Source: Deroplatys truncata
Taxonomy: Eukaryota > Arthropoda > Insecta > Mantodea > Mantidae
Assembly (NCBI GenBank): GCA_030765065.1
Contig: CM060985.1
Span: 3,534,001-3,598,000, forward strand
Length of the DNA: 64,000 nucleotides
Direction of reading: 5' to 3'
This document shows, piece by piece, positions 1-64,000 of the stretch. Numbering within the stretch: position 1 is the stretch's first letter; every line of letters starts with the position of its first letter. The translations under genes and the position numbers were made by a program. Under the pieces are notes generated by a model. It saw only the letters and a list, made by a program, of their open reading frames with translations. It made no database searches and was not told the origin of the DNA.

Positions 1-293
1 CCTCCTCTCACGAGAGTGGTCACTTATGTAGCCAATGGAATCTTCCACACAACAATCTCTACACACGTTCTGGAGGGGGGAAAGAAACACTCTCTGTCTA
101 ACTACCTCCTCTCACGAGAGTGGTCACTTATGTAGCCAATTGAATCTTCCACGCAACAATCTCTACACACGTTCTGGAGGGGGGGAAAGAAACACTCTCT
201 GTCTGACTACCTCCTCTCACGAGAGTGGTCACTTATGTAGCCAATGGAATCTTCCACGCAACAATCTCTACACACGTTCTGGAGGGGGTAGAA
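1..293. repeat. 105-bp tandem repeat, about 2.8 copies, cut by the window edge
   Basis: The block starting CCTCCTCTCACGAGAGTGG recurs at 1, 105 and 210, giving a period of 104-105 bp. Copies differ by single bases and by the length of a G run. Each unit has a short hairpin (CTCTC-AC-GAGAG). Because 105 is a multiple of three, the repeat leaves an open frame, which I do not regard as a gene. The array probably continues left of the window. Confidence 0.9.
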
Positions 294-569
294 AACTTCC
301 AGAGGATTATCTGACTATAGTGTTTCTGTGTTTACGTTGGTGAGAGTACTATTTATCTTTGTTTATATCTGACCACCTGATAACCTCGGGACATAGCCAG
401 CTCAGTTTTCCTCGGGGTTGACGCCAAGTATCATTGATACAGGTTGTCCCATGGAGGTGGCAGTCCTAGTATGTTAAGAGCTCTATGAGGTCACCCTCCT
501 GGAATCCAGCACTGTTCTTCAGATGGTCACTTGCACTTATTTAAATTAAGTTTTATTTATGGACAGTCT
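294..569. other. unique sequence, nothing recognised
   Basis: Moderately AT-rich sequence without a convincing ORF, repeat or splice-bounded exon. It separates the 105-bp repeat from the first SINE. Confidence 0.5.
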
Positions 570-835
570 TTAACTACGTGGTCCCTAGAATCCCATTCTA
601 TATTGGGCGTGAAAGATCGTTAATTTTGCTCAGAGGCCTCTTTATCAGGCTTGAGGTTCTTTTACATGCCGTAAATCTACGACACGGGATCACCGGCTTT
701 ATTTCTCTTCCGAAGGAACCCATGCTAAGTATTTTTACACCCGAAAAATATGCATCGCCCACTGCCGAGTTTGAAGCCGCAACCTCAGGAACTAAAGGCT
801 AGCATGTTAACCACTACACCATGGTGGACTTCCTG
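570..835 (-). mobile_element. tRNA-derived SINE, minus orientation
   Basis: This is the reverse complement of the SINE at 965-1235. Shared blocks are the tRNA-like head (GTAGTGGTTAACATGCTAG), the segment around TAGATTTACG, and the 3' part reading AGGCCTCTGAGCAAAATTA. The B-box region is degenerate. Divergence between copies suggests an old family. It does not encode protein; the apparent 74-residue frame across it is chance. Confidence 0.7.
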
Positions 836-964
836 CAGCCATCTCTTAGCGGCCCAACATGATCTGTTGCCACCTGTGAGGCAACACATCACAAGCTAGC
901 TGTAGCTCCCATCCAAATACCATGTGGTCGATGAACTCAGTACTGATGCTCGGGTCGTCTTCCA

Positions 965-1235
965 TCATGTAGTGGTTACAATGCTAGGCTCTAGTTCCTG
1001 AGGTCATGGGTTCAAACCCGGTGGAGGGCTATGGATTTTTCTCAGGTGTGTAAAAATTGTTAACTTGGCTTCCTTCGGAAGGGAAGTAAAACCAGTGGTT
1101 CCATGTTGTAGATTTACGACACGCAAAAGAACCTCAAGTCTGATAGAGGCCTCTGAGCAAAATTATTGGTCTTTCACATCCAATATGGAATGGGACGCTA
1201 AGAACCACAGCAGTTAAAGAGCATCTATAAATAAT
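965..1235 (+). mobile_element. tRNA-derived SINE, plus orientation
   Basis: It starts with an A-box-like stretch (TAGTGGTTACAATGC) and has a good RNA polymerase III B box (GGTTCAAACCC, about 1010-1020), as expected for a tRNA-headed SINE. The body matches the copies at 570-835 (inverted) and 31990-32225. The end is A/T-rich (ATAAATAATAAAAAAC). Confidence 0.75.
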
Positions 1236-1242
1236 AAAAAAC

Positions 1243-3110
1243 CTACTGATGTCTGGTAGTCCAGGAGCAATTATGGCAGCTCCCAATCTCACTGATGGCT
1301 TGATACCAGTTTCCGGAAGTGCTCCTCAAACATCTTAATAAATGCTCCACCATTCCAACCAACTCTGTATGAAGGGGAGTGAACGGGTCTTGTGGATCCC
1401 GAGACACTGGAGAAGCTCTTGCAGAATTTGTCTCCTGGTCACTGTGGAGCTCCCTTGGAATCCCTAACTTGTTCACCAGTGCATTAGCCACGGTCAAAGC
1501 CTCTTGATGGGGAATCACGTAAACCTCCAGCCAATTGGTGAAATAGTCCATTTCGCCAAGTAGCGATTTCCTGTGTCTGTTCCTTGGGGAAGGGCCTGCC
1601 ATGTCAATGGCACTCCAACATTGTATTGTTGCATCTGGCCCCAACGTTGAGTCTGAGGCCCATGATTTTCTGCGAAGTCGCATTGTTGGCACACTTCTGC
1701 ATCGTTTTGAAGATACAATCTCTCGATTCATGAGTTGCTCCCTTCTCTAGGTCTCTTCATTCCAACTGACTGCAGGCTGCAACACTGGCTTTCACACCCT
1801 GATTGCAGCTTTCCTGGTACAGTCTGCATTAGAATGATGCCTTCCTGCCTGATTCTATGAGGTAGGGTTGTACTCAGAGGACCGTCTGCCCTTCCAAATT
1901 ATGAAAACTCAACAGCCAAGCTAGGGTGGAAGTACTTCAGGGTCTCTACAATAGCTTGGAGCTCTCAGCTGGTCACGCAGTAGTTTCATTCATCTAGGAC
2001 AGGGTTCTATTGAGAAGGTCTCCCCCCAATGCCGAGCTCAATGGTATCCATGTCCATGATGAACTCTACCAGGGATGTGCACAAGAAGTCTCGGCTTGGT
2101 TGGGCCACTGGAAGGCTCGTTGTTCCTGTCAGCAGTTTGGTGATGTTTGCTAGAAACTTCTGGCAGTACGTGGAGGAACCAGCACAGTTCCTGGGCCTAG
2201 TCCACTCCACCAGGGCTTCTAGGTAGCACCCTTCCTTTTTAAACAGGTGACCCTTCTGATCCCAAGGTCGCAGGCTCAAACCGGCCCAGACTGATGATTT
2301 TTAAGCGTGCTTAAAAGCAACAACCCCATGTCAGTGGATTTACTAGCATGTGGGACGAAATTCTGGCACACCGGTAGTGCTGATATGATCCTGGCAATTG
2401 ACAGCGTCATTAATAAACAAAATATTTAAGATTGGCTTGGCAAAGCCTTTTCAACAGCTTCCTCAGGTTGTCCAGACAATCATTCCATATAACAATGATG
2501 TCATCAAGGTAAAGGAGACATCACAGTCTCTGGAACCTTGCAGGGGCACTGCAGAGTCCAAAAGATATTTCCGTGAACTACCATAGTCCATATCCAGTAG
2601 AAAATGCTGTCTTCTCTTTGTCGTTGGGGTGAAGTGTCCAGAGTGGAAAACCACTGGGCTCCTGCTAAGGTGTTGTCAAGCAGTCTTTGTTGATGACATC
2701 GTTCAGGTTCTGGTAGTCAACGCAGAAGCGCACATCTCCATCCTTCTTTTTCAGTAGCACTACTGGTGATGACCAGGGCTATCGGATTCCTCTATTATGC
2801 CTCTGGTCTTATTGTCTAACTGGTACAACACTTATGTCAATGCAATGCATCACTCCATCAGTTCGGCCATAATCATATTCCTCATTGGGGATTTCTCTGC
2901 AAGCTGTTGCTCAGCAAGGAAGATCCTCACTGGTTGCAACCTCTCTTCTCGATGGTGCAGTGTCGGATGTCCACTTCAGCATCAAAGAACCGTAGGGCAC
3001 CCAGGCCAAGGATAACTTCCTCAGTCACAGTTAGGGTTTCACTCAAGGCAGTTTATAGCTCGTAGGGTCTGACCAATGTACATTTTGGTAGTCCCTGCAC
3101 CATACCTGAT
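1243..3110 (-). pseudogene. decayed Ty3/Gypsy-type pol: protease, RT, RNase H and integrase pieces
   Basis: Read on the minus strand, the segments occur in the normal Gypsy order. A protease-like piece (ILGLGALRFFDAEVDI) lies near 2940-3040. The RT start (PWSSPVVL then KKKDGDVRFCVDYQNLND) lies near 2690-2790, and a later RT piece near 2460-2650. An RT/RNase H connection piece (CQKFLANITKLLTGT) lies near 2130-2200. An integrase core piece (MDYFTNWLEVYVIPHQEA, then LHSDQ) lies near 1430-1560. Many stops and frameshifts interrupt it, and a SINE-like sequence splits it near 2240-2420. No LTRs were found, so this is an old internal fragment. Confidence 0.85.
2240..2420 (+). mobile_element. second SINE-type insertion inside the Gypsy remnant
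   Basis: A B-box-like motif (GGCTCAAACCGG) is followed by a body with ACAACCCCATGTCAGTGG and GTGGGACGAAATTCTGGCAC. From general knowledge, such a body resembles tRNA-derived arthropod SINEs. It sits between the RNase H and RT pieces of the pol remnant and interrupts them. No second copy exists in the window, so the ends are approximate. Confidence 0.45.
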
Positions 3111-3601
3111 TGTAATCCATTACAATTACCTTGTAATGGCCAATAATTGCCTTTTTCAAATGTATCGTGATTTCAGCAAGAAAATGAACACTTTAGATGC
3201 CTAAAGCTGTATCTCTACCAGCTATTTTGATAATTTTAGGTGCCTAAAAATCTTGAGGAATAGCTGGACTGTACAAAACTACAATTATAAGTAGTAAAGG
3301 GGAGGATTCGGTATAAATCATTCTACAATAATTTCACAATGACTGGAGAAGCTAAATGTACTAATTAAATTGTCATTTGATAAAGATTAAAAACAGAAGC
3401 ACTATTAACAGTGAAGTATTCTTCATGATGGTAGATTGAGTTACACTTTTTGACACTCACCTTCACTAATTTGAGTTTAAAAAGCTACCAGCACAAAGCT
3501 GGGTAATCTAGCTTGTCGTGAAAAGTGTAAAAAAGGTCATAAATGGGAAAATCATGAGGAAGAAAGCCTTCTTAGTTCCATAGTTGATTGTGAACACTTA
3601 C
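3111..3601. other. intron of the CDC45 gene, AT-rich
   Basis: The sequence directly 3' (minus strand) of the CDC45 exon at 3602-3733 begins with a good donor GTAAGT. I searched it for the next conserved CDC45 segment and did not find it, so the intron continues left through the Gypsy remnant. Confidence 0.55.
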
Positions 3602-3733
3602 CCCATTTCAGCTAAGAGTTCCCTGAGTTTCTTCTCTCCTCGCAACGTCCACAGCTTCAGTTTGACAGCAGAGTACGTGGAGTGGCGAAGGCTGGACTCA
3701 ACCGTCCAGTGGCGATACAAAGCTAATTGTAAA
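3602..3733 (-). CDS. CDC45: CDC45 exon (most 3' exon visible)
   Basis: CDC45 is the scaffold of the CMG replicative helicase with MCM2-7 and GINS and acts in the nucleus at replication origins and forks. This 132-bp exon encodes a conserved central block: LQLALYRHWTVE, then LKLWTLRGEKKLRELLAEMG, which lines up with the LVLYxHW...FKLW...LxEFLADMG region of animal CDC45. It is bounded on the minus strand by an acceptor TTCAG and a donor GTAAGT. It starts with one base that completes a split Asp codon from the exon at 13183-13350 and ends in phase 2. Using the nearer acceptor (ATTAG) would break the frame, so the upstream one was chosen. No internal stop is seen. Confidence 0.88.
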
Positions 3734-5689
3734 CTGAACATCAAGTCAAGGTTGTAAATCTGACATCACAAGGTTTAGTTGCAGAAACATCCACCAAAAG
3801 CCATGCATTGCTGACAATGAGGTGAACAAGCCTCGAAACATGTCCTTTTAGTGTTGCAAATTCTAACTCGGAAACACTACACTCCAGTAGAGTTTTGCCA
3901 CTGAACACTTTTCAGTTTTCTTTTGTCTAAGGACGGCTCTTATCAACCAGTTAATGTACTTTTACTTTCTCTATTGCAGGAAGAGGAACTGTTGTATCCC
4001 ACCAAAAAAATTGACATCAACACTTTACTGGAAATACATGTTTTGAGGTTCACTGAAAGTTATAAAACTTGGATATTTACCAAGTGATAAGCTCAGCTTC
4101 TTAAAAAATATGACAAAAAAAATCCTCTCATACTACATTATACAAGGAAATTTTTTTTCTTTTCAAAAATGAATTATTGATTTTGAACCATAATGCTTAA
4201 AATATTTGCATGGCATAAAATCTTTATCTTGAATAGGCTGTGAAGTGTTCTTCATTCTGATTAAATTTTGTGACAAAAAGTATAGTTCTCATTAAAACAT
4301 ACAATTTGTGTAAAATGCTTTCTGGCACTAACATATCAGAGATGTCTGTTGTTAAACATTTCAATTGTTTGTTTCTTGCAATGTCATGGAAGCTCTTCAG
4401 TATCCCATATCTATACAAACAATGTAATGAATTTATCTTGATGCAAAAACTGTTACTTGAAATAAACTGTGAGTTTTAATGAGATCTACATCTTTCTGGT
4501 TACCAATTGAAGACTGGAAGTGGGAAATGCTGAAAGGTTTCCTTGCTGATAGATGTAACAGGATGTATGTTCCATGATAAACGCTCTATATGCCACCAGC
4601 TGTACTCGTTGGATCCTACTATTGTAGTGCTTTCATTTCCATACTGTGTTCCTCAATACTTTGTTATAATGGAAAGGAAGGGAAGCTATATTCAACTTAC
4701 ATAGGAACAGCTGTTGCAGCCACCAGCAAGTGATGTCCCGTCATAGTTACATGCCTTCCAATCGAGACTTTGGTAGCATAGAAATAGGAAAGAAGAATGT
4801 TAAATGCATGGTGCCTGAAGAACTGGAGTAAACAATGTGAAGGTGATTTCTGGCTTCCTTATCTGAACATGAGCAATGCTTCAGTTCGGACAAGAAATGA
4901 TGAAGGAGAGTGCAATGAGTTGTCTGTCTTCAAGAAAGGGTGGAAATGCCGTCCTTAGAAAATGTACCTCAACTTCCACTGACAAGCAAAATTAGTGCAG
5001 AGGATAAAAAGGAATTACTTGCTATCATTAAATTTCTTAAAGTGAAATACAGGGCATTTTATGAATCTTTGTATCAGACTACAAGAACTTGGGTGGACAT
5101 TCAGCGTTTTCTCGGTTTAGTTGTATGGCACATACAGCTTTACCGAAATGTTCAGTTTTATGGGAGTCTGTGCTCAATATCAAATGTCCTTTTTAAAAAA
5201 TATTTCAATGAAAAGTTAACAGTGATGTGAAGTATCAGAATTTATATTTAATTAAAGGCAATTGTTTGTAATATAAATTTTTTAAGGTTTTTTTGCATTT
5301 TCTTGAATGTTTATTTTTGGGACATACAGCGTTTCCCATTTCCAATTATTAAAAGTCATTCGGAATGAAGAGGTCTTCACAGGCTATTCACCTTATTAGC
5401 GATGTAAATATTTAAACATGTGCTACTTTAATGAAAAGTCATTCCTTTAGAAAAATTAAAAAATTATGAAAGATTTTCCATGTAAAGGAGTTTGTAGTTT
5501 GAAATGTACCGAACTTAAGTACAACTTTGGTATTTATCTGACATATCGTCTTTCACCCCCCCCCCCACACACACACCTTTTTTTTAAAAATTCTTTCTTT
5601 TTTTAATTCAGGGGCCTGGTAAAACCTTGATATTGAATTTTTGGGTGAATGCAATACTTTCTCTACCTACTAGGTGGCAGCTATTAGCA
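3734..5689. other. CDC45 intron, left part, no clear gene
   Basis: AT-rich intronic DNA with poly-A/poly-T runs and a C-run/CA stretch at about 5557-5577. A 96-codon plus-strand frame at 4940-5230 (described separately) is the only protein-like piece. Confidence 0.55.
4940..5230 (+). other. unrecognised 96-codon open frame, possible transposon fragment
   Basis: The frame begins MEMPSLENVPQLPLTSKIS and contains KYRAFYESL. The pattern, a polar helix then xFYxSL, is reminiscent of C-terminal tails in some insect transposon-derived proteins, but I cannot assign a family. There is no nearby start context, splice evidence or terminal repeat to show it is expressed. It may be chance or a remnant, and it lies antisense inside a CDC45 intron. 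Confidence 0.2.
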
Positions 5690-6060
5690 CTGCATCTACT
5701 GGTAGACTCGTTGGCACAATGAATATTTTCAGTTCTAGTGATGAGGAAACTGGTTCTCAGACCAAAAGTGGTGTGATACAGCAGGTTTCTCAGGTGCTCA
5801 AATGTTTCTTGCTTTTACCTATGTAGAACTTCTCACAATGTTCGCAGTTGATCCGGTAGAGTGCCTCTGGAATTCTTCAGCAAATTGTTCATGCTGTACC
5901 TGTTTTGAGGAGCTAATAAGTGCCCATGGATGGTATGTGAGCTTTTTAGTGTCACTGATTGTGTCAAGAGTAGATGTTTGGGCTATTTCTTTTAGTTTAC
6001 CACTCTGTTTAAACATCTATCTGATCCATAGGTTAAACAATGTCCCTCAAAGCAGAGCAG
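5690..6060 (-). pseudogene. decayed Penelope-like element, GIY-YIG part
   Basis: On the minus strand, frames preserve a Penelope-type linker (LTYHPWA) followed, after a frameshift, by the GIY-YIG endonuclease block ALYRINCEHCEKFYIGKSKK. After further stops comes a piece like KPAVSHHFWSEN. These match the intact copy at 14165-15240 (TYHPW, then GIYQIDCNECNLVYIGRT, then KSAVAHHFWSSNHD). It is more diverged than the other Penelope copies and represents an older subfamily. Confidence 0.7.
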
Positions 6061-6589
6061 AATATTCAAAAGAACGCCAAGTATACTGGACATTACAGTG
6101 ACAAACACCTTCAACTCAGGTTCAATATTTAACATGCATTTTCTTGTGCTTCCTTGAATACACGAAAGCAAACTAGTGTTTTAAACACAACTAATTTCTA
6201 TTCCAATAGGAGATGACTAAATGCACATGCTTTTGTTGAAACGCAAAGTAAGGCATGGGGAAACTGGGTATAGGTTTAAGGTTGTTCAAGTTGAATTCAT
6301 GTTTGTGCATACAGAGTTGTTTCACTGTGTGATTCCATCATAATGATACAAAGCTTTCACATAAAAACTAACCTGCGTATGCTGTGAGTGCTGCTCCCCA
6401 AAAAGTCTCCTCTCCCCTCTATGCTATGCCAGAGCCCACCATATTTAACAGCGAGTGGGCTTGCCTGAACAACAGAGCTTATACATTCAAACTGAAAATC
6501 TTACGGCAGCCAAAATTTAACATGTCCATCGGAATGCGTTGTCTTTTCCTGATTCAATGCCTCTTTAGCTAAAGATGGGCAGCATCTTC
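6061..6589. other. CDC45 intron, unique AT-rich spacer
   Basis: No recognisable gene or repeat. The right edge blends into diverged units of the 74-bp satellite (CAGCATCTTCTATTAAAG motifs). Confidence 0.5.
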
Positions 6590-9500
6590 TATTAAAGAAA
6601 CACAGTATACAGAACAAACTTAAAGTACATTCACAAGCGACATGACCAGCATCTTCTATTAAAGTAACACTTTAAACACAGTATTCAGAACAAAGTAAAA
6701 GTACATTCTCAGGCGACATGACCAGCATCTTCACTGAGGTAGGACTATACACAACATTAGCACCAATGTTAAAGTACATTCTCAGGTGACATGACCACCA
6801 TCATCTACTGAGGTAGGACTATACACAACATTAGCACCAATGTTAAAGTACATTCTCAGGAGACATGACCACCATCATCTACTGAGGTAGGACTAAACAA
6901 TATTAGGACCAACGTTAAGGTACATTCTCAGGCGACATGACCACCATCATCTACTGAGGTAGAACTATTAGCAATATTAGGACCAAAGTTAAAGTATATT
7001 CTCAGGCGACATGACTAGCATCTTCTAGTGAGATAGGACTATATACAATATTAGGACCAAATTTAAAGCACATTCTCAGGGGACATGACTAGCATCTTAT
7101 AGTGAGATAGGACTATATACAATATTAGGACCAAAGTTAAAGTGCATTCTCAGGGGACATGACTAGCATCTTCTAGTGAGATAGGACTATATACAATATT
7201 AGGACCAAAGTTACAGTATATTCTCAGGCGACATGACTAGCATCTTCTAGTGAGATAGGACTCTATACAATATTAGGACCAAAGTTAAAGTACATTCTCA
7301 GGCGACATGACTAGCATCTTCTAGTGAGATAGGACTATATACAATATTAGGACCAAATTTAAAGTACATTCTCAGGCGACATGACTAGCATCTTCTAGTG
7401 AGATAGGACTATATACAATATTAGGACCAAAGTTAAAGTACATTCTCAGGCGACATGACTAGCATCTTCTAGTGACATAGGACTATATACAATATTAGGA
7501 CCAAAGTTAAAGTACATTCTCAGGGTACATGACCAGCATTTTCTACTGAGGTAGGACTATATACAATATTAGGACCAAAGTTAAAGTATATTCTCAGGCG
7601 ACATGACTAGCATCTTCTAGTGAGATAGGACTATATACAATATTAGGACCAATGTTAAAGTATATTCTCAGGCGACATGACTAGCATTTTCCAGTGAGAT
7701 AGGACTATATACAATATTAGGACCAAAGTTAAAGTACATTCTCAGGCGACATGACCACCATCATCTACTGAGGTAGGACTATTTACAATATTAGGACCAA
7801 AGTTAAAGAACATTCTCAGGCGACATGACCACCATCATCTACTGAGGTAGGACTATATACAATATTACGACCAAAGTTAAAGTATATTCTCAGGGTACAT
7901 GACCAGCATTTTCTACTGAGATAGGACTATATACAATATTAGGACCAAAGTTAAAGTACATTCTCAGGGTACATGACCAGCATTTTCTACTGAGGTAGGA
8001 CTATATACAACATTAGCACCCATGTTAAAGTACATTCTCAGGGTACATGACCAGCATTTTCTACTGAGGTAGGACTATACACAACATTAGCACCAAAGTT
8101 AAAGTGTATTCTCAGGCGACATGACTAGCATGTTCTAGTGAGATAGGACTATATACAATATTAGGACCAAAGTTAAAGTACATTCTCAGGCGACATGACT
8201 AGCATCTTCTAGTGAGATAGGACTATATACAATATTAGGACCAAAGTTAAAGTACATTCTCAGGCGACATGACCACCATCATCTACTGAGGTAGGACTAT
8301 ATACAATATTAGGACCAAAGTTAAAGTACATTCTCAGGCGACATGACCACCATCATCTACTGAGGTAGAACTATATACAATATTAGGACCAGAGTTAAAG
8401 TACATTCTCAGGTGACATGACCAGCATTTTCTACTGAGGTAGGACTATATACAATATTAGGACCAAAGTTAAAGTACATTCTCAGGGGACATGACTAGCA
8501 TCTTCTAGTGAGATAGGACTATATACAATATTAGGACCAAAGTTAAAGTACATTCTCAGGCGACATGACTAGCATCTTCTAGTGGGATAGGACTATATAC
8601 AATATTAGGACCAATGTTAAAGTACATTCTCAGGCGACATGACTAGCATATTCTAGTGAGATAGGACTATATACAATATTAGGACCAAAGTTAAAGTACA
8701 TTCTCAGGGGACATGACTAGCATCTTCTAGTGAGATAGGACTATATACAATATTAGGACCAAATTTAAAGTATATTCTCAGGCGACTGGACTAGCATCTT
8801 CTAGTGAGATAGGACTATATACAATATTAGGACCAAAGTTAAAGTACATTCTCAGGCGACATGACTAGCATCTTCTAGTGAGATAGGACTATATACAATA
8901 TTAGGACCAAAGTTAAAGTACATTCTCAGGGGACATGACTAGCATCATCTAGTGAGATAGGACTATATACAATATTAGGACCAAATTTAAAGTATATTCT
9001 CAGGCGACATGACTAGCATCTTCTAGTGAGATAGGACTATATACAATATTAGGACCAAAGTTAAAGTAAATTCTCAGGCGACATGACTAGCATCTTCTCG
9101 TGAGATAGGACTATATACAATATTAGGACCAAAGTTAAAGTATATTCTCAGGCGACATGACTAGCATCTTCTAGTGAGATAGGACTATATACAATATTAG
9201 GACCAATGTTAAAGTATATTCTCAGGGTACATGACTAGCATTTTCTAGTGAGATAGGACTATATACAATATTAGGATCAAAGTTAAAGTGTATTCTCAGG
9301 GTACATGACTAGCATGTTCTAGTGAGATAGGACTATATACAATATTAGGACCAAAGTTAAAGTACATTCTCAGGCGACATGACTAGCATGTTCTAGTGAG
9401 ATAGGACTATATACAATATTAGGACCAAAGTTAAAGTATATTCTCAGGGTACATGACTAGCATGTTCTAGTGAGATAGGACTATATACAATATTAGGACC

Positions 9501-12500
9501 AAAGTTAAAGTACATTCTCAGGCGATATGACTAGCATGTTCTAGTGAGATAGGACTATATACAATATTAGGACCAAAGTTAAAGTATATTCTCAGGGTAC
9601 ATGACTAGCATGTTCTAGTGAGATAGGACTATATACAATATTAGGACCAAAGTTAAAGTGTATTCTCAGGCGACATGACTAGCATCTTCTAGTGAGATAG
9701 GACTATATACAATATTAGGACCAAAGTTAAAGTATATTCTCAGGCGACATGACTAGCATCTTCTAGTGAGATAGGACTATATACAATATTAGGACCAAAG
9801 TTAAAGTATATTCTCAGGGTACATGACTAGCATGTTCTAGTGAGATAGGACTATATACAATATTAGGACCAATGTTAAAGTATATTCTCAGGCGACATGA
9901 CTAGCATCTTCTAGTGAGATAGGACTATATACAATATTAGGACCAATGTTAAAGAACATTCTCAGGCGACATGACTAGCATCTTCTAGTGAGATAGGACT
10001 ATATACAATATTAGGACCAATGTTAAAGTACATTCTCAGGCGACATGACTAGCATTTTCTAGTGAGATAGGACTATATACAATATTAGGACCAAAGTTAA
10101 AGTACATGCTCAGGCGACATGACTAGCATCTTCTAGTGAGACAGGACTATATACAATATTAGGACCAAAGTTAAAGTATATTCTCAGGCGACATGACTAG
10201 CATCTTCTAGTGAGATAGGACTATATACAATATTAGGACCAATGTTAAAGTATATTCTCAGGCGACATGACTAGCATCTTCTAGTGAGATAGGACTATAT
10301 ACAATATTAGGACCAAAGTTAAAGTACATTCTCAGGCGACATGACTAGCATCTTCTAGTGAGATAGGACTATATACAATATTAGGACCAAATTTAAAGTA
10401 CATTCTCAGGCGACATGACTAGCATCTTCTAGTGAGATAGGACTATATACAATATTAGGACCAAAGTTAAAGTACATTCTCAGGCGACATGACTAGCATT
10501 TTCTAGTGAGATAGGACTATATACAATATTAGGACCAAAGTTAAAGTATATTCTCAGGGTACATGACTAGCATTTTCTAGTGAGATAAGGACTATATACA
10601 ATATTAGGACCAATGTTAAAGTATATTCTCAGGGTACATGACTAGCATGTTCTAGTGAGATAGGACTATATACAATATTAGGACCAAAGTTAAAGTATAT
10701 TCTCAGGGTACATGACTAGCATGTTCTAGTGAGATAGGACTATATACAATATTAGGACCAATGTTAAAGTATATTCTCAGGGTACATGACTAGCATCTTC
10801 TAGTGAGATAGGACTATATACAATATTAGGACCAATGTTAAAGTGTATTCTCAGGCGACATGACTAGCATCTTCTAGTGAGATAGGACTATATACAATAT
10901 TAGGACCAATGTTAAAGTATATTCTCAGGCGACATGACTAGCATCTTCTAGTGAGATAGCACTATATACAACATTAGGACCAATGTTAAAGTGTATTCTC
11001 AGGCGACATGACTAGCATCTTCTAGTGAGATAGGACTATATACAATATTAGGAACAATGTTAAAGTATATTCTCAGGCGACATGACTAGCATCTTCTAGT
11101 GAGATAGGACTATATACAATATTAGGACCAATGTTAAAGTGTATTCTCAGGCGGCATGACTAGCATCTTCTAGTGAGATAGGACTATATACAATATTAGG
11201 ACCAATGTTAAAGTATATTCTCAGGCGACATGACTAGCATCTTCTAGTGAGATAGGACTATATACAATATTAGGACCAATGTTAAAGTATATTCTCAGGG
11301 TACATGACTAGCATTTTCTAGTGAGATAGGACTATATACAATATTAGGACCAATGTTAAAGTATATTCTCAGGGTACATGACTAGCATCTTCTAGTGAGA
11401 TAGGACTATATACAATATTAGGACCAAAGTTAAAGTATATTCTCAGGCGACATGACTAGCATCTTCTAGTGAGATAGGACTATATACAATATTAGGACCA
11501 ATGTTAAAGTATATTCTCAGGGTACATGACTAGCATGTTCTAGTGAGATAGGACTATATACAATATTAGGACCAAAGTTAAAGTATATTCTCAGGGTACA
11601 TGACTAGCATGTTCTAGTGAGATAGGACTATATACAATATTAGGACCAATGTTAAAGTATATTCTCAGGGTACATGACTAGCATCTTCTAGTGAGATAGG
11701 ACTATATACAATATTAGGACCAATGTTAAAGTGTATTCTCAGGCGACATGACTAGCATCTTCTAGTGAGATAGGACTATATACAATATTAGGACCAATGT
11801 TAAAGTATATTCTCAGGCGACATGACTAGCATCTTCTAGTGAGATAGCACTATATACAACATTAGGACCAATGTTAAAGTGTATTCTCAGGCGACATGAC
11901 TAGCATCTTCTAGTGAGATAGGACTATATACAATATTAGGAACAATGTTAAAGTATATTCTCAGGCGACATGACTAGCATCTTCTAGTGAGATAGGACTA
12001 TATACAATATTAGGACCAATGTTAAAGTGTATTCTCAGGCGGCATGACTAGCATCTTCTAGTGAGATAGGACTATATACAATATTAGGACCAATGTTAAA
12101 GTATATTCTCAGGCGACATGACTAGCATCTTCTAGTGAGATAGGACTATATACAATATTAGGACCAATGTTAAAGTATATTCTCAGGGTACATGACTAGC
12201 ATTTTCTAGTGAGATAGGACTATATACAATATTAGGACCAATGTTAAAGTATATTCTCAGGCGACATGACTAGCATCTTCTAGTGAGATAGGACTATATA
12301 CAATATTAGGACCAAAGTTAAAGTATATTCTCAGGGTACATGACTAGCATGTTCTAGTGAGATAGGACTATATACAATATTAGGACCAATGTTAAAGTAT
12401 ATTCTCAGGCGACATGACTAGCATCTTCTAGTGAGATAGGACTATATACAATATTAGGACCAATGTTAAAGTACATTCTCAGGCGACATGACTAGCATCT

Positions 12501-12995
12501 TCTAGTGAGATAGGACTATATACAATATTAGGACCAATGTTAAAGTACATTCTCAGGCGACATGACTAGCATTTTCTAGTGAGATAGGACTATATACAAT
12601 ATTAGGACCAAAGTTAAAGTACATGCTGAGGCGACATGACTAGCATCTTCTAGTGAGATAGGACTATATACAATATTAGGACAAAAGTTAAAGTATATTC
12701 TCAGGCGACATGACTAGCATCTTCTAGTGAGATAGGACTATATACAATATTAGGACCAATGTTAAAGTATATTCTCAGGCGACATGACTAGCATCTTCTA
12801 GTGAGATAGGACTATATACAATATTAGGACCAAAGTTAAAGTACATTCTCAGGCGACATGACTAGCATCTTCTAGTGAGATAGGACTATATACAATATTA
12901 GGACCAAATTTAAAGTACATTCTCAGGCGACATGACTAGCATCTTCTAGTGAGATAGGACTATATACAATATTAGGACCAAAGTTAAAGTACAGT
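6590..12995. repeat. 74-bp satellite array, about 86 units, inside a CDC45 intron
   Basis: Units read approximately AAGTTAAAGTACATTCTCAG, then GCGACATGACTAGCATCTTC, then TAGTGAGATAGGACTATATA, then CAATATTAGGACCA; successive starts differ by 74 bp (for example 8831 and 8905). The left edge (6590-7000) is the most diverged and the centre and right are nearly identical, as expected for homogenisation by unequal exchange. Two main variant classes (AGGCGACATG and AGGGTACATG) tend to pair with CTTC or with GTTC/TTTC downstream. Higher-order duplication is visible: the rare GATAGCAC...ACATTAGG unit recurs after 888 bp (12 units). No long open frame is kept. Confidence 0.97.
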
Positions 12996-13182
12996 CTGGA
13001 CAGACACGACACACCCAGCTATAAAGTGGTGCGTATGGAATAGTTTTTGCCTGACTGTTACTTGCTTCTTTCTAACTTATATTTTAATTCTCGTCGTGCA
13101 GTGCACAAATCATGAGTTGTGATGTTTTGAAATGCAGTAATAAAACTACTACTTGTTGAAAACAACATGCAATGAAGGATAC

Positions 13183-13350
13183 TCTTTATCAAAGACAATC
13201 TTGACGGCCGTCTTCTGTTGTTCAGATTCTGTATCACTCTGGTGTCCCAGTCTGGCCACGTGTCCTTGCAGATTCCCTGTTTCCAACACATATTGACCAT
13301 GTTCTATCTTACTCAGGAGGATCTGCTCCGTCACTCCAACAATGGCCCAC
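13183..13350 (-). CDS. CDC45: CDC45 exon
   Basis: This 168-bp exon encodes WAIVGVTEQILLSKIEHGQY, then LQGHVARL and a segment ending KIVFDKD across the junction. It matches the WWAIVGLTxQ...LQRHVSR...ISFEYDL region of CDC45. The acceptor is TTTGCAG; the donor GTATCC is weaker. Phases fit on both sides: it receives TG from the upstream exon to complete Trp and passes GA to the exon at 3602-3733. The reading frame runs on past the donor to a stop, but that extension loses all CDC45 similarity. Confidence 0.88.
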
Positions 13351-13422
13351 CTGCAAACATACCCTATTGGAATCAAACCTCACACCCACATGTGGCCGTG
13401 CACTGCATGGAGCTGTACTTAC

Positions 13423-13484
13423 CACAGTAGATCCAGGTTGTCTTTGGACAACTTCCATGCCAACTCAAACATCAGAACAGCACT
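13423..13484 (-). CDS. CDC45: CDC45 exon
   Basis: A 62-bp exon encodes SAVLMFELAWKLSKDNLDLL plus the first two bases of a Trp codon. It corresponds to the SSAMVMFELAW(K/M)LSKD...LLW segment of animal CDC45. It is flanked by acceptor TTTGCAG and donor GTAAGT on the minus strand. The introns on both sides are short (72 and 82 bp), in contrast to the giant introns elsewhere in this gene. Confidence 0.92.
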
Positions 13485-13566
13485 CTGCAAATAGAACATC
13501 TAGTCAGCAAGTTCTGATGCTCATTTGTCAAGTTTTCTGTAAAACACTATGTTAACCAACACTTAC

Positions 13567-13752
13567 AGAGTGTCCATAGTAACTGAACTGAGTGTAGTCA
13601 AACATGAGGCGATCTCTCTTCTCTTCCCAGAGCCGTCTTTCTCTTCTCTTCATTATGGCTTCCTCACCAAGTCGTCTCCGTTTAGCTTGTTGTGATTCTA
13701 TGTCCTCGTCTCCTGACCCAGCATTCGGGTCTTCCTCACTTTCATCCTCTGA
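13567..13752 (-). CDS. CDC45: CDC45 exon with acidic linker
   Basis: This 186-bp exon is in phase 0 at both ends. It begins SEDESEEDPNAGSGDEDIES, continues with a basic stretch (QQAKRRRLGEEAIMKRRERR) and ends LMFDYTQFSYYGHS. The layout, an acidic low-complexity linker, then KRxRLEEE, then RRR(x)WE and (L)FDYxQ(Y/F)xYxG, is typical of CDC45. Acceptor is TTTTTGCAG and donor GTAAGTG. The acidic region varies in length between species. Confidence 0.92.
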
Positions 13753-14076
13753 CTGCAAAAACATTCATTGCTTTAATTCATTCAGAGACAAACTTATACC
13801 AAATTTAAAAAAATCTGACAATCAACATTCACACAATTTTCTCTAGGAATGACAATTTACATGTATAAAGTGATTTTTCTATCCATGTCATGAGTAATGA
13901 TGTGGATCTGAAAATATTTGAAAATAAACAATATGAGCTCTTTACATACACCATTCAGGAAACTACATTCAGCTATTTATACAATAGGTCATTACAGAAA
14001 TGGAAACATTTTATACCATGGTTATTGCAATTTCAATTAAAAAAACACACATGAAATCAATGGACTAATAGTTACA
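13753..14076. other. CDC45 intron, start of the 17.8-kb intron
   Basis: AT-rich unique DNA between the CDC45 acceptor and the Penelope palindrome. No gene or repeat is recognised. Confidence 0.55.
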
Positions 14077-15200
14077 ATTTAAAATAGAGAGTTGAGGGTT
14101 GTTACACTACATCACTATGATATTTTTATTTGAACGCGTTTCGGGAGACGGCTTGTTCCCATCGTCAGCAGTTTCTCTCAACTGATTTTTGCCGGTCATC
14201 GTCTGGGGGATGTGTGTGGTTTGTGGTGTTCTCTGGTGCTGGGCTGATGAACCTCCAAAGGCTGTTGGGTGGCGGCAGTTCGAAATTCATTAGGTGATTC
14301 CTGTGTTTGACAATATGTATTTTTTCCCAGATGTCCAATTCATTGCTGCTGTTGATCGGTTTTAAGAGTTTTATGTTTGGAGTGATATCATGGTTTGAAG
14401 ACCAGAAATGATGTGCTACTGCTGATTTATCTTGCTGCTTTTGGTAAATGCATCTCATATGCTCTTTAAGTCTTATTTCAAGATTTCTTTTGGTTCTTCC
14501 TATGTATACCAGGTTACATTCATTACAATCAATTTGATATATACCAGCTGATTTATCGTTGAGGATAGGATCTTTTGTTCTGTTGCACAGTAGTTTCTGT
14601 ATATTGTGGTTATTCTGTGGAGACAGGGTGGTGATGTATTTTTTGAAAATCCTTTGAAATTTATGATGTGTCCAAGGGTGATAAGTGAATTTTCTATATG
14701 CTTGTGATTTTTGTTGTCTGAGTAACGTAGTCATTTGTTGGATGTATTTCTGTCTTTCAAACCTTTTTATCTTCTTATCTATTGTTTTTTCCTGGTATCC
14801 ATTCATAGTGGCTATGTTGATAATGTGTTGGTATTCTTTCTGGTATTCCTCTTTCTCCATTGGTATATGTACTAACCTGTTTGTAATACTATTTAAAATT
14901 GCATGTTTGTGGCTTGTAGGATTGTAGCTATTATTTTTAATATAGTTTTCTGTGTGCGTTGGTTTTCTGTAAATGCCGAACATTAGTTTGTTGTGTGCAT
15001 TATTTCTGATGATCCTGATGTCTAGGTAAGGTAATTGGCCATTTTCTTCTTTTACCATTGTGAATTTTATAGATTTTTTTTGTAAATTTAATAATTTCAA
15101 AGCATCTTCTGAAAGTTTTTTTGGAACAATAGCAAAAATATCATCTACATACCTATACCAGGTTTTGAATAGATGTGGGAAAGATTTAGTAATATGGGAT
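14077..15200 (-). mobile_element. Penelope-like element, left arm of a head-to-head palindrome
   Basis: The outer end (AATTTAAAATAGAGAGTTGAG on plus) is shared, inverted, with the outer end of the right arm near 20956-20976. The arm contains the RT 3' half, a GIY-YIG domain, a hammerhead-type motif (14133-14168) and a short tail. It is 5'-truncated at the palindrome centre (spacer 15201-15237), so the N-terminal part of the RT is missing. Confidence 0.9.
14133..14168 (-). ncRNA. hammerhead-type ribozyme motif of a Penelope-like element
   Basis: On the minus strand the core reads CTGACGA, then a GGGA...TCCC stem with a 10-nt loop, then GAAAC and GCGTT. This is the conserved CUGANGA-stem II-GAAA arrangement of hammerhead ribozymes, which are known from Penelope-like elements. 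It lies just after the GIY-YIG ORF. The same 36-nt block is present in the two other PLE tails in this window. Stems I and III are short, so activity is uncertain. Confidence 0.7.
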
Positions 15201-15240
15201 TTATTTTTAGCAGAACTATATATGAGCCATTTTGAGTCCC
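14165..15240 (-). CDS. Penelope-like RT / GIY-YIG endonuclease, 5'-truncated
   Basis: Penelope-like elements encode a telomerase-related RT joined to a GIY-YIG nuclease. The visible frame has the RT active-site motif RYVDDIFAIVP, followed by LPYLDIRIIRNN and FGIYRKPTHT, the linker TYHPW, and the nuclease core GIYQIDCNECNLVYIGRT with KRNLEIRLKEH. The stop lies at 14165. The frame extends past the palindrome centre to 15376, but that extension is antisense of the other arm and is not native protein. RT motifs upstream of YVDD are missing, so it should be inactive, although the remaining frame is intact and therefore young. Confidence 0.88.
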
Positions 15241-15893
15241 ATATTACTAAATCTTTCCCACATCTATTCAAAACCTGGTATAGGTATGTAGATGATATTT
15301 TTGCTATTGTTCCAAAAAAACTTTCAGAAAATGCTTTGAAATTATTAAATTTACAAAAAAGATCTATAAAATTCACAATGGTAAAAGAAGAAAATGACCA
15401 ATTACCTTACCTAGACATCAGGATCATCAGAAATAATGCACACAACAAACTAACGTTCGGCATTTACAGAAAACCAACGCACACAGAAAACTATATTAAA
15501 AACAATAGCTACAATCCTACAAACCACAAACATGCAATTTTAAATAGTATTACAAACAGGTTAGTACATATACCAATGGAGAAAGAGGAATACCAGAAAG
15601 AATACCAACACATTATCCACATAGCCACTATGAATGGATACCAGAAAAAAACAATAGATAAGAAGATAAAAAGGTTTGAAAGACAGAAATACATCCAACA
15701 AATGACTACGTTACTCAGACAACAAAAACCACAAGCATATAGAAAATTCACTTATCACCCTTGGACACATCATAAATTTCAAAGGATTTTCAAAAAATAC
15801 AACATCACCCTGTCTCCACAGAATAACCACAATATACAGAAACTACTGTGCAACAGAACAAAAGATCCTATCCCCAACGATAAATCAGCTGGT
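15238..15893 (+). pseudogene. Penelope-like element, right arm, part 1 (RT)
   Basis: An inverted near-copy of the left arm on the plus strand. It encodes RYVDDIFAIVPKKLS through TYHPWTHHKF and stops at NDKSAG where an LTR retrotransposon is inserted. Sequence resumes at 20506 after a TGGT target duplication. Only a few substitutions separate the arms, so the palindrome is recent or kept similar by gene conversion. Confidence 0.88.
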
Positions 15894-16900
15894 TGAAGGT
15901 GGTATCATTTTTTGTTATATTTATTTGTTGTTGAGCCCCACGTTTTGGAAGCCAATTTGCGACGGTATTACTTATGTTTGGGTATGTGTGTTTACTCCAC
16001 GTGTTCAAGCCAATTTGTGACGTGATTCTTTGTTAAGTTTGTAGCTCCATCTGGTGTTAGCAATTTGCGGTAGTATTAGTGTTTGTTTGAAAGAATGCTA
16101 CTGTTATTTTATTTAATTTGGTTTACTGTCCTCCGGCTAGCTATGATCTTTTTTGGTCGAGCACATCTCTTTATACAGGTTGTGTAAACGGAAAGGAATC
16201 TTTTATCCAAAGATAACACTGATGAAAGAATTTCTTTTATACTTTTATTGTCGAACACTTTCACTATCACATTTACACATTGATCTAGACACTCGCCAAA
16301 CTGAAACTGTTATAATAACTTCATTACTGATCATTCTTAATTCGCGTACTTCAACTTTTTGTATAATTAACTTTACAATACTTGAGATTTTTCATAACTC
16401 TGATACGCGTAACTTGCGAATCGATAGCCGACGTGTAATATTTCTGCTGGACTGAAGGCGACATGTAGCATACAAATATTTTCGACGAACTGACAGGGTC
16501 TATCTCTAACCTAGCCCTTTTTATACTCCTACACCCCGATATGCCTAAAGATTATAACTGAGCTGCAATTGGCTAATAAAACGCGCCAACACTAGCGTCT
16601 ATTTTTAAATCCAATGAAAATTATGAATACATATGCTCTAGGTATAATGTTCCAGCAAATTCTAAAGGAAAAACGCGCCAACATTACGTAACTTCCTCGT
16701 CTCTAATAATGATAAACAGCTCACCCCCTCGCTGCATTATTGCACGCTATTATTGTCAGTTTCAGTAAGGCCGTATAAACTTACTTCTCAACAATAATTA
16801 CAATAAACAAATATCTCAAATTAATGTCACACAAAAATGCATATTCATACTATAATCATTCTTTACATTTAAATAATTTATGATACAAATTACTGCATCA
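15894..16900 (-). repeat. 3' LTR of the element at 15894-20505
   Basis: The plus-strand sequence starts TGAAGGTGGTATC and ends TACTGCATCA. It matches the right LTR with only a few substitutions and small indels (for example a 3-bp difference after GGTATTACTTAT). On minus a TATA box (TATAAAAAGG) lies at 16516-16525. A degenerate PBS-like motif (GAGCCCCACGTTTTGGAAGC) lies inside the LTR at about 15934-15953. Confidence 0.92.
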
Positions 16901-17187
16901 TATGTCCCACTAGAAACATAATTATACATATTTACAACTTGTTTGGAAATTTTATAATTGGGTTTTTAGTCTCCTAAATCTTGGAACACACGCTATCACT
17001 TTCACTTAACACTTCACACGTATTTAACACATGACATATGTTTTTCCTTTATCTTGCCACTACTTACTGGCTCTGGTCTAATGTGTTTAGACATTAATCT
17101 GACATTACAATTTTTTTTTTTTTTATAGCAAATACTGTACCCTGAATTATTTAGTTACTGTTACAAAATTGGTTTACTCTCTTATAT

Positions 17188-17689
17188 TGTCGTAGCCTCT
17201 CTACAAAATACTACTCAGAAACAGACAGGGGAACACTCACTTGCAAGAGGTACGGGTAAATTAAACAAGATCTGCACATGGCGAGGCTACGACGGGGAAC
17301 GCAGCTAAGTTAACTACTAAATAATTGCTATTTCAAAATAATACCTGGCTTAAGGGAAAGGCAGGACACTACACTACCATAAATGACCAAACAAGCAAAT
17401 AGATGGCTAACAGTTTAATGAGATAAAGACAGATACTTACATTATTTTCCCATTGTCTGTCGGCGAGGACATCGTGCTTTAGCACGAAGAAAGCACTTGC
17501 ACGTTTTTCCTACTCGGGGCTTGCTTACTGACTCTTTCTCAAAAACACGCTAACTCTCAAGCGTCACTGACGCTATCCCTTCCCCTAACACTTAGTTCCC
17601 CCTCACTTACCCCTACTCCCAGACAAACTGCCGTCTCGGATCTCGGTGCCCAGAGAGTCGTGTATCCTATTATCTGTGCATACGCCACA
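17188..17689. mobile_element. solo LTR (about 502 bp) nested in the LTR element
   Basis: The sibling element at 27080-31207 lacks this block. The sequence starts TGTCGTAGCC, ends CGCCACA and is flanked by ATAT on both sides (17184-17187 and 17690-17693). Removing it restores the sibling's sequence. TG...CA ends with a 4-bp duplication and no internal gene indicate a solo LTR. The terminal TCGTAGCCTC is repeated inverted (GAGGCTACGA) about 90 bp inside. Confidence 0.7.
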
Positions 17690-18120
17690 ATATTGTTGAC
17701 AAAAATTTATGCATTCAAGAATTTTTTTAATTATTAAACATATTTACCAAAAAATATTCACCCTCTACATAAATATATTTACATCTCTTAAATCTAGACA
17801 CTGTTTCACATTTTTCTGTTTGTTACATAAGTATCTGTTTTTAATTATTTTACCCTATTTTTGTTGTTTTGTACATTATATTAACAATACTCTTGGAATT
17901 ATATTTACGTACATTTACTTTAATATAACATTATGCTTCATTTCAAATGCTATTACAGTTACTAAAAAAATGTTATTTTCCTTTTAAACATTTAGTTATG
18001 TCCAAAATTTATTTCTCCTTTCTTATGACATACATACATAATTAACCCTCTTACGTTCCAATACATTTCTCTGCAAGTCATCTTTAACTATCCAGCATTT
18101 ACTTTACATCTCATTGCTAT

Positions 18121-18840
18121 TCACCCTCCTGGATCAAATTGTCTGTGGCTAATCATTACTCGTAGCCATATCCTAACCTTCCAAAATTTGTTCATGAATC
18201 GCCTCTTATATTCATATGATATTTCGTTCCCTGATAACATTTGAAAACAATCTAAAGTTCTCTGAACCACACGTCTTTTAACAACTATCATTTTCAATTC
18301 TTCTACTATCTCTTTAATCTGAGAATACTCTGACAAATCTGTCATAAACTGTACTGGATTGGAGTTATCATTCTGAACAGCTTGGTACTTGTTAATTTCA
18401 GAAGTTAGCTTTTGATTATTTATAGGCAAAACTATAACTTTTTCGTACGATTTGTTTCTTTGCATTTCTGATTCTTTCTGAATTTCAGATATCTCCCCTC
18501 TGAAATTAACTTGCGCCTGATTCACATCTACATTCATAACCTCTTTCATCTCTCTTATCTCACTTGAAATATTACTCATTCTACTACCTGACTCTGTACA
18601 TTCTACATCAACATGTTCACTTTTAGTATTAACCTCACTTTCTTTGTTACCTATTTCCCTGCTCATATCTAACATTTTCTTTGAAATTTCTCCTACCTTA
18701 CTTGCTATTACTTCCTCATTTTCATCTCTCATTTTTGGCATACTACTATCTAGCTTCATAACTTTCTTTTCAATTTCTTCCCTGCTTTGATCTACTTTTT
18801 GCTCTAATATCTCATTACTCCTACCAATATCTTCACTCAA
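18121..18840 (-). CDS. gag-like coiled-coil protein of the non-autonomous LTR element
   Basis: A 239-codon frame is rich in Glu, Lys and Ser and has heptad-like patterns (NEILEQKVDQSREEIEKKV, MRDENEEVIASKVGEISKK) over residues 1-150, suggesting a long coiled coil. The C-terminal part (DLSEYSQIKEIVEELKM, then EISYEYKRRFMNKFWKVRI) resembles the end of a Gypsy-type Gag capsid domain. No CCHC knuckle or protease follows. It is homologous to the 315-codon frame at 28889-29836 but shorter at its start because of the Penelope insertion and other changes. Gag assignment is inference from position and weak similarity. Confidence 0.6.
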   Translation of the reverse strand: MSEDIGRSNEILEQKVDQSREEIEKKVMKLDSSMPKMRDENEEVIASKVGEISKKMLDMSREIGNKESEVNTKSEHVDVECTESGSRMSNISSEIREMKEVMNVDVNQAQVNFRGEISEIQKESEMQRNKSYEKVIVLPINNQKLTSEINKYQAVQNDNSNPVQFMTDLSEYSQIKEIVEELKMIVVKRRVVQRTLDCFQMLSGNEISYEYKRRFMNKFWKVRIWLRVMISHRQFDPGG

Positions 18841-18934
18841 TTCCCTATGATTTTTTTTATAGCTTCACTCATTTGATCTAATTTCCTTTCTAATCTCTCA
18901 CCAAAATTTCTCAGCATTTCCATCATCAATATTA

Positions 18935-18974
18935 TAGTGATGTAGTGTAACAACCCTCAACTCTCTATTTTAAA
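18935..18974 (+). mobile_element. 40-bp ultra-truncated Penelope insertion with 16-bp target duplication
   Basis: The inserted 40 bp equals the extreme 3' tail of the Penelope copy at 20506-20976 (TAGTGATGTAGTGTAACAAC, then CCTCAACTCTCTATTTTAAA). It is bounded by a perfect 16-bp duplication, TCCATCATCAATATTA, at 18919-18934 and 18975-18990. It lies in the internal region of the LTR element, upstream of its gag-like frame. Confidence 0.88.
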
Positions 18975-19470
18975 TCCATCATCAATATTAACATTTCCTG
19001 CTGTTCTATTCTCACTTCCTGCACTAACATTTCCTCCCTCAAATTCTACAGTGTTTGAGCTATTTTCTGTAACCTGTATTGAATTACAGCTAACTGTTTC
19101 ACTATCCCTTTCCATCATTGTTTCTTGTTTTACACTTTTTTTTTTAGAATTAAAATCACACTTTTCTAACCTTTCTGATGCTATCTGCTGATGTTGCTTT
19201 GATGTCCAGCTGTCTGCCCCTCTCTCCTAGATTTGTATGTCGCTTCTGCGTCGTATTATGATGAATCTACGTCATTTTGGTGTCCTGTAGTTGAATTCCC
19301 CTGTTGCCTTTTAATCTCGGAATTATGATGTCCACTCATCCGCGTAGTCTGTCGTCCCTGTAGTTGTTTCTGGAATCTGCGTCTTGTAATTCAGTTCACT
19401 TCTCCATTCGCTCCACGTCCTGGTTCCTTTGCTCCTTTCCTGGTTATTCTGCTCCTTTCCTGGTCATTCT

Positions 19471-19493
19471 GCCCCACATTCTGGGTGCCAATT
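19471..19493 (-). promoter_or_regulatory. tRNA primer-binding site of the LTR element
   Basis: Immediately inside the 5' LTR the minus strand reads TTGGCACCCAGAATGTGGGG. This resembles the binding site for the 3' end of a tRNA-Lys (GCCCCACGTT...GCCA), with differences in the middle. The other LTR element has the same site with ACG in place of ATG. Confidence 0.7.
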
Positions 19494-20505
19494 TGAAGGT
19501 GGTATCATTTTTTGTTATATTTATTTGTTGTTGAGCCCCACGTTTTGGAAGCCAATTTGCGACGGTATTACTTATAATGTTTGGGTATGTGTGTTTACTC
19601 CACGTGTTGAAGCCATTTTGTGACGTGATTCTTTGTTAAGTTTGTAGCTCCATCTGGTGTTAGCAATTTGTGGTAGTATTAGTGTTTGTTTGAAAGAATG
19701 CTACTGTTATTTTATTTAATTTTGGTTTACTGTCCTCCGGCTAGCTATGATCTTTTTTGGTCGAGCACATCTCTTTATACAGGTTGTGTAAACGGAAAGG
19801 AATCTTTTACCCAAAGATAACACTGATGAAAGAATTTCTTTTATACTTTTATTGTCGAACACTTTCACTATCACATTTACACATTGATCTAGACACTCGC
19901 CAAACTGAAACTGTTATAATAACTTCATTACTGATCATTCTTAATTCGCGTACTTCAACTTTTTGTATAATTAACTTTACAATACTTGAGATTTTTCATA
20001 ACTCTGATACGCGTAACTTGCGAATCGATAGCCGACGTGTAATATTTCTGCTGGACTGAAGGCGACATGTAGCATACAAATATTTTCGACGAACTGACAG
20101 GGTCTATCTCTAACCTAGCCCTTTTTATACTCCTACACCCCGATATGCCTAAAGATTATAACTGAGCTGCAATTGGCTAATAAAACGCGCCAACATTAGC
20201 GTCTATTTTTATATCCAATGAAAATTATGAATACATATGCTCTAGGTATAATGTTCCAGCAAATTATAAAGGAAAAACGCGCCAACATTACGTAACTTCC
20301 TCGTCTCTAATAATGATAAACAGCTTACCCCCCTCGCTGCATTATTGCACGCTATTATTGTCAGTTTCAGTAAGGCCGTATAAACTTACTTCTCAACAAT
20401 AATTACAATAAACAAATATCTCAAATTAATGTCACACAAAAATGCATATTCATACTATAATCATTCTTTACATTTAAATAATTTATGATACAAATTACTG
20501 CATCA
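19494..20505 (-). repeat. 5' LTR of the element at 15894-20505
   Basis: Matches the left LTR. On minus the TATA box (TATAAAAAGG) lies at 20120-20129, with GGGCTAGG just downstream, which gives the likely promoter. The right edge CATCA is followed by the TGGT duplication and then Penelope sequence. Confidence 0.92.
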
Positions 20506-20976
20506 TGGTATATATCAAATTGATTGTAATGAATGTAACCTGGTATACATAGGAAGAACCAAAAGAAATCTTGAAATAAGACTTAAAGAGCATATGAGAT
20601 GCATTTACCAAAAGCAGCAAGATAAATCAGCAGTAGCACATCATTTCTGGTCTTCAAACCATGATATCACTCCAAACATAAAACTCTTAAAACCGATCAA
20701 CAGCAGCAATGAATTGGACATCTGGGAAAAAATACATATTGTCAAACACAGGAATCACCTAATGAATTTCGAACTGCCGCCACCCAACAGCCTTTGGAGG
20801 TTCATCAGCCCAGCACCAGAGAACACCACAAACCACACACATCCCCCAGACGATGACCGGCAAAAATCAGTTGAGAGAAAATGCTGACGATGGGAACAAG
20901 CCGTCTCCCGAAACGCGTTGAAGTAAGAATATCATAGTGATGTAGTGTAACAACCCTCAACTCTCTATTTTAAATT
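20506..20976 (+). pseudogene. Penelope-like element, right arm, part 2 (GIY-YIG and tail)
   Basis: This continues the frame interrupted at 15893. It encodes YQIDCNECNLVYIGRTKRNL, then HMRCIYQKQQDKSAVAHHFW and a stop at about 20887, followed by the hammerhead-type motif and the tail ending CTCTCTATTTTAAATT. Joined conceptually across the LTR insertion it is a 5'-truncated Penelope copy like the left arm. Confidence 0.9.
20884..20919 (+). ncRNA. hammerhead-type ribozyme motif (right Penelope arm)
   Basis: The same CTGACGA, GGGA/TCCC stem and GAAAC core as at 14133-14168, identical over the 36-nt block. It sits directly after the end of the GIY-YIG frame. Confidence 0.7.
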
Positions 20977-22289
20977 ATGACACATCACTGTTACCAGCTT
21001 CTAAATCTTCAAAATTAGTCAATAATAGTTACAATATCATAAAAAGCTCTACCAATATGTATATACCACAAATAAATATTGTAACATACGGAATTAAAGT
21101 GTACCTATATTACACATAGCTATAACCTTACCAGAAGTATACACAGTTTCTCATTATTCAAAAGAAAAGTTGTTACAAAACATTATATAGCAAAACTTCC
21201 AAGTTTATACAAAAAAAATAGTCCTAGTGTACGTGTGTGTTATGTAACTGATAATATCATGTTATGTTTGTGTTAGAATCTTACTACATATAACTGTACA
21301 TTGTATGAGCAGCCTGTTCAAGGACATCTAACTAAAATAAACAAAAAAAAAATTCCATTATCACAAGTATAAAACCACATAAAGAAACATTTGTAATTTT
21401 AAAAATAAATTACAGAAAATTAATAAAAAGAAATCTAAATCAAAATACAATATATAACACTTAACAAGTTCACATGCAGCCTGTTTGCTGGACATCAGAC
21501 AATGTTGGTTTAACTTGCAAATTATTCCATTACTTTTTAATGTATCTGAATGAAACAAAACGCATTATTCACTGAAATTGTAATAACCAGTGAGGATAAA
21601 CTACTATCATATTGCTGAAAGAAGCTTTATTTATTTATTTTTAAACTGAAGTAATTTTGGCACATTACACAGAGAAGCTTGCAGCAAAGAGAGTACCATC
21701 ATTCATCCTCCGTCATGTTGTGTAACATTCACTTCCAAACACAGATAGTTGCAATATATTAGACTGCAGTGCTCATCACATGAACAAACTGCTACACAAA
21801 TGATACAAAACAACCATTCCATCTGCGATGGCTAAGGAATTAACAATATTACAAAAACAGCTTCAAATCTTGCAAATAATGAATGTGGTAACAACAAAAT
21901 TCAACAATATAATAAGAGATCCCACAGAACAAAGTAAACTATTTAATATTAGCTTTACTGAAAAAAAAAAATATATATATAAATAAAAAAATTGTATTTG
22001 ATGGTGTACACCAGAGCAATATTTATGTTAAAATTACACACAAAAGTCATGTGCAAGTGAAGGAGAATTACTCAAATACACTTACTGTAAAATATGATTC
22101 ACTATTAGCACCCTCATATTCATAATATACAAAATGGGAAAATTATTGCATACACTACTTCTTCATTAAATACTGGACAAGGGACATTTACACACAACAA
22201 TATAAACATTAACCTAAAGACAACAGAACTGAAATCCAGCTCAAATTTAATACAAATGAACAAGAAAGTAATGAAGCTTCTTATGAATG
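20977..22289. other. CDC45 intron, AT-rich, nothing recognised
   Basis: Very AT-rich DNA with poly-A tracts and a short (AT)n near 21972-21990. No ORF or exon was found. Confidence 0.55.
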
Positions 22290-24420
22290 ATACTGGATAA
22301 ACAAATTGATAAGTAACGTCCTAACAAACACGTTCTAGGTAAATACTAGTAATGGATGGAGCACAAAGTATTAATTAAACTCAAAATTATATATTAATTT
22401 TGTAGTCCAAACACAACAAGAATAACGTTTGGCATTCAAGCCCACTTTGGACAAGACAATTGGAACAAGCAAGGACATTGAGGTTAGTTTGGGAAAGTTT
22501 GCATCTTTCAACATATTCCAAATAAATAAAAGCGACATCAAAACTAAATGAGAAACATGTTGCTTGACATAAAGCTCAAGTCATGCATAAAAATCAAACT
22601 TTGCTAGAAAAATTATCAAAATCAACTGTGACAGTAAACAAGAAAGCACAGCTGAAAAGAAAGTTTTAGAGAATGAAGTATCCAAACATTACAGTAAATT
22701 AACTGAAACACATTTCGAACTTTATGAGGTAAAGTTAAAACTTTGTAAATTACTTAAAAAACATTGCTTGGGAAAATGCAGAAAACAACTCCTTTACACA
22801 TATCAACTTCTGCATAAAAATAACTAAAAACTGGAGGGCTTAATCTCTAAAAAGAAAATAAAATAAAAAGCCAGGTCACAAACAAACAAAATCAGAAACA
22901 AGTAGTCAACAACTTTTATCACACAAGCAGAAATAGAGTTTTTAAACAAAGGATTAAAAGGTTGCATGGATTTCTCAGATAACATTGCAGGTTATAGTAA
23001 CTATTGAGGGTTTAAATGCAGCAATTCACAAGTAAATGTGGGAAATAGAAAGAGGAAGTGGTAGGCCCAAAGAAACTACTTATATTACCTAACCAAAAAT
23101 ATCATGTTTATACAAAATCAAAGGAAACAAGATGGTCATTATGAACAAATAGGATACATTTATTAGAAGCAGAAGTCAGATCCACTGTGTTATACAGATA
23201 AGATGATAACCCCACAATAGCTGGCCTATTCACAAACCAAGAAATAAAATGAACATCAACACAAATTGGCCAAATGGCTAAACAAGAAATTCAAGGAGCT
23301 ACCACAATGTCAACAACTCTTTGGAATTCATCAGCAAAACTAAACACATGAAATTTTCACTCACCGACCAAATGGTATCCTCTTTGTTTCCAGTGTGCCA
23401 AGACCAATGGATCATATAAAGGGATGGCTCCAGTCCTTGCAGTTATATCAGGATATTATAGAAGAATACCTTCAGTTAACAAACATCTGCATTCAAGTCC
23501 TTTCTTGTATTTGATGGAAAGTTCTTGAAACAAAAGTTTGGATTACCTACGCGTAACACACTATCTCCAATCCTGGCATGAGCTTCTTTAAAACCCAAGT
23601 TACACACTCTTTCCCCTTAGTATTCAAACAGATGCACTGAAGCTACTTAACTTACAGGCCCTGCCATAAATAGAATTTGGGATATATGGGCAAGAAACAT
23701 GGACACAACCCTAAACATCATTAGTACGCTGTCATCAATAGTTTCGTCAATATTCCATTAAACAAGATAAAATACAATCATATGCTTCACATTGCAGAAT
23801 ATAATACTTTCAGGGCACAACTGGTCAAAAATAAAGTTGATAAATTAAAAAACAACAGAGATGTACTTTCCCAATTAGCAATAAAACATTCAGGAAATGT
23901 ACATACCTTTTCCTTCAAAGAATACAACATTACTTTGGCAGCACAGAGCAAAATCTCCTGAACTCACATAAAAGCCACAGACAAAAATAAATTCAGGTGT
24001 TTACCAAATAAATTGCAAAGAATGTGAGAACTTCTACTTGGAAAAAGTGAGATGAGGCTTAAAAAACATCAGAAACAAACAAAATGACAAATCTGCTGTG
24101 TTGTACCATTTTTGGAAGGAGAACCATGATACAGAACACGAAATTCATTTATTAAAATCTCTTCAGGGTCCTACAGCACATAGGAAAAGATCTTCATAAA
24201 ACCCATCACATTTGACAAGAATCCAAACTTCAGGTTCATCAGGTTAGAGAAACAGATGCCTCAATCGTCAACAGGGAGTGCACTAAAAAAAAACTCCAAG
24301 AGTTGACAAGTGCTGATGATGTTAGGAAGGTCCGAACAAAACATGTTCTAAATAAATACTAATAATTAATGGAGCATGGACTATTAATTACACTAAATTA
24401 AAGTTTGCAATAAAGTAAAT
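22290..24420 (+). pseudogene. old decayed Penelope-like element with repeated ends
   Basis: The plus strand retains an RT piece KFLKQKFGLPTRNTLSPIL near 23515-23575, which matches the Penelope RT motif (F.KQ.FGLPMGxPLSPILA). It also has a GIY-YIG remnant (CENFYLEKVR) and a later KQNDKSAVLYHFWKENHD-like piece near 24075-24130, all with stops and frameshifts. The end near 24330-24410 (AACAAAACATGTTCTAAATA) recurs in similar form at 22325-22385 (AACAAACACGTTCTAGGTAA), as in Penelope elements with a repeated terminal segment. A degraded hammerhead-like CTGATGA plus stem lies near 24312-24345. Confidence 0.72.
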
Positions 24421-24624
24421 TGTTACTGAACACAATGTTAAAAAACGTTGATATAAGCATATTAACATCTATTGCACATACCTACTCATTTATCACAGTT
24501 TGGTGACAAAAATTAACCACCATATACATAACTTGGGAAGAATACTGAGTCGATGGAGACCTTTATACACAACTTACACTAACATGTTACAGAGATCAAT
24601 CATCTCCAATTTCAACTGTTGAGA

Positions 24625-24718
24625 GCATGCTGACGATGGGAACGAGCCGTCTCCCGAAACGCGTTCAAGTAAGAAAATTTTAGTGATGTAGAGTAACAAC
24701 CTTCAACTCTCTTTATTT
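24625..24718 (+). mobile_element. short Penelope 3' tail with hammerhead-type motif
   Basis: About 94 bp matching the tail of the 20506-20976 copy: CTGACGATGGGAAC, the stem and GAAACGCGTT, then AGTGATGTAGAGTAACAACC and CTCTCTTTATTTTAAA. It is 5'-truncated so that only the ribozyme motif (24630-24665) and tail remain. One base in the hammerhead loop differs from the other copies. Confidence 0.85.
24630..24665 (+). ncRNA. hammerhead-type ribozyme motif (third copy)
   Basis: CTGACGA, GGGA...TCCC stem and GAAAC core; one loop change (ACAAG to ACGAG) relative to the palindrome copies, with the core unchanged. Confidence 0.65.
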
Positions 24719-24890
24719 TAAAATAAATTCATTTTCTTTGTTAAAGCAGAACTGTACAGAGACTACAATCAGATACGTGTCTGTATTACAGGGAATTGCT
24801 TGCCCTGCATTGCACTGCTTCTCTTCCATCTCCATGTGCCATCTAAGCAGTTCTTACGTTGCGAGACCACGTGTTTCAGTGTATTAATGC

Positions 24891-26165
24891 TGTTATAATA
24901 CCAGCTCACGAATCTTCATGTATGATTCCTATGTGACAAATAAACTCTTGTAGAGAAGTGAGACAGATTCCCTGCTGTTATAATACCAGCACACAGAATC
25001 TTCATGTATGATTCCTATGTGACAACAAACTCTTGTAGAGAAGTGAGACAGATTCCCTGCTGTTATAATACCAGCACACAGAATCTCCATGTATGATTCC
25101 TATGTGACAAATAAACTCTTGTAGAGAGGTGAGACAGATTCCCTGTTGTTATAATACCAGCTCACGAATCTTCATGTATGATTCCTATGTGACAAATAAA
25201 CCCTTGTAGAGAGGTGAAACAGATTACCTGTTGTTATAATGCCAGCTCACGAATCTTCTTGTATGATTCCTATGTGACAAATAAACTCCCGTAGAGAGGT
25301 GAGACAGATTCCCTGTTGTTATAATGCCAGCACACAGAATCTTCATGTATGATTCCTATGTGACAACAAACTCTTGTACAGAAGTGAGATAGATTCCCTG
25401 TTGTTATAATGCCAGCACACAGAATCTTCATGTATGATTCCTATGTGACAACAAACTCTTGTACAGAAGTGAGATAGATTCCCTGTTGTTATAATGCCAG
25501 CACACAGAATCTTCATGTATGATACCTATGTGACAACAAACTCTTGTAGAGAAGTGAGACAGATTCCCTGTTGTTATAATGCCAGCACACAGAATCTTCA
25601 TGTATGATACCTATGTGACAACAAACTCTTGTACAGAAGTGAGATAGATTCCCTGTTGTTATAATGCCAGCACACAGAATCTTCATGTATGATTCCTATG
25701 TGACAAATAAACTCTTGTAGAGAGGTGAAACAGATTACCTGTTGTTATAATGCCAGCTCACGAATCTTCTTGTATGATTCCTATGTGACAAATAAACTCC
25801 CGTAGAGAGGTGAGACAGATTCCCTGTTGTTATAATGCCAGCACACAGAATCTTCATGTATGATTCCTATGTGACAACAATATCTTGTAGAGAAGTGAGA
25901 CAGATTCCCTGCTGTTATAATGCCAGCACACAGAATCTTCATGTATGATTCCTATGTAACAACAAACTCTTGTAGAGAAGTGAGACAGATTCCCTGCTGT
26001 TATAATACCAGCTCACAGAATCTTCATGTATGATTCCTATGTAACAACAAACTCTTGTAGAGAAGTGAGACAGATTCCCTGCTGTTATAATGCCAGCACA
26101 CAGAATCTTCATGTATGATTCCTATCTGACAATAAACTGTTGTAGAGAAGTGAGACAGATTGCCT
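24891..26165. repeat. 85-bp minisatellite, about 15 copies
   Basis: Units contain TGTTATAATACCAGCACACA, ATCTTCATGTATGATTCCTA and GAAGTGAGACAGATTCCCTG. Successive starts differ by 85 bp (24977 and 25062), with 84-86-bp variants caused by AATAAA/ACAAA and CTCACG/CACACAG differences. Blocks of adjacent units share variants, suggesting slippage or unequal exchange. It lies inside the large CDC45 intron. Confidence 0.95.
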
Positions 26166-27079
26166 ACTGTACATGCACCTTACACTGTAATCTTATGAAT
26201 AGATTTAGGGAAACAGGATGTATTCTTGGTAAGAAACTGCCATGCTCTTACAGAGGAAAAACTTGATGACATCATGGGAGAAAAGTTAGAACAAAGTTCA
26301 AAGAAATCTCTGAGAAATCTTACAAAGGAATCAGAAAATTTTGTATACCTCGGCTTGGAATGCCACTAAACTTTTAAAATGAAAATGCTATAAGATAACT
26401 GAATTGCAATAAAGTGAGTCTAGTTCATTTGTGAGTTGTGTAATGTTAATGATCGGTTTATTGATTCGCATGGTTTCATTTACATGGCCATGTTAAAAGG
26501 TCGTTGGACAACATCTTCTATGTGATTATAATTTGCATGCGCTAGAATTTAAGGGGCTATGAATATCCCACTTGAGTCTACTCTTTCAGTCCTAACAAAG
26601 TCTATGTAGTTCGTCCACACATAAGATGACTGAGTATCTGTGTTATAAAAGCTATCTTGGTATTCAACTTCAGCATTTTCCGAAGATGTGAAACAGAATC
26701 CCCAAACTAGCTGTCACACAGAAAATATTTTCCTCAAACAATTTTGATTAAAATGTTGCATGTTTAAAGTACTTACATCAGTAATTAAATGTTCATTTTA
26801 AATTTCCTGTGGTCTGTTTTATCGGACTGAATTTTGAGTGACTGCAAACTGTAACACAAAACTTTTTTTAAGTATTCCATTTTGCAAGTTTAAAGCTTTC
26901 CCAAGTGCAAGTATAATATCTAATGGACATGCTTATGAATTTCTTCCCGTCTCAAGAGCTTCTTACCACAAATAAATATTTTGTAACGTTTCAAATATTC
27001 ACTTCCTGGTTAATTTGAAACCATTCCTAGGCAAAATCACACCTAACATAATGTGAATTTGTCCCTAGTAGAGAAAAAA
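26166..27079. other. CDC45 intron, no gene seen
   Basis: AT-rich unique DNA between the minisatellite and the second LTR element. No coding or RNA feature is recognised. Confidence 0.55.
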
Positions 27080-28162
27080 TGCGACGGAATGTTGTTTACG
27101 TAATTTGTGTTTTTGTATTTGTTAGCCCCACGTTGTGGAGCCAATTTGCGACGGTATTAATGTGGTGTATGTTTTAACATTATTGTAACCCCACGTTGTG
27201 GTAGCCAATTTGAAGTAAATATTGCTTACGTAATGTTTGTAGCGTAAGTTATTAGAACTTGGAGATCTTATGTTGTGCTGCTCACTTCACGCGTTGCCAT
27301 CTTGTGACGTCATTCATTTGTCTGGTTTGTAGCTCCATCTGGCGTAGCAATTTGCATCAGTTTTGAAATAATTCACTTTAGATGTCCTCCAGCTAGCTGT
27401 TTGGGTCGAACATGGATCTCTATTCAGGTTGTGAATCGGAAAGGAATCTTTTATCCAGAAATTATACTGATGAAGAAAATTTGTTTTATAATTTTTATTG
27501 CCGAACACGTTCACTAACACTTTTACATATTGATTTAGATACTCGCCAAACTGAAACTGTTTGTAATAACTTCTTACTTATCACTTTTAACTCACGTACT
27601 TCAACTTTGTGTATATTTAACTGTATAATATTTTAGATCTTTAATGATTTTGCTGTGCGTAACTTGACAAACTGAAGGACTGACTGACGACATGTAATGT
27701 ACACGAAATTTTGATGAACTGAGGGACCGACGTGTAAGGTATTGAGAATTTTGTTGAACTGGGGGCGATCTACCACAGACTCGGCTTTATATACTCCCAC
27801 TCCTCCACATGCCTAAAGATTATAAATGAACTACTATTGGCTAATAAAACGCGCCAACATTAGCGTCTATTTTAATATCCAATGAAAACCACGAATACAT
27901 ATGCTTTAGGAAATATTCTAGAAGTTTCTACCGAAAACGCGCCAACATTACGTAACTTCCTTGTTCCCAGTAATGATAAACAGCTCACCCCATCGCTGCA
28001 TTATTGCGTTATTATTGACAGTTTCAGTAAAGCCGTATAAACTTATTTCCCAATAATAATTACAATTAATAAACATCGGAAATCAATGTCACATAAAAAT
28101 ACATATTTATATTACAATCATTATTTACATTTAAGTAATTTGTGATACAAATTACCGTATCA
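27080..28162 (-). repeat. 3' LTR of the second element, with tandem PBS-like units
   Basis: The outer end holds two extra segments, each ending in a motif like GCCCCACGTTGTGGAGCCAA (about 27124-27143 and 27187-27208) followed by TGCGACGG or TGAAGT. From about 27225 on it matches the right LTR. A TATA-like TATATAAAG lies on minus at about 27785-27793. Confidence 0.85.
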
Positions 28163-28888
28163 TATGCCCCACTAGAAACATAATTATAAATATTTACAAC
28201 TTGTTTGGAAATTTTATAATTGGGTTTTTAGTCTCCTAAATCTTGGAACACACGCTATCACTTTCACTTAACACTTCACACGCATTTAACACACGACATA
28301 TTTTTTTTTTTTTTTTTTTTTATCTCGCCACTACTTACTGGCTCTGGTTTAATTTAGATATTAATCTGACATCACAAATTTTTTTATAGCAAATACTTTA
28401 CCCTAAATTATTTAATCACTGCTACCAAATTGTTTACTTTCTTAAGTTGTTGACAAAAATTTATACATTTAAGATTTTTGTAATTATTATACATATTTAC
28501 CAAAATATTTACCCTCTACATATATTTACATCTCTTAAATCTAGGCACTGCTTCACATGTTCTATCTACTACACAAATATTTGTTTTAATTATTTTTACC
28601 CATTTTTGTTATTTTGTACTTTATCTTAACAATACTCTTGGAATAGTATTTATGTACTTTACTTTAATGTAACATCATGCTTTATTTCACATGTTCAGTT
28701 ACTAATAAAATGTTATTTTTTTTCTTTTAAATATTTATTTCTTTTTATTTTTCTATTTTTTTTTTTTTTTTAATTTATTTCTGTTTTCTCATGACATATA
28801 TATTTTTAGTTAACCCTCTTACGTTCCAATACATTTCTCTGCAAGTCATCTTTACCTATCCAGCATTTACTTTACATCTCATTGCTAT

Positions 28889-29836
28889 TTACCCTCCTGG
28901 ATCAAATTGTGTGTGGCTAAACATTACTCGTAGCCGTATCCTAACCTTCAAATTTTTGTTAATGGATAACCTCTTGTATTCATTTGAAATTTCATCACAT
29001 GATAACATTTGAAAACAATCTAAAGTTTCCTGAACAATACATCTTTTAACAACTTTCATTTTCAATTCTTCTGCTATCTCTTTAATTTGAAAGTACTCTG
29101 ACAAATCTGTACTAAACTGTACTGGATTGGAGTTTTCATTTTGAACATCTTGGTACAATTTATTTCTTTGCATTACTGTTTCATTCTGTATTTCTGATAT
29201 TTCCCCTCTGAAATTAACTTGCTCCTGATTTACATCTACATTCATAACCTTTTTCATCTCTCTTAGCTCACTTGAAATACTACTCATTTGACTTCCTAAC
29301 TCTGTACATTCTACATTAACCTCACTTTTAGTATTAACCTCACTTTCTTTGTTACCTATTTCCATGCTCATGTCTAACATTTTCTTTGAAACTTCTCCTA
29401 TCTCACTTACTATTACTTCCTCATTTTCATCTCTCATTTTTGGCATACTACTATCTAGCTTCGTAACTTTCTTTTCAATTTCTTCACTGCTTTGATCTAC
29501 TTTTTGCTCTAATACCTCATTACTCCTATGAATATCTTTTCTGTTTTGTTCAAAGCTCCTACGAATATCTTCCCTCAATTCTCTCTTATTCTGATCTAGT
29601 TTTTGTTCTAAACTCCTATCAATATCTTCCCTTAATTCCCTATGATTCTTTTCCATATTCTGAGTTAGTTTTTCTAATTTCTCATTATTCTTTTGCATAT
29701 CTTCCCTGTTTTGATCTAATTTATGGTCTAACTTCTCATTCAAATTTTTTAGCATTTCCATAATCATACTAGCATCAAAATAAACATTTCCTGCTATTCT
29801 ATTCTCACTTTCTGCACTAACATTTCCTCCCTCCAA
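28889..29836 (-). CDS. gag-like coiled-coil protein, 315 aa
   Basis: A full open frame starting MEGGNVSAESENRIAGNVYF. Residues about 25-130 repeat a Leu/Lys/Glu/Asp pattern (EKLDHKLDQNREDMQKNNEK, SLEQKLDQNKRELREDIRRS) consistent with an extended coiled coil. The tail (CFQMLSCDEISNEYKRLSIN) corresponds to the end of a Gag-type capsid region and finishes at QFDPGG, exactly as in the 18121-18840 frame. No zinc knuckle is seen. The function in a non-autonomous element is unknown; it may help packaging with a partner's Gag. Confidence 0.6.
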   Translation of the reverse strand: MEGGNVSAESENRIAGNVYFDASMIMEMLKNLNEKLDHKLDQNREDMQKNNEKLEKLTQNMEKNHRELREDIDRSLEQKLDQNKRELREDIRRSFEQNRKDIHRSNEVLEQKVDQSSEEIEKKVTKLDSSMPKMRDENEEVIVSEIGEVSKKMLDMSMEIGNKESEVNTKSEVNVECTELGSQMSSISSELREMKKVMNVDVNQEQVNFRGEISEIQNETVMQRNKLYQDVQNENSNPVQFSTDLSEYFQIKEIAEELKMKVVKRCIVQETLDCFQMLSCDEISNEYKRLSINKNLKVRIRLRVMFSHTQFDPGG

Positions 29837-30226
29837 TACTACATCGTTTGAGCTTTTTTTTGTAACCTGTATTGAATTACAGCTGTTACATTATCCCCAT
29901 CCATTATTGTTTCTTGTTTTACACTTTTTTTTTTTTAGAATTAAAATCACACTTTTCTAACCTTTCTGATGCAATCTGCTGATGTTGCTTAGATGTCTAG
30001 CTGTCTGCCCCATTCTCCTAGGTTTGTATGTCGCTTCTGCGTTGTATTATGATGAATCTACGTTGTCTCGATGTTTTTGTAGTTGAATTACCCTGTTGCC
30101 TTGTAATCTCGGAATTACGATCGAAATCTGTCGTCCCTGTTGTTTCTGGAATCTGCGTCTTGTAGATCAATTCACTGCTCCATTCATTCCACATCCTGGT
30201 TATGCTGATCCTTTCCTGGTCACTAT

Positions 30227-30249
30227 GCCCCACGTTCTGGGTGCCAATT
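30227..30249 (-). promoter_or_regulatory. tRNA primer-binding site of the second LTR element
   Basis: Minus strand TTGGCACCCAGAACGTGGGG abuts the 5' LTR. The complement GCCCCACGTTCTGGGTGCCA ends in CCA like a tRNA 3' end and resembles tRNA-Lys. Confidence 0.72.
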
Positions 30250-31207
30250 TGCGAGAGACATAATGCTTCTTACGTAATATGTTTTTACGTAAATTATTAT
30301 AACTTGTAGATCTTATGTTGTGCTGCTCACTTCACGCGTTGCCATCTTGTGACGTCATTCATTTGTCTGGTTTGTAGCTCCATCTGGCGTAGCAATTTGC
30401 ATCAGTTTTGAAATAATTCACTTTAGATGTCCTCCAGCTAGCTGTTTGGGTCGAACATGGATCTCTATTCAGGTTGTGAATCGGAAAGGAATCTTTTATC
30501 CAGAAATTATACTGATGAAGAAAATTTGTTTTATAATTTTTATTGCCGAACACGTTCACTAACACTTTTACATATTGATTTAGATACTCGCCAAACTGAA
30601 ACTGTTTGTAATAACTTCTTACTTATCACTTTTAACTCACGTACTTCAACTTTGTGTATATTTAACTGTATAATATTTTAGATCTTTAATGATTTTGCTG
30701 CGCGTAACTTGACGAACTGAAGGACTGACTGACGACATGTAATGTACACGAAATTTTGATGAACTGAGGGACCGACGTGTAAGGTACTGAGAATTTTGTT
30801 GAACTGGGGGCGATCTACCACAGACTCGGCTTTATATACTCCCACTCCTCGACATGCCTAAAGATTATAAATGAACTACTATTGGCTAATAAAACGCGCC
30901 AACATTAGCGTCTATTTTAATATTCAATGAAAACCACGAATACATATGCTTTAGGAAATATTCTAGAAGTTTCTACTGAAAACGCGCCAACATTACGTAA
31001 CTTCCTTGTTCCCAGTAATGATAAACAGCTCACCCCATCGCTGCATTATTGCATTATTATTGACAGTTTCAGTAAAGCCGTATAGACTTATTTCCCAATA
31101 ATAATTACAATTAATAAACATCGGAAATCAATGTCACATAAAAATACATATTTATATTACAATCATTATTTACATTTAAGTAATTTGTGATACAAATTAC
31201 CGTATCA
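30250..31207 (-). repeat. 5' LTR of the second element
   Basis: 958 bp, TG...CA ends. A TATA-like element (TATATAAAG) on minus lies at about 30830-30838, preceded by GGGAG, giving a plausible promoter. It lacks the extra PBS-like units found in the partner LTR. Confidence 0.88.
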
Positions 31208-31527
31208 AAAAATGTGAATGTATCATATTATATTTTGTTTACTGTTTGTGAGCAGTCTGTAAATTTATTAAATACATGCTATTTTAATCAAAATCATTGA
31301 GAGGTATTTTTGAGAAAAAAAATGTATTAATTTTTCACATGTAAAGAGATGCTTGGGGGTGTGAAAATGTATCGTAGAAAGCTGCTAGAATTAGTTTAGT
31401 ATTTATCTACGTTTTCATTGTGTATGTTGCAGTTGAGGGAAGCACAAAACATGTCATTACTGGTGAAGTTCAACTTTTGGATAGAACACAATACTTCGTT
31501 TAGCAACAATAAAACTTAATAGTTTAC
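31208..31527. other. CDC45 intron adjoining the next exon
   Basis: AT-rich unique sequence. The donor GTAAACT of the CDC45 exon lies at its right edge on the minus strand. Confidence 0.55.
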
Positions 31528-31596
31528 CTCGTCTTTGAATATATCGTCAAATTCAGGAACAGCCTCTTCGTCTGCAGGCTTTGACAGCAACTTCAC
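31528..31596 (-). CDS. CDC45: CDC45 exon (most 5' exon visible)
   Basis: A 69-bp exon in phase 0 encodes VKLLSKPADEEAVPEFDDI plus FKDE. It matches the IKLLIKxDDxxxVPxYEDIFxDE segment of animal CDC45, which directly precedes the acidic linker encoded by 13567-13752. Acceptor TTATTTTAG and donor GTAAACT are on the minus strand. Together the five exons give about 205 contiguous codons with no stop. The exons for the N-terminal DHH-like part were not found in 31,600-32,580 and must lie further right, beyond or between the satellite blocks. Confidence 0.9.
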
Positions 31597-31989
31597 CTAA
31601 AATAAGAAACCAGCGAGGCTTTATTGTCATTTGTATCACAACATTTACTATGTAAATGACTACAACATTGTAAACATTTTGTAATGAAGTAAATCTACAA
31701 AAACTAATTATTTTTCAAATCTAGTGAAAGAATAATTACTTAAGATACCAATTTAAAAAAAAGGAATATATCTTTTGATATAACTTCTTTGTTGTGATTT
31801 CTACTACTAGTACTATAAAGAAACAAGAGTTAGGGTAATTTTCATAATTATCTTCAGCACTGAAAAGCTCCGCTCTTCGTGGTGGATGTAGGCCACACCT
31901 AATTTCAGTTCCTAAAGGAAATTACAATATTAGAATTTGATAACATAATTAATAGAGTGGCTTTAAGTTACCAAGTTGTTTTTGTTTCA
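31597..31989. other. CDC45 intron or 5' flank, no confident feature
   Basis: AT-rich. A small stop-free minus-strand piece near 31861-31915 is preceded by TTTAG but has no recognised protein match. Confidence 0.45.
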
Positions 31990-32225
31990 CACTGAACTAG
32001 CCTTGGATACATGCTACACAAACAGCAGGTTCAAACCCAGCAGAGAGCAATGGATTGCTTCCTTCAGAAGGGAAGAAAAGCTGGTGGTCCCGTGTTGTAG
32101 ATTTATGGGACATAAAGAACCTCAACCCTGATAAAGAGGCCTCTGATCAAAATTACTGTTCTTTCACAACCAATATAGAATGGGATGCTAAGGACAACAG
32201 CAGTTAAAGATCACCAAAACAAAAG
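31990..32225 (+). mobile_element. third copy of the tRNA-derived SINE
   Basis: It has the B-box motif GGTTCAAACCCAGC near 32031, the shared blocks CTTCCTTCAGAAGGGAAGAA and AGGCCTCTGATCAAAATTAC, and the same end (ACAGCAGTTAAAGA) as the copy at 965-1235. The tRNA head before the B box is eroded. Confidence 0.72.
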
Positions 32226-32582
32226 AAAGAATCCTATTCTGTTTGAAACAGTAAGTGATATTTATGTGTTTGACATTTCATTAAATTCTGCAGTATAGTT
32301 TATGCCAAAACATTTTAATAATCCTTAAGCTTTCTTGTGTTTCCTACAAATATTGTTAACAAGTGCCTTGCAAGTAATGGCTCTCTTGAGCATAGAACAC
32401 AGGACTCCTCTCTTCTAGTCACTCACTAACTCCTTGATGTAGCAGCACTCACTGTATGCCACAACAACAACAACAACAACAATCTACTCTGCAGTGATTC
32501 AATATTCTTTACACCTGCACCAGCTGTTCCAGAAACTTCTTACACTGTCACACCTACAGCGTCGCTTTTGATTATTTCCAGA
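32226..32582. other. unique DNA with a (CAA)n microsatellite
   Basis: No gene is seen. A pure ACA trinucleotide run of about eight copies lies at 32459-32482. The 93-bp satellite starts abruptly at about 32583. Confidence 0.7.
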
Positions 32583-32787
32583 CAGACACGCCCACTTAAC
32601 AAGTGATGAAGCCTGGCACATGTCAGATTCTTTGAGAGCATGTCCCCCTCCAATCATGTATCAGCTAAGTGAAGCCAGACACGCCCACTTAACAAGTGAT
32701 GAAGCCTGACACATGTCAGATTCTTTGAGAGCATGTCCCCCCCAATCATGTATCAGCTAAATGAAGCAAGACACGCCCACTTAACAA
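32583..32787. repeat. 93-bp satellite, block 1
   Basis: First block of the 93-bp repeat. The unit reads about GATGAAGCCTGACACATGTC, AGATTCTTTGAGAGCATGTC, CCCCTCCAATCATGTATCAG, CTAAATGAAGCCACACACGC, CCACTTAACAAGT. Spacing is exact where no C-run change occurs (38305 and 38398). It ends in CACTTAACAA, the left copy of the family A target duplication. Confidence 0.95.
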
Positions 32788-32885
32788 TCCAGCAATCGAG
32801 AACAGGTCGCCCAGGTTCACCTGGGTGGAATATGATCGCCACAGTACCTAGCCGCGTATGCGGCTTTACCTGTGCGATAAAGAAG
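32788..32885 (-). other. structured 3' end of family A RNA
   Basis: Consecutive hairpins: CGCCCAGGT/ACCTGGGTG near the end, then an outer CACAG/CTGTG stem enclosing AGCCGC/GCGGCT. In the family A copy at 48,370 these stems are changed at both partners (see findings). It is probably the part of the RNA recognised by the element's RT, by analogy with other non-LTR elements; this role is inference. Confidence 0.65.
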
Positions 32886-33227
32886 GATAAAAAAAGAATG
32901 TGCACAAGCTTTTGATTTTTGTCTGATTTGGGCGGAGTTTAGCTTGCTGCGCTACCATTTGCTGGGTCTCGGTGTCCCCTCATGGGCGGACTAGCGACCA
33001 CGTGGTGACCAAGCCCAATGCTGCTTAACTTGGGCGACCGCTTGTGTGGTTGTCAAGTTAAGCAGGCCGGCATGGCAGCAAAGCATGATGGGAATGTAGG
33101 TAATGGGATGGGGGTACTCAAGTTGGCGGCAGGGCGGATCGTTGCTAAATGGTCACTCATCCAGCTAGCGACCGGGCCCAATGCTGCTTAACTTGGGGAA
33201 GTTTATGAAATGAGGGATTGGCAGTAC

Positions 33228-35939
33228 TCAGCCTCGGGGGCCCAAGCCGTCTTTCGGCAACCGGTAGCTCTTCCTCCGCCGTGGCGCCTTGTGGTCATAG
33301 CGGCCCAAAGAGTTAACCAGCTGGTTGGTATGGTAGGCGAGTTTCGTGTACATGGTGCGGGTTCTCTCCCGCACCACGTCCACGATGTATGGGAGACCGG
33401 AATGGGTATGTAGGATATGTGATGGGAATCTACGCCCAGTATCATAGATCATCCGAAGCGCCCTGTTCTGAACGGTTTGCAGTCTGCGGATGGTGGTCGC
33501 TGCCGCCGATCCCCAGACCTCGCAGCCGTACAGAATCAGGGGCGGGATAATCGCCTGATATAGGCGTAGTTTGAGGCTTATGGGCATTGTGGAGCGGAAT
33601 ACAGGGTACAGCTGCCTCAGCGCAGAGTGGCCGAGGCCGACCTTTGCCCTGACATGTGGCGCGAAAGTGAGGCCGCGGTCGAGCGTGACTCCGAGGTATT
33701 TGGCTGAGGTAACCCAGGGGATTCTCCTCCGCCGCAACCTCAGAGGCCGCTCGGGCCGCCACCGACGGACCTTCGCCAGGAGAAGCGCAGAGCTCTTCCC
33801 CGGGCTGATGGCCATCCTCCACTTTTCGCTCCACCTGCCAATGGCTAGGAGCTGCCGCTGTAGTGGAGGGAAACAGAATCGGGCATTCTTGTTCTGTGCC
33901 ATTATGAGGACGTCGTCGGCATATTGGCACGTAACAGTCCTGGGTTCCGTGGGGAAGTCCGACATGTAGGCCGCGAAGAGAAGCGGGGACAGTACACTGC
34001 CTTCCGGGACTCCAGCGGCTATGGGTCGGACTGAGGAAACCTTCCCCTCCACTCTCACCCTGAATGAGCGATCCCGGAGGAAACTGCTTATCAGGGCGAG
34101 ATAGGCGGGAGGGATATCTGACTCCTTGAGTTTGTACAAAAGGCCTTGGTGCCACGTCGTGGCAAAGGCCTTCTCTACGTCCAGCAGCACTGCTATGGTC
34201 TTGAAGTTCTCCTGGAAGCCCAGGGAGGCCTTCTCGGCCAGTCGCAGTAGCTGCAGGGTTGTGGAGTGCCCATGGCGAAAACCAAACTGATGGTCCGGGA
34301 GGAGCTGCCTTTCCTCAAAAAGAGGTGTAAGGCGGGCAAGGAGCAACCGCTCAAAGACTTTTGAGACGGTTGGGAGCAAGCTGATGGAGCGGTAACTGCA
34401 TGGAAAGACCGGATGCTTGCCGGGCTTTAAAATGCATACCACCCGCGCCTCCTTCCAACTAGTTGGAAAGTGACGGAGGTGAAGGCATGCATTGAAAATC
34501 CGCGTCAGATGGATGACGGCCTTCTTGGGTAGGTGCTGGAGCATGGGCGCCGTGACGCCGTCATGTCCAGGGGATTTATTCGGATTGAGTTTTCGGATTT
34601 CGGAAGCCACCTGTTTAGGGGTGACTATGGGAAGATGGACCTCCTCGTGGCGCGGTTGTGGTTCCTCATAGAGGTAGTCCACAGTCGCTTCCACGAGCTC
34701 AGTAAAGTCTTCGTCCTGGGGGTCCTCCCGCGGTTCGAATTGGAGTTCTAAATGGTCTGCAAACACTGTGGCTTTCTCGTGGGGCTCGAAAGCGAGTCTC
34801 CCGCGAGTGCCGTGCAGAGGATGCTGGTACTGGGTTTTATCCTTCCTCAAGGATTTGATTATCCGCCATGGTTTCTTTTCCTGTAGGTTTACGGTCTCCA
34901 TCGTTCTTTCCCAGGCCACCTTCCTGTGCACACGGAGCAGTCGCCTTGCCAGGGTTTTGAACCGCTGGTATACTGCCCCTATCCTGGGATGGCGGAAACG
35001 CTGCCATAGCTTCCGTACAGTTGCCTTGGCTTTTAGCAGCTGCCGGAGTTCATTAGGTATGGTTCTCGGGTTGGGTATGTCAGACGGGATGCGGTGAGTG
35101 TGTGCACGTACCGCAGTCAGGATCTGTTGGGAGAAGTCTGCCGCCGCCGCTTCCAGCGCATCGATGGAGTCGATACGTGGCCGCGGGTCGACAGACCGGT
35201 TCAATTCTTGGACGGCTGCGTCCCAGTCGACCTCGTTTACCCAGTCTGGGCTGACCAGAGCTGGCATTGAAACGTTGGAATCCACCAGGACAGGGTCATG
35301 GTCGGAATCCAGCTCGTTTACCGCCGAGAGCTCTAGATGGAATGGAACGTTTTTGGTGAGCATGATGTCGAGAATGTCCGGCCTGCCGCGGGCCGGATAA
35401 AACGTAGGCCCTCTCGGTCCGTGCGCGATTAGGCTTGGGTCTCCGCTGATGAGGCGGTAGAGTCCGCGGCCTTTCTGGTTAGCCGTGCGGCTGTGCCAGA
35501 GCCCGTGCTTCGCGTTGAGGTCTCCTGCAATGCATACCACTGGGTGTAGGTTGAGTAGGGTCCGGTAATCTGCTTCATAGAAGCGATGGTCTGGGGGATC
35601 ATAAACCGCTATCAGCAAAGTGTCTAGCCCGCCAATGGCAAGCCGAATGGCACAGGCTTCCACATGCTGTAGTGGAGGGAGAGGGAAGGGTGTATGCGTG
35701 ATATGATTTTTTATGAATATAGCTGTACCGCCCCCCGGTCGGCCGACCCGATCTTGCCGATGGGTGACGTAACTTGGCAGCGAAAAGTTAGTACCAGCAA
35801 TCAAGTGTGTTTCACAGACCATTAGAATATCAATTCCGTAGGAGTTGACAAACTCAAGTACGCTGGGATAATGTCCCCTTAATCCGTTTGCGTTCCAGAA
35901 CGCAGAACGTAATGGCCTCCGGACGAGTCTGGCAGCCAT
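33228..35939 (-). CDS. family A ORF2: APE endonuclease and reverse transcriptase, intact
   Basis: 903 codons. The N-terminal APE-type endonuclease (about residues 10-225) has FWNANGLRGH, VCETHL, GDLNAKHGLWHS (near 142) and the catalytic SDHDPV (near 215). The RT (about 440-720) has NKSPGHDGVTAPML, YRSISLLPTVSKVFERLL, LLDVEKAFATTWH, AGVPEGSVLSPLLF and the active site CQYADDVLIMA near 673, then YLGVTLDRGL. A C-terminal thumb-like part follows and there is no RNase H. It starts in TAATG, where the ORF1 stop overlaps the ORF2 ATG. No stops or frameshifts are present, so this copy could supply ORF2 in trans. Confidence 0.93.
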   Translation of the reverse strand: MAARLVRRPLRSAFWNANGLRGHYPSVLEFVNSYGIDILMVCETHLIAGTNFSLPSYVTHRQDRVGRPGGGTAIFIKNHITHTPFPLPPLQHVEACAIRLAIGGLDTLLIAVYDPPDHRFYEADYRTLLNLHPVVCIAGDLNAKHGLWHSRTANQKGRGLYRLISGDPSLIAHGPRGPTFYPARGRPDILDIMLTKNVPFHLELSAVNELDSDHDPVLVDSNVSMPALVSPDWVNEVDWDAAVQELNRSVDPRPRIDSIDALEAAAADFSQQILTAVRAHTHRIPSDIPNPRTIPNELRQLLKAKATVRKLWQRFRHPRIGAVYQRFKTLARRLLRVHRKVAWERTMETVNLQEKKPWRIIKSLRKDKTQYQHPLHGTRGRLAFEPHEKATVFADHLELQFEPREDPQDEDFTELVEATVDYLYEEPQPRHEEVHLPIVTPKQVASEIRKLNPNKSPGHDGVTAPMLQHLPKKAVIHLTRIFNACLHLRHFPTSWKEARVVCILKPGKHPVFPCSYRSISLLPTVSKVFERLLLARLTPLFEERQLLPDHQFGFRHGHSTTLQLLRLAEKASLGFQENFKTIAVLLDVEKAFATTWHQGLLYKLKESDIPPAYLALISSFLRDRSFRVRVEGKVSSVRPIAAGVPEGSVLSPLLFAAYMSDFPTEPRTVTCQYADDVLIMAQNKNARFCFPPLQRQLLAIGRWSEKWRMAISPGKSSALLLAKVRRWRPERPLRLRRRRIPWVTSAKYLGVTLDRGLTFAPHVRAKVGLGHSALRQLYPVFRSTMPISLKLRLYQAIIPPLILYGCEVWGSAAATTIRRLQTVQNRALRMIYDTGRRFPSHILHTHSGLPYIVDVVRERTRTMYTKLAYHTNQLVNSLGRYDHKAPRRRKSYRLPKDGLGPRG

Positions 35940-37562
35940 TACGAAGCGGAATTAGGGAACAAAAGCTCCAGCGTTTCGAGCATGACTTTATGCTTTTGCA
36001 TGGGGCTCAACTGCGGGTTGGCTAGCTGCAGTTTGCAGTTCCTGAGTGCAGGTAGGGCCCTTTTGATGAGATCACCGAACCACAGCGATAGGGCCCGGAA
36101 TTCTTCCATGTCGCTCTGTGAGATTGTGTCTCCAAAGCCGGTCATTGAGACCGTCGATGTAGCTGGGAGCGCCGGTGTATGTGTCGCCGGTGTTTCGGTC
36201 ACTGCCGCGGCCGTTGGGTGTTGTGCCGCCACTGTGGGCGGGGCTTGTGGCTGTTGAGCTGCCGTGGCCTGTGGTTGGCCCGGCTCGGTGCTAGGGGCAG
36301 GACCTTTCTTGCTCTTGTTCTTCTTTTTATTTTTCTTACGTCGAGCTGTCTGACGTTGCTGTTGTTGTCCCGGCTGTGGCACTTCCTCTGGTAACGTCGC
36401 CGACGTCGCCGTTGTTGTTGGCGCCACTGCAGCGCTCTCCTCCTGAGCCGAAGCTCCCTGCACACCTTGCAGCGTTGTCTCGGCCTTCTTGAGCGGCCGC
36501 AAAGGAGACTTCCGGTCGGACTGCAGCCGGTGCCGGTGCTCCTTGTCGGCGGCTCTCGATTATCCTCTGCCTCGCCACGCAGCCCTTGTAGACGCTGACG
36601 TGGTCCTGGCAGCAGTTAGCACATGTCTTCTCCTCGGGCGCTTTGTCGCAGTCCCGCAGAAGATGGGGACCAGCACAGCGCAGGCAGGCAAGCTTGCGCT
36701 CACACGCCAGGCTCGAGTGGTGGAATCCCATACATCTGTGGCACTGCACTGGTCCACCTTAGCCGTAAAAGCGTTCAACTTTCACGACCGTGTGGAAGAG
36801 CACCCGAACAGCGTCAATGGGCTGTGTCTCCTCGCCAGGGACCTTGTCCACAACGACGAGGTAGAGAGGCATTGGTACTTTCACTGGGCCTTCCTCAGTG
36901 ATGATCGTCTTTCTCAGCTGTGCCACAGCCGATACAACGATGCTGTGCTCTTCTGAGAGCGCAGCCCTGACGTCGTCTGGGTGGCACTCAGAGTCAAGCC
37001 CACGTATGATTCGGCGCTCCACATGTGGGCGCTGCGGAGAGTAAGAGTAGAAGGGGATCTGCAGATCCCTCAGGACTTGCTTGGCCGCCTCGAAGTCCTC
37101 GGGCGTGAAGGTCTGCAAGTGGACCTTATGTGGTTTTCTTCGGGCTTCAAAGCCGCCCGCGATCTTGGACGCCAGCTGCCGCATAACTCCTACATGGTCT
37201 CTGAAGGAGTCCGCTATGATCGGCGGTAGTTTGGCCCCTCTTTTGGTTGGGGGTTGTTGAGTAACCTGTGGTGGTGGTTGCTGCATGCTAGCTCCCGAGT
37301 TGGGTTTGGAACCCGGGGGTGCCCTTTTCCTTCCCTCGACGACAGTGAAGCCGTCGAGATCGGACTCCTCCTCCGACTCAGGCAGAGGGGTGAAGGAGGG
37401 GTGTGAGGGGATTGCTGGTGTTACACCAGTAGTGATCTTCTGAGGGGCCGTAGCCTTCCTCTTAGATCCCTTGGACCTACCTTGGAATGAGGCTCCCAGT
37501 ATGGGAGAGGAAAAGGAGCTGGGTCCAGGTACTTGCCCGTCGTTGGGGTCAAGGGTCGGCAC
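35939..37562 (-). pseudogene. family A ORF1 (Gag-like), broken
   Basis: The start MPTLDPNDGQVPGPSS is at 37562. A PRE_C2HC-like region (VPMPLYLVVVDKVPGEE, RVLFHTVVKVERFYG) precedes three Jockey-type zinc knuckles (CHRCMGFHHSSLAC, CLRCAGPHLLRDC, CANCCQDHVSVYKGC). A TAA stop at 36759-36761 splits the frame just before the first knuckle. A frameshift near 36485-36500 separates the knuckles from the C-terminal part, which is Gln/Pro/Ala-rich with a basic run (RRKKNKKKNKSKKG) and ends LELLFPNSAS. ORF1 proteins of this type bind element RNA. This copy should not make a full ORF1 protein. Confidence 0.88.
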
Positions 37563-38106
37563 GGTTGCCCTTCGGCTGTTCGCAGAGGACCGGACCTCCG
37601 CGAGTGGAGGCGCCTGTGCGAGCCATATCGGCCCTGGGTACTGGACCAGAGGTCCTGATCCTTGGCTGTGGTCTTGCGAACCCGCTGTCTCGTGGTCCGT
37701 CAGTCAGTGTGTCCAAGTCTTGGAAAAATAGATGACAGTAAGAGAGTAGTAAGAAATGTGGGAATACCTGTTCTCGAGAATAACCGCTGGACCTTAGCGA
37801 GACCAGGGACAAGCTATCAGGGGATGCCAAGTCCACTGCTTGCCCGGCTCTGCTCGACGATTCGCCCGGACGGGCCTTTTTCTGGCGGGCTAGAAGGGGA
37901 AGCAAGTCCACTGCCCGCCAGTGATGATGGAATTACTGCTAGCTGCCGCTGAGGTGTCTCAAGAGGCGGCGATCGATGGCTCTGTAGTTGCCCAGGATGG
38001 TGCTCTGCTGCCCAAGCAGACCGAGAAGGAAGTCCCTGAAGACGCCGAAGTTCACTCGTCGGCTCCACGGTGTGGAGTGCCCCTGCGTGCGTGTGAAAAT
38101 GCGTGG

Positions 38107-39022
38107 CACTTAACAAGTGATGAAGCCTGACACATGTCAGATTCTTTGAGAGCCTGTCCCCCTCCAATCATGTATTAGCTAAGTGAAGCCAGACACTCCC
38201 ACTTAACAAGTGATGAAGCCAGACACATGTCAGATTCTTTCAGAGCCTGTCCCCCTCCAATCATGTATCAGCTAAGTGAAGCCAGACACGCCCACTTAAC
38301 ATGTGATGAAGCCTGACACATGTCAGATTCTTTGAGAGCATGTCCCCCTCCAATCATGTATCAGCTAAATGAAGCCACACACGCCCACTTAACATGTGAT
38401 GAAGCCTGACACATGTCAGATTCCTTGAGAGCATGTCCCCCTCCAATCATGTATCAGCTAAATGAAGCCACACACGCCCACTTAACATGTGATGAAGCCT
38501 GACACATGTCAGATTCTTTGAGAGCATGTCCCCCTCCAATCATGTATCAGCTAAATGAAGCCACACACGCCCACTTAACATGTGATGAAGCCTGACACAT
38601 GTCAGATTCCTTGAGAGCATGTCCCCCTCCAATCATGTATCAGCTAAATGAAGCCACACACGCCCACTTAACATGTGATGAAGCCTGACACATGTCAGAT
38701 TCTTTGAGAGCATGTCCCCCTCCCCAATCATGTATCAGCTAAATGAAGCCACACACGCCCACTTAACATGTGATGAAGCCTGACACATGTCAGATTCTTT
38801 GAGAGCATGTCCCCCTCCAATCATGTATCAGCTAAATGAAGCCACACACGCCCACTTAACAAGTGATGAAACCTGCCACATGTCAGATTCTTTGAGAGCA
38901 GGTCCCCCCCATCATGTATCAGCTAAATGAAGCGGGACACGCCCACTTAACAAGTGATGAAGCCTGGCACATGTCAGATTCTTTGAGAGCATGTCCCCCC
39001 CAATCATGTATCAGCTAAATGA
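38107..39022. repeat. 93-bp satellite, block 2
   Basis: About ten units between family A (left) and family B (right). It starts with the right target duplication CACTTAACAA and ends with ATCAGCTAAATGA, the left duplication of the family B insertion. Unit variants AACAAGT and AACATGT alternate. Confidence 0.95.
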
Positions 39023-40669
39023 TTTTTCAGATTTCAGATTTATTTATTAAAGAAATGTGGCCTGGTGCCGGTACAAAGGGCCCGGCTTACAGGCATAAAT
39101 TTACATTGATTTACATATTGCTTGTTTGTATGAGGTTATTGAAAAGAGAAATATAAAAACCCATACAGCAACCATCTTTAGGTTGCCGAGGACAGTTTTG
39201 TTCTGTATGTTGCGGTTTATGTTTCAAGTTAAAAACCAATTTTTTTTCACACATGCATACACACACACATATATACATACACTACACATATTTTACGCAC
39301 ACACACACACACACACAAACGCACGGTCACACATTCCTGGTCATGCGCTGCACGTCCCAGTTCCGACACACGGAAACACTAGCACACGAAATAAATAAAA
39401 CACTTAACACTGACTATGTACAATATATACAAGTCCGCGGTTTTGCTGTGCGGCAGCGTGTATCCTCCGTGAAGGGGACGCCATCTGGCGGGGGCCTCTG
39501 CCGTATTTGTGAGTGGCCTTGGGCCGGGTGAGATGGGCGCGCAAAGTGACGAGCCAGAGTTGTTTCAGAACATTTTACTGCGTGCATGTTTGCGATGTTT
39601 TGGCTCGCCACTGCCGATGTTGGAAATCAGATGGTTGTCATGGCGTCGTATGCGCGCCCATACGGAGCAGCCTCTTTTGTTTATTGCTTCTGCTATTGTT
39701 GGCATGTTGGTTTCGTCGTGTAGGGTTCTATTGTTTGTGAACAAGGGGACTTGGAGAATTTTCCTGAGGGAAATGTTTTGGACAGTCTGGAGGTATTGGA
39801 GGGCAGTTTTAGAGGCGCTCGCCCAAGCCACACAGGCGTAGAGGACCACTGATAAGATAAATGACTTATACAAAATAAGTTTGGATTTTAATTTAAGTTG
39901 TTTGTTGCGGAAGACGGGGGCGCATAACTTTAATCGCTGCCGCCCTTTGTTGGCGGTATTTTTTAAGTGGGTTGTCCATCGCATTGTGTGATCCATGGTC
40001 ACGCCAAGGTACTTGATTTGCTGACGGCAGTGCAATCTTTGACCACCGACCGTTAGGTCCATTGCCGGAGGGCGTGCCCGCTTAGAGAAATAAATTAGCT
40101 GGCACTTATTTGCATTAATTTCGACTTTCCAATCGTGGAGCCACGAGAGGAAGCGGTCAACATACCGCTGCATTTCCAAAAGGCCGAAACGAGGATTTTT
40201 GTGGTGGTTGTAGATTGCAGTGTCGTCAGCATACATTGCGATTTTGCAACTGGCGTCCACAGGGAAATCATTAGTAAATAATATGTACAAAAAGGGGGAC
40301 ATTATAGCCCCTTGAGGGACGCCAGCCCGCATAACTCGCTCCCGGGAGGAGGAGCGGCCCACTTGGACGTAGAAGCGCCGGTTTTCTAAGTAATTTTGAA
40401 TTAAGAACATATAAGCCTGGAGGCCGGGAAAGTTGTGGTGCAGTTTGTAAAGCAGGCCATTATGCCAGCACCGGTCGAATGCGGCTTCTACGTCCAGAAA
40501 TAACGCCAACGTTGAAGCCCCATTGTTAAATTGCTCGGTTATGTCATCAGCAAGTCGTAAGAGCTGTAATTCTGTAGAGTGTGCTTTTCTAAAACCAAAC
40601 TGAGATTTTGAAAATTCATTAGTTTCCGAAACTTGTTTTTGGAGTCGATAAAGTATAATTTTCTCAAGC
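39023..40669 (-). mobile_element. family B Jockey-type retrotransposon, 5'-truncated
   Basis: Flanked by a 13-bp duplication ATCAGCTAAATGA (39010-39022 and 40670-40682). The plus-strand left end reads TTTTTCAGATTTCAGATTTA, i.e. an ATCTG-type repeat tail at the element's 3' end, followed by a 3' UTR with a CA microsatellite near 39249-39320. The 368-codon frame at 39565-40671 begins LEKIILYRLQK and holds RT motifs LFLDVEAAFDRCWH, AGVPQGAIMSPFLY and AMYADDTAIYN, then YLGVTMDHTMRW. The endonuclease and RT start are missing. The first ATG of the frame is created at the junction. Confidence 0.93.
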
Positions 40670-41723
40670 ATCAGCTAAATGAAGCCACACACGCCCACTT
40701 AACAAGTGATGAAGCCTGCCACATGTCAGATTCTTTGAGAGCATGTCCCCCTCCAATCATGTATCAGCTAAATTAAGCCAGACACGCCCACTTAACATGT
40801 GATGAAGCCTGCCACATGTCAGATTCTTTGAGAGCATGTCCCCCTCCAATCATGTATCAGCTAAATTAAGCCAGACACGCCCACTTAACAAGTGATGAAG
40901 CCTGGCACATGTCAGATTCTTTGAGAGCATGTCCCCCCCAATCATGTATCAGCTAAATTAAGCCAGACACGCCCACTTAACAAGTGATGAAGCCTGACAC
41001 ATGTCAGATTCTTTGAGAGCATGTCCCCCCCAATCATGTATCAGCTAAATTAAGCCAGACACGCCCACTTAACAAGTGATGAAGCCTGACACATGTCAGA
41101 TTCTTTGAGAGCATGTCCCCCCCAATCATGTATCAGCTAAATTAAGCCAGACACGCCCACTTAACATGTGATGAAGCCTGCCACATGTCAGATTCTTTGA
41201 GAGCATGTCCCCCTCCAATCATGTATCAGCTAAATTAAGCCAGACACGCCCACTTAACAAGTGATGAAGTCTGACACATGTCAGATTCTTTGAGAGCCTG
41301 TCCCCCCCAATCATGTATCAGCTAAGTGAAGCCAGACACGCCCACTTAACAAGTGATGAAGCCTGACACATGTCAGATTCTTTGAGAGCATGTCCCCCTC
41401 CAATCATGTATCAGCTAAACGAAGCCACACACGCCCACTTAACATGTGATGAAGCCTGACACATGTCAGATTCTTTGAGAGCATGTCCCCCTCCAATCAT
41501 GTATCAGCTAAACGAAGCCACACACGCCCACTTACCATGTGATGAAGCCTGACACATGTCAGATTCTTTGAGAGCCTGTCCCCCCAATCATGTATCAGCT
41601 AAGTGAAGCCAGACACCCCCACTTAACAAGTGATGAAGCCTGACACATGTCAGATTCTTTGAGAGCTTGTCCCACCCAATCATGTATCAGCTAAATGAAG
41701 CCACACACGCCCACGTAACAAGT
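40670..41723. repeat. 93-bp satellite, block 3
   Basis: About eleven units, several with AAATTAAG in place of AAATGAAG. It ends CACGTAACAAGT directly at the 3' end of a family D copy. Confidence 0.95.
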
Positions 41724-42222
41724 ATACATACATACAAACGTAATTTAGGTTAGCAGGTGCTAACCAAGGCTGCTCAGGGTAATCCCTCTTCAGCCAAGTA
41801 ATGAGTTATTTTTATTAGTTGTAGCATCAACATTCCACAGTGTCGCCGCAACAGCATGGATGGTTGTGATTTATGGTGGTTGATAGGATCGGGGAAGTGT
41901 TTTGGGGATGGATTTTTTTTTTCGTTGGACACACGACTCACGGCTTAACCCACGGAATTTTTTTTTTTTTTGAGGGTTGATGTTTATTTTATGGACTTGT
42001 TGATTTCATGTTTCTTTTTGTATGGAGTTTGCTTTTGGTTTCTATCGTTGCTTGCTGGTTTGATTAATGTTTATTTGATTAAGTCTTGTAGGTATTGTTG
42101 TACTTCTGCTTGGTCCTCTTCATGTGTTTTTGCGGCATGATGTTTTATATATATAAGTGGAGTTAGTGTTAGTTCTCGGAGTTGGTTGTCGGCTCGCTTT
42201 TTGAAGTTCTCTTCTGATTGTA
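41724..42222 (-). mobile_element. family D copy 1, 3' end only
   Basis: About 500 bp: a tail of ATAC repeats on plus, the hairpin GGTTAGCAGGTGCTAACC, a 3' UTR and the last 60 codons of ORF2 (QSEENFKKRADNQLRELTLT). Left junction is after AACAAGT; right flank is GATGAAGCC. There is no evident target duplication. Severely 5'-truncated. Confidence 0.92.
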
Positions 42223-43152
42223 GATGAAGCCTGACACATGTCAGATTCTTTGAGAGCCTGTCCCTCCCCAATCATGTATCAGCTAAGTGAAGCCAGACAC
42301 GCCCACGTAACAAGTGATGAAGCCTGACACGTGTCAGATTCTTTGAGAGCCTGTCCCCCCAATCATGTATCAGCTAAGTGAAGCCAGACACGCCCACTTA
42401 CCATGTGATGGAGTCTGCCACATGTCAGATTCTTTGAGAGCATGTCCCTCTCCAATCATGTATCAGCTAACTGAAGCCAGACACGCCCACCTGACATTTG
42501 ATGAAGCCTGCCACATGTCAGATTCTTTGAGAGCATGTCCCTCTCCAATCATGTATCAGCTAAATGAAGCTACACACGCCAACCTAACATGTGATGAAGC
42601 GTGCCACATGTCAGATTCTTTGAGAGCATGTCTCAGTCCAATCATGTATCAGCTAAATGAAGCCAGACACGCCCACTTAACAAGTGATGAAGCCTGACAC
42701 ATGTCAGATTCTTTGAGAGCATGTCCCGCTCCAATCATGTATCAGCTAAATGAAGCCAGACACGCCCACTTAACAAGTGATGAAGCCTGACACATGTCAG
42801 ATTCTTTGAGAGCATGTCTCCCTCCAATCATGTATCAGCTAAATTAAGCCAGACACGCCCACTTAACAAGTGATGAAGCCTGACACATGTCAGATTCTTT
42901 GAGAGCATGTCTCCCTCCAATCATGTATCAGCTAAATGAAGCTACACACGCCAACCTAACATGTGATGAAGCGTGCCACATGTCAGATTCTTTGAGAGCA
43001 TGTCCCCCCCCCCAATCTTGTATCTGCTAAATGAAGCCACACACGCCAACCTAACATGTGATGAAGCGTGCCACATGTCAGATTCTTTGAGAGCATGTCT
43101 CCCTCCAATCATGTATCAGCTAAATGAAGCCAGACACGCCCACTTAACAAGT
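42223..43152. repeat. 93-bp satellite, block 4
   Basis: Ten units with distinctive variants (CCCGCTCC, GCTACACACGCCAACC, a run of nine C). The last five units, 42722-43152, match 56570-56997 in order and variants. The left part keeps a 110-codon frame made of 31-residue repeats. Ends AACAAGT next to family D. Confidence 0.95.
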
Positions 43153-43503
43153 ATACATACATACATACAAACGTAATTTAGGTTAGCAGGTGCTAACCAA
43201 GGCTGCTCAGGGTAATCCCTCTTCAGCCAAGTAATATTTTATTTTTTTGTTGTAGCATCGACATTCCACAGTGTCGCCGCAACAGCATGGATGATTGTGA
43301 TTGTGATTTATGGTGGTTGATAGGAAGGTTGATGGGATCGGGGAAGTGTTCGGACACACGACTCATTGCTTAACCCACGGAAATTTTGTTTTTTCTTGAG
43401 GGTTGATGTTTACTTTATGGACTTGTTGATTTGATGTTTCTTTTTGTATGGAGTTTGTTTTTTGTTTCTATCGTTGTTAGCTGGTTTGAATAATGTTTAT
43501 TGT

Positions 43504-46389
43504 TTATTTGATTAAGTCTTGTAGGTATTGTTGTGCTGCTGCTTGGTCCTCTTCATGTGTTTTTGTGGCATGATGTTTGATATATGTAAGTGGTGTTAGT
43601 ATTAGTTCTCGGAGTTGGTTGTCGGCTCGCTTTTTGAAGTTTTCTTCTGATTGTAGAAGCTGTTGTCGGTGTGGGAGTTTTGATGCTTTTGCTATGTATG
43701 TTGTATATGCCCGGTCGATGAATTCTTTCAATGGTTCTGTTTTAGTTAGTATATGAATATCTCTGTTGGGGTAGCAGTAGGGGACTTTTGCTGCAATGCG
43801 TAGGCATTTTCGCTCCATTGTTTCCAGCAGGTGCATGGTTGTTGGTGCTGTAATTGGGGCTAATGCTACAGCTGCGTATGTGAGGACTGGTCGGACGAGT
43901 GTTTTGTATAGGTGCAATAGTGCTTCAGTTTTGAGTCCTTCGCCTCGCTGGTTGCTCAGGAATCGTAGTGTTGCTTGGATTGGTTTTATTTGTTTCAGCT
44001 TGGAGTTGAAGTGTTGTTTGGTTTTCAGGCGACGGGTGATTAATACTCCAAGATATTTTGCTGTGGTTTGAGTTTTGATATGTGTTGTGCCTATTTTAAT
44101 TTGTAGATTTTTACGTTGAAAGCAGCTTTTTCGTTTGATGGCCAGTATTTGTGTTTTTTGTGGATTTATTGAAATGCGCCATTTGTTCGCCCAATCAGTG
44201 AAAATGGCAAGTTGCGCCTCAAGCTTTTTTTTGGCAACTGTCGGTTTCAATTCGGTGCACCAATAGAGCGTATCATCTGCATATTGGGCTAGTGAGACTG
44301 TTGGTGTTATTGGCTGAGGAGTGTCATAGGTGTAGATGATGTATAGGAGGCCAGAGATGGCACTTCCTTGGGGGGTTCCTGCTTGTAGTTGAATGAGGTC
44401 GGACAGTGTATTATTTATTTTTAGTCTGGCTGTCCTGTTGTTTAGAAAGCTGGCTGTCCAGCGCACAATGTTTTTTGGGATGTTTAATGTTGTCATTTTG
44501 AACAGGAGACCATTAATCCAGCATTTATCAAACGCTGCCTCAATATCCATGAATGCCGCTATGGTAGTTTTGCTACGGTTGTAGCCGTCTTGGAAATTGG
44601 AGAGGACTCGTAATAGTTGGTCCTGGATGGTTATATCACATCTGAAGCCTGCTTGGGTGTCAGGAATTATTTTGGTGTTCTTTATGAATGAGTGTAGGCG
44701 GTTGACCAATATTTTCTCCATTATTTTGGATAGAGTGGTCGTGAGGGAGATTGGTCGGTAGTTTTTATGGTTAGTGTTATCTTTGCCCGGTTTTTCAAAG
44801 AGCAGTATGTGTGCAAGTCGCCAGTTTTTTGGATGATAGCCATGTTTTAGGCACTTGTTGTATAGTTGATGTAATCTGTGTATCATTTCTTGTGGTAGTT
44901 CTTTGAGCATTTTATAGGTGATTTCATCCGGGCCTGGGGCTGTGTTGCCCTGGGTTTGAATGGTGGCAGTTAATTCGAAGAGTGTGATTGGTCTTGCTGG
45001 TCCTGTTGTTTCATCGGGTTCATACAGTTCATCTTGTGGGGTGTAGCCCAGTGGTGAATTGTTCACATGGTAGTTTATGCGGTTGTAATATTGTGTGTTA
45101 AATTTCGGATGTTCTGGTGTTTGGAACACGGTGTCATAGTGAGATTTAAATAGTTGTAATTTTTCTTCTGTGTTCCAGATGTGTTTGCCATCAACTTTTA
45201 TGGGGTAGGTGAAGCGTTTCTTTCCTCTTGTTGCCTTAATGAGTTGCCAGAATTTTTTGGGATCCTGTGTGCGGTTTTGATTTAGTGTCTGTATATATTC
45301 TGTCCATTTATTGGTGCGAAATTCTATTATTGCATTTTTGACTGCTTCTTGTAAATGGTTATATATTGTTTTGTCATAAGGATGATGTGTTTTCATGTAT
45401 TGGCGGTGTGCTTTCCGTTTCTCTTTAATTAATAGTATTATGTTTTTTGGTAGTGTGTTGATGTTCCTTCCCGGGTCTCGCTTGGATGTTGGAACGGCAA
45501 TCTTGCGAGCTTGTTGTATTATGTTTGTGATCGTGCTCTCTTCTTGATCAATTTGTGATGTGATATTTCCATTAGTATTTATTTCGGCGGTGGCGAGTCG
45601 CTTGTGGATTTCCTGTCTATAGAGGTTCCAATCAGCCTTTCTGTAGTCTGGTACTTCATATGGTGTCAAAGTTTCGTAGTACCATCTATTGGTGGCGATG
45701 GTTACTATGATCGGTAGGTGGTCGGTATTTAATGGCACATCTGTTTGTATTTCCAGTATTTTATGGTAAAGTTGAGGTGATGCTAGTACCTTATCTGGTG
45801 ATGTCGGTTGTTGTGTGCCTGTCCCAATTCGGGTGGGCCCGGGTATAGGTGCAATTTTTAATTTTGTTTCACTTAGTATGCGCAGTAATTCTTTGCCGTA
45901 AAGGTTTGTGGTTGTATCTAGCAGGCTGTGGTGTTGTGCATTCAGATCTCCAATGATGAGTAAGTTCTTGTATTTATTGCTAAGATATTTGATTAGGGCA
46001 ACAGGGAACTGGTTGTTCTGGATGGACATTTGATTTGGTGGTGCATAAATGGCAGCTATAACCATGCTTTGGTTGTTGAGGTGGATTTGTGTTAACACTG
46101 CCTCAGCCGCTCGGAATTCATCTGGCAGTGGTATTTGTGTTGTACGATGTATAGGTTTAATCAGTGTGACCACTCCTCCTCCTAGTCCAATTTGACGATC
46201 ATGACGGTGGGTTTGGTATGGTGAAAAAGTAAACGTGTTATAAGGTTTCAGTTTTGTTTCATTTATTGTTATTATGTCCGGGTCGTGTTCATTAATGGCT
46301 GCTTTAAGACGATCCTTTTTTGATCGAATTCCATTAATGTTAATATGCAGTACTTTGATGTGATGTTTTTCATTAATTACAGGCGCCAT
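43504..46389 (-). CDS. family D ORF2: APE endonuclease and reverse transcriptase, intact, 961 aa
   Basis: The N-terminal APE-type endonuclease includes HININGIRSKKDRL, INETKLKPY, IIGDLNAQHHSL and the catalytic NTDHLPIIVTI near residue 222. The RT spans about 480-770: NTAPGPDEITYKML, YRPISLTTTLSKIMEKIL, AAFMDIEAAFDKCWI, AGTPQGSAISGLLY (near 673) and the active site AQYADDTLYWC near 702, then KYLGVLITRRL. The C-terminal 200 residues are basic and lack RNase H. The ATG lies 14 nt upstream of the ORF1 stop in another frame (17-bp overlap). Because all copies share one target base, this endonuclease is predicted to recognise the satellite sequence; that is inference. Confidence 0.93.
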   Translation of the reverse strand: MAPVINEKHHIKVLHININGIRSKKDRLKAAINEHDPDIITINETKLKPYNTFTFSPYQTHRHDRQIGLGGGVVTLIKPIHRTTQIPLPDEFRAAEAVLTQIHLNNQSMVIAAIYAPPNQMSIQNNQFPVALIKYLSNKYKNLLIIGDLNAQHHSLLDTTTNLYGKELLRILSETKLKIAPIPGPTRIGTGTQQPTSPDKVLASPQLYHKILEIQTDVPLNTDHLPIIVTIATNRWYYETLTPYEVPDYRKADWNLYRQEIHKRLATAEINTNGNITSQIDQEESTITNIIQQARKIAVPTSKRDPGRNINTLPKNIILLIKEKRKAHRQYMKTHHPYDKTIYNHLQEAVKNAIIEFRTNKWTEYIQTLNQNRTQDPKKFWQLIKATRGKKRFTYPIKVDGKHIWNTEEKLQLFKSHYDTVFQTPEHPKFNTQYYNRINYHVNNSPLGYTPQDELYEPDETTGPARPITLFELTATIQTQGNTAPGPDEITYKMLKELPQEMIHRLHQLYNKCLKHGYHPKNWRLAHILLFEKPGKDNTNHKNYRPISLTTTLSKIMEKILVNRLHSFIKNTKIIPDTQAGFRCDITIQDQLLRVLSNFQDGYNRSKTTIAAFMDIEAAFDKCWINGLLFKMTTLNIPKNIVRWTASFLNNRTARLKINNTLSDLIQLQAGTPQGSAISGLLYIIYTYDTPQPITPTVSLAQYADDTLYWCTELKPTVAKKKLEAQLAIFTDWANKWRISINPQKTQILAIKRKSCFQRKNLQIKIGTTHIKTQTTAKYLGVLITRRLKTKQHFNSKLKQIKPIQATLRFLSNQRGEGLKTEALLHLYKTLVRPVLTYAAVALAPITAPTTMHLLETMERKCLRIAAKVPYCYPNRDIHILTKTEPLKEFIDRAYTTYIAKASKLPHRQQLLQSEENFKKRADNQLRELILTPLTYIKHHATKTHEEDQAAAQQYLQDLIK

Positions 46390-47920
46390 TTTGTTGTGTT
46401 GTTTCTAGTGTGCTTACTAGTACTGCCAGCTGGGTTCCAATGTTTGTAATGTTGATTGTTTTGTTTAGTGTCTTACGAAAGGTATCTTGAAGTGTTTTAT
46501 TTGTCCTCTCTCGGTGTTCGGGAGGTGTGATTTCTTGAATTGCCACTGTCAGGCTTTTTAGCATTTGGTCAGCAAGATGGTGGAAAAGCTTCAATACGAA
46601 GTCTGTCTGTATTTCGTGATGTTTCTTAATTTGTTCTATTTGTTCTTTTGTTTGCTGTTGTTGTTGGTTGCTGGCTTTGGTGAGATCTTTTATCAGTTTT
46701 GTGAGTTCATGCCTGTTTAGTTCAGTTTTGTTTTCAGGAATGGTAGGTAGGGGTGTGGCTTGTGTTTCATTGGTTGGTGGTGGAGGGGGAGGGGTTGGTG
46801 GAGGTGGGTTGTTGTGAGGGAATATTCTGATTGGCTGAATGTGCTGCATTGTGCTGGGGGCCTCTTTTGGGTATAATGGGCATCGTATTTGACCGGTATA
46901 GTGTCCAGGGTCATTGCATGTGGCGCAGAAAGGTTCATTTGATGTTCGGCCAGCATGTGTGCACATTTGTGTTAGTTTATTGTTTCCGCAGTAGAAGCAA
47001 CGCGGGTCATTTGTGCAGTTGTCTTGGTCATGACCGTATTTTTGACATTTACGGCATGGGACATGTCTGGTGGTTGTTCTCGCCGGTTCCACGCGGTAAA
47101 CCTGGCTTTCCAGCACAATACCTTTATTCAGGATTTCTTGTATTGTTTGCAAATCATCTGTGAATATCCGCACTAGCGGTGTTGGCTGGTTTGTAGCTCG
47201 GCTGATTATTCTCACAGCCCGGTTTATGGTTGGTTGGTTTTCCTGAATTGCACTAAGTAATTCCTCGTCAGGTACTGCGAGGGGAACATTTTTAATTACA
47301 GCTACCAATTGTCTCTTTTGTCGCGGTGAAGCGTCTTCATGGATTGGAGTTGGTAGCATGGTCAAATAGTGCGCCTGTTTTCCAAAGTTGGTGGCGCTAA
47401 TCGCCTGCTGAAATAACCGCCCTTGTTGTTCATTTTTGAATGCAATGCCCAGTGTGTATCTTGGTTTGAATATTGGGCTGATTCTGACTATCTGGATAGG
47501 CTGGTCCAGTTTTTTAGCTATTAGCTCCTTCACTCGGAAGGAGTTGATGTGTTTCTGTTCACATGGTGTGACATATAGGATGAAGCTTCCATGTGGAAGA
47601 ATTTCATTTCTGAGTGTTGGTGTTTGATGTTTTGTGTTGTCTTTCTCAGTGTTCGTGACTTGAGCTTGGATTCTCGGGCCTAGTTCACTTTCTGATTCCA
47701 GGCTTGTGTCTGAAAGGTTATTGTCTGACATTTCATCGTCTCTATGGTGGATCGGAGCTTTCTCCTGTTGTGATCTTTTAGTTGCTGTTGTTGGTTTAGT
47801 GGATGTTCCTGGTTTAGCATGGGTCGATGTAGAGTTGGATGTTCCTGGTTGAGCATGGGTTGATGTAGAGTTGTTTTCAGGTTTGTCCAGTTTAGGCGGT
47901 GGTTTTCCTGTTTTGACCAT
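46373..47920 (-). CDS. family D ORF1 (Gag-like, zinc knuckles), intact, 515 aa
   Basis: The N-terminus is rich in Ser, Thr, Pro and charged residues. A central PRE_C2HC-like block (LVAVIKNVPLAVPDEELL, LVRIFTDDLQTIQEILNKG) precedes CCHC-type knuckles: CRKCQKYGHDQDNC, CFYCGNNKLTQMC and CATCNDPGHYTGQIRC. A Pro-rich hinge and a Gln-rich helical C-terminus (NQQQQQTKEQIEQIKKH) follow. Such ORF1 proteins bind element RNA and can direct it to its target. The stop overlaps the ORF2 start. It could be the source of satellite localisation; not shown by sequence. Confidence 0.9.
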   Translation of the reverse strand: MVKTGKPPPKLDKPENNSTSTHAQPGTSNSTSTHAKPGTSTKPTTATKRSQQEKAPIHHRDDEMSDNNLSDTSLESESELGPRIQAQVTNTEKDNTKHQTPTLRNEILPHGSFILYVTPCEQKHINSFRVKELIAKKLDQPIQIVRISPIFKPRYTLGIAFKNEQQGRLFQQAISATNFGKQAHYLTMLPTPIHEDASPRQKRQLVAVIKNVPLAVPDEELLSAIQENQPTINRAVRIISRATNQPTPLVRIFTDDLQTIQEILNKGIVLESQVYRVEPARTTTRHVPCRKCQKYGHDQDNCTNDPRCFYCGNNKLTQMCTHAGRTSNEPFCATCNDPGHYTGQIRCPLYPKEAPSTMQHIQPIRIFPHNNPPPPTPPPPPPTNETQATPLPTIPENKTELNRHELTKLIKDLTKASNQQQQQTKEQIEQIKKHHEIQTDFVLKLFHHLADQMLKSLTVAIQEITPPEHRERTNKTLQDTFRKTLNKTINITNIGTQLAVLVSTLETTQQNGACN

Positions 47921-48369
47921 GGTGTAGTGGTTGATTCTGGGTTTTGGTCTGTATGTGTGGTCGTGTGTCTATTTTGAGTTTAGTGGTGATAGGGTAGGTA
48001 TTGTTATGGGCTGTGGGCGGATGGATTGGCTGCTGAGAAGCTCGTCTGGTGTGTTTGCCTCGGCCGAAGCCGAATAAGTGTGATTTCAAGAAACCACAGG
48101 GTAGTACCCTTTAACTAAGCTTAGGAAGCTTAGGGCTAATACCAGACTGGCCACAGGATAGGTAGGGTGGGTGAATTGGAAGAGGTTTTGATGATTATGA
48201 AGATGATGTCCGGCCTGAAAAAGGAAAAAAGTATTATGGTACCACAGGACCGTGGGCAGCTGCGCTGTGGTTGGTTAACGCTGCTGAGGTAGGCTGGATA
48301 TTGTAGCTATCTCCCCTGCTCTCGGCCGGCTCGATCCTGCTTTCCGGCGTTCAGGAGCCAGGAGGAGCC

Positions 48370-51268
48370 AGGAGCAAGAACAGGTCGCCCGAGTTTACTC
48401 GGGCGGAAGGTTAATCGCCACGGTACCTATCCGTTTAGTTACGGATTTACCCGTGCGGTATTAAAGATTTGTCAAATAGCAAGCGTTTTTGTCGATGTTT
48501 ACGTGATGATGGCGGTTGCTGGCCCCTTGTGGTGCTATTGGCTCGGGTCGGTGATACCGCCTGGGCGGACAAGCGACCAGACGGTGACCGAGCTCGATGC
48601 TGCTTAACTTGGCGGCCGCTTGCTGGACCGTCAGTCAAGCAGTGCCATCTAGCGGGGGCCGATGGGAATGGGTGTTTTGGTGTGAGGCTACCAAGGAAAG
48701 CAGTTGAGTGGTGCGGCTGAGTGGTCACCCAACCAGCCGTGGCCCGTCTCAATGCTGCTTAACTTGGGGTGCGTGTGGTAGATAGGATGAAGTGGCAGTT
48801 ATGGGCCAAGGGCATCCTTGGGGAGGCGGTAGCTTCTTCGTCGCCTCGGTTGGCGTTGGTCATATTGGCCAAGCACATTAACCAGTCGGTTGGGATGAGG
48901 TACAAGCTTTGTGTAAATTGTACGAGCTCTTTCTCGTACAACATCCACAATGTAGGGGAGTCCTGATTGGGAGTGAAGGATGTGTGACGGGAATCTGCGA
49001 TCTGTGCCGTAGATCATCCTTAGTGCCCTGTTCTGCACGGTCTGGAGTCTGCGCATAGTGGACGGAGCCACCGAGCCCCAGACCTCGCAGCCGTACAGAA
49101 TTAGTGGCGGAATAATCGCCCGATACAGACGCAGTTTAAGGCGGGTAGGCATTGTTGAGTGGAAGATGGGGTACAACTGCCGAAGGGCGGCGTGACCTAG
49201 GCTGGCCTTAGCCTTGACATGAGGAGTGAATGTGAGGCCGCGGTCGAGCAGAACCCCTAGGTATTTGGCGGATCGGACCCAAGGGATCCTTCTCCGCCTC
49301 AACCGCAGGGATCTCTCGGGCCGCCAGCCATGAACCTTAGCGAGCAGGAGAGCTGAGCTCTTCTGCGGGCTAATGGCCATTCTCCACTTTTCACTCCATC
49401 TGCCGATGGCCTGGAGCTGTCTCTGTAGTGGAGGGAAGCAGTAACGGACATTCTTGTTCTGTGCCAATATGAGGACATCGTCGGCATATTGGCACGTAAC
49501 AGTGCTGGGTTCCATGGGGAAGTCAGACATGTAGGCAGCGAAGAGTAACGGCGACAGTACACTGCCTTCCGGAACCCCGGCCGCTATGGGTCTGACTGAG
49601 GATAGCCGCCCCTCCACCCGCACCCTGAAAGTGCGATCCCGTAGGAAGCTGCCAATCAGGGTGAGGTAGGGGGGAGGGATGTTTGCTTCCTTGAGCTTGT
49701 ACAATAGCCCCTGGTGCCACGTTGTGGAGAAGGCCTTTTCCACGTCTAACAGCACTGCCATGGTTTTGAAGTTTTCCTGGAAGCCCAGGGCAGCCTTCTC
49801 GGCCAATCGCAATAGCTGCAGGGTCGTGGAATGTCCCCGACGAAAACCGAACTGATGATCCGGGAGGAGATGCCTATCCTCGAAAAGAGGTGTAAGGCGG
49901 GGGAGGAGCAATCGCTCAAAAACTTTTGAGACGATCGGGAGCAAGCTGATGGAGCGGTAGTTGGAAGGGAAAACCGGATCCTTGCCGGGCTTCAGAATGC
50001 AGACCACCCTCGCCTCCTTCCAACTAGTTGGAAAGTGACGGAGGTGTAGGCATGCATTATAAATCCGCGTCAAATGGATGACGGCCTTCTTGGGAAGGTG
50101 CTGTAGCACGGACGCCGTGACGCCGTCATGCCCAGGGGATTTGTTAGGGTTTAGGTTTTGGATTTGGGAGGCCACCTCTCGTGGGGTGACTATTGGGATG
50201 TGGATCTGCTCGTGGGGGGGAGGTGGGTCCTCATAGAGGTAGTCCACCGTCGCCTCCACGAGTTCAGTGAAGTCCTCGTCTTGGGGGTCTTCCCTAGGCT
50301 CGAATTGAGACTCTAGATGGTCTGCGAAATCCGTGGCTTTCTCTTGGGGCTCGAAAGCGAATCTCCCTCGAGTGCCATGCAATGGATGCTGATACTGCGT
50401 TCTGTCCCTTCTCAGGGACCTGATTATCCGCCAGGGTTGTTTCTCTTCGAGGTTGACGTTTTTCAAGGTGTTTTCCCAGGCCGCAGAGCGGTGCGCGCGA
50501 AGCAGTCGCCTAGCCAGGGTTTTGAACCGCTGGTAAACTGCTTGGATCCTGGGATGGCGGAAGCGCTGCCATAGCTTCCGAACAGTGGCCTTGGCCTTTA
50601 GCAACTGCCGGAGTTCGTTTGGTATGGTCCTCGGGTTGGGGTTGTCAGACGGGATGCGGTATGTGTGCGCGCGTACCACAGTCAGGATGTGTTGGGAGAA
50701 CGCCGCGGCTGCCGCCTCCAGCGCATCGATGGAATCGATGCGAGGACGCGGGTCCACGGTTTGGGTTAAGTCAAGGACTGCTGCATCCCAGTCGACCTCG
50801 TTGGTCCAGTCTGGTGTGACCAGAGCTGGTATGTCAACGTTGGAGTCCACCAAGACAGGGTCGTGGTCGGAATCCAGCTCGTTGACAGCCGAGAGGTCTA
50901 GATGAAATGGAATGTTCTTGGTGATCATGATGTCTAGTACATCCGGCCTGCCGCGGGCCGGGTGGAACGTAGGCCCTCTCGGGCCGTGCGCGATGAGGCT
51001 CGGGTTGCCGCTGATGAGGCGGTAGAGCCCGCGGCCTTTTGCGTTTGTAGTGCGGCTATGCCAATGGGCATGCTTCGCGTTGAGGTCTCCTGCGATGCAT
51101 ACAACTGGGTGTAGGTTCAGCAAGGTGGTGTAGTCAGCTTCGTAGAAGCGATGGTCAGGAGGGTCGTATGCCGCTATCAGCAGCGTTCCGGCGTTCACCT
51201 GCTCAAGACCTGAAGAATTTCTCAGAGGCTCGCTGTCTATTACTGCTCGGTTCTGCCGCTCGCGGAAG
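48370..51268 (-). mobile_element. family A copy 2, joined to family D copy 2, 5'-truncated
   Basis: The left end (AGAACAGGTCGCCCGAGTTT) matches the 3' end of the full-length family A element and abuts family D without satellite between. The right end at 51268 meets GATGAAGCC, the position at which family D insertions end. A segment of about 84 bp at 51186-51268 has no match to the family A copy at the same place. Divergence from the 32,788 copy is greater than that of the 59,061 copy, so it is a separate subfamily. Confidence 0.85.
48799..51184 (-). pseudogene. family A ORF2, N-terminally truncated but open
   Basis: Homology to the intact ORF2 starts at TLLIAAYDPPDHRFYEAD, i.e. mid-endonuclease, and continues through GDLNAKHAHWHS, SDHDPVLVDSN, the RT motifs (LLDVEKAFSTTWH, AGVPEGSVLSPLLF, CQYADDVLILA near 49478) to the stop at 48799. 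No stop or frameshift interrupts it. Upstream the frame stays open into satellite and reaches an ATG at 51318, but that leader is not part of the native protein. The endonuclease is incomplete, so retrotransposition competence is unlikely. Confidence 0.87.
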
Positions 51269-51455
51269 GATGAAGCCTGACACATGTCAGATTCTTTTGA
51301 GAGCATGTCCCGCTCCAATCATGTATCAGCTAAATGAAGCCAGACACGCCCACTTAACAAGTGATGAAGCCTGACACATGTCAGATTCTTTCAGAGCCTG
51401 TCCCCCTCAAATCATGTATCAGCTAAGTGAAGCCAGACACGCCCACTTACCATGT
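51269..51455. repeat. 93-bp satellite, block 5 (two units)
   Basis: Starts exactly at GATGAAGCC and ends CTTACCATGT at the next family D element. The first unit carries the CCCGCTCC variant and an extra T (TTCTTTTGAG). Confidence 0.95.
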
Positions 51456-54400
51456 ATACATACATACAAACTTAATTTAGGTTAGCAGGTGCTAACCAAG
51501 GCTGCTCAGGGTAATCCCTCTTCAGCCAAGTAATGAGTTATTTTTATTAGTTGTAGCATCAACATTCCACAGTGTCGCCGCAACAGCATGGATGATTGTG
51601 ATTTATGGTGGTTGATAGGATCGGGGAAGTGTTTTGGGGATGGATTTTTTTTTTCGTTGGACACACGACTCACGGCTTAACCCACGGAAATTTTGTTTTT
51701 TCTTGAGGGTTGATGTTTATTTTATGGACTTGTTGATTTGATGTTTCTTTTTGTATGGAGTTTGCTTTTGGTTTCTATCGTTGCTTGCTGGTTTGATTAA
51801 TGTTTATTTGATTAAGTCTTGTAGGTATTGTTGTACTTCTGCTTGGTCCTCTTCATGTGTTTTTGCGGCATGATGTTTTATATATGTAAGTGGAGTTAGT
51901 GTTTGTTCTCGGAGTTGGTTGTCGGCTCGCTTTTTGAAGTTCTCTTCTGATTGTAGAAGCTGTTGTCGGTGTGGGAGTTTTGATGCTTTTGCTATGTATG
52001 TTGTATATGCTCGGTCGATGAATTCTTTCAGTGGTTCTGTTTTAGTTAGTATATGAGTATCTCTGTTGGGGTAGCAGTAGGGGACTTTTGCTGCAATGCG
52101 TAGGCATTTCCGCTCCATTGTTTCCAGCAGGTGCATGGTGGTTGGTGCTGTGATTGGGGCTAATGCTACAGCTGCGTATGTGAGGACTGGTCGGACGAGT
52201 GTTTTGTAAAGGTGTAATAGTGCTTCAGTTTTTAGTCCTTCGCCTCGCTGGTTGCTCAGGAATCGTAGTGTTGCTTGGATTGGTTTTATTTGTTTCAGCT
52301 TGGAGTTGAAGTGTTGTTTGGTTTTCAGGCGACGGGTGATTAATACTCCAAGATATTTTGCTGTGGTTTGAGTTTTTATGTGTTGTGCCTATTTTAATTT
52401 GTAGATTTTTACGTTGAAAGCAGCTTTTTCGTTTGATGGCCAGTATTTGTGTTTTTTGCGGATTTATTGAAATGCGCCATTTGTTCGCCCAATCAGTGAA
52501 AATGGCAAGTTGCGCCTCAAGCTTTTTTTGGCAACTGTCGGTTTCAATTCGGTGCACCAATAGAGCGTATCATCTGCATATTGGGCTAGTGAGACTGTTG
52601 GTGTTATTGGCTGAGGAGTGTCATAGGTGTAGATGATGTATAGGAGGCCAGAGATGGCACTTCCTTGGGGGGTTCCTGCTTGTAGTTGAATGAGGTCGGA
52701 CAGTGTATTATTTATTTTTAGTCTGGCTGTCCTGTTGTTTAGAAAGCTGGCTGTCCAGCGCACAATGTTTTTTGGGATGTTTAATGTTGTCATTTTGAAC
52801 AGGAGACCATTAATCCAGCATTTATCAAACGCTGCCTCAATATCCATGAATGCCGCTATGGTAGTTTTGCTACGGTTGTAGCCGTCTTGGAAATTGGAGA
52901 GGACTCGTAATAGTTGGTCCTGGATGGTTATATCACATCTGAAGCCTGCTTGGGTGTCAGGAATTATTTTGGTGTTCTTTATGAATGAGTGTAGGCGGTT
53001 GACCAATATCTTCTCCATTATTTTGGATAGAGTGGTCGTGAGGGAGATTGGTCGGTAGTTTTTATGGTTAGTGTTATCCTTGCCCGGTTTTTCAAAGAGC
53101 AGTATGTGTGCAAGTCGCCAGTTTTTTGGATGATAGCCATGTTTTAGGCACTTGTTGTATAGTTGATGTAATCTGTGTATCATTTCTTGTGGTAGTTCTT
53201 TAAGCATTTTATAGGTGATTTCATCCGGGCCTGGGGCTGTGTTGCCCTGGGTTTGAATGGTGGCAGTTAGTTCGAAGAGTGTGATTGGTCCTGTTGTTTC
53301 ATAGAGTTCATCTTGTGGGGTGTAGCGCAGTGGTGAGTTGTTCACATGGTAGTTTATGCGGTTGTAGTATTGTGTGTTAAAATTCGGATGTTCTGGTGTT
53401 TGGAACACGGTGTCATAGTGAGATTTAAATAGTTGTAGTTTTTCTTGTGTGTTCCAGATGTGTTTGCCATCAACTTTTATGGGGTAGGTGGTGCGTTTCT
53501 TTCCTCTTGTTGCCTTAATGAGTTGCCAGAATTTTTTGGGGTCCTGTGTGCGGTTTTGATTTAGTGTCTGTATATATTCTGTCCATTTATTGGTGCGAAA
53601 TTCTATTATTGCGTTTTTGACTGCTCCTTGTAAATGGTTATATATTGTTTTGTCGTAAGGATGATGTGTTTTCATGTATTGGCGGTGTGCTTTCCGTTTC
53701 TCTTTAATTAATAGTATTATGTTTTTTGGTAGTGTGTTGATGTTCCTTCCCGGGTCTCGCTTGGATGTTGGAACGGCAATCTTGCGAGCTTGTTGTATTA
53801 TGTTTGTGATTGTGCTCTCTTCTTGATCAATTTGCGATGTGATATTTCCATTAGTATTTATTTCGGCGGTGGCGAGTCGCTTGTGGATTTCCTGTCTATA
53901 GAGGTTCCAATCAGCTTTTCTGTAGTCGGGTACTTCATATGGTGTCAAAGTTTCGTAGTACCATCTATTGGTGGCGATGGTTACTATGATCGGTAGGTGG
54001 TCGGTATTTAATGGCACATCTGTTTGTATTTCCAGTATTTTATGGTAAACTTGAGGTGATGCTAGTACCTTGTCTGGTGATGTCGGTTGTTGTGTGCCTG
54101 TCCCAATTCGGGTGGGCCCGGGTATAGGTGCAATCTTTAGTTTTGTTTCACTTAGTATGCGCAGTAATTCTTTACCGTAAAGGTTTGTGGTTGTATCTAG
54201 CAGGCTGTGGTGTTGTGCATTCAGATCTCCAATGATGAGTAAGTTCTTGTATTTATTGCTAAGATATTTGATTAGGGCGACGGGGAACTGGTTGTTCTGG
54301 ATGGACATTTGATTTGGTGGTGCATAAATGGCAGCTATAACCATGCACTGGTTGTTGAGGTGGATTTGTGTTAACACTGCCTCAGCCACTCGGAATTCAT

Positions 54401-54855
54401 CTGGCAGTGGTATTTGTGTTGTACGATGTATAGGTTTAATCAGTGTGACCACTCCTCCTCCTAGTCCAATTTGACGATCATGACGGTGGGTTTGGTATGG
54501 TGAAAAAGTAAACGTGTTATATGGTTTCAGTTTTGTTTCATTTATTGCTATTATGTCCGGGTCGTGTTCAGTAATGGCTGCTTTAAGACGATCCTTTTTT
54601 GATCGAATTCCATTAATGTTGATATGCAGTACTTTGATGTGATGTTTTTCATTAATTACAGGCGCCATTTTGTTGTGTTGTTTCTAGTGTGCTTACTAGT
54701 ACTGCCAGCTGGGTTCCAATGTTTGTAATGTTGATTGTTTTGTTTAGTGTTTTGCGAAAGGTATCTTGAAGTGTTTTATTTATCCTCTCTCGCTGTTCGG
54801 GAGGTGTGATTTCTTGAATTGCCACTGTCAGGCTTTTTAGCATCTGGTCAGCAAG
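51456..54855 (-). mobile_element. family D copy 3, truncated in ORF1, ORF2 frameshifted
   Basis: Starts ATACATACATACAAACTT after CCATGT. The 3' UTR resembles copy 1. ORF2 starts intact at 54668 (APVINEKHHIKV) and is open through YADD, but a 1-bp loss in a T run near 52530 and a 2-bp loss near 52376 shift the frame before the C-terminus. Only the end of ORF1 remains. The 5' end at GGTCAGCAAG is followed by CATCT and then GATGGAGCC, so satellite resumes at the same unit position as for other D copies. CATCT may be a near-copy of CATGT on the left, i.e. a 5-bp duplication. Confidence 0.9.
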
Positions 54856-54860
54856 CATCT

Positions 54861-56997
54861 GATGGAGCCTACCACATGTCAGATTCTTTGAGAGCATGTC
54901 CCCCCCTCCAATCATGTATCACCTAAATGAAGCCACACACGCACACTTAACAAGTGATGAAGCCTGGCACATGTCAGATTCTTTGAGAGCATGTCTCCCA
55001 CCAATCATGTATCAGCTAAATGAAGCCAGACACGCCAGCCTAACATGTGATGAAGCCTGACACATGTCAGATTCTTTGAGAGCATGTCTCCCTCCAATCA
55101 TGTATCAGCTAAATGAAGCCAGACACGCCCACTTAACAAGTGATGAAGCCTGACACATGTCAGATTCTTTGAGAGCATGTCCCCCCCAATCATCTATCAG
55201 CTAAATGAAGCCACACACGCCCACTTAACAAGTGATGAAGCCTGGCACATGTCAGATTCTTTGAGAGCATGTCCCCCCCAATCATGTATCAGCTAAATGA
55301 AGCCAGACACGCCCAATTAACAAGTGATGAAGCCTGGCACATGTCAGATTCTTTGAGAGCATGTCTCCCTCCAATCATGTATCAGCTAAATGAAGCCAGA
55401 CACGCCCACTTAACAAGTAATGAAGCCTGGCACATGTCAGATTCTTTGAGAGCATGTACCCCTCCAATCATGTATCAGCTAAGTGAAGCCAGACACGCCC
55501 ACTTAACATGTGATGAAGCCTGACACATGTCAGATTCTTTGAGAGCCTGTCCCCCCCAATCATGTACCAGCTAAGTGAAGCCAGACACGCCCACTTAACA
55601 AGTGATGAAGCCTGACACATGTCAGATTCTTTGAGAGCATGTACCCTCCAATCATGTATCAGCTAAGTGAAGCCAGACACGCCCACTTAACATGTGATGA
55701 AGCCTGACACATGTCAGATTCTTTGAGAGTCTGTCCCCCCCCCAATCATGTATCAGCTAAATGAAGCCAGACACGCTCACTTAACAAGTGATGAAGCCTG
55801 ACACATGTCAGATTCTTTGAGAGCATATCCCTCCCCAATAATTTATCAGCTAAATGAAGCCAGACACGCCCACGTAACAAGTGATGAAGCCTGACACATG
55901 TCAGATTCTTTGAGAGCATGTCCCCCCCAACCATGTATCAGCTAAATGAAGCCAGACACGCCCATTTAAGAAGTGATGAACCCTGACACATGTCAGATTC
56001 TTTGAGAGCATGTCCCCCCTCCAATCATGTATCAGCTAAGTGAAGCCAGACACGCCCACTTAACAAGTGATGAAACCTGCCACATGTCAGATTCTTTGAG
56101 AGCATGTCCCCCTCCAATCATGTATCAGCTAAATGAAGCCAGACACGCCCACTTAACAAGTGATGAAGCCTGACACATGTCAGATTCTTTGAGAGCATGT
56201 CCCCCTCCAATCATGTATCAGCTAAATGAAGCCAGACACGCCCACTTAACAAGTGATGAAGCCTGACACATGTCAGATTCTTTGAGAGCATGTCCCCCCT
56301 CCAATCATGTATCAGCTAAGTGAAGCCAGACACGCCCACTTAACAAGTGATGAAGCCTGCCAGATGTCAGATTCTTTGAGAGCATGTCCCCCCTCCAATC
56401 ATGTATCAGCTAAGTGAAGCCAGACACGCCCACTTAAGTGATGAAGCCTGACACATGTCAGATTCTTTGAGAGCATGTCTCCCTCCAATCATGTATCAGC
56501 TAAATGAAGCCAGACACGCCCACTTAACAAGTGATGAAGCCTGACACATGTCAGATTCTTTGAGAGCATGTCCCGCTCCAATCATGTATCAGCTAAATGA
56601 AGCCAGACACGCCCACTTAACAAGTGATGAAGCCTGACACATGTCAGATTCTTTGAGAGCATGTCTCCCTCCAATCATGTATCAGCTAAATTAAGCCAGA
56701 CACGCCCACTTAACAAGTGATGAAGCCTGACACATGTCAGATTCTTTGAGAGCATGTCTCCCTCCAATCATGTATCAGCTAAATGAAGCTACACACGCCA
56801 ACCTAACATGTGATGAAGCGTGCCACATGTCAGATTCTTTGAGAGCATGTCCCCCCCCAATCATGTATCTGCTAAATGAAGCCACACACGCCAACCTAAC
56901 ATGTGATGAAGCGTGCCACATGTCAGATTCTTTGAGAGCATGTCTCCCTCCAATCATGTATCAGCTAAATGAAGCCAGACACGCCCACTTAGTAAGT
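54861..56997. repeat. 93-bp satellite, block 6 (longest, about 23 units)
   Basis: Mixed variants of the C run, TCTCCCTCC and CCCGCTCC, including one unit shortened to CACTTAAGTGATG (about 56431). The last five units repeat the order seen at 42722-43152. Ends TTAGTAAGT at a family D element. Confidence 0.95.
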
Positions 56998-58862
56998 ATA
57001 CATACATACATACAAACGTAATTTAGGTTAGCAGGTGCTAACCAAGGCTGCTCAGGGTAATCCCTCTTCAGCCAAGTAATATTTTATTTTTTTTTGTTGT
57101 AGCATCGACATTCCACAGTGTCGCCGCAACAGCATGGATGATTGTGATTGTGATTTATGGTGGTTGATAGGAAGGTTGATAGGATCGGGGAAGTGTTCCG
57201 ACACACGACTCATTGTTTAACCCACGGAAATTTTGTTTTTTCTTGAGGGTTGATGTTTACTTTATGGACTTGTTGATTTGATGTTTCTTTTGTATGGTGT
57301 TTGTTTTTTGTTTCTATCGTTGTTTACTGGTTTGAATAATGTTTAGTTGATTAATTCTTGTAGGTATTGTTGTGCTGCTGCTTGATCCTCTTCATGTGTT
57401 TTTGTGGCATGATGTTTGATATATGTAAGTGGTGTTAGTATTAGTTCTCGGAGTTGATTGTCGGCTCGCTTTTTGAAGTTATCTTCTGACTGTAGAAGCT
57501 GTTGTCGGTGTGGGAGTTTTGATGCTTTTGCTATGTATGTTGTATATGCCCGGTCGATGAATTCTTTCAGTGGTTCTGTTTTAGTTAGTATATGAATATC
57601 TCTGTTGGGGTAGCAGTAGGAGACTTTTGCTGCAATGCGTAGGCATTTTCGCTCCATTGTTTCCAGCAGGTGCATGGTGGTTGGTGCTGTGATTGGGGCT
57701 AATGCAACAGCTGCGTATGTGAGGACTGGTCGGACGAGTGTTTTGTATAGGTGCAATAGTGCTTCAGTTTTGAGTCCTTCGCCTCGCTGGTTGCTCAGGA
57801 ATCGTAGTGTTGCTTGTATTGGTTTTATTTGTTTCAGTTTGGAGTTGAAGTGTTGTTTGGTTTTCAGGCGACGGGTGATTAATACTCCAAGATATTTTGC
57901 TGTGGTTTGAGTTTTGATATGTGTTGTGCCTATTTTAATTTGTAGATTTTTACGTTGAAAGCAGCTTTTTCGTTTGATGGCCAGTATTTGTGTTTTTTGC
58001 GGATTTATTGAAATGCGCCATTTGTTCGCCCAATCAGTGAAAATGGCTAGTTGCGCCTCAAGCTTTTTTTTGGCAACTGTCGGTTTCAATTCGGTACACC
58101 AATAGAGCGTATCATCTGCATATTGGGCTAGTGAGACTGTTGGTGTTATTGGCTGAGGAGTGTCATAGGTGTAGATGATGTATAGGAGGCCAGAGATGGC
58201 ACTTCCTTGGGGGGTTCCTGCTTGTAGTTGAATGAGGTCGGACAGTGTATTATTTATTTTTAGTCTGGCTGTCCTGTTGTTTAGAAAGCTGGCTGTCCAG
58301 CGCACAATGTTTTTTGGGATGTTTAATGTTGTCATTTTGAACAGGAGACCATTAATCCAGCATTTATCAAACGCTGCCTCAATATCCATGAATGCCGCTA
58401 TGGTAGTTTTGCTACGGTTGTAGCCGTCTTGGAAATTGGAGAGGACTCGTAATAGTTGGTCCTGGATGGTTATATCACATCTGAAGCCTGCTTGGGTGTC
58501 AGGAATTATTTTTGTGTTCTTTATGAATGAGTGTAGGCGGTTGACCAATATTTTCTCCATTATTTTGGATAGAGTGGTCGTGAGGGAGATTGGTCGGTAG
58601 TTTTTATGATTAGTGTTATCTTTGCCCGGTTTTTCAAAGAGCAGTATATGTGCAAGTCGCCAGTTTTTTGGATGATAGCCATGTTTTAGGCACTTGTTGT
58701 ATAGTTGATGTAATCTGTGTATCATTTCTTGTGGTAGTTCTTTGAGCATTTTATAGGTGATTTCATCCGGGCCTGGAGCTGTGTTGCCCTGGGTTTGAAT
58801 GCTGGCAGTTAATTCGAAGAGTGTGATTGGTCTTGCTGGTCCTGTTGTTTCGTCGGGTTCAT
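56998..58862 (-). mobile_element. family D copy 4, 5'-truncated within ORF2
   Basis: Starts ATACATACATACATACAAAC; its 3' UTR shares copy 2's markers (doubled GATTGTGATT, GGAAGGTTGAT). ORF2 is open from 57343 up to the truncation at GGGTTCAT, keeping RT motifs EAAFDKCWI, AGTPQGSAISGLLY and AQYADDTLYWC; the endonuclease is absent. Right flank GATGAAGCC. The frame runs on in phase into satellite, giving a satellite-encoded leader (MERDMLSKNLTCVRLHH) on the RT. Confidence 0.92.
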
Positions 58863-59060
58863 GATGAAGCCTGACACATGTCAGATTCTTTGAGAGCATG
58901 TCCCGCTCCAATCATGTATCAGCTAAATGAAGCCAGACACGCCCACTTAACAAGTGATGAAGCCTGACAGATGTCAGATTCTTTGAGAGCATGTCTCCCT
59001 CCAATCATGTATCAGCTAAATGAAGCCAGACACGCCCACTTAAGTGATGAAGCCTGACAG
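58863..59060. repeat. 93-bp satellite, block 7 (two units)
   Basis: Begins GATGAAGCC with a CCCGCTCC first unit, as does block 5. The second unit is short at its end (CACTTAAGTGATGAAGCC) and stops at CCTGACAG where family A copy 3 begins. Confidence 0.93.
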
Positions 59061-60831
59061 CAATCCAGCAATCGAGAACAGGTCGCCCAGGTTCACCTGG
59101 GCGGAATATAATCGCCACAGTACCTAGCCGCGTACGCGGCTTTACCTGTGCGATAAAGGAGGTTTAAAAGAATATACACAAGCTTTTGATATATGTCTGT
59201 CTTGGGCGGGGTTTAGCTTTCTGCACTACCATTTGGCTGGGTCTCGGCGTTTCCTCATGGGCGGACTAGCGACCATGCGGTGACCAAGCCCAATGCTGCT
59301 TAACTTGGGCGACCGCTTGTGTGGTCGTCAAGTTAAGCAGGCCGGCATGGCAGCAAAGCAAGATGGGAATACAGGTAATGGGATGGGGGTACTCAAGTTG
59401 GCGGCAGGGCGGGTCGCTGGTAGATGGTCACTCATCCAGCCAGCGACCGGGCCCAATGCTGCTTAACTTGGGGAACTTTGTGAGATGAGGGATTGGTAGG
59501 CCTCAGCCTCGGGGGCCCAAGCCGTCTTTCGGCAACCGGTAGCTCTTCCTCCGCCGTGGCGCCTTATGGTCATAGCGGCCCAAAGAGTTAACCAGCTGGT
59601 TGGGGTGGTAGGTAAGTTTCGCGTACATGGTGCGGGTTCTCTCCCGCACCACGTCCACGATGTATGGGAGACCGGAATGGGTATGTAGGATATGTGATGG
59701 GAATCTACGCCCAGTATCATAGATCATCCGAAGCGCCCTGTTCTGGACGGTTTGCAGTCTGCGGATGGTGGTCGCTGCCGCCGATCCCCAGACCTCGCAG
59801 CCGTAAAGAATCAGGGGCGGGATAATCGCCTGATATAGGCGTAGTTTGAGGCGTATGGGCATTGTGGAGCGGAATACAGGGTACAGCTGACTGAGCGCGG
59901 AGTGGCCGAGGCCGACCTTTGCCCTGACATGTGGCGCGAAAGTGAGGCCGCGGTCGAGCGTGACTCCGAGGTATTTGGCTGAGGTAACCCAAGGGATTCT
60001 CCTCCGCCGCAACCTCAGAGGCCGCTCGGGCCGCCACCGACGGACCTTCGCCAGGAGAAGCGCAGAGCTCTTCCCCGGGCTGATGGCCATCCTCCACTTT
60101 TCGCTCCACCTGCCAATGGCTCGGAGCTGTCGCTGTAGTGGAGAGAAACAGAATCGGGCATTCTTCTTCTGTGCCATTATGAGGACGTCATCGGCATATT
60201 GGCACGTAACAGTCCTGGGTTCCGTGGGGAAGTCCGACATGTAGGCCGCGAAGAGAAGCGGGGACAGTACACTGCCTTCCGGGACTCCAGCGGCTATGGG
60301 TCTGACTGAGGAAACCTTCCCCTCCACTCTCACCCTGAATGTGCGATCCCGAAGGAAACTGCTTATCAGGGCAAGATAGGCGGGAGGGATGTCTAACTAT
60401 TTGAGTTTGTATAAAAGGCCTTGATGCCACGTCGTGGCAAAGGCCTTCTCTACGTCCAGCAGCACTGCTATGGTCTTGAAGTTCTCCTGGAAGCCCAGGG
60501 AGGCCTTCTCGGCCAGTCGCAGCAGCTGCGGGGTGGTGGAATGCCCATGGCGAAAACCAAACTGATGGTCCGGTAGGAGTTGCCTTTCCTCAAATAGAGG
60601 TGTGAGGCGGGCTAGGAGCAACCGCTCAAATACTTTTGAGACGGTTGGGAGTAGGCTGATGGATCGGTAACTGCATGGAAAGACCGGATCCTTGCCGGGC
60701 TTTAAAATGCATACCACCCGCGCCTCCTTCCAACTAGTTGGAAAGTGACGGAGGTAAAGGCACGCATTGAAAATCCGCGTCAGATGGATGACGGCCTTCT
60801 TGGGAAGGTGCTGGAGCATGGGCGCCGTGAC
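59061..60831 (-). mobile_element. family A copy 3, 5'-truncated
   Basis: Starts CAATCCAGCAATCGAG and carries the same 3' UTR hairpins as the full-length copy. The ORF2 remnant runs 60831 down to 59503 with the RT active site CQYADDVLIMA; a TAG stop after LLYKLK (about 60397) breaks it. The 5' end is at GGCGCCGTGAC, followed by satellite (TGAATCCACACACG). No clear target duplication: the left flank stops in a different part of the unit, so the site was rearranged or a stretch lost. Confidence 0.88.
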
Positions 60832-61079
60832 TGAATCCACACACGCCCACTTAACAAGTGATGAAGCCTGCCAGATGTCAGATTCTTTGAGAGCATGTCC
60901 CTCTCCAATCATGTATCAGCTAAATGAAGCCAGACACGCCCACTTAACAAGTGATGAAGCCTGACACATGTCAGATTCTTTGAGAGCATGCCCCCCTCCC
61001 CAATAATTTATCAGCTAAATGAAGCCAGACACGCCCACTTAACAAGTGATGAAGCCTGACACATGTCAGATTCTTTGAG
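60832..61079. repeat. 93-bp satellite, block 8
   Basis: Fewer than three units, ending CAGATTCTTTGAG, the left side of the family B insertion. One unit has AATAATTTATCAG instead of AATCATGTATCAG. Confidence 0.94.
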
Positions 61080-62864
61080 CGGCCTGCACTTCTCCTCAGA
61101 GGAGAAAGCCGAGATTTTCGCCGACTGTCTGCAAGACAGATTCTCAGAAAACATTACTCACAATCTCACCAAAGCACAAGAAGTACAGACATGGGTACAA
61201 AACTGGATGGCGCAGAAGCGTGAGCAACATCACCCACATATAACACCGCAGGAAGTGTACAAGCTCATTAGGCAATTGCCTAATGGGAAAGCCGCCGGCC
61301 CGGACAGGGTGACTAATGAGGAACTCAAACATCTCCCGAGAAAAGCCCTGGTGCAACTCACCAAGATTTTCAACGCCTGTTTGAGGTATAACTATTTCCC
61401 AGCCACTTGGAAACGAGCCAAGGTGATTATGCTGCCTAAGCAAGGGAAAAGCACCAGGCAACCTCAAAATTACCGCCCCATTAGTCTCCTGTCTAGTATT
61501 GGCAAATTGCTTGAGAAAATTATACTTTATCGACTCCAAAAACAAGTTTCGGAAACTAATGAATTTTCAAAATCTCAGTTTGGTTTTAGAAAAGCACACT
61601 CTACAGAATTACAGCTCTTACGACTTGCTGATGACATAACCGAGCAATTTAACAATGGGGCTTCAACGTTGGCGTTATTTCTGGACGTAGAAGCCGCATT
61701 CGACCGGTGCTGGCATAATGGCCTGCTTTACAAACTGCACCACAACTTTCCCGGCCTCCAGGATTATATGTTCTTAATTCAAAATTACTTAGAAAACCGG
61801 CGCTTCTACGTCCAAGTGGGCCGCTCCTCCTCCCGGGAGCGAGTTATGCGGGCTGGCGTCCCTCAAGGGGCTATAATGTCCCCCTTTTTGTACATATTAT
61901 TTACTAATGATTTCCCTGTGGACGCCAGATGCAAAATCGCAATGTATGCTGACGACACTGCAATCTACAACCACCACAAAAATCCTCGTTTCGGCCTTTT
62001 GGAAATACAGCGGTATGTTGACCGCTTCCTCTCGTGGCTCCACGATTGGAAAGTCGAAATTAATGCAAATAAGTGCCAGCTAATTTATTTCTCTAAGCGG
62101 GCACGCCCTCCGGCAATGGACCTAACGGTCGGTGGTCAAAGATTGCACTGCCGTCAGCAAATCAAGTACCTTGGCGTGACCATGGATCACACAATGCCAT
62201 GGACAACCCACTTAAAAAATACCGCCAACAAAGGGCGGCAGCGATTAAAGTTATGCGCCCCCGTCTTCCGCAACAACAAACTTAAATTAAAATCCAAACT
62301 TATTTTGTATAAGTCATTTATCTTATCAGTGGTCCTCTACGCCTGTGTGGCTTGGGCGAGCGCCTCTAAAACTGCCCTCCAATACCTCCAGACTGTCCAA
62401 AACATTTCCCTCAGGAAAATTCTCCAAGTCCCCTTCTTCACAAACAATAGAACCCTACACGACGAAACCAACATGCCAACAATAGCAGAAGCAATAAACA
62501 AAAGAGGCTGCTCCGTATGGGCGCGCATACGCCGACATGACAACCATCTCATTTCCAACATCGGCAGTGGCGAGCCAAAACATCGCAAACATGCACGCAT
62601 TAAAATGTTCTGAAACAACTCTGGCTCGTCACTTTGCGCGCCCATCTCACCCGGCCCAAGGCCACACACAAATACGGCAGAGGCCCCCGCCAGATGGCGT
62701 CCCCTTCACGGAGGATACACGCTGCCGCACAGCAAAACCGCGGACTTGTATATAGTCAGTGTTAAGTGTTTTTTATTTATTTCGTGTGCTAGTGTTTCCG
62801 TGTGTCGGAACTGGGACGTGCAGCGCATGACCAGCAATGTGTGACCGTGCGTGTGCGTGTGTGT

Positions 62865-62901
<37 letters not shown>

Positions 62902-63132
62902 CATGTGTGGAAAAAAAAACTGGTTTTTAAACTGAAACATAAACCGCAACATACAGAACAAAACTGTCCTCGGCAACCTAATGATGGTTGCTGTATGGGT
63001 TTTTATATTTCTTTTTTCAATAACCTCATACAAACAAGCAATATGTAAATCAATGTAAATTTATGCCTGTAAGCCGGGCCCTTTGTACCGGCACCAGGTC
63101 ACATTTCTTTAATAAATAAATCTGAATCTGAA
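61080..63132 (+). mobile_element. family B copy 2, plus strand, 5'-truncated
   Basis: It is flanked by TCTTTGAG on both sides (61072-61079 and 63133-63140). The tail is AATAAATAAATCTGAATC, the mirror of the family B copy at 39023. The RT frame ends at 62613 and includes GKAAGPDRVTNEELKHLP, YRPISLLSSIGKLLEKII, LFLDVEAAFDRCWH, AGVPQGAIMSPFLY, AMYADDTAIYN (near 61943) and YLGVTMDHTMPW. The upstream ATG at 61063 is in satellite. The endonuclease is missing. The 3' UTR has a GT microsatellite at 62849-62900. It is the only clearly plus-oriented insertion in the satellite. Confidence 0.93.
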
Positions 63133-63295
63133 TCTTTGAGAGCATGTCCCCCCCAATCATGTATCAGCTAAATGAAGCCAGACACGCCCACTTAACAAGT
63201 GATGAAGCCTGACACATGTCAGATTCTTTGAGAGCATGTCCCCCTCCCCAATAATTTATCAGCTAAATGAAGCCACACACGCCCACTTAACAAGT
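63133..63295. repeat. 93-bp satellite, block 9
   Basis: Starts with the TCTTTGAG duplication and ends CACTTAACAAGT at the fifth family D copy. Confidence 0.94.
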
Positions 63296-64000
63296 ATACA
63301 TATACATACAAACGTAATTATTCCATCTCGAAAACACAACCTTAAAACAAAACTTCCTGCAGAACATACACATCCTACTGCTCATTTCGCAGGTTAAGCC
63401 GCAAAGCGGCTCGGTACTGCGGCAACTGACACACGACGGGGGCAAAGTCCCCGATCGTCCTGACATTCCTCTGGCCTCTAGGTTAGCAGGTGCTAACCAA
63501 GGCTGCTCAGGGTAATCCCTCTTCAGCCAAGTAATGAGTTATTTTTATTGGTTGTAGCATCGACATTCCACAGTGTCGCCGCAACAGCATGGATGATTGT
63601 GATTTATGGTGGTTGATACGATCGGGGAAGTGTTTTGGGGATTTTTTTTTTTTTTTTGCATTGGACACACGACTCACGGCTTAACCCACGGAAATTTTGT
63701 TTTTTCTTGAGGGTTGATGTTTACTTTATGGACTTGTTGAATTGATGTTTCTTTTGTATGGAGTTTGCTTTTGGTTTCTATCATTGCTTGCTGGTTTGAT
63801 TAATGTTTATTTGATTAAGTCTTGTAGGTATTGTTGTGCTTCTGCTTGGTCCTCTTCATGTGTTTTTGTGGCATGATGTTTTATATATGTAAGTGGAGTT
63901 AGTGTTAGTTCTCGGAGTTGGTTGTCGGCTCGCTTTTTGAAGTTTTCTTCTGATTGTAGAAGCTGTTGTCGGTGTGGGAGTGATGCTTTTGCTATGTATG
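63296..64000 (-). mobile_element. family D copy 5, continues past the window
   Basis: Starts ATACATATACATACAAACGT after AACAAGT. The usual 3' UTR is interrupted by 159 bp at 63320-63478. It resumes with the GGTTAGCA/TGCTAACC hairpin, then ORF2's C-terminus (from about 63790 to the window edge, SEENFKKRADNQLREL). Near 63980 a 3-bp loss (GGGAGTGATGC) removes a codon relative to other copies. The 5' end is outside. Confidence 0.9.
63320..63478. other. 159-bp extra block in the 3' UTR of family D copy 5
   Basis: The other four copies read ACGTAATT directly followed by TAGGTTAGC; here 159 bp separate these halves. The block contains short hairpins (GCCGCAAAGCGGC and CGGGGGCAAAGTCCCCG) and no ORF. 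No target duplication is visible, so it may be an insertion or an ancestral piece lost from the others. I do not recognise it. Confidence 0.6.

Follow-up and report, generated by a model that had tools for sequence, protein, structure and literature searches.

Repeated insertion of the LINE D at one base of a 93-bp satellite array in Deroplatys truncata, with most scored copies elsewhere in the genome

A tandem array of a 93-bp satellite in the mantis Deroplatys truncata is interrupted by several copies of a LINE, here called D, and all of these copies join it at one and the same position within the unit. Such a locus raises the question of whether D is specialised for the satellite, whether one insertion was multiplied together with the array, whether the repeat has a fragile place, or whether an otherwise dispersed element has one strongly favoured base. 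The window, i.e., the whole stretch of 64,000 nucleotides that was analysed, corresponds to C11:3,534,001-3,598,000 (C11 being contig CM060985.1) of an assembly of 4.29 Gb in 818 contigs. The array was read on to 3,633,070, and the joined 99-kb stretch holds ~29.6 kb of satellite in total with 312 complete 93-bp units; the array may continue beyond it. In an assembly-wide search, a 131-base satellite query gave at least 90 matches, 90/90 of them on C11 at ~3.566-3.633 Mb, counts with this query being lower bounds. Two further tandem arrays are present in the window, at 6615-12991 (74-bp unit, 86 copies) and at 24891-26165 (85-bp unit, 15 copies), and both strands of 14165-15896 contain reading frames, of which one matches GIY-YIG; we take this segment to be Penelope-like.

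D is ~5.3 kb long and has a tail of GTAT repeats. In the copy designated c2, ORF1 occupies 46373..47968 (minus strand, 531 codons from stop to stop) and ORF2 occupies 43504..46404 (minus strand, 966 codons from stop to stop). A Pfam domain search matched an AP-type endonuclease (PF03372/PF14529) and a reverse transcriptase (PF00078) in ORF2, with no match to RNase H at E 0.001, and gave no match in Pfam for ORF1, in which a CCHC-like cysteine pattern was spotted by eye. A protein search with ORF2 returned as its best match an unnamed protein (31% identity over 89%), the other hits being mainly unnamed as well. Both the domains of ORF2 and the insertion traits described below, namely target duplications and 5' truncation, are those of an apurinic-endonuclease LINE. 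By its gene content, D may be of the Jockey type.

The window's five D copies all lie on the minus strand. Re-reading confirmed the 3' ends that the initial annotation had placed at 41723/41724, 43152/43153, 51455/51456, 56997/56998, and 63295/63296, in each case immediately following AAGT (ATGT in c3), as well as the resumption of the satellite as GATGAAG or GATGGAG at the four right-hand sides (42223, 51269, 54861, and 58863). Three of the copies are 5'-truncated: c1 (41724..42222), which starts near D position 4768, c3 (51456..54860), the 5' junction of which has ~four extra bases without a match to c2, and c4 (56998..58862). Copy c2 is a full-length D that consists of a main part (43153..48353), interrupted by another element, and of its first ~83 bases (51186..51268), and it has the same 5' start as the dispersed full-length copies. 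The 3' part of c5 (63296..64000) carries an insert of ~160 bases in the 3'UTR (63317-63478), and the copy extends past the window to a full-length 5' end. A sixth array copy, c6 (also listed as L027), lies at C11:3,623.7 kb, 26 kb downstream of the window. The intervening satellite, on the plus strand, occupies 40664..41723 to the left of c1, 42223..43152 between c1 and c2, 51269..51455 between c2 and c3, 54861..56997 between c3 and c4, and 58863..59059 after c4.

Copies c1-c6 share a single insertion base in the satellite and a single orientation (6/6), the site reading CTTCATC^ACTTGTTAAGTG in the D sense. The truncated c1, c3, and c4 and the full-length c2 are joined directly to CTTCATC (CTCCATC in c3), without any duplication, and the full-length c5 and c6 have ACTTGTTAAGTG on both sides, which is a 12-bp target duplication. 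The earlier description of the insertions as having little or no target duplication is therefore true of c1-c4 only, and the observation of differing 5' ends is supported. A target duplication of one whole 93-bp unit was also considered and rejected; the units to the left and right of one copy are no more alike than units compared between copies.

The interruption of c2 is due to E (48354..51185, minus strand), a LINE related to E1 that lies within the c2 5'UTR. Because E sits between two copies of TGAACGCCGGAA in the D 5'UTR, one of them included in the first ~83 bases of c2, the apparent junction of E with the satellite at 51268 is D's own 5' end, and 51268/51269 is the true 5' junction. E beside c2 is thus a later insertion inside the 5' end of D. 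A template jump from D to E is ruled out, both by the dispersed full-length copies, which place the 5' end of D at 51268, and by the 12-bp repeat that flanks E. Other LINEs in the array use other places and serve as counter-examples: F1 (39023..40669, minus strand) occupies a different phase of the unit and has the direct repeat ATCAGCTAAATGA, and F2 (61080..63130, plus strand), of the same family, lies at a third phase on the other strand, also with a direct repeat. E1 itself (32786-38106) is a LINE of full-length appearance, likewise inserted in the satellite, and its direct repeat CACTTAAC falls inside the inverted repeat used by D.

The relationships of the array copies were analysed in trees from the last 1.8 kb (21 rows) and the last 0.5 kb (30 rows) of D, together with AU tests. 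In both trees, the array copies are intermixed with dispersed copies (the latter numbered with L), and a single clade of array copies was rejected (AU p 7.9e-10 with 5 copies and 1832 columns; 1.0e-42 with 6 copies and 483 columns). The label changes between array and dispersed 5 times on the tree, and at least 3 of these changes are forced by well-supported branches. Since one origin is rejected by the trees, one base has been hit repeatedly. The nearest relative of c4 is the dispersed L015 (0.33%, vs 1.48% from c2), and the copy closest to c6 is the dispersed L020 (0.41%). Copies c1 and c3 are sisters (support 100/97) with unlike flanks, and the count of insertion events may therefore be as low as 3. 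The chance of one shared phase among 186 strand-phases is 2.9e-5 for 3 independent junctions and 8e-10 for 5 junctions.

The flanks were compared over the complete units available, only one for c5 and only two for c3. On their 3' sides, c2 and c4 adjoin a common block of five units (~42688-43152 and 56533-56997), which differs by 5 edits, the next-best array block having 24 edits; the two blocks are near-identical and no other block of the array is like them, the last five units between c1 and c2 being paralogous to the units adjoining c4. By flank, these two 3' junctions are therefore not independent. Despite the common flank, the D sequences of c2 and c4 belong to different lineages, and their union in one clade was rejected (AU p 1.1e-6 and 7e-5). 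The common flank fits poorly with separate insertion of the two copies; an older block duplication with two later insertions at its edge is possible, as is a later conversion of the flank. Satellite read-through followed by homology-led re-insertion is unsupported for this pair, as L015, the copy closest to c4, is without satellite. The flank of c6 is in the nearest 1.5% to that of c2 at five units (26 edits) when seen from c2, and ordinary when seen from c6. Taken with the differing 5' ends, the trees support the earlier suggestion that D entered the same base of the unit several times in separate events, within one array.

How D behaves outside the array was examined with a query of 124 bases from its 3' end, with which the best 40 of 172 candidates were scored assembly-wide. 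The satellite harbours 6/40 of these scored 3' ends (c1-c6) and 34/40 lie outside it on many contigs, with no satellite beside the 34 in the fetched flanks (~10 kb for 19 of them, ~1.3-1.6 kb for 15). The last four of the 40 matches (72-76% identity) probably represent a related family. A 5'-end query found 12 D copies, 3/12 of them in the array. The central proposal of the initial annotation, that D is site-specific for the satellite, is thus not borne out, with 34/40 scored 3' ends in non-satellite DNA and the satellite at one locus only; most scored copies ending outside the satellite is the very outcome that the annotation had set against its own proposal. Of the two marks of strict target specificity, independent copies at the same base are found, within one array, and a majority of copies at one target is not (6/40 scored).

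After L022 and L031 (repeats of L021) and c6 were dropped, direct repeats of 10-13 bp were found at the ends of 10/18 distinct dispersed copies with both ends, and 8/18 had no clear duplication. Further duplications are present in L032 (10 bp) and, as judged by eye, in L035 (14 bp) and L036 (9 bp). In L016 (C11:349300-359257), D is inserted without duplication in another tandem array (100-bp unit, 14 copies), and with D removed this array runs on with 0% indels.

The dispersed sites have a feature in common upstream of the nick. TATA or TATG (TATR) starts 16-21 bp upstream at 12/22 sites, where 0.068 per site is expected, and is absent from 10/22. It is present at -21..-16 in 9/13 sites with a duplication that fixes the nick vs 3/9 without one, the nick of these 9/22 sites being taken from the 5' break. 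TATR occurs 16 times at starts -21..-16 vs 9 times at the other 51 starts. Exact TATAWA starts only at -20 to -17 (6/21 sites; background 0.013 per site) and nowhere else in -80..-6. The TATA box was first noticed on 18 sites, and the motif was partly picked post hoc. Among sites fetched later, L030, L035, and L036 have TATAWA at one mismatch or less (background 0.118), L032 has TATG only, and L038, the ends of which are unclear, has no such word. In an unguided 4-mer scan, TTGG at -51 came out on top, followed by CTAT, GGCT, TATA, ATAA, and TATG, and 13/300 shuffles scored as high. Site motifs were counted without L033 and L034, which are near-identical, and without L037, whose 5' end was not reached, and L038, and the nick of L032 was placed one base downstream of the longest repeat in the TATR count, which left the count unchanged.

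The satellite has CATG at -18, one letter off TATG, and TATR itself is absent. The initial annotation had proposed that the nuclease would recognise AACAAGT/GATGAAG. In a matrix of the dispersed sites, the satellite base does not stand out by the bases around the nick (rank 68 or 45 of 186) and ranks 4th or 7th of 186 by the 24 upstream bases; as a prediction of the satellite base this is weak. The full-length dispersed copies L010, L013, L015, L017, L023, L024, and L035 start 27-32 bp downstream of TATA/TATG, a spacing seen in 7/8 full-length dispersed copies with a readable duplication (the exception is L020). From these site sequences one might suppose, very doubtfully, that D reads a TATA-like word as an address and cuts ~18 bp downstream, a full-length copy then starting at the distance of a transcription start from its TATA box, and the satellite hotspot being a second, TATA-less address. 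If this were true, D would be a LINE that inserts so that transcription from a borrowed promoter would begin at its own first base. The TATA-like word of L013 lies inside a pol-like reading frame, which counts against a promoter reading, and a promoter complex as the guide of D was rejected on this ground. LINE promoters as such are treated in passages of PMC4748587.

Which explanation, then, fits the array? Strict specificity for the satellite, as that of R1/R2 for rDNA, with all other copies as rare misses, would account for the one base common to the six array copies and for the share of 5' ends in the array (3/12), and is nevertheless scarcely credible, because the 34/40 scored 3' ends outside the satellite are spread over many contigs and have target duplications, and the satellite search pointed to a single locus. 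It is also quite unlikely that the array copies all descend from a single D insertion through duplication and conversion of the array, the common base being inherited and not re-targeted. The unique 5-unit flank common to c2 and c4, the sister relationship of c1 and c3, and the identical 12-bp duplication in c5 and c6 are what such a history would leave behind, but the AU tests speak against one clade and against c2 with c4, the flanks of c1 and c3 are unlike, and the copies, for all their differing 5' ends, join the satellite at one common base.

An unlikely alternative is that the satellite breaks easily, or is already nicked, at the inverted repeat CACTTGTTAAGTG, and that D only exploits the break. 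The 12-bp duplication covers nearly all of this inverted repeat, the direct repeat of E1 is inside it, one end of the insertion G adjoins it, and c1-c4 are without duplications; against this, E2, F1, and F2 are inserted at other places of the unit, c5 and c6 have the usual staggered duplication of D, and such an inverted repeat was shown at no dispersed site. We consider it probable that D is a LINE with a relative site preference, dispersed by target-primed reverse transcription, with one exceptional hotspot at one satellite base. Under a relative preference with such a hotspot, the D endonuclease would favour this one base. Judging from the junctions, the first nick would be made in the opposite strand, opposite C^A, where the cDNA would be primed, and the second cut would follow ~12 bases on. 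Copying of the 12-base overhang would produce the duplication in c5 and c6, and either trimming of the overhang or ligation of the cDNA across the nick would produce the duplication-free junctions of c1-c4, ligation across the nick placing the 5' junction exactly at the nick.

The array separates two look-alikes: specialisation of an element for a repeat, and a single strong hotspot of an element that has no such specialisation. Its six copies, with the 12-bp duplication present in two and absent from four, also form a natural series on how second-strand cutting and end joining govern whether a duplication is left behind by a LINE. Compared with known systems, D resembles Jockey-type LINEs in having ORF1 and an ORF2 that matches endonuclease and reverse transcriptase but not RNase H, and differs from them in its tail of GTAT repeats. 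By title and abstract, in literature without most subscription journals, we found neither a Jockey-type LINE phase-locked in a satellite nor a TATA-guided LINE. Like R1, R2, Tx1, and other target-specific non-LTR elements, D has inserted more than once at a single base of a repeat, whereas most scored D copies are elsewhere; in the passages concerned of PMC4640811, most strictly target-specific non-LTR families belong to the early-branched, Tx1, and R1 groups. The same passages describe YURE of Ciona as having weak specificity with occasional insertion in a U2-derived satellite, which is similar to D, but the group of YURE has a restriction-like endonuclease and D has one of the apurinic type. 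Retroposons of the ingi clade show relative site specificity, and the pattern conserved upstream of their insertions is regarded as the place where the endonuclease binds (PMC3820030). In behaviour, the only respect compared here, D is like ingi/L1Tc of trypanosomatids, as far as these are described there, in having an upstream pattern without a fixed single target, since a motif is found at a set distance upstream of first-strand cleavage. It differs in host, clade, and pattern, the D motif being short (TATR, partly picked post hoc, at 12/22 sites), and the passages concerned mention no satellite hotspot for ingi. If the TATR rule is true, D would be an insect-type LINE with a readable address rule like that of ingi, its full-length copies tending to start at promoter distance.
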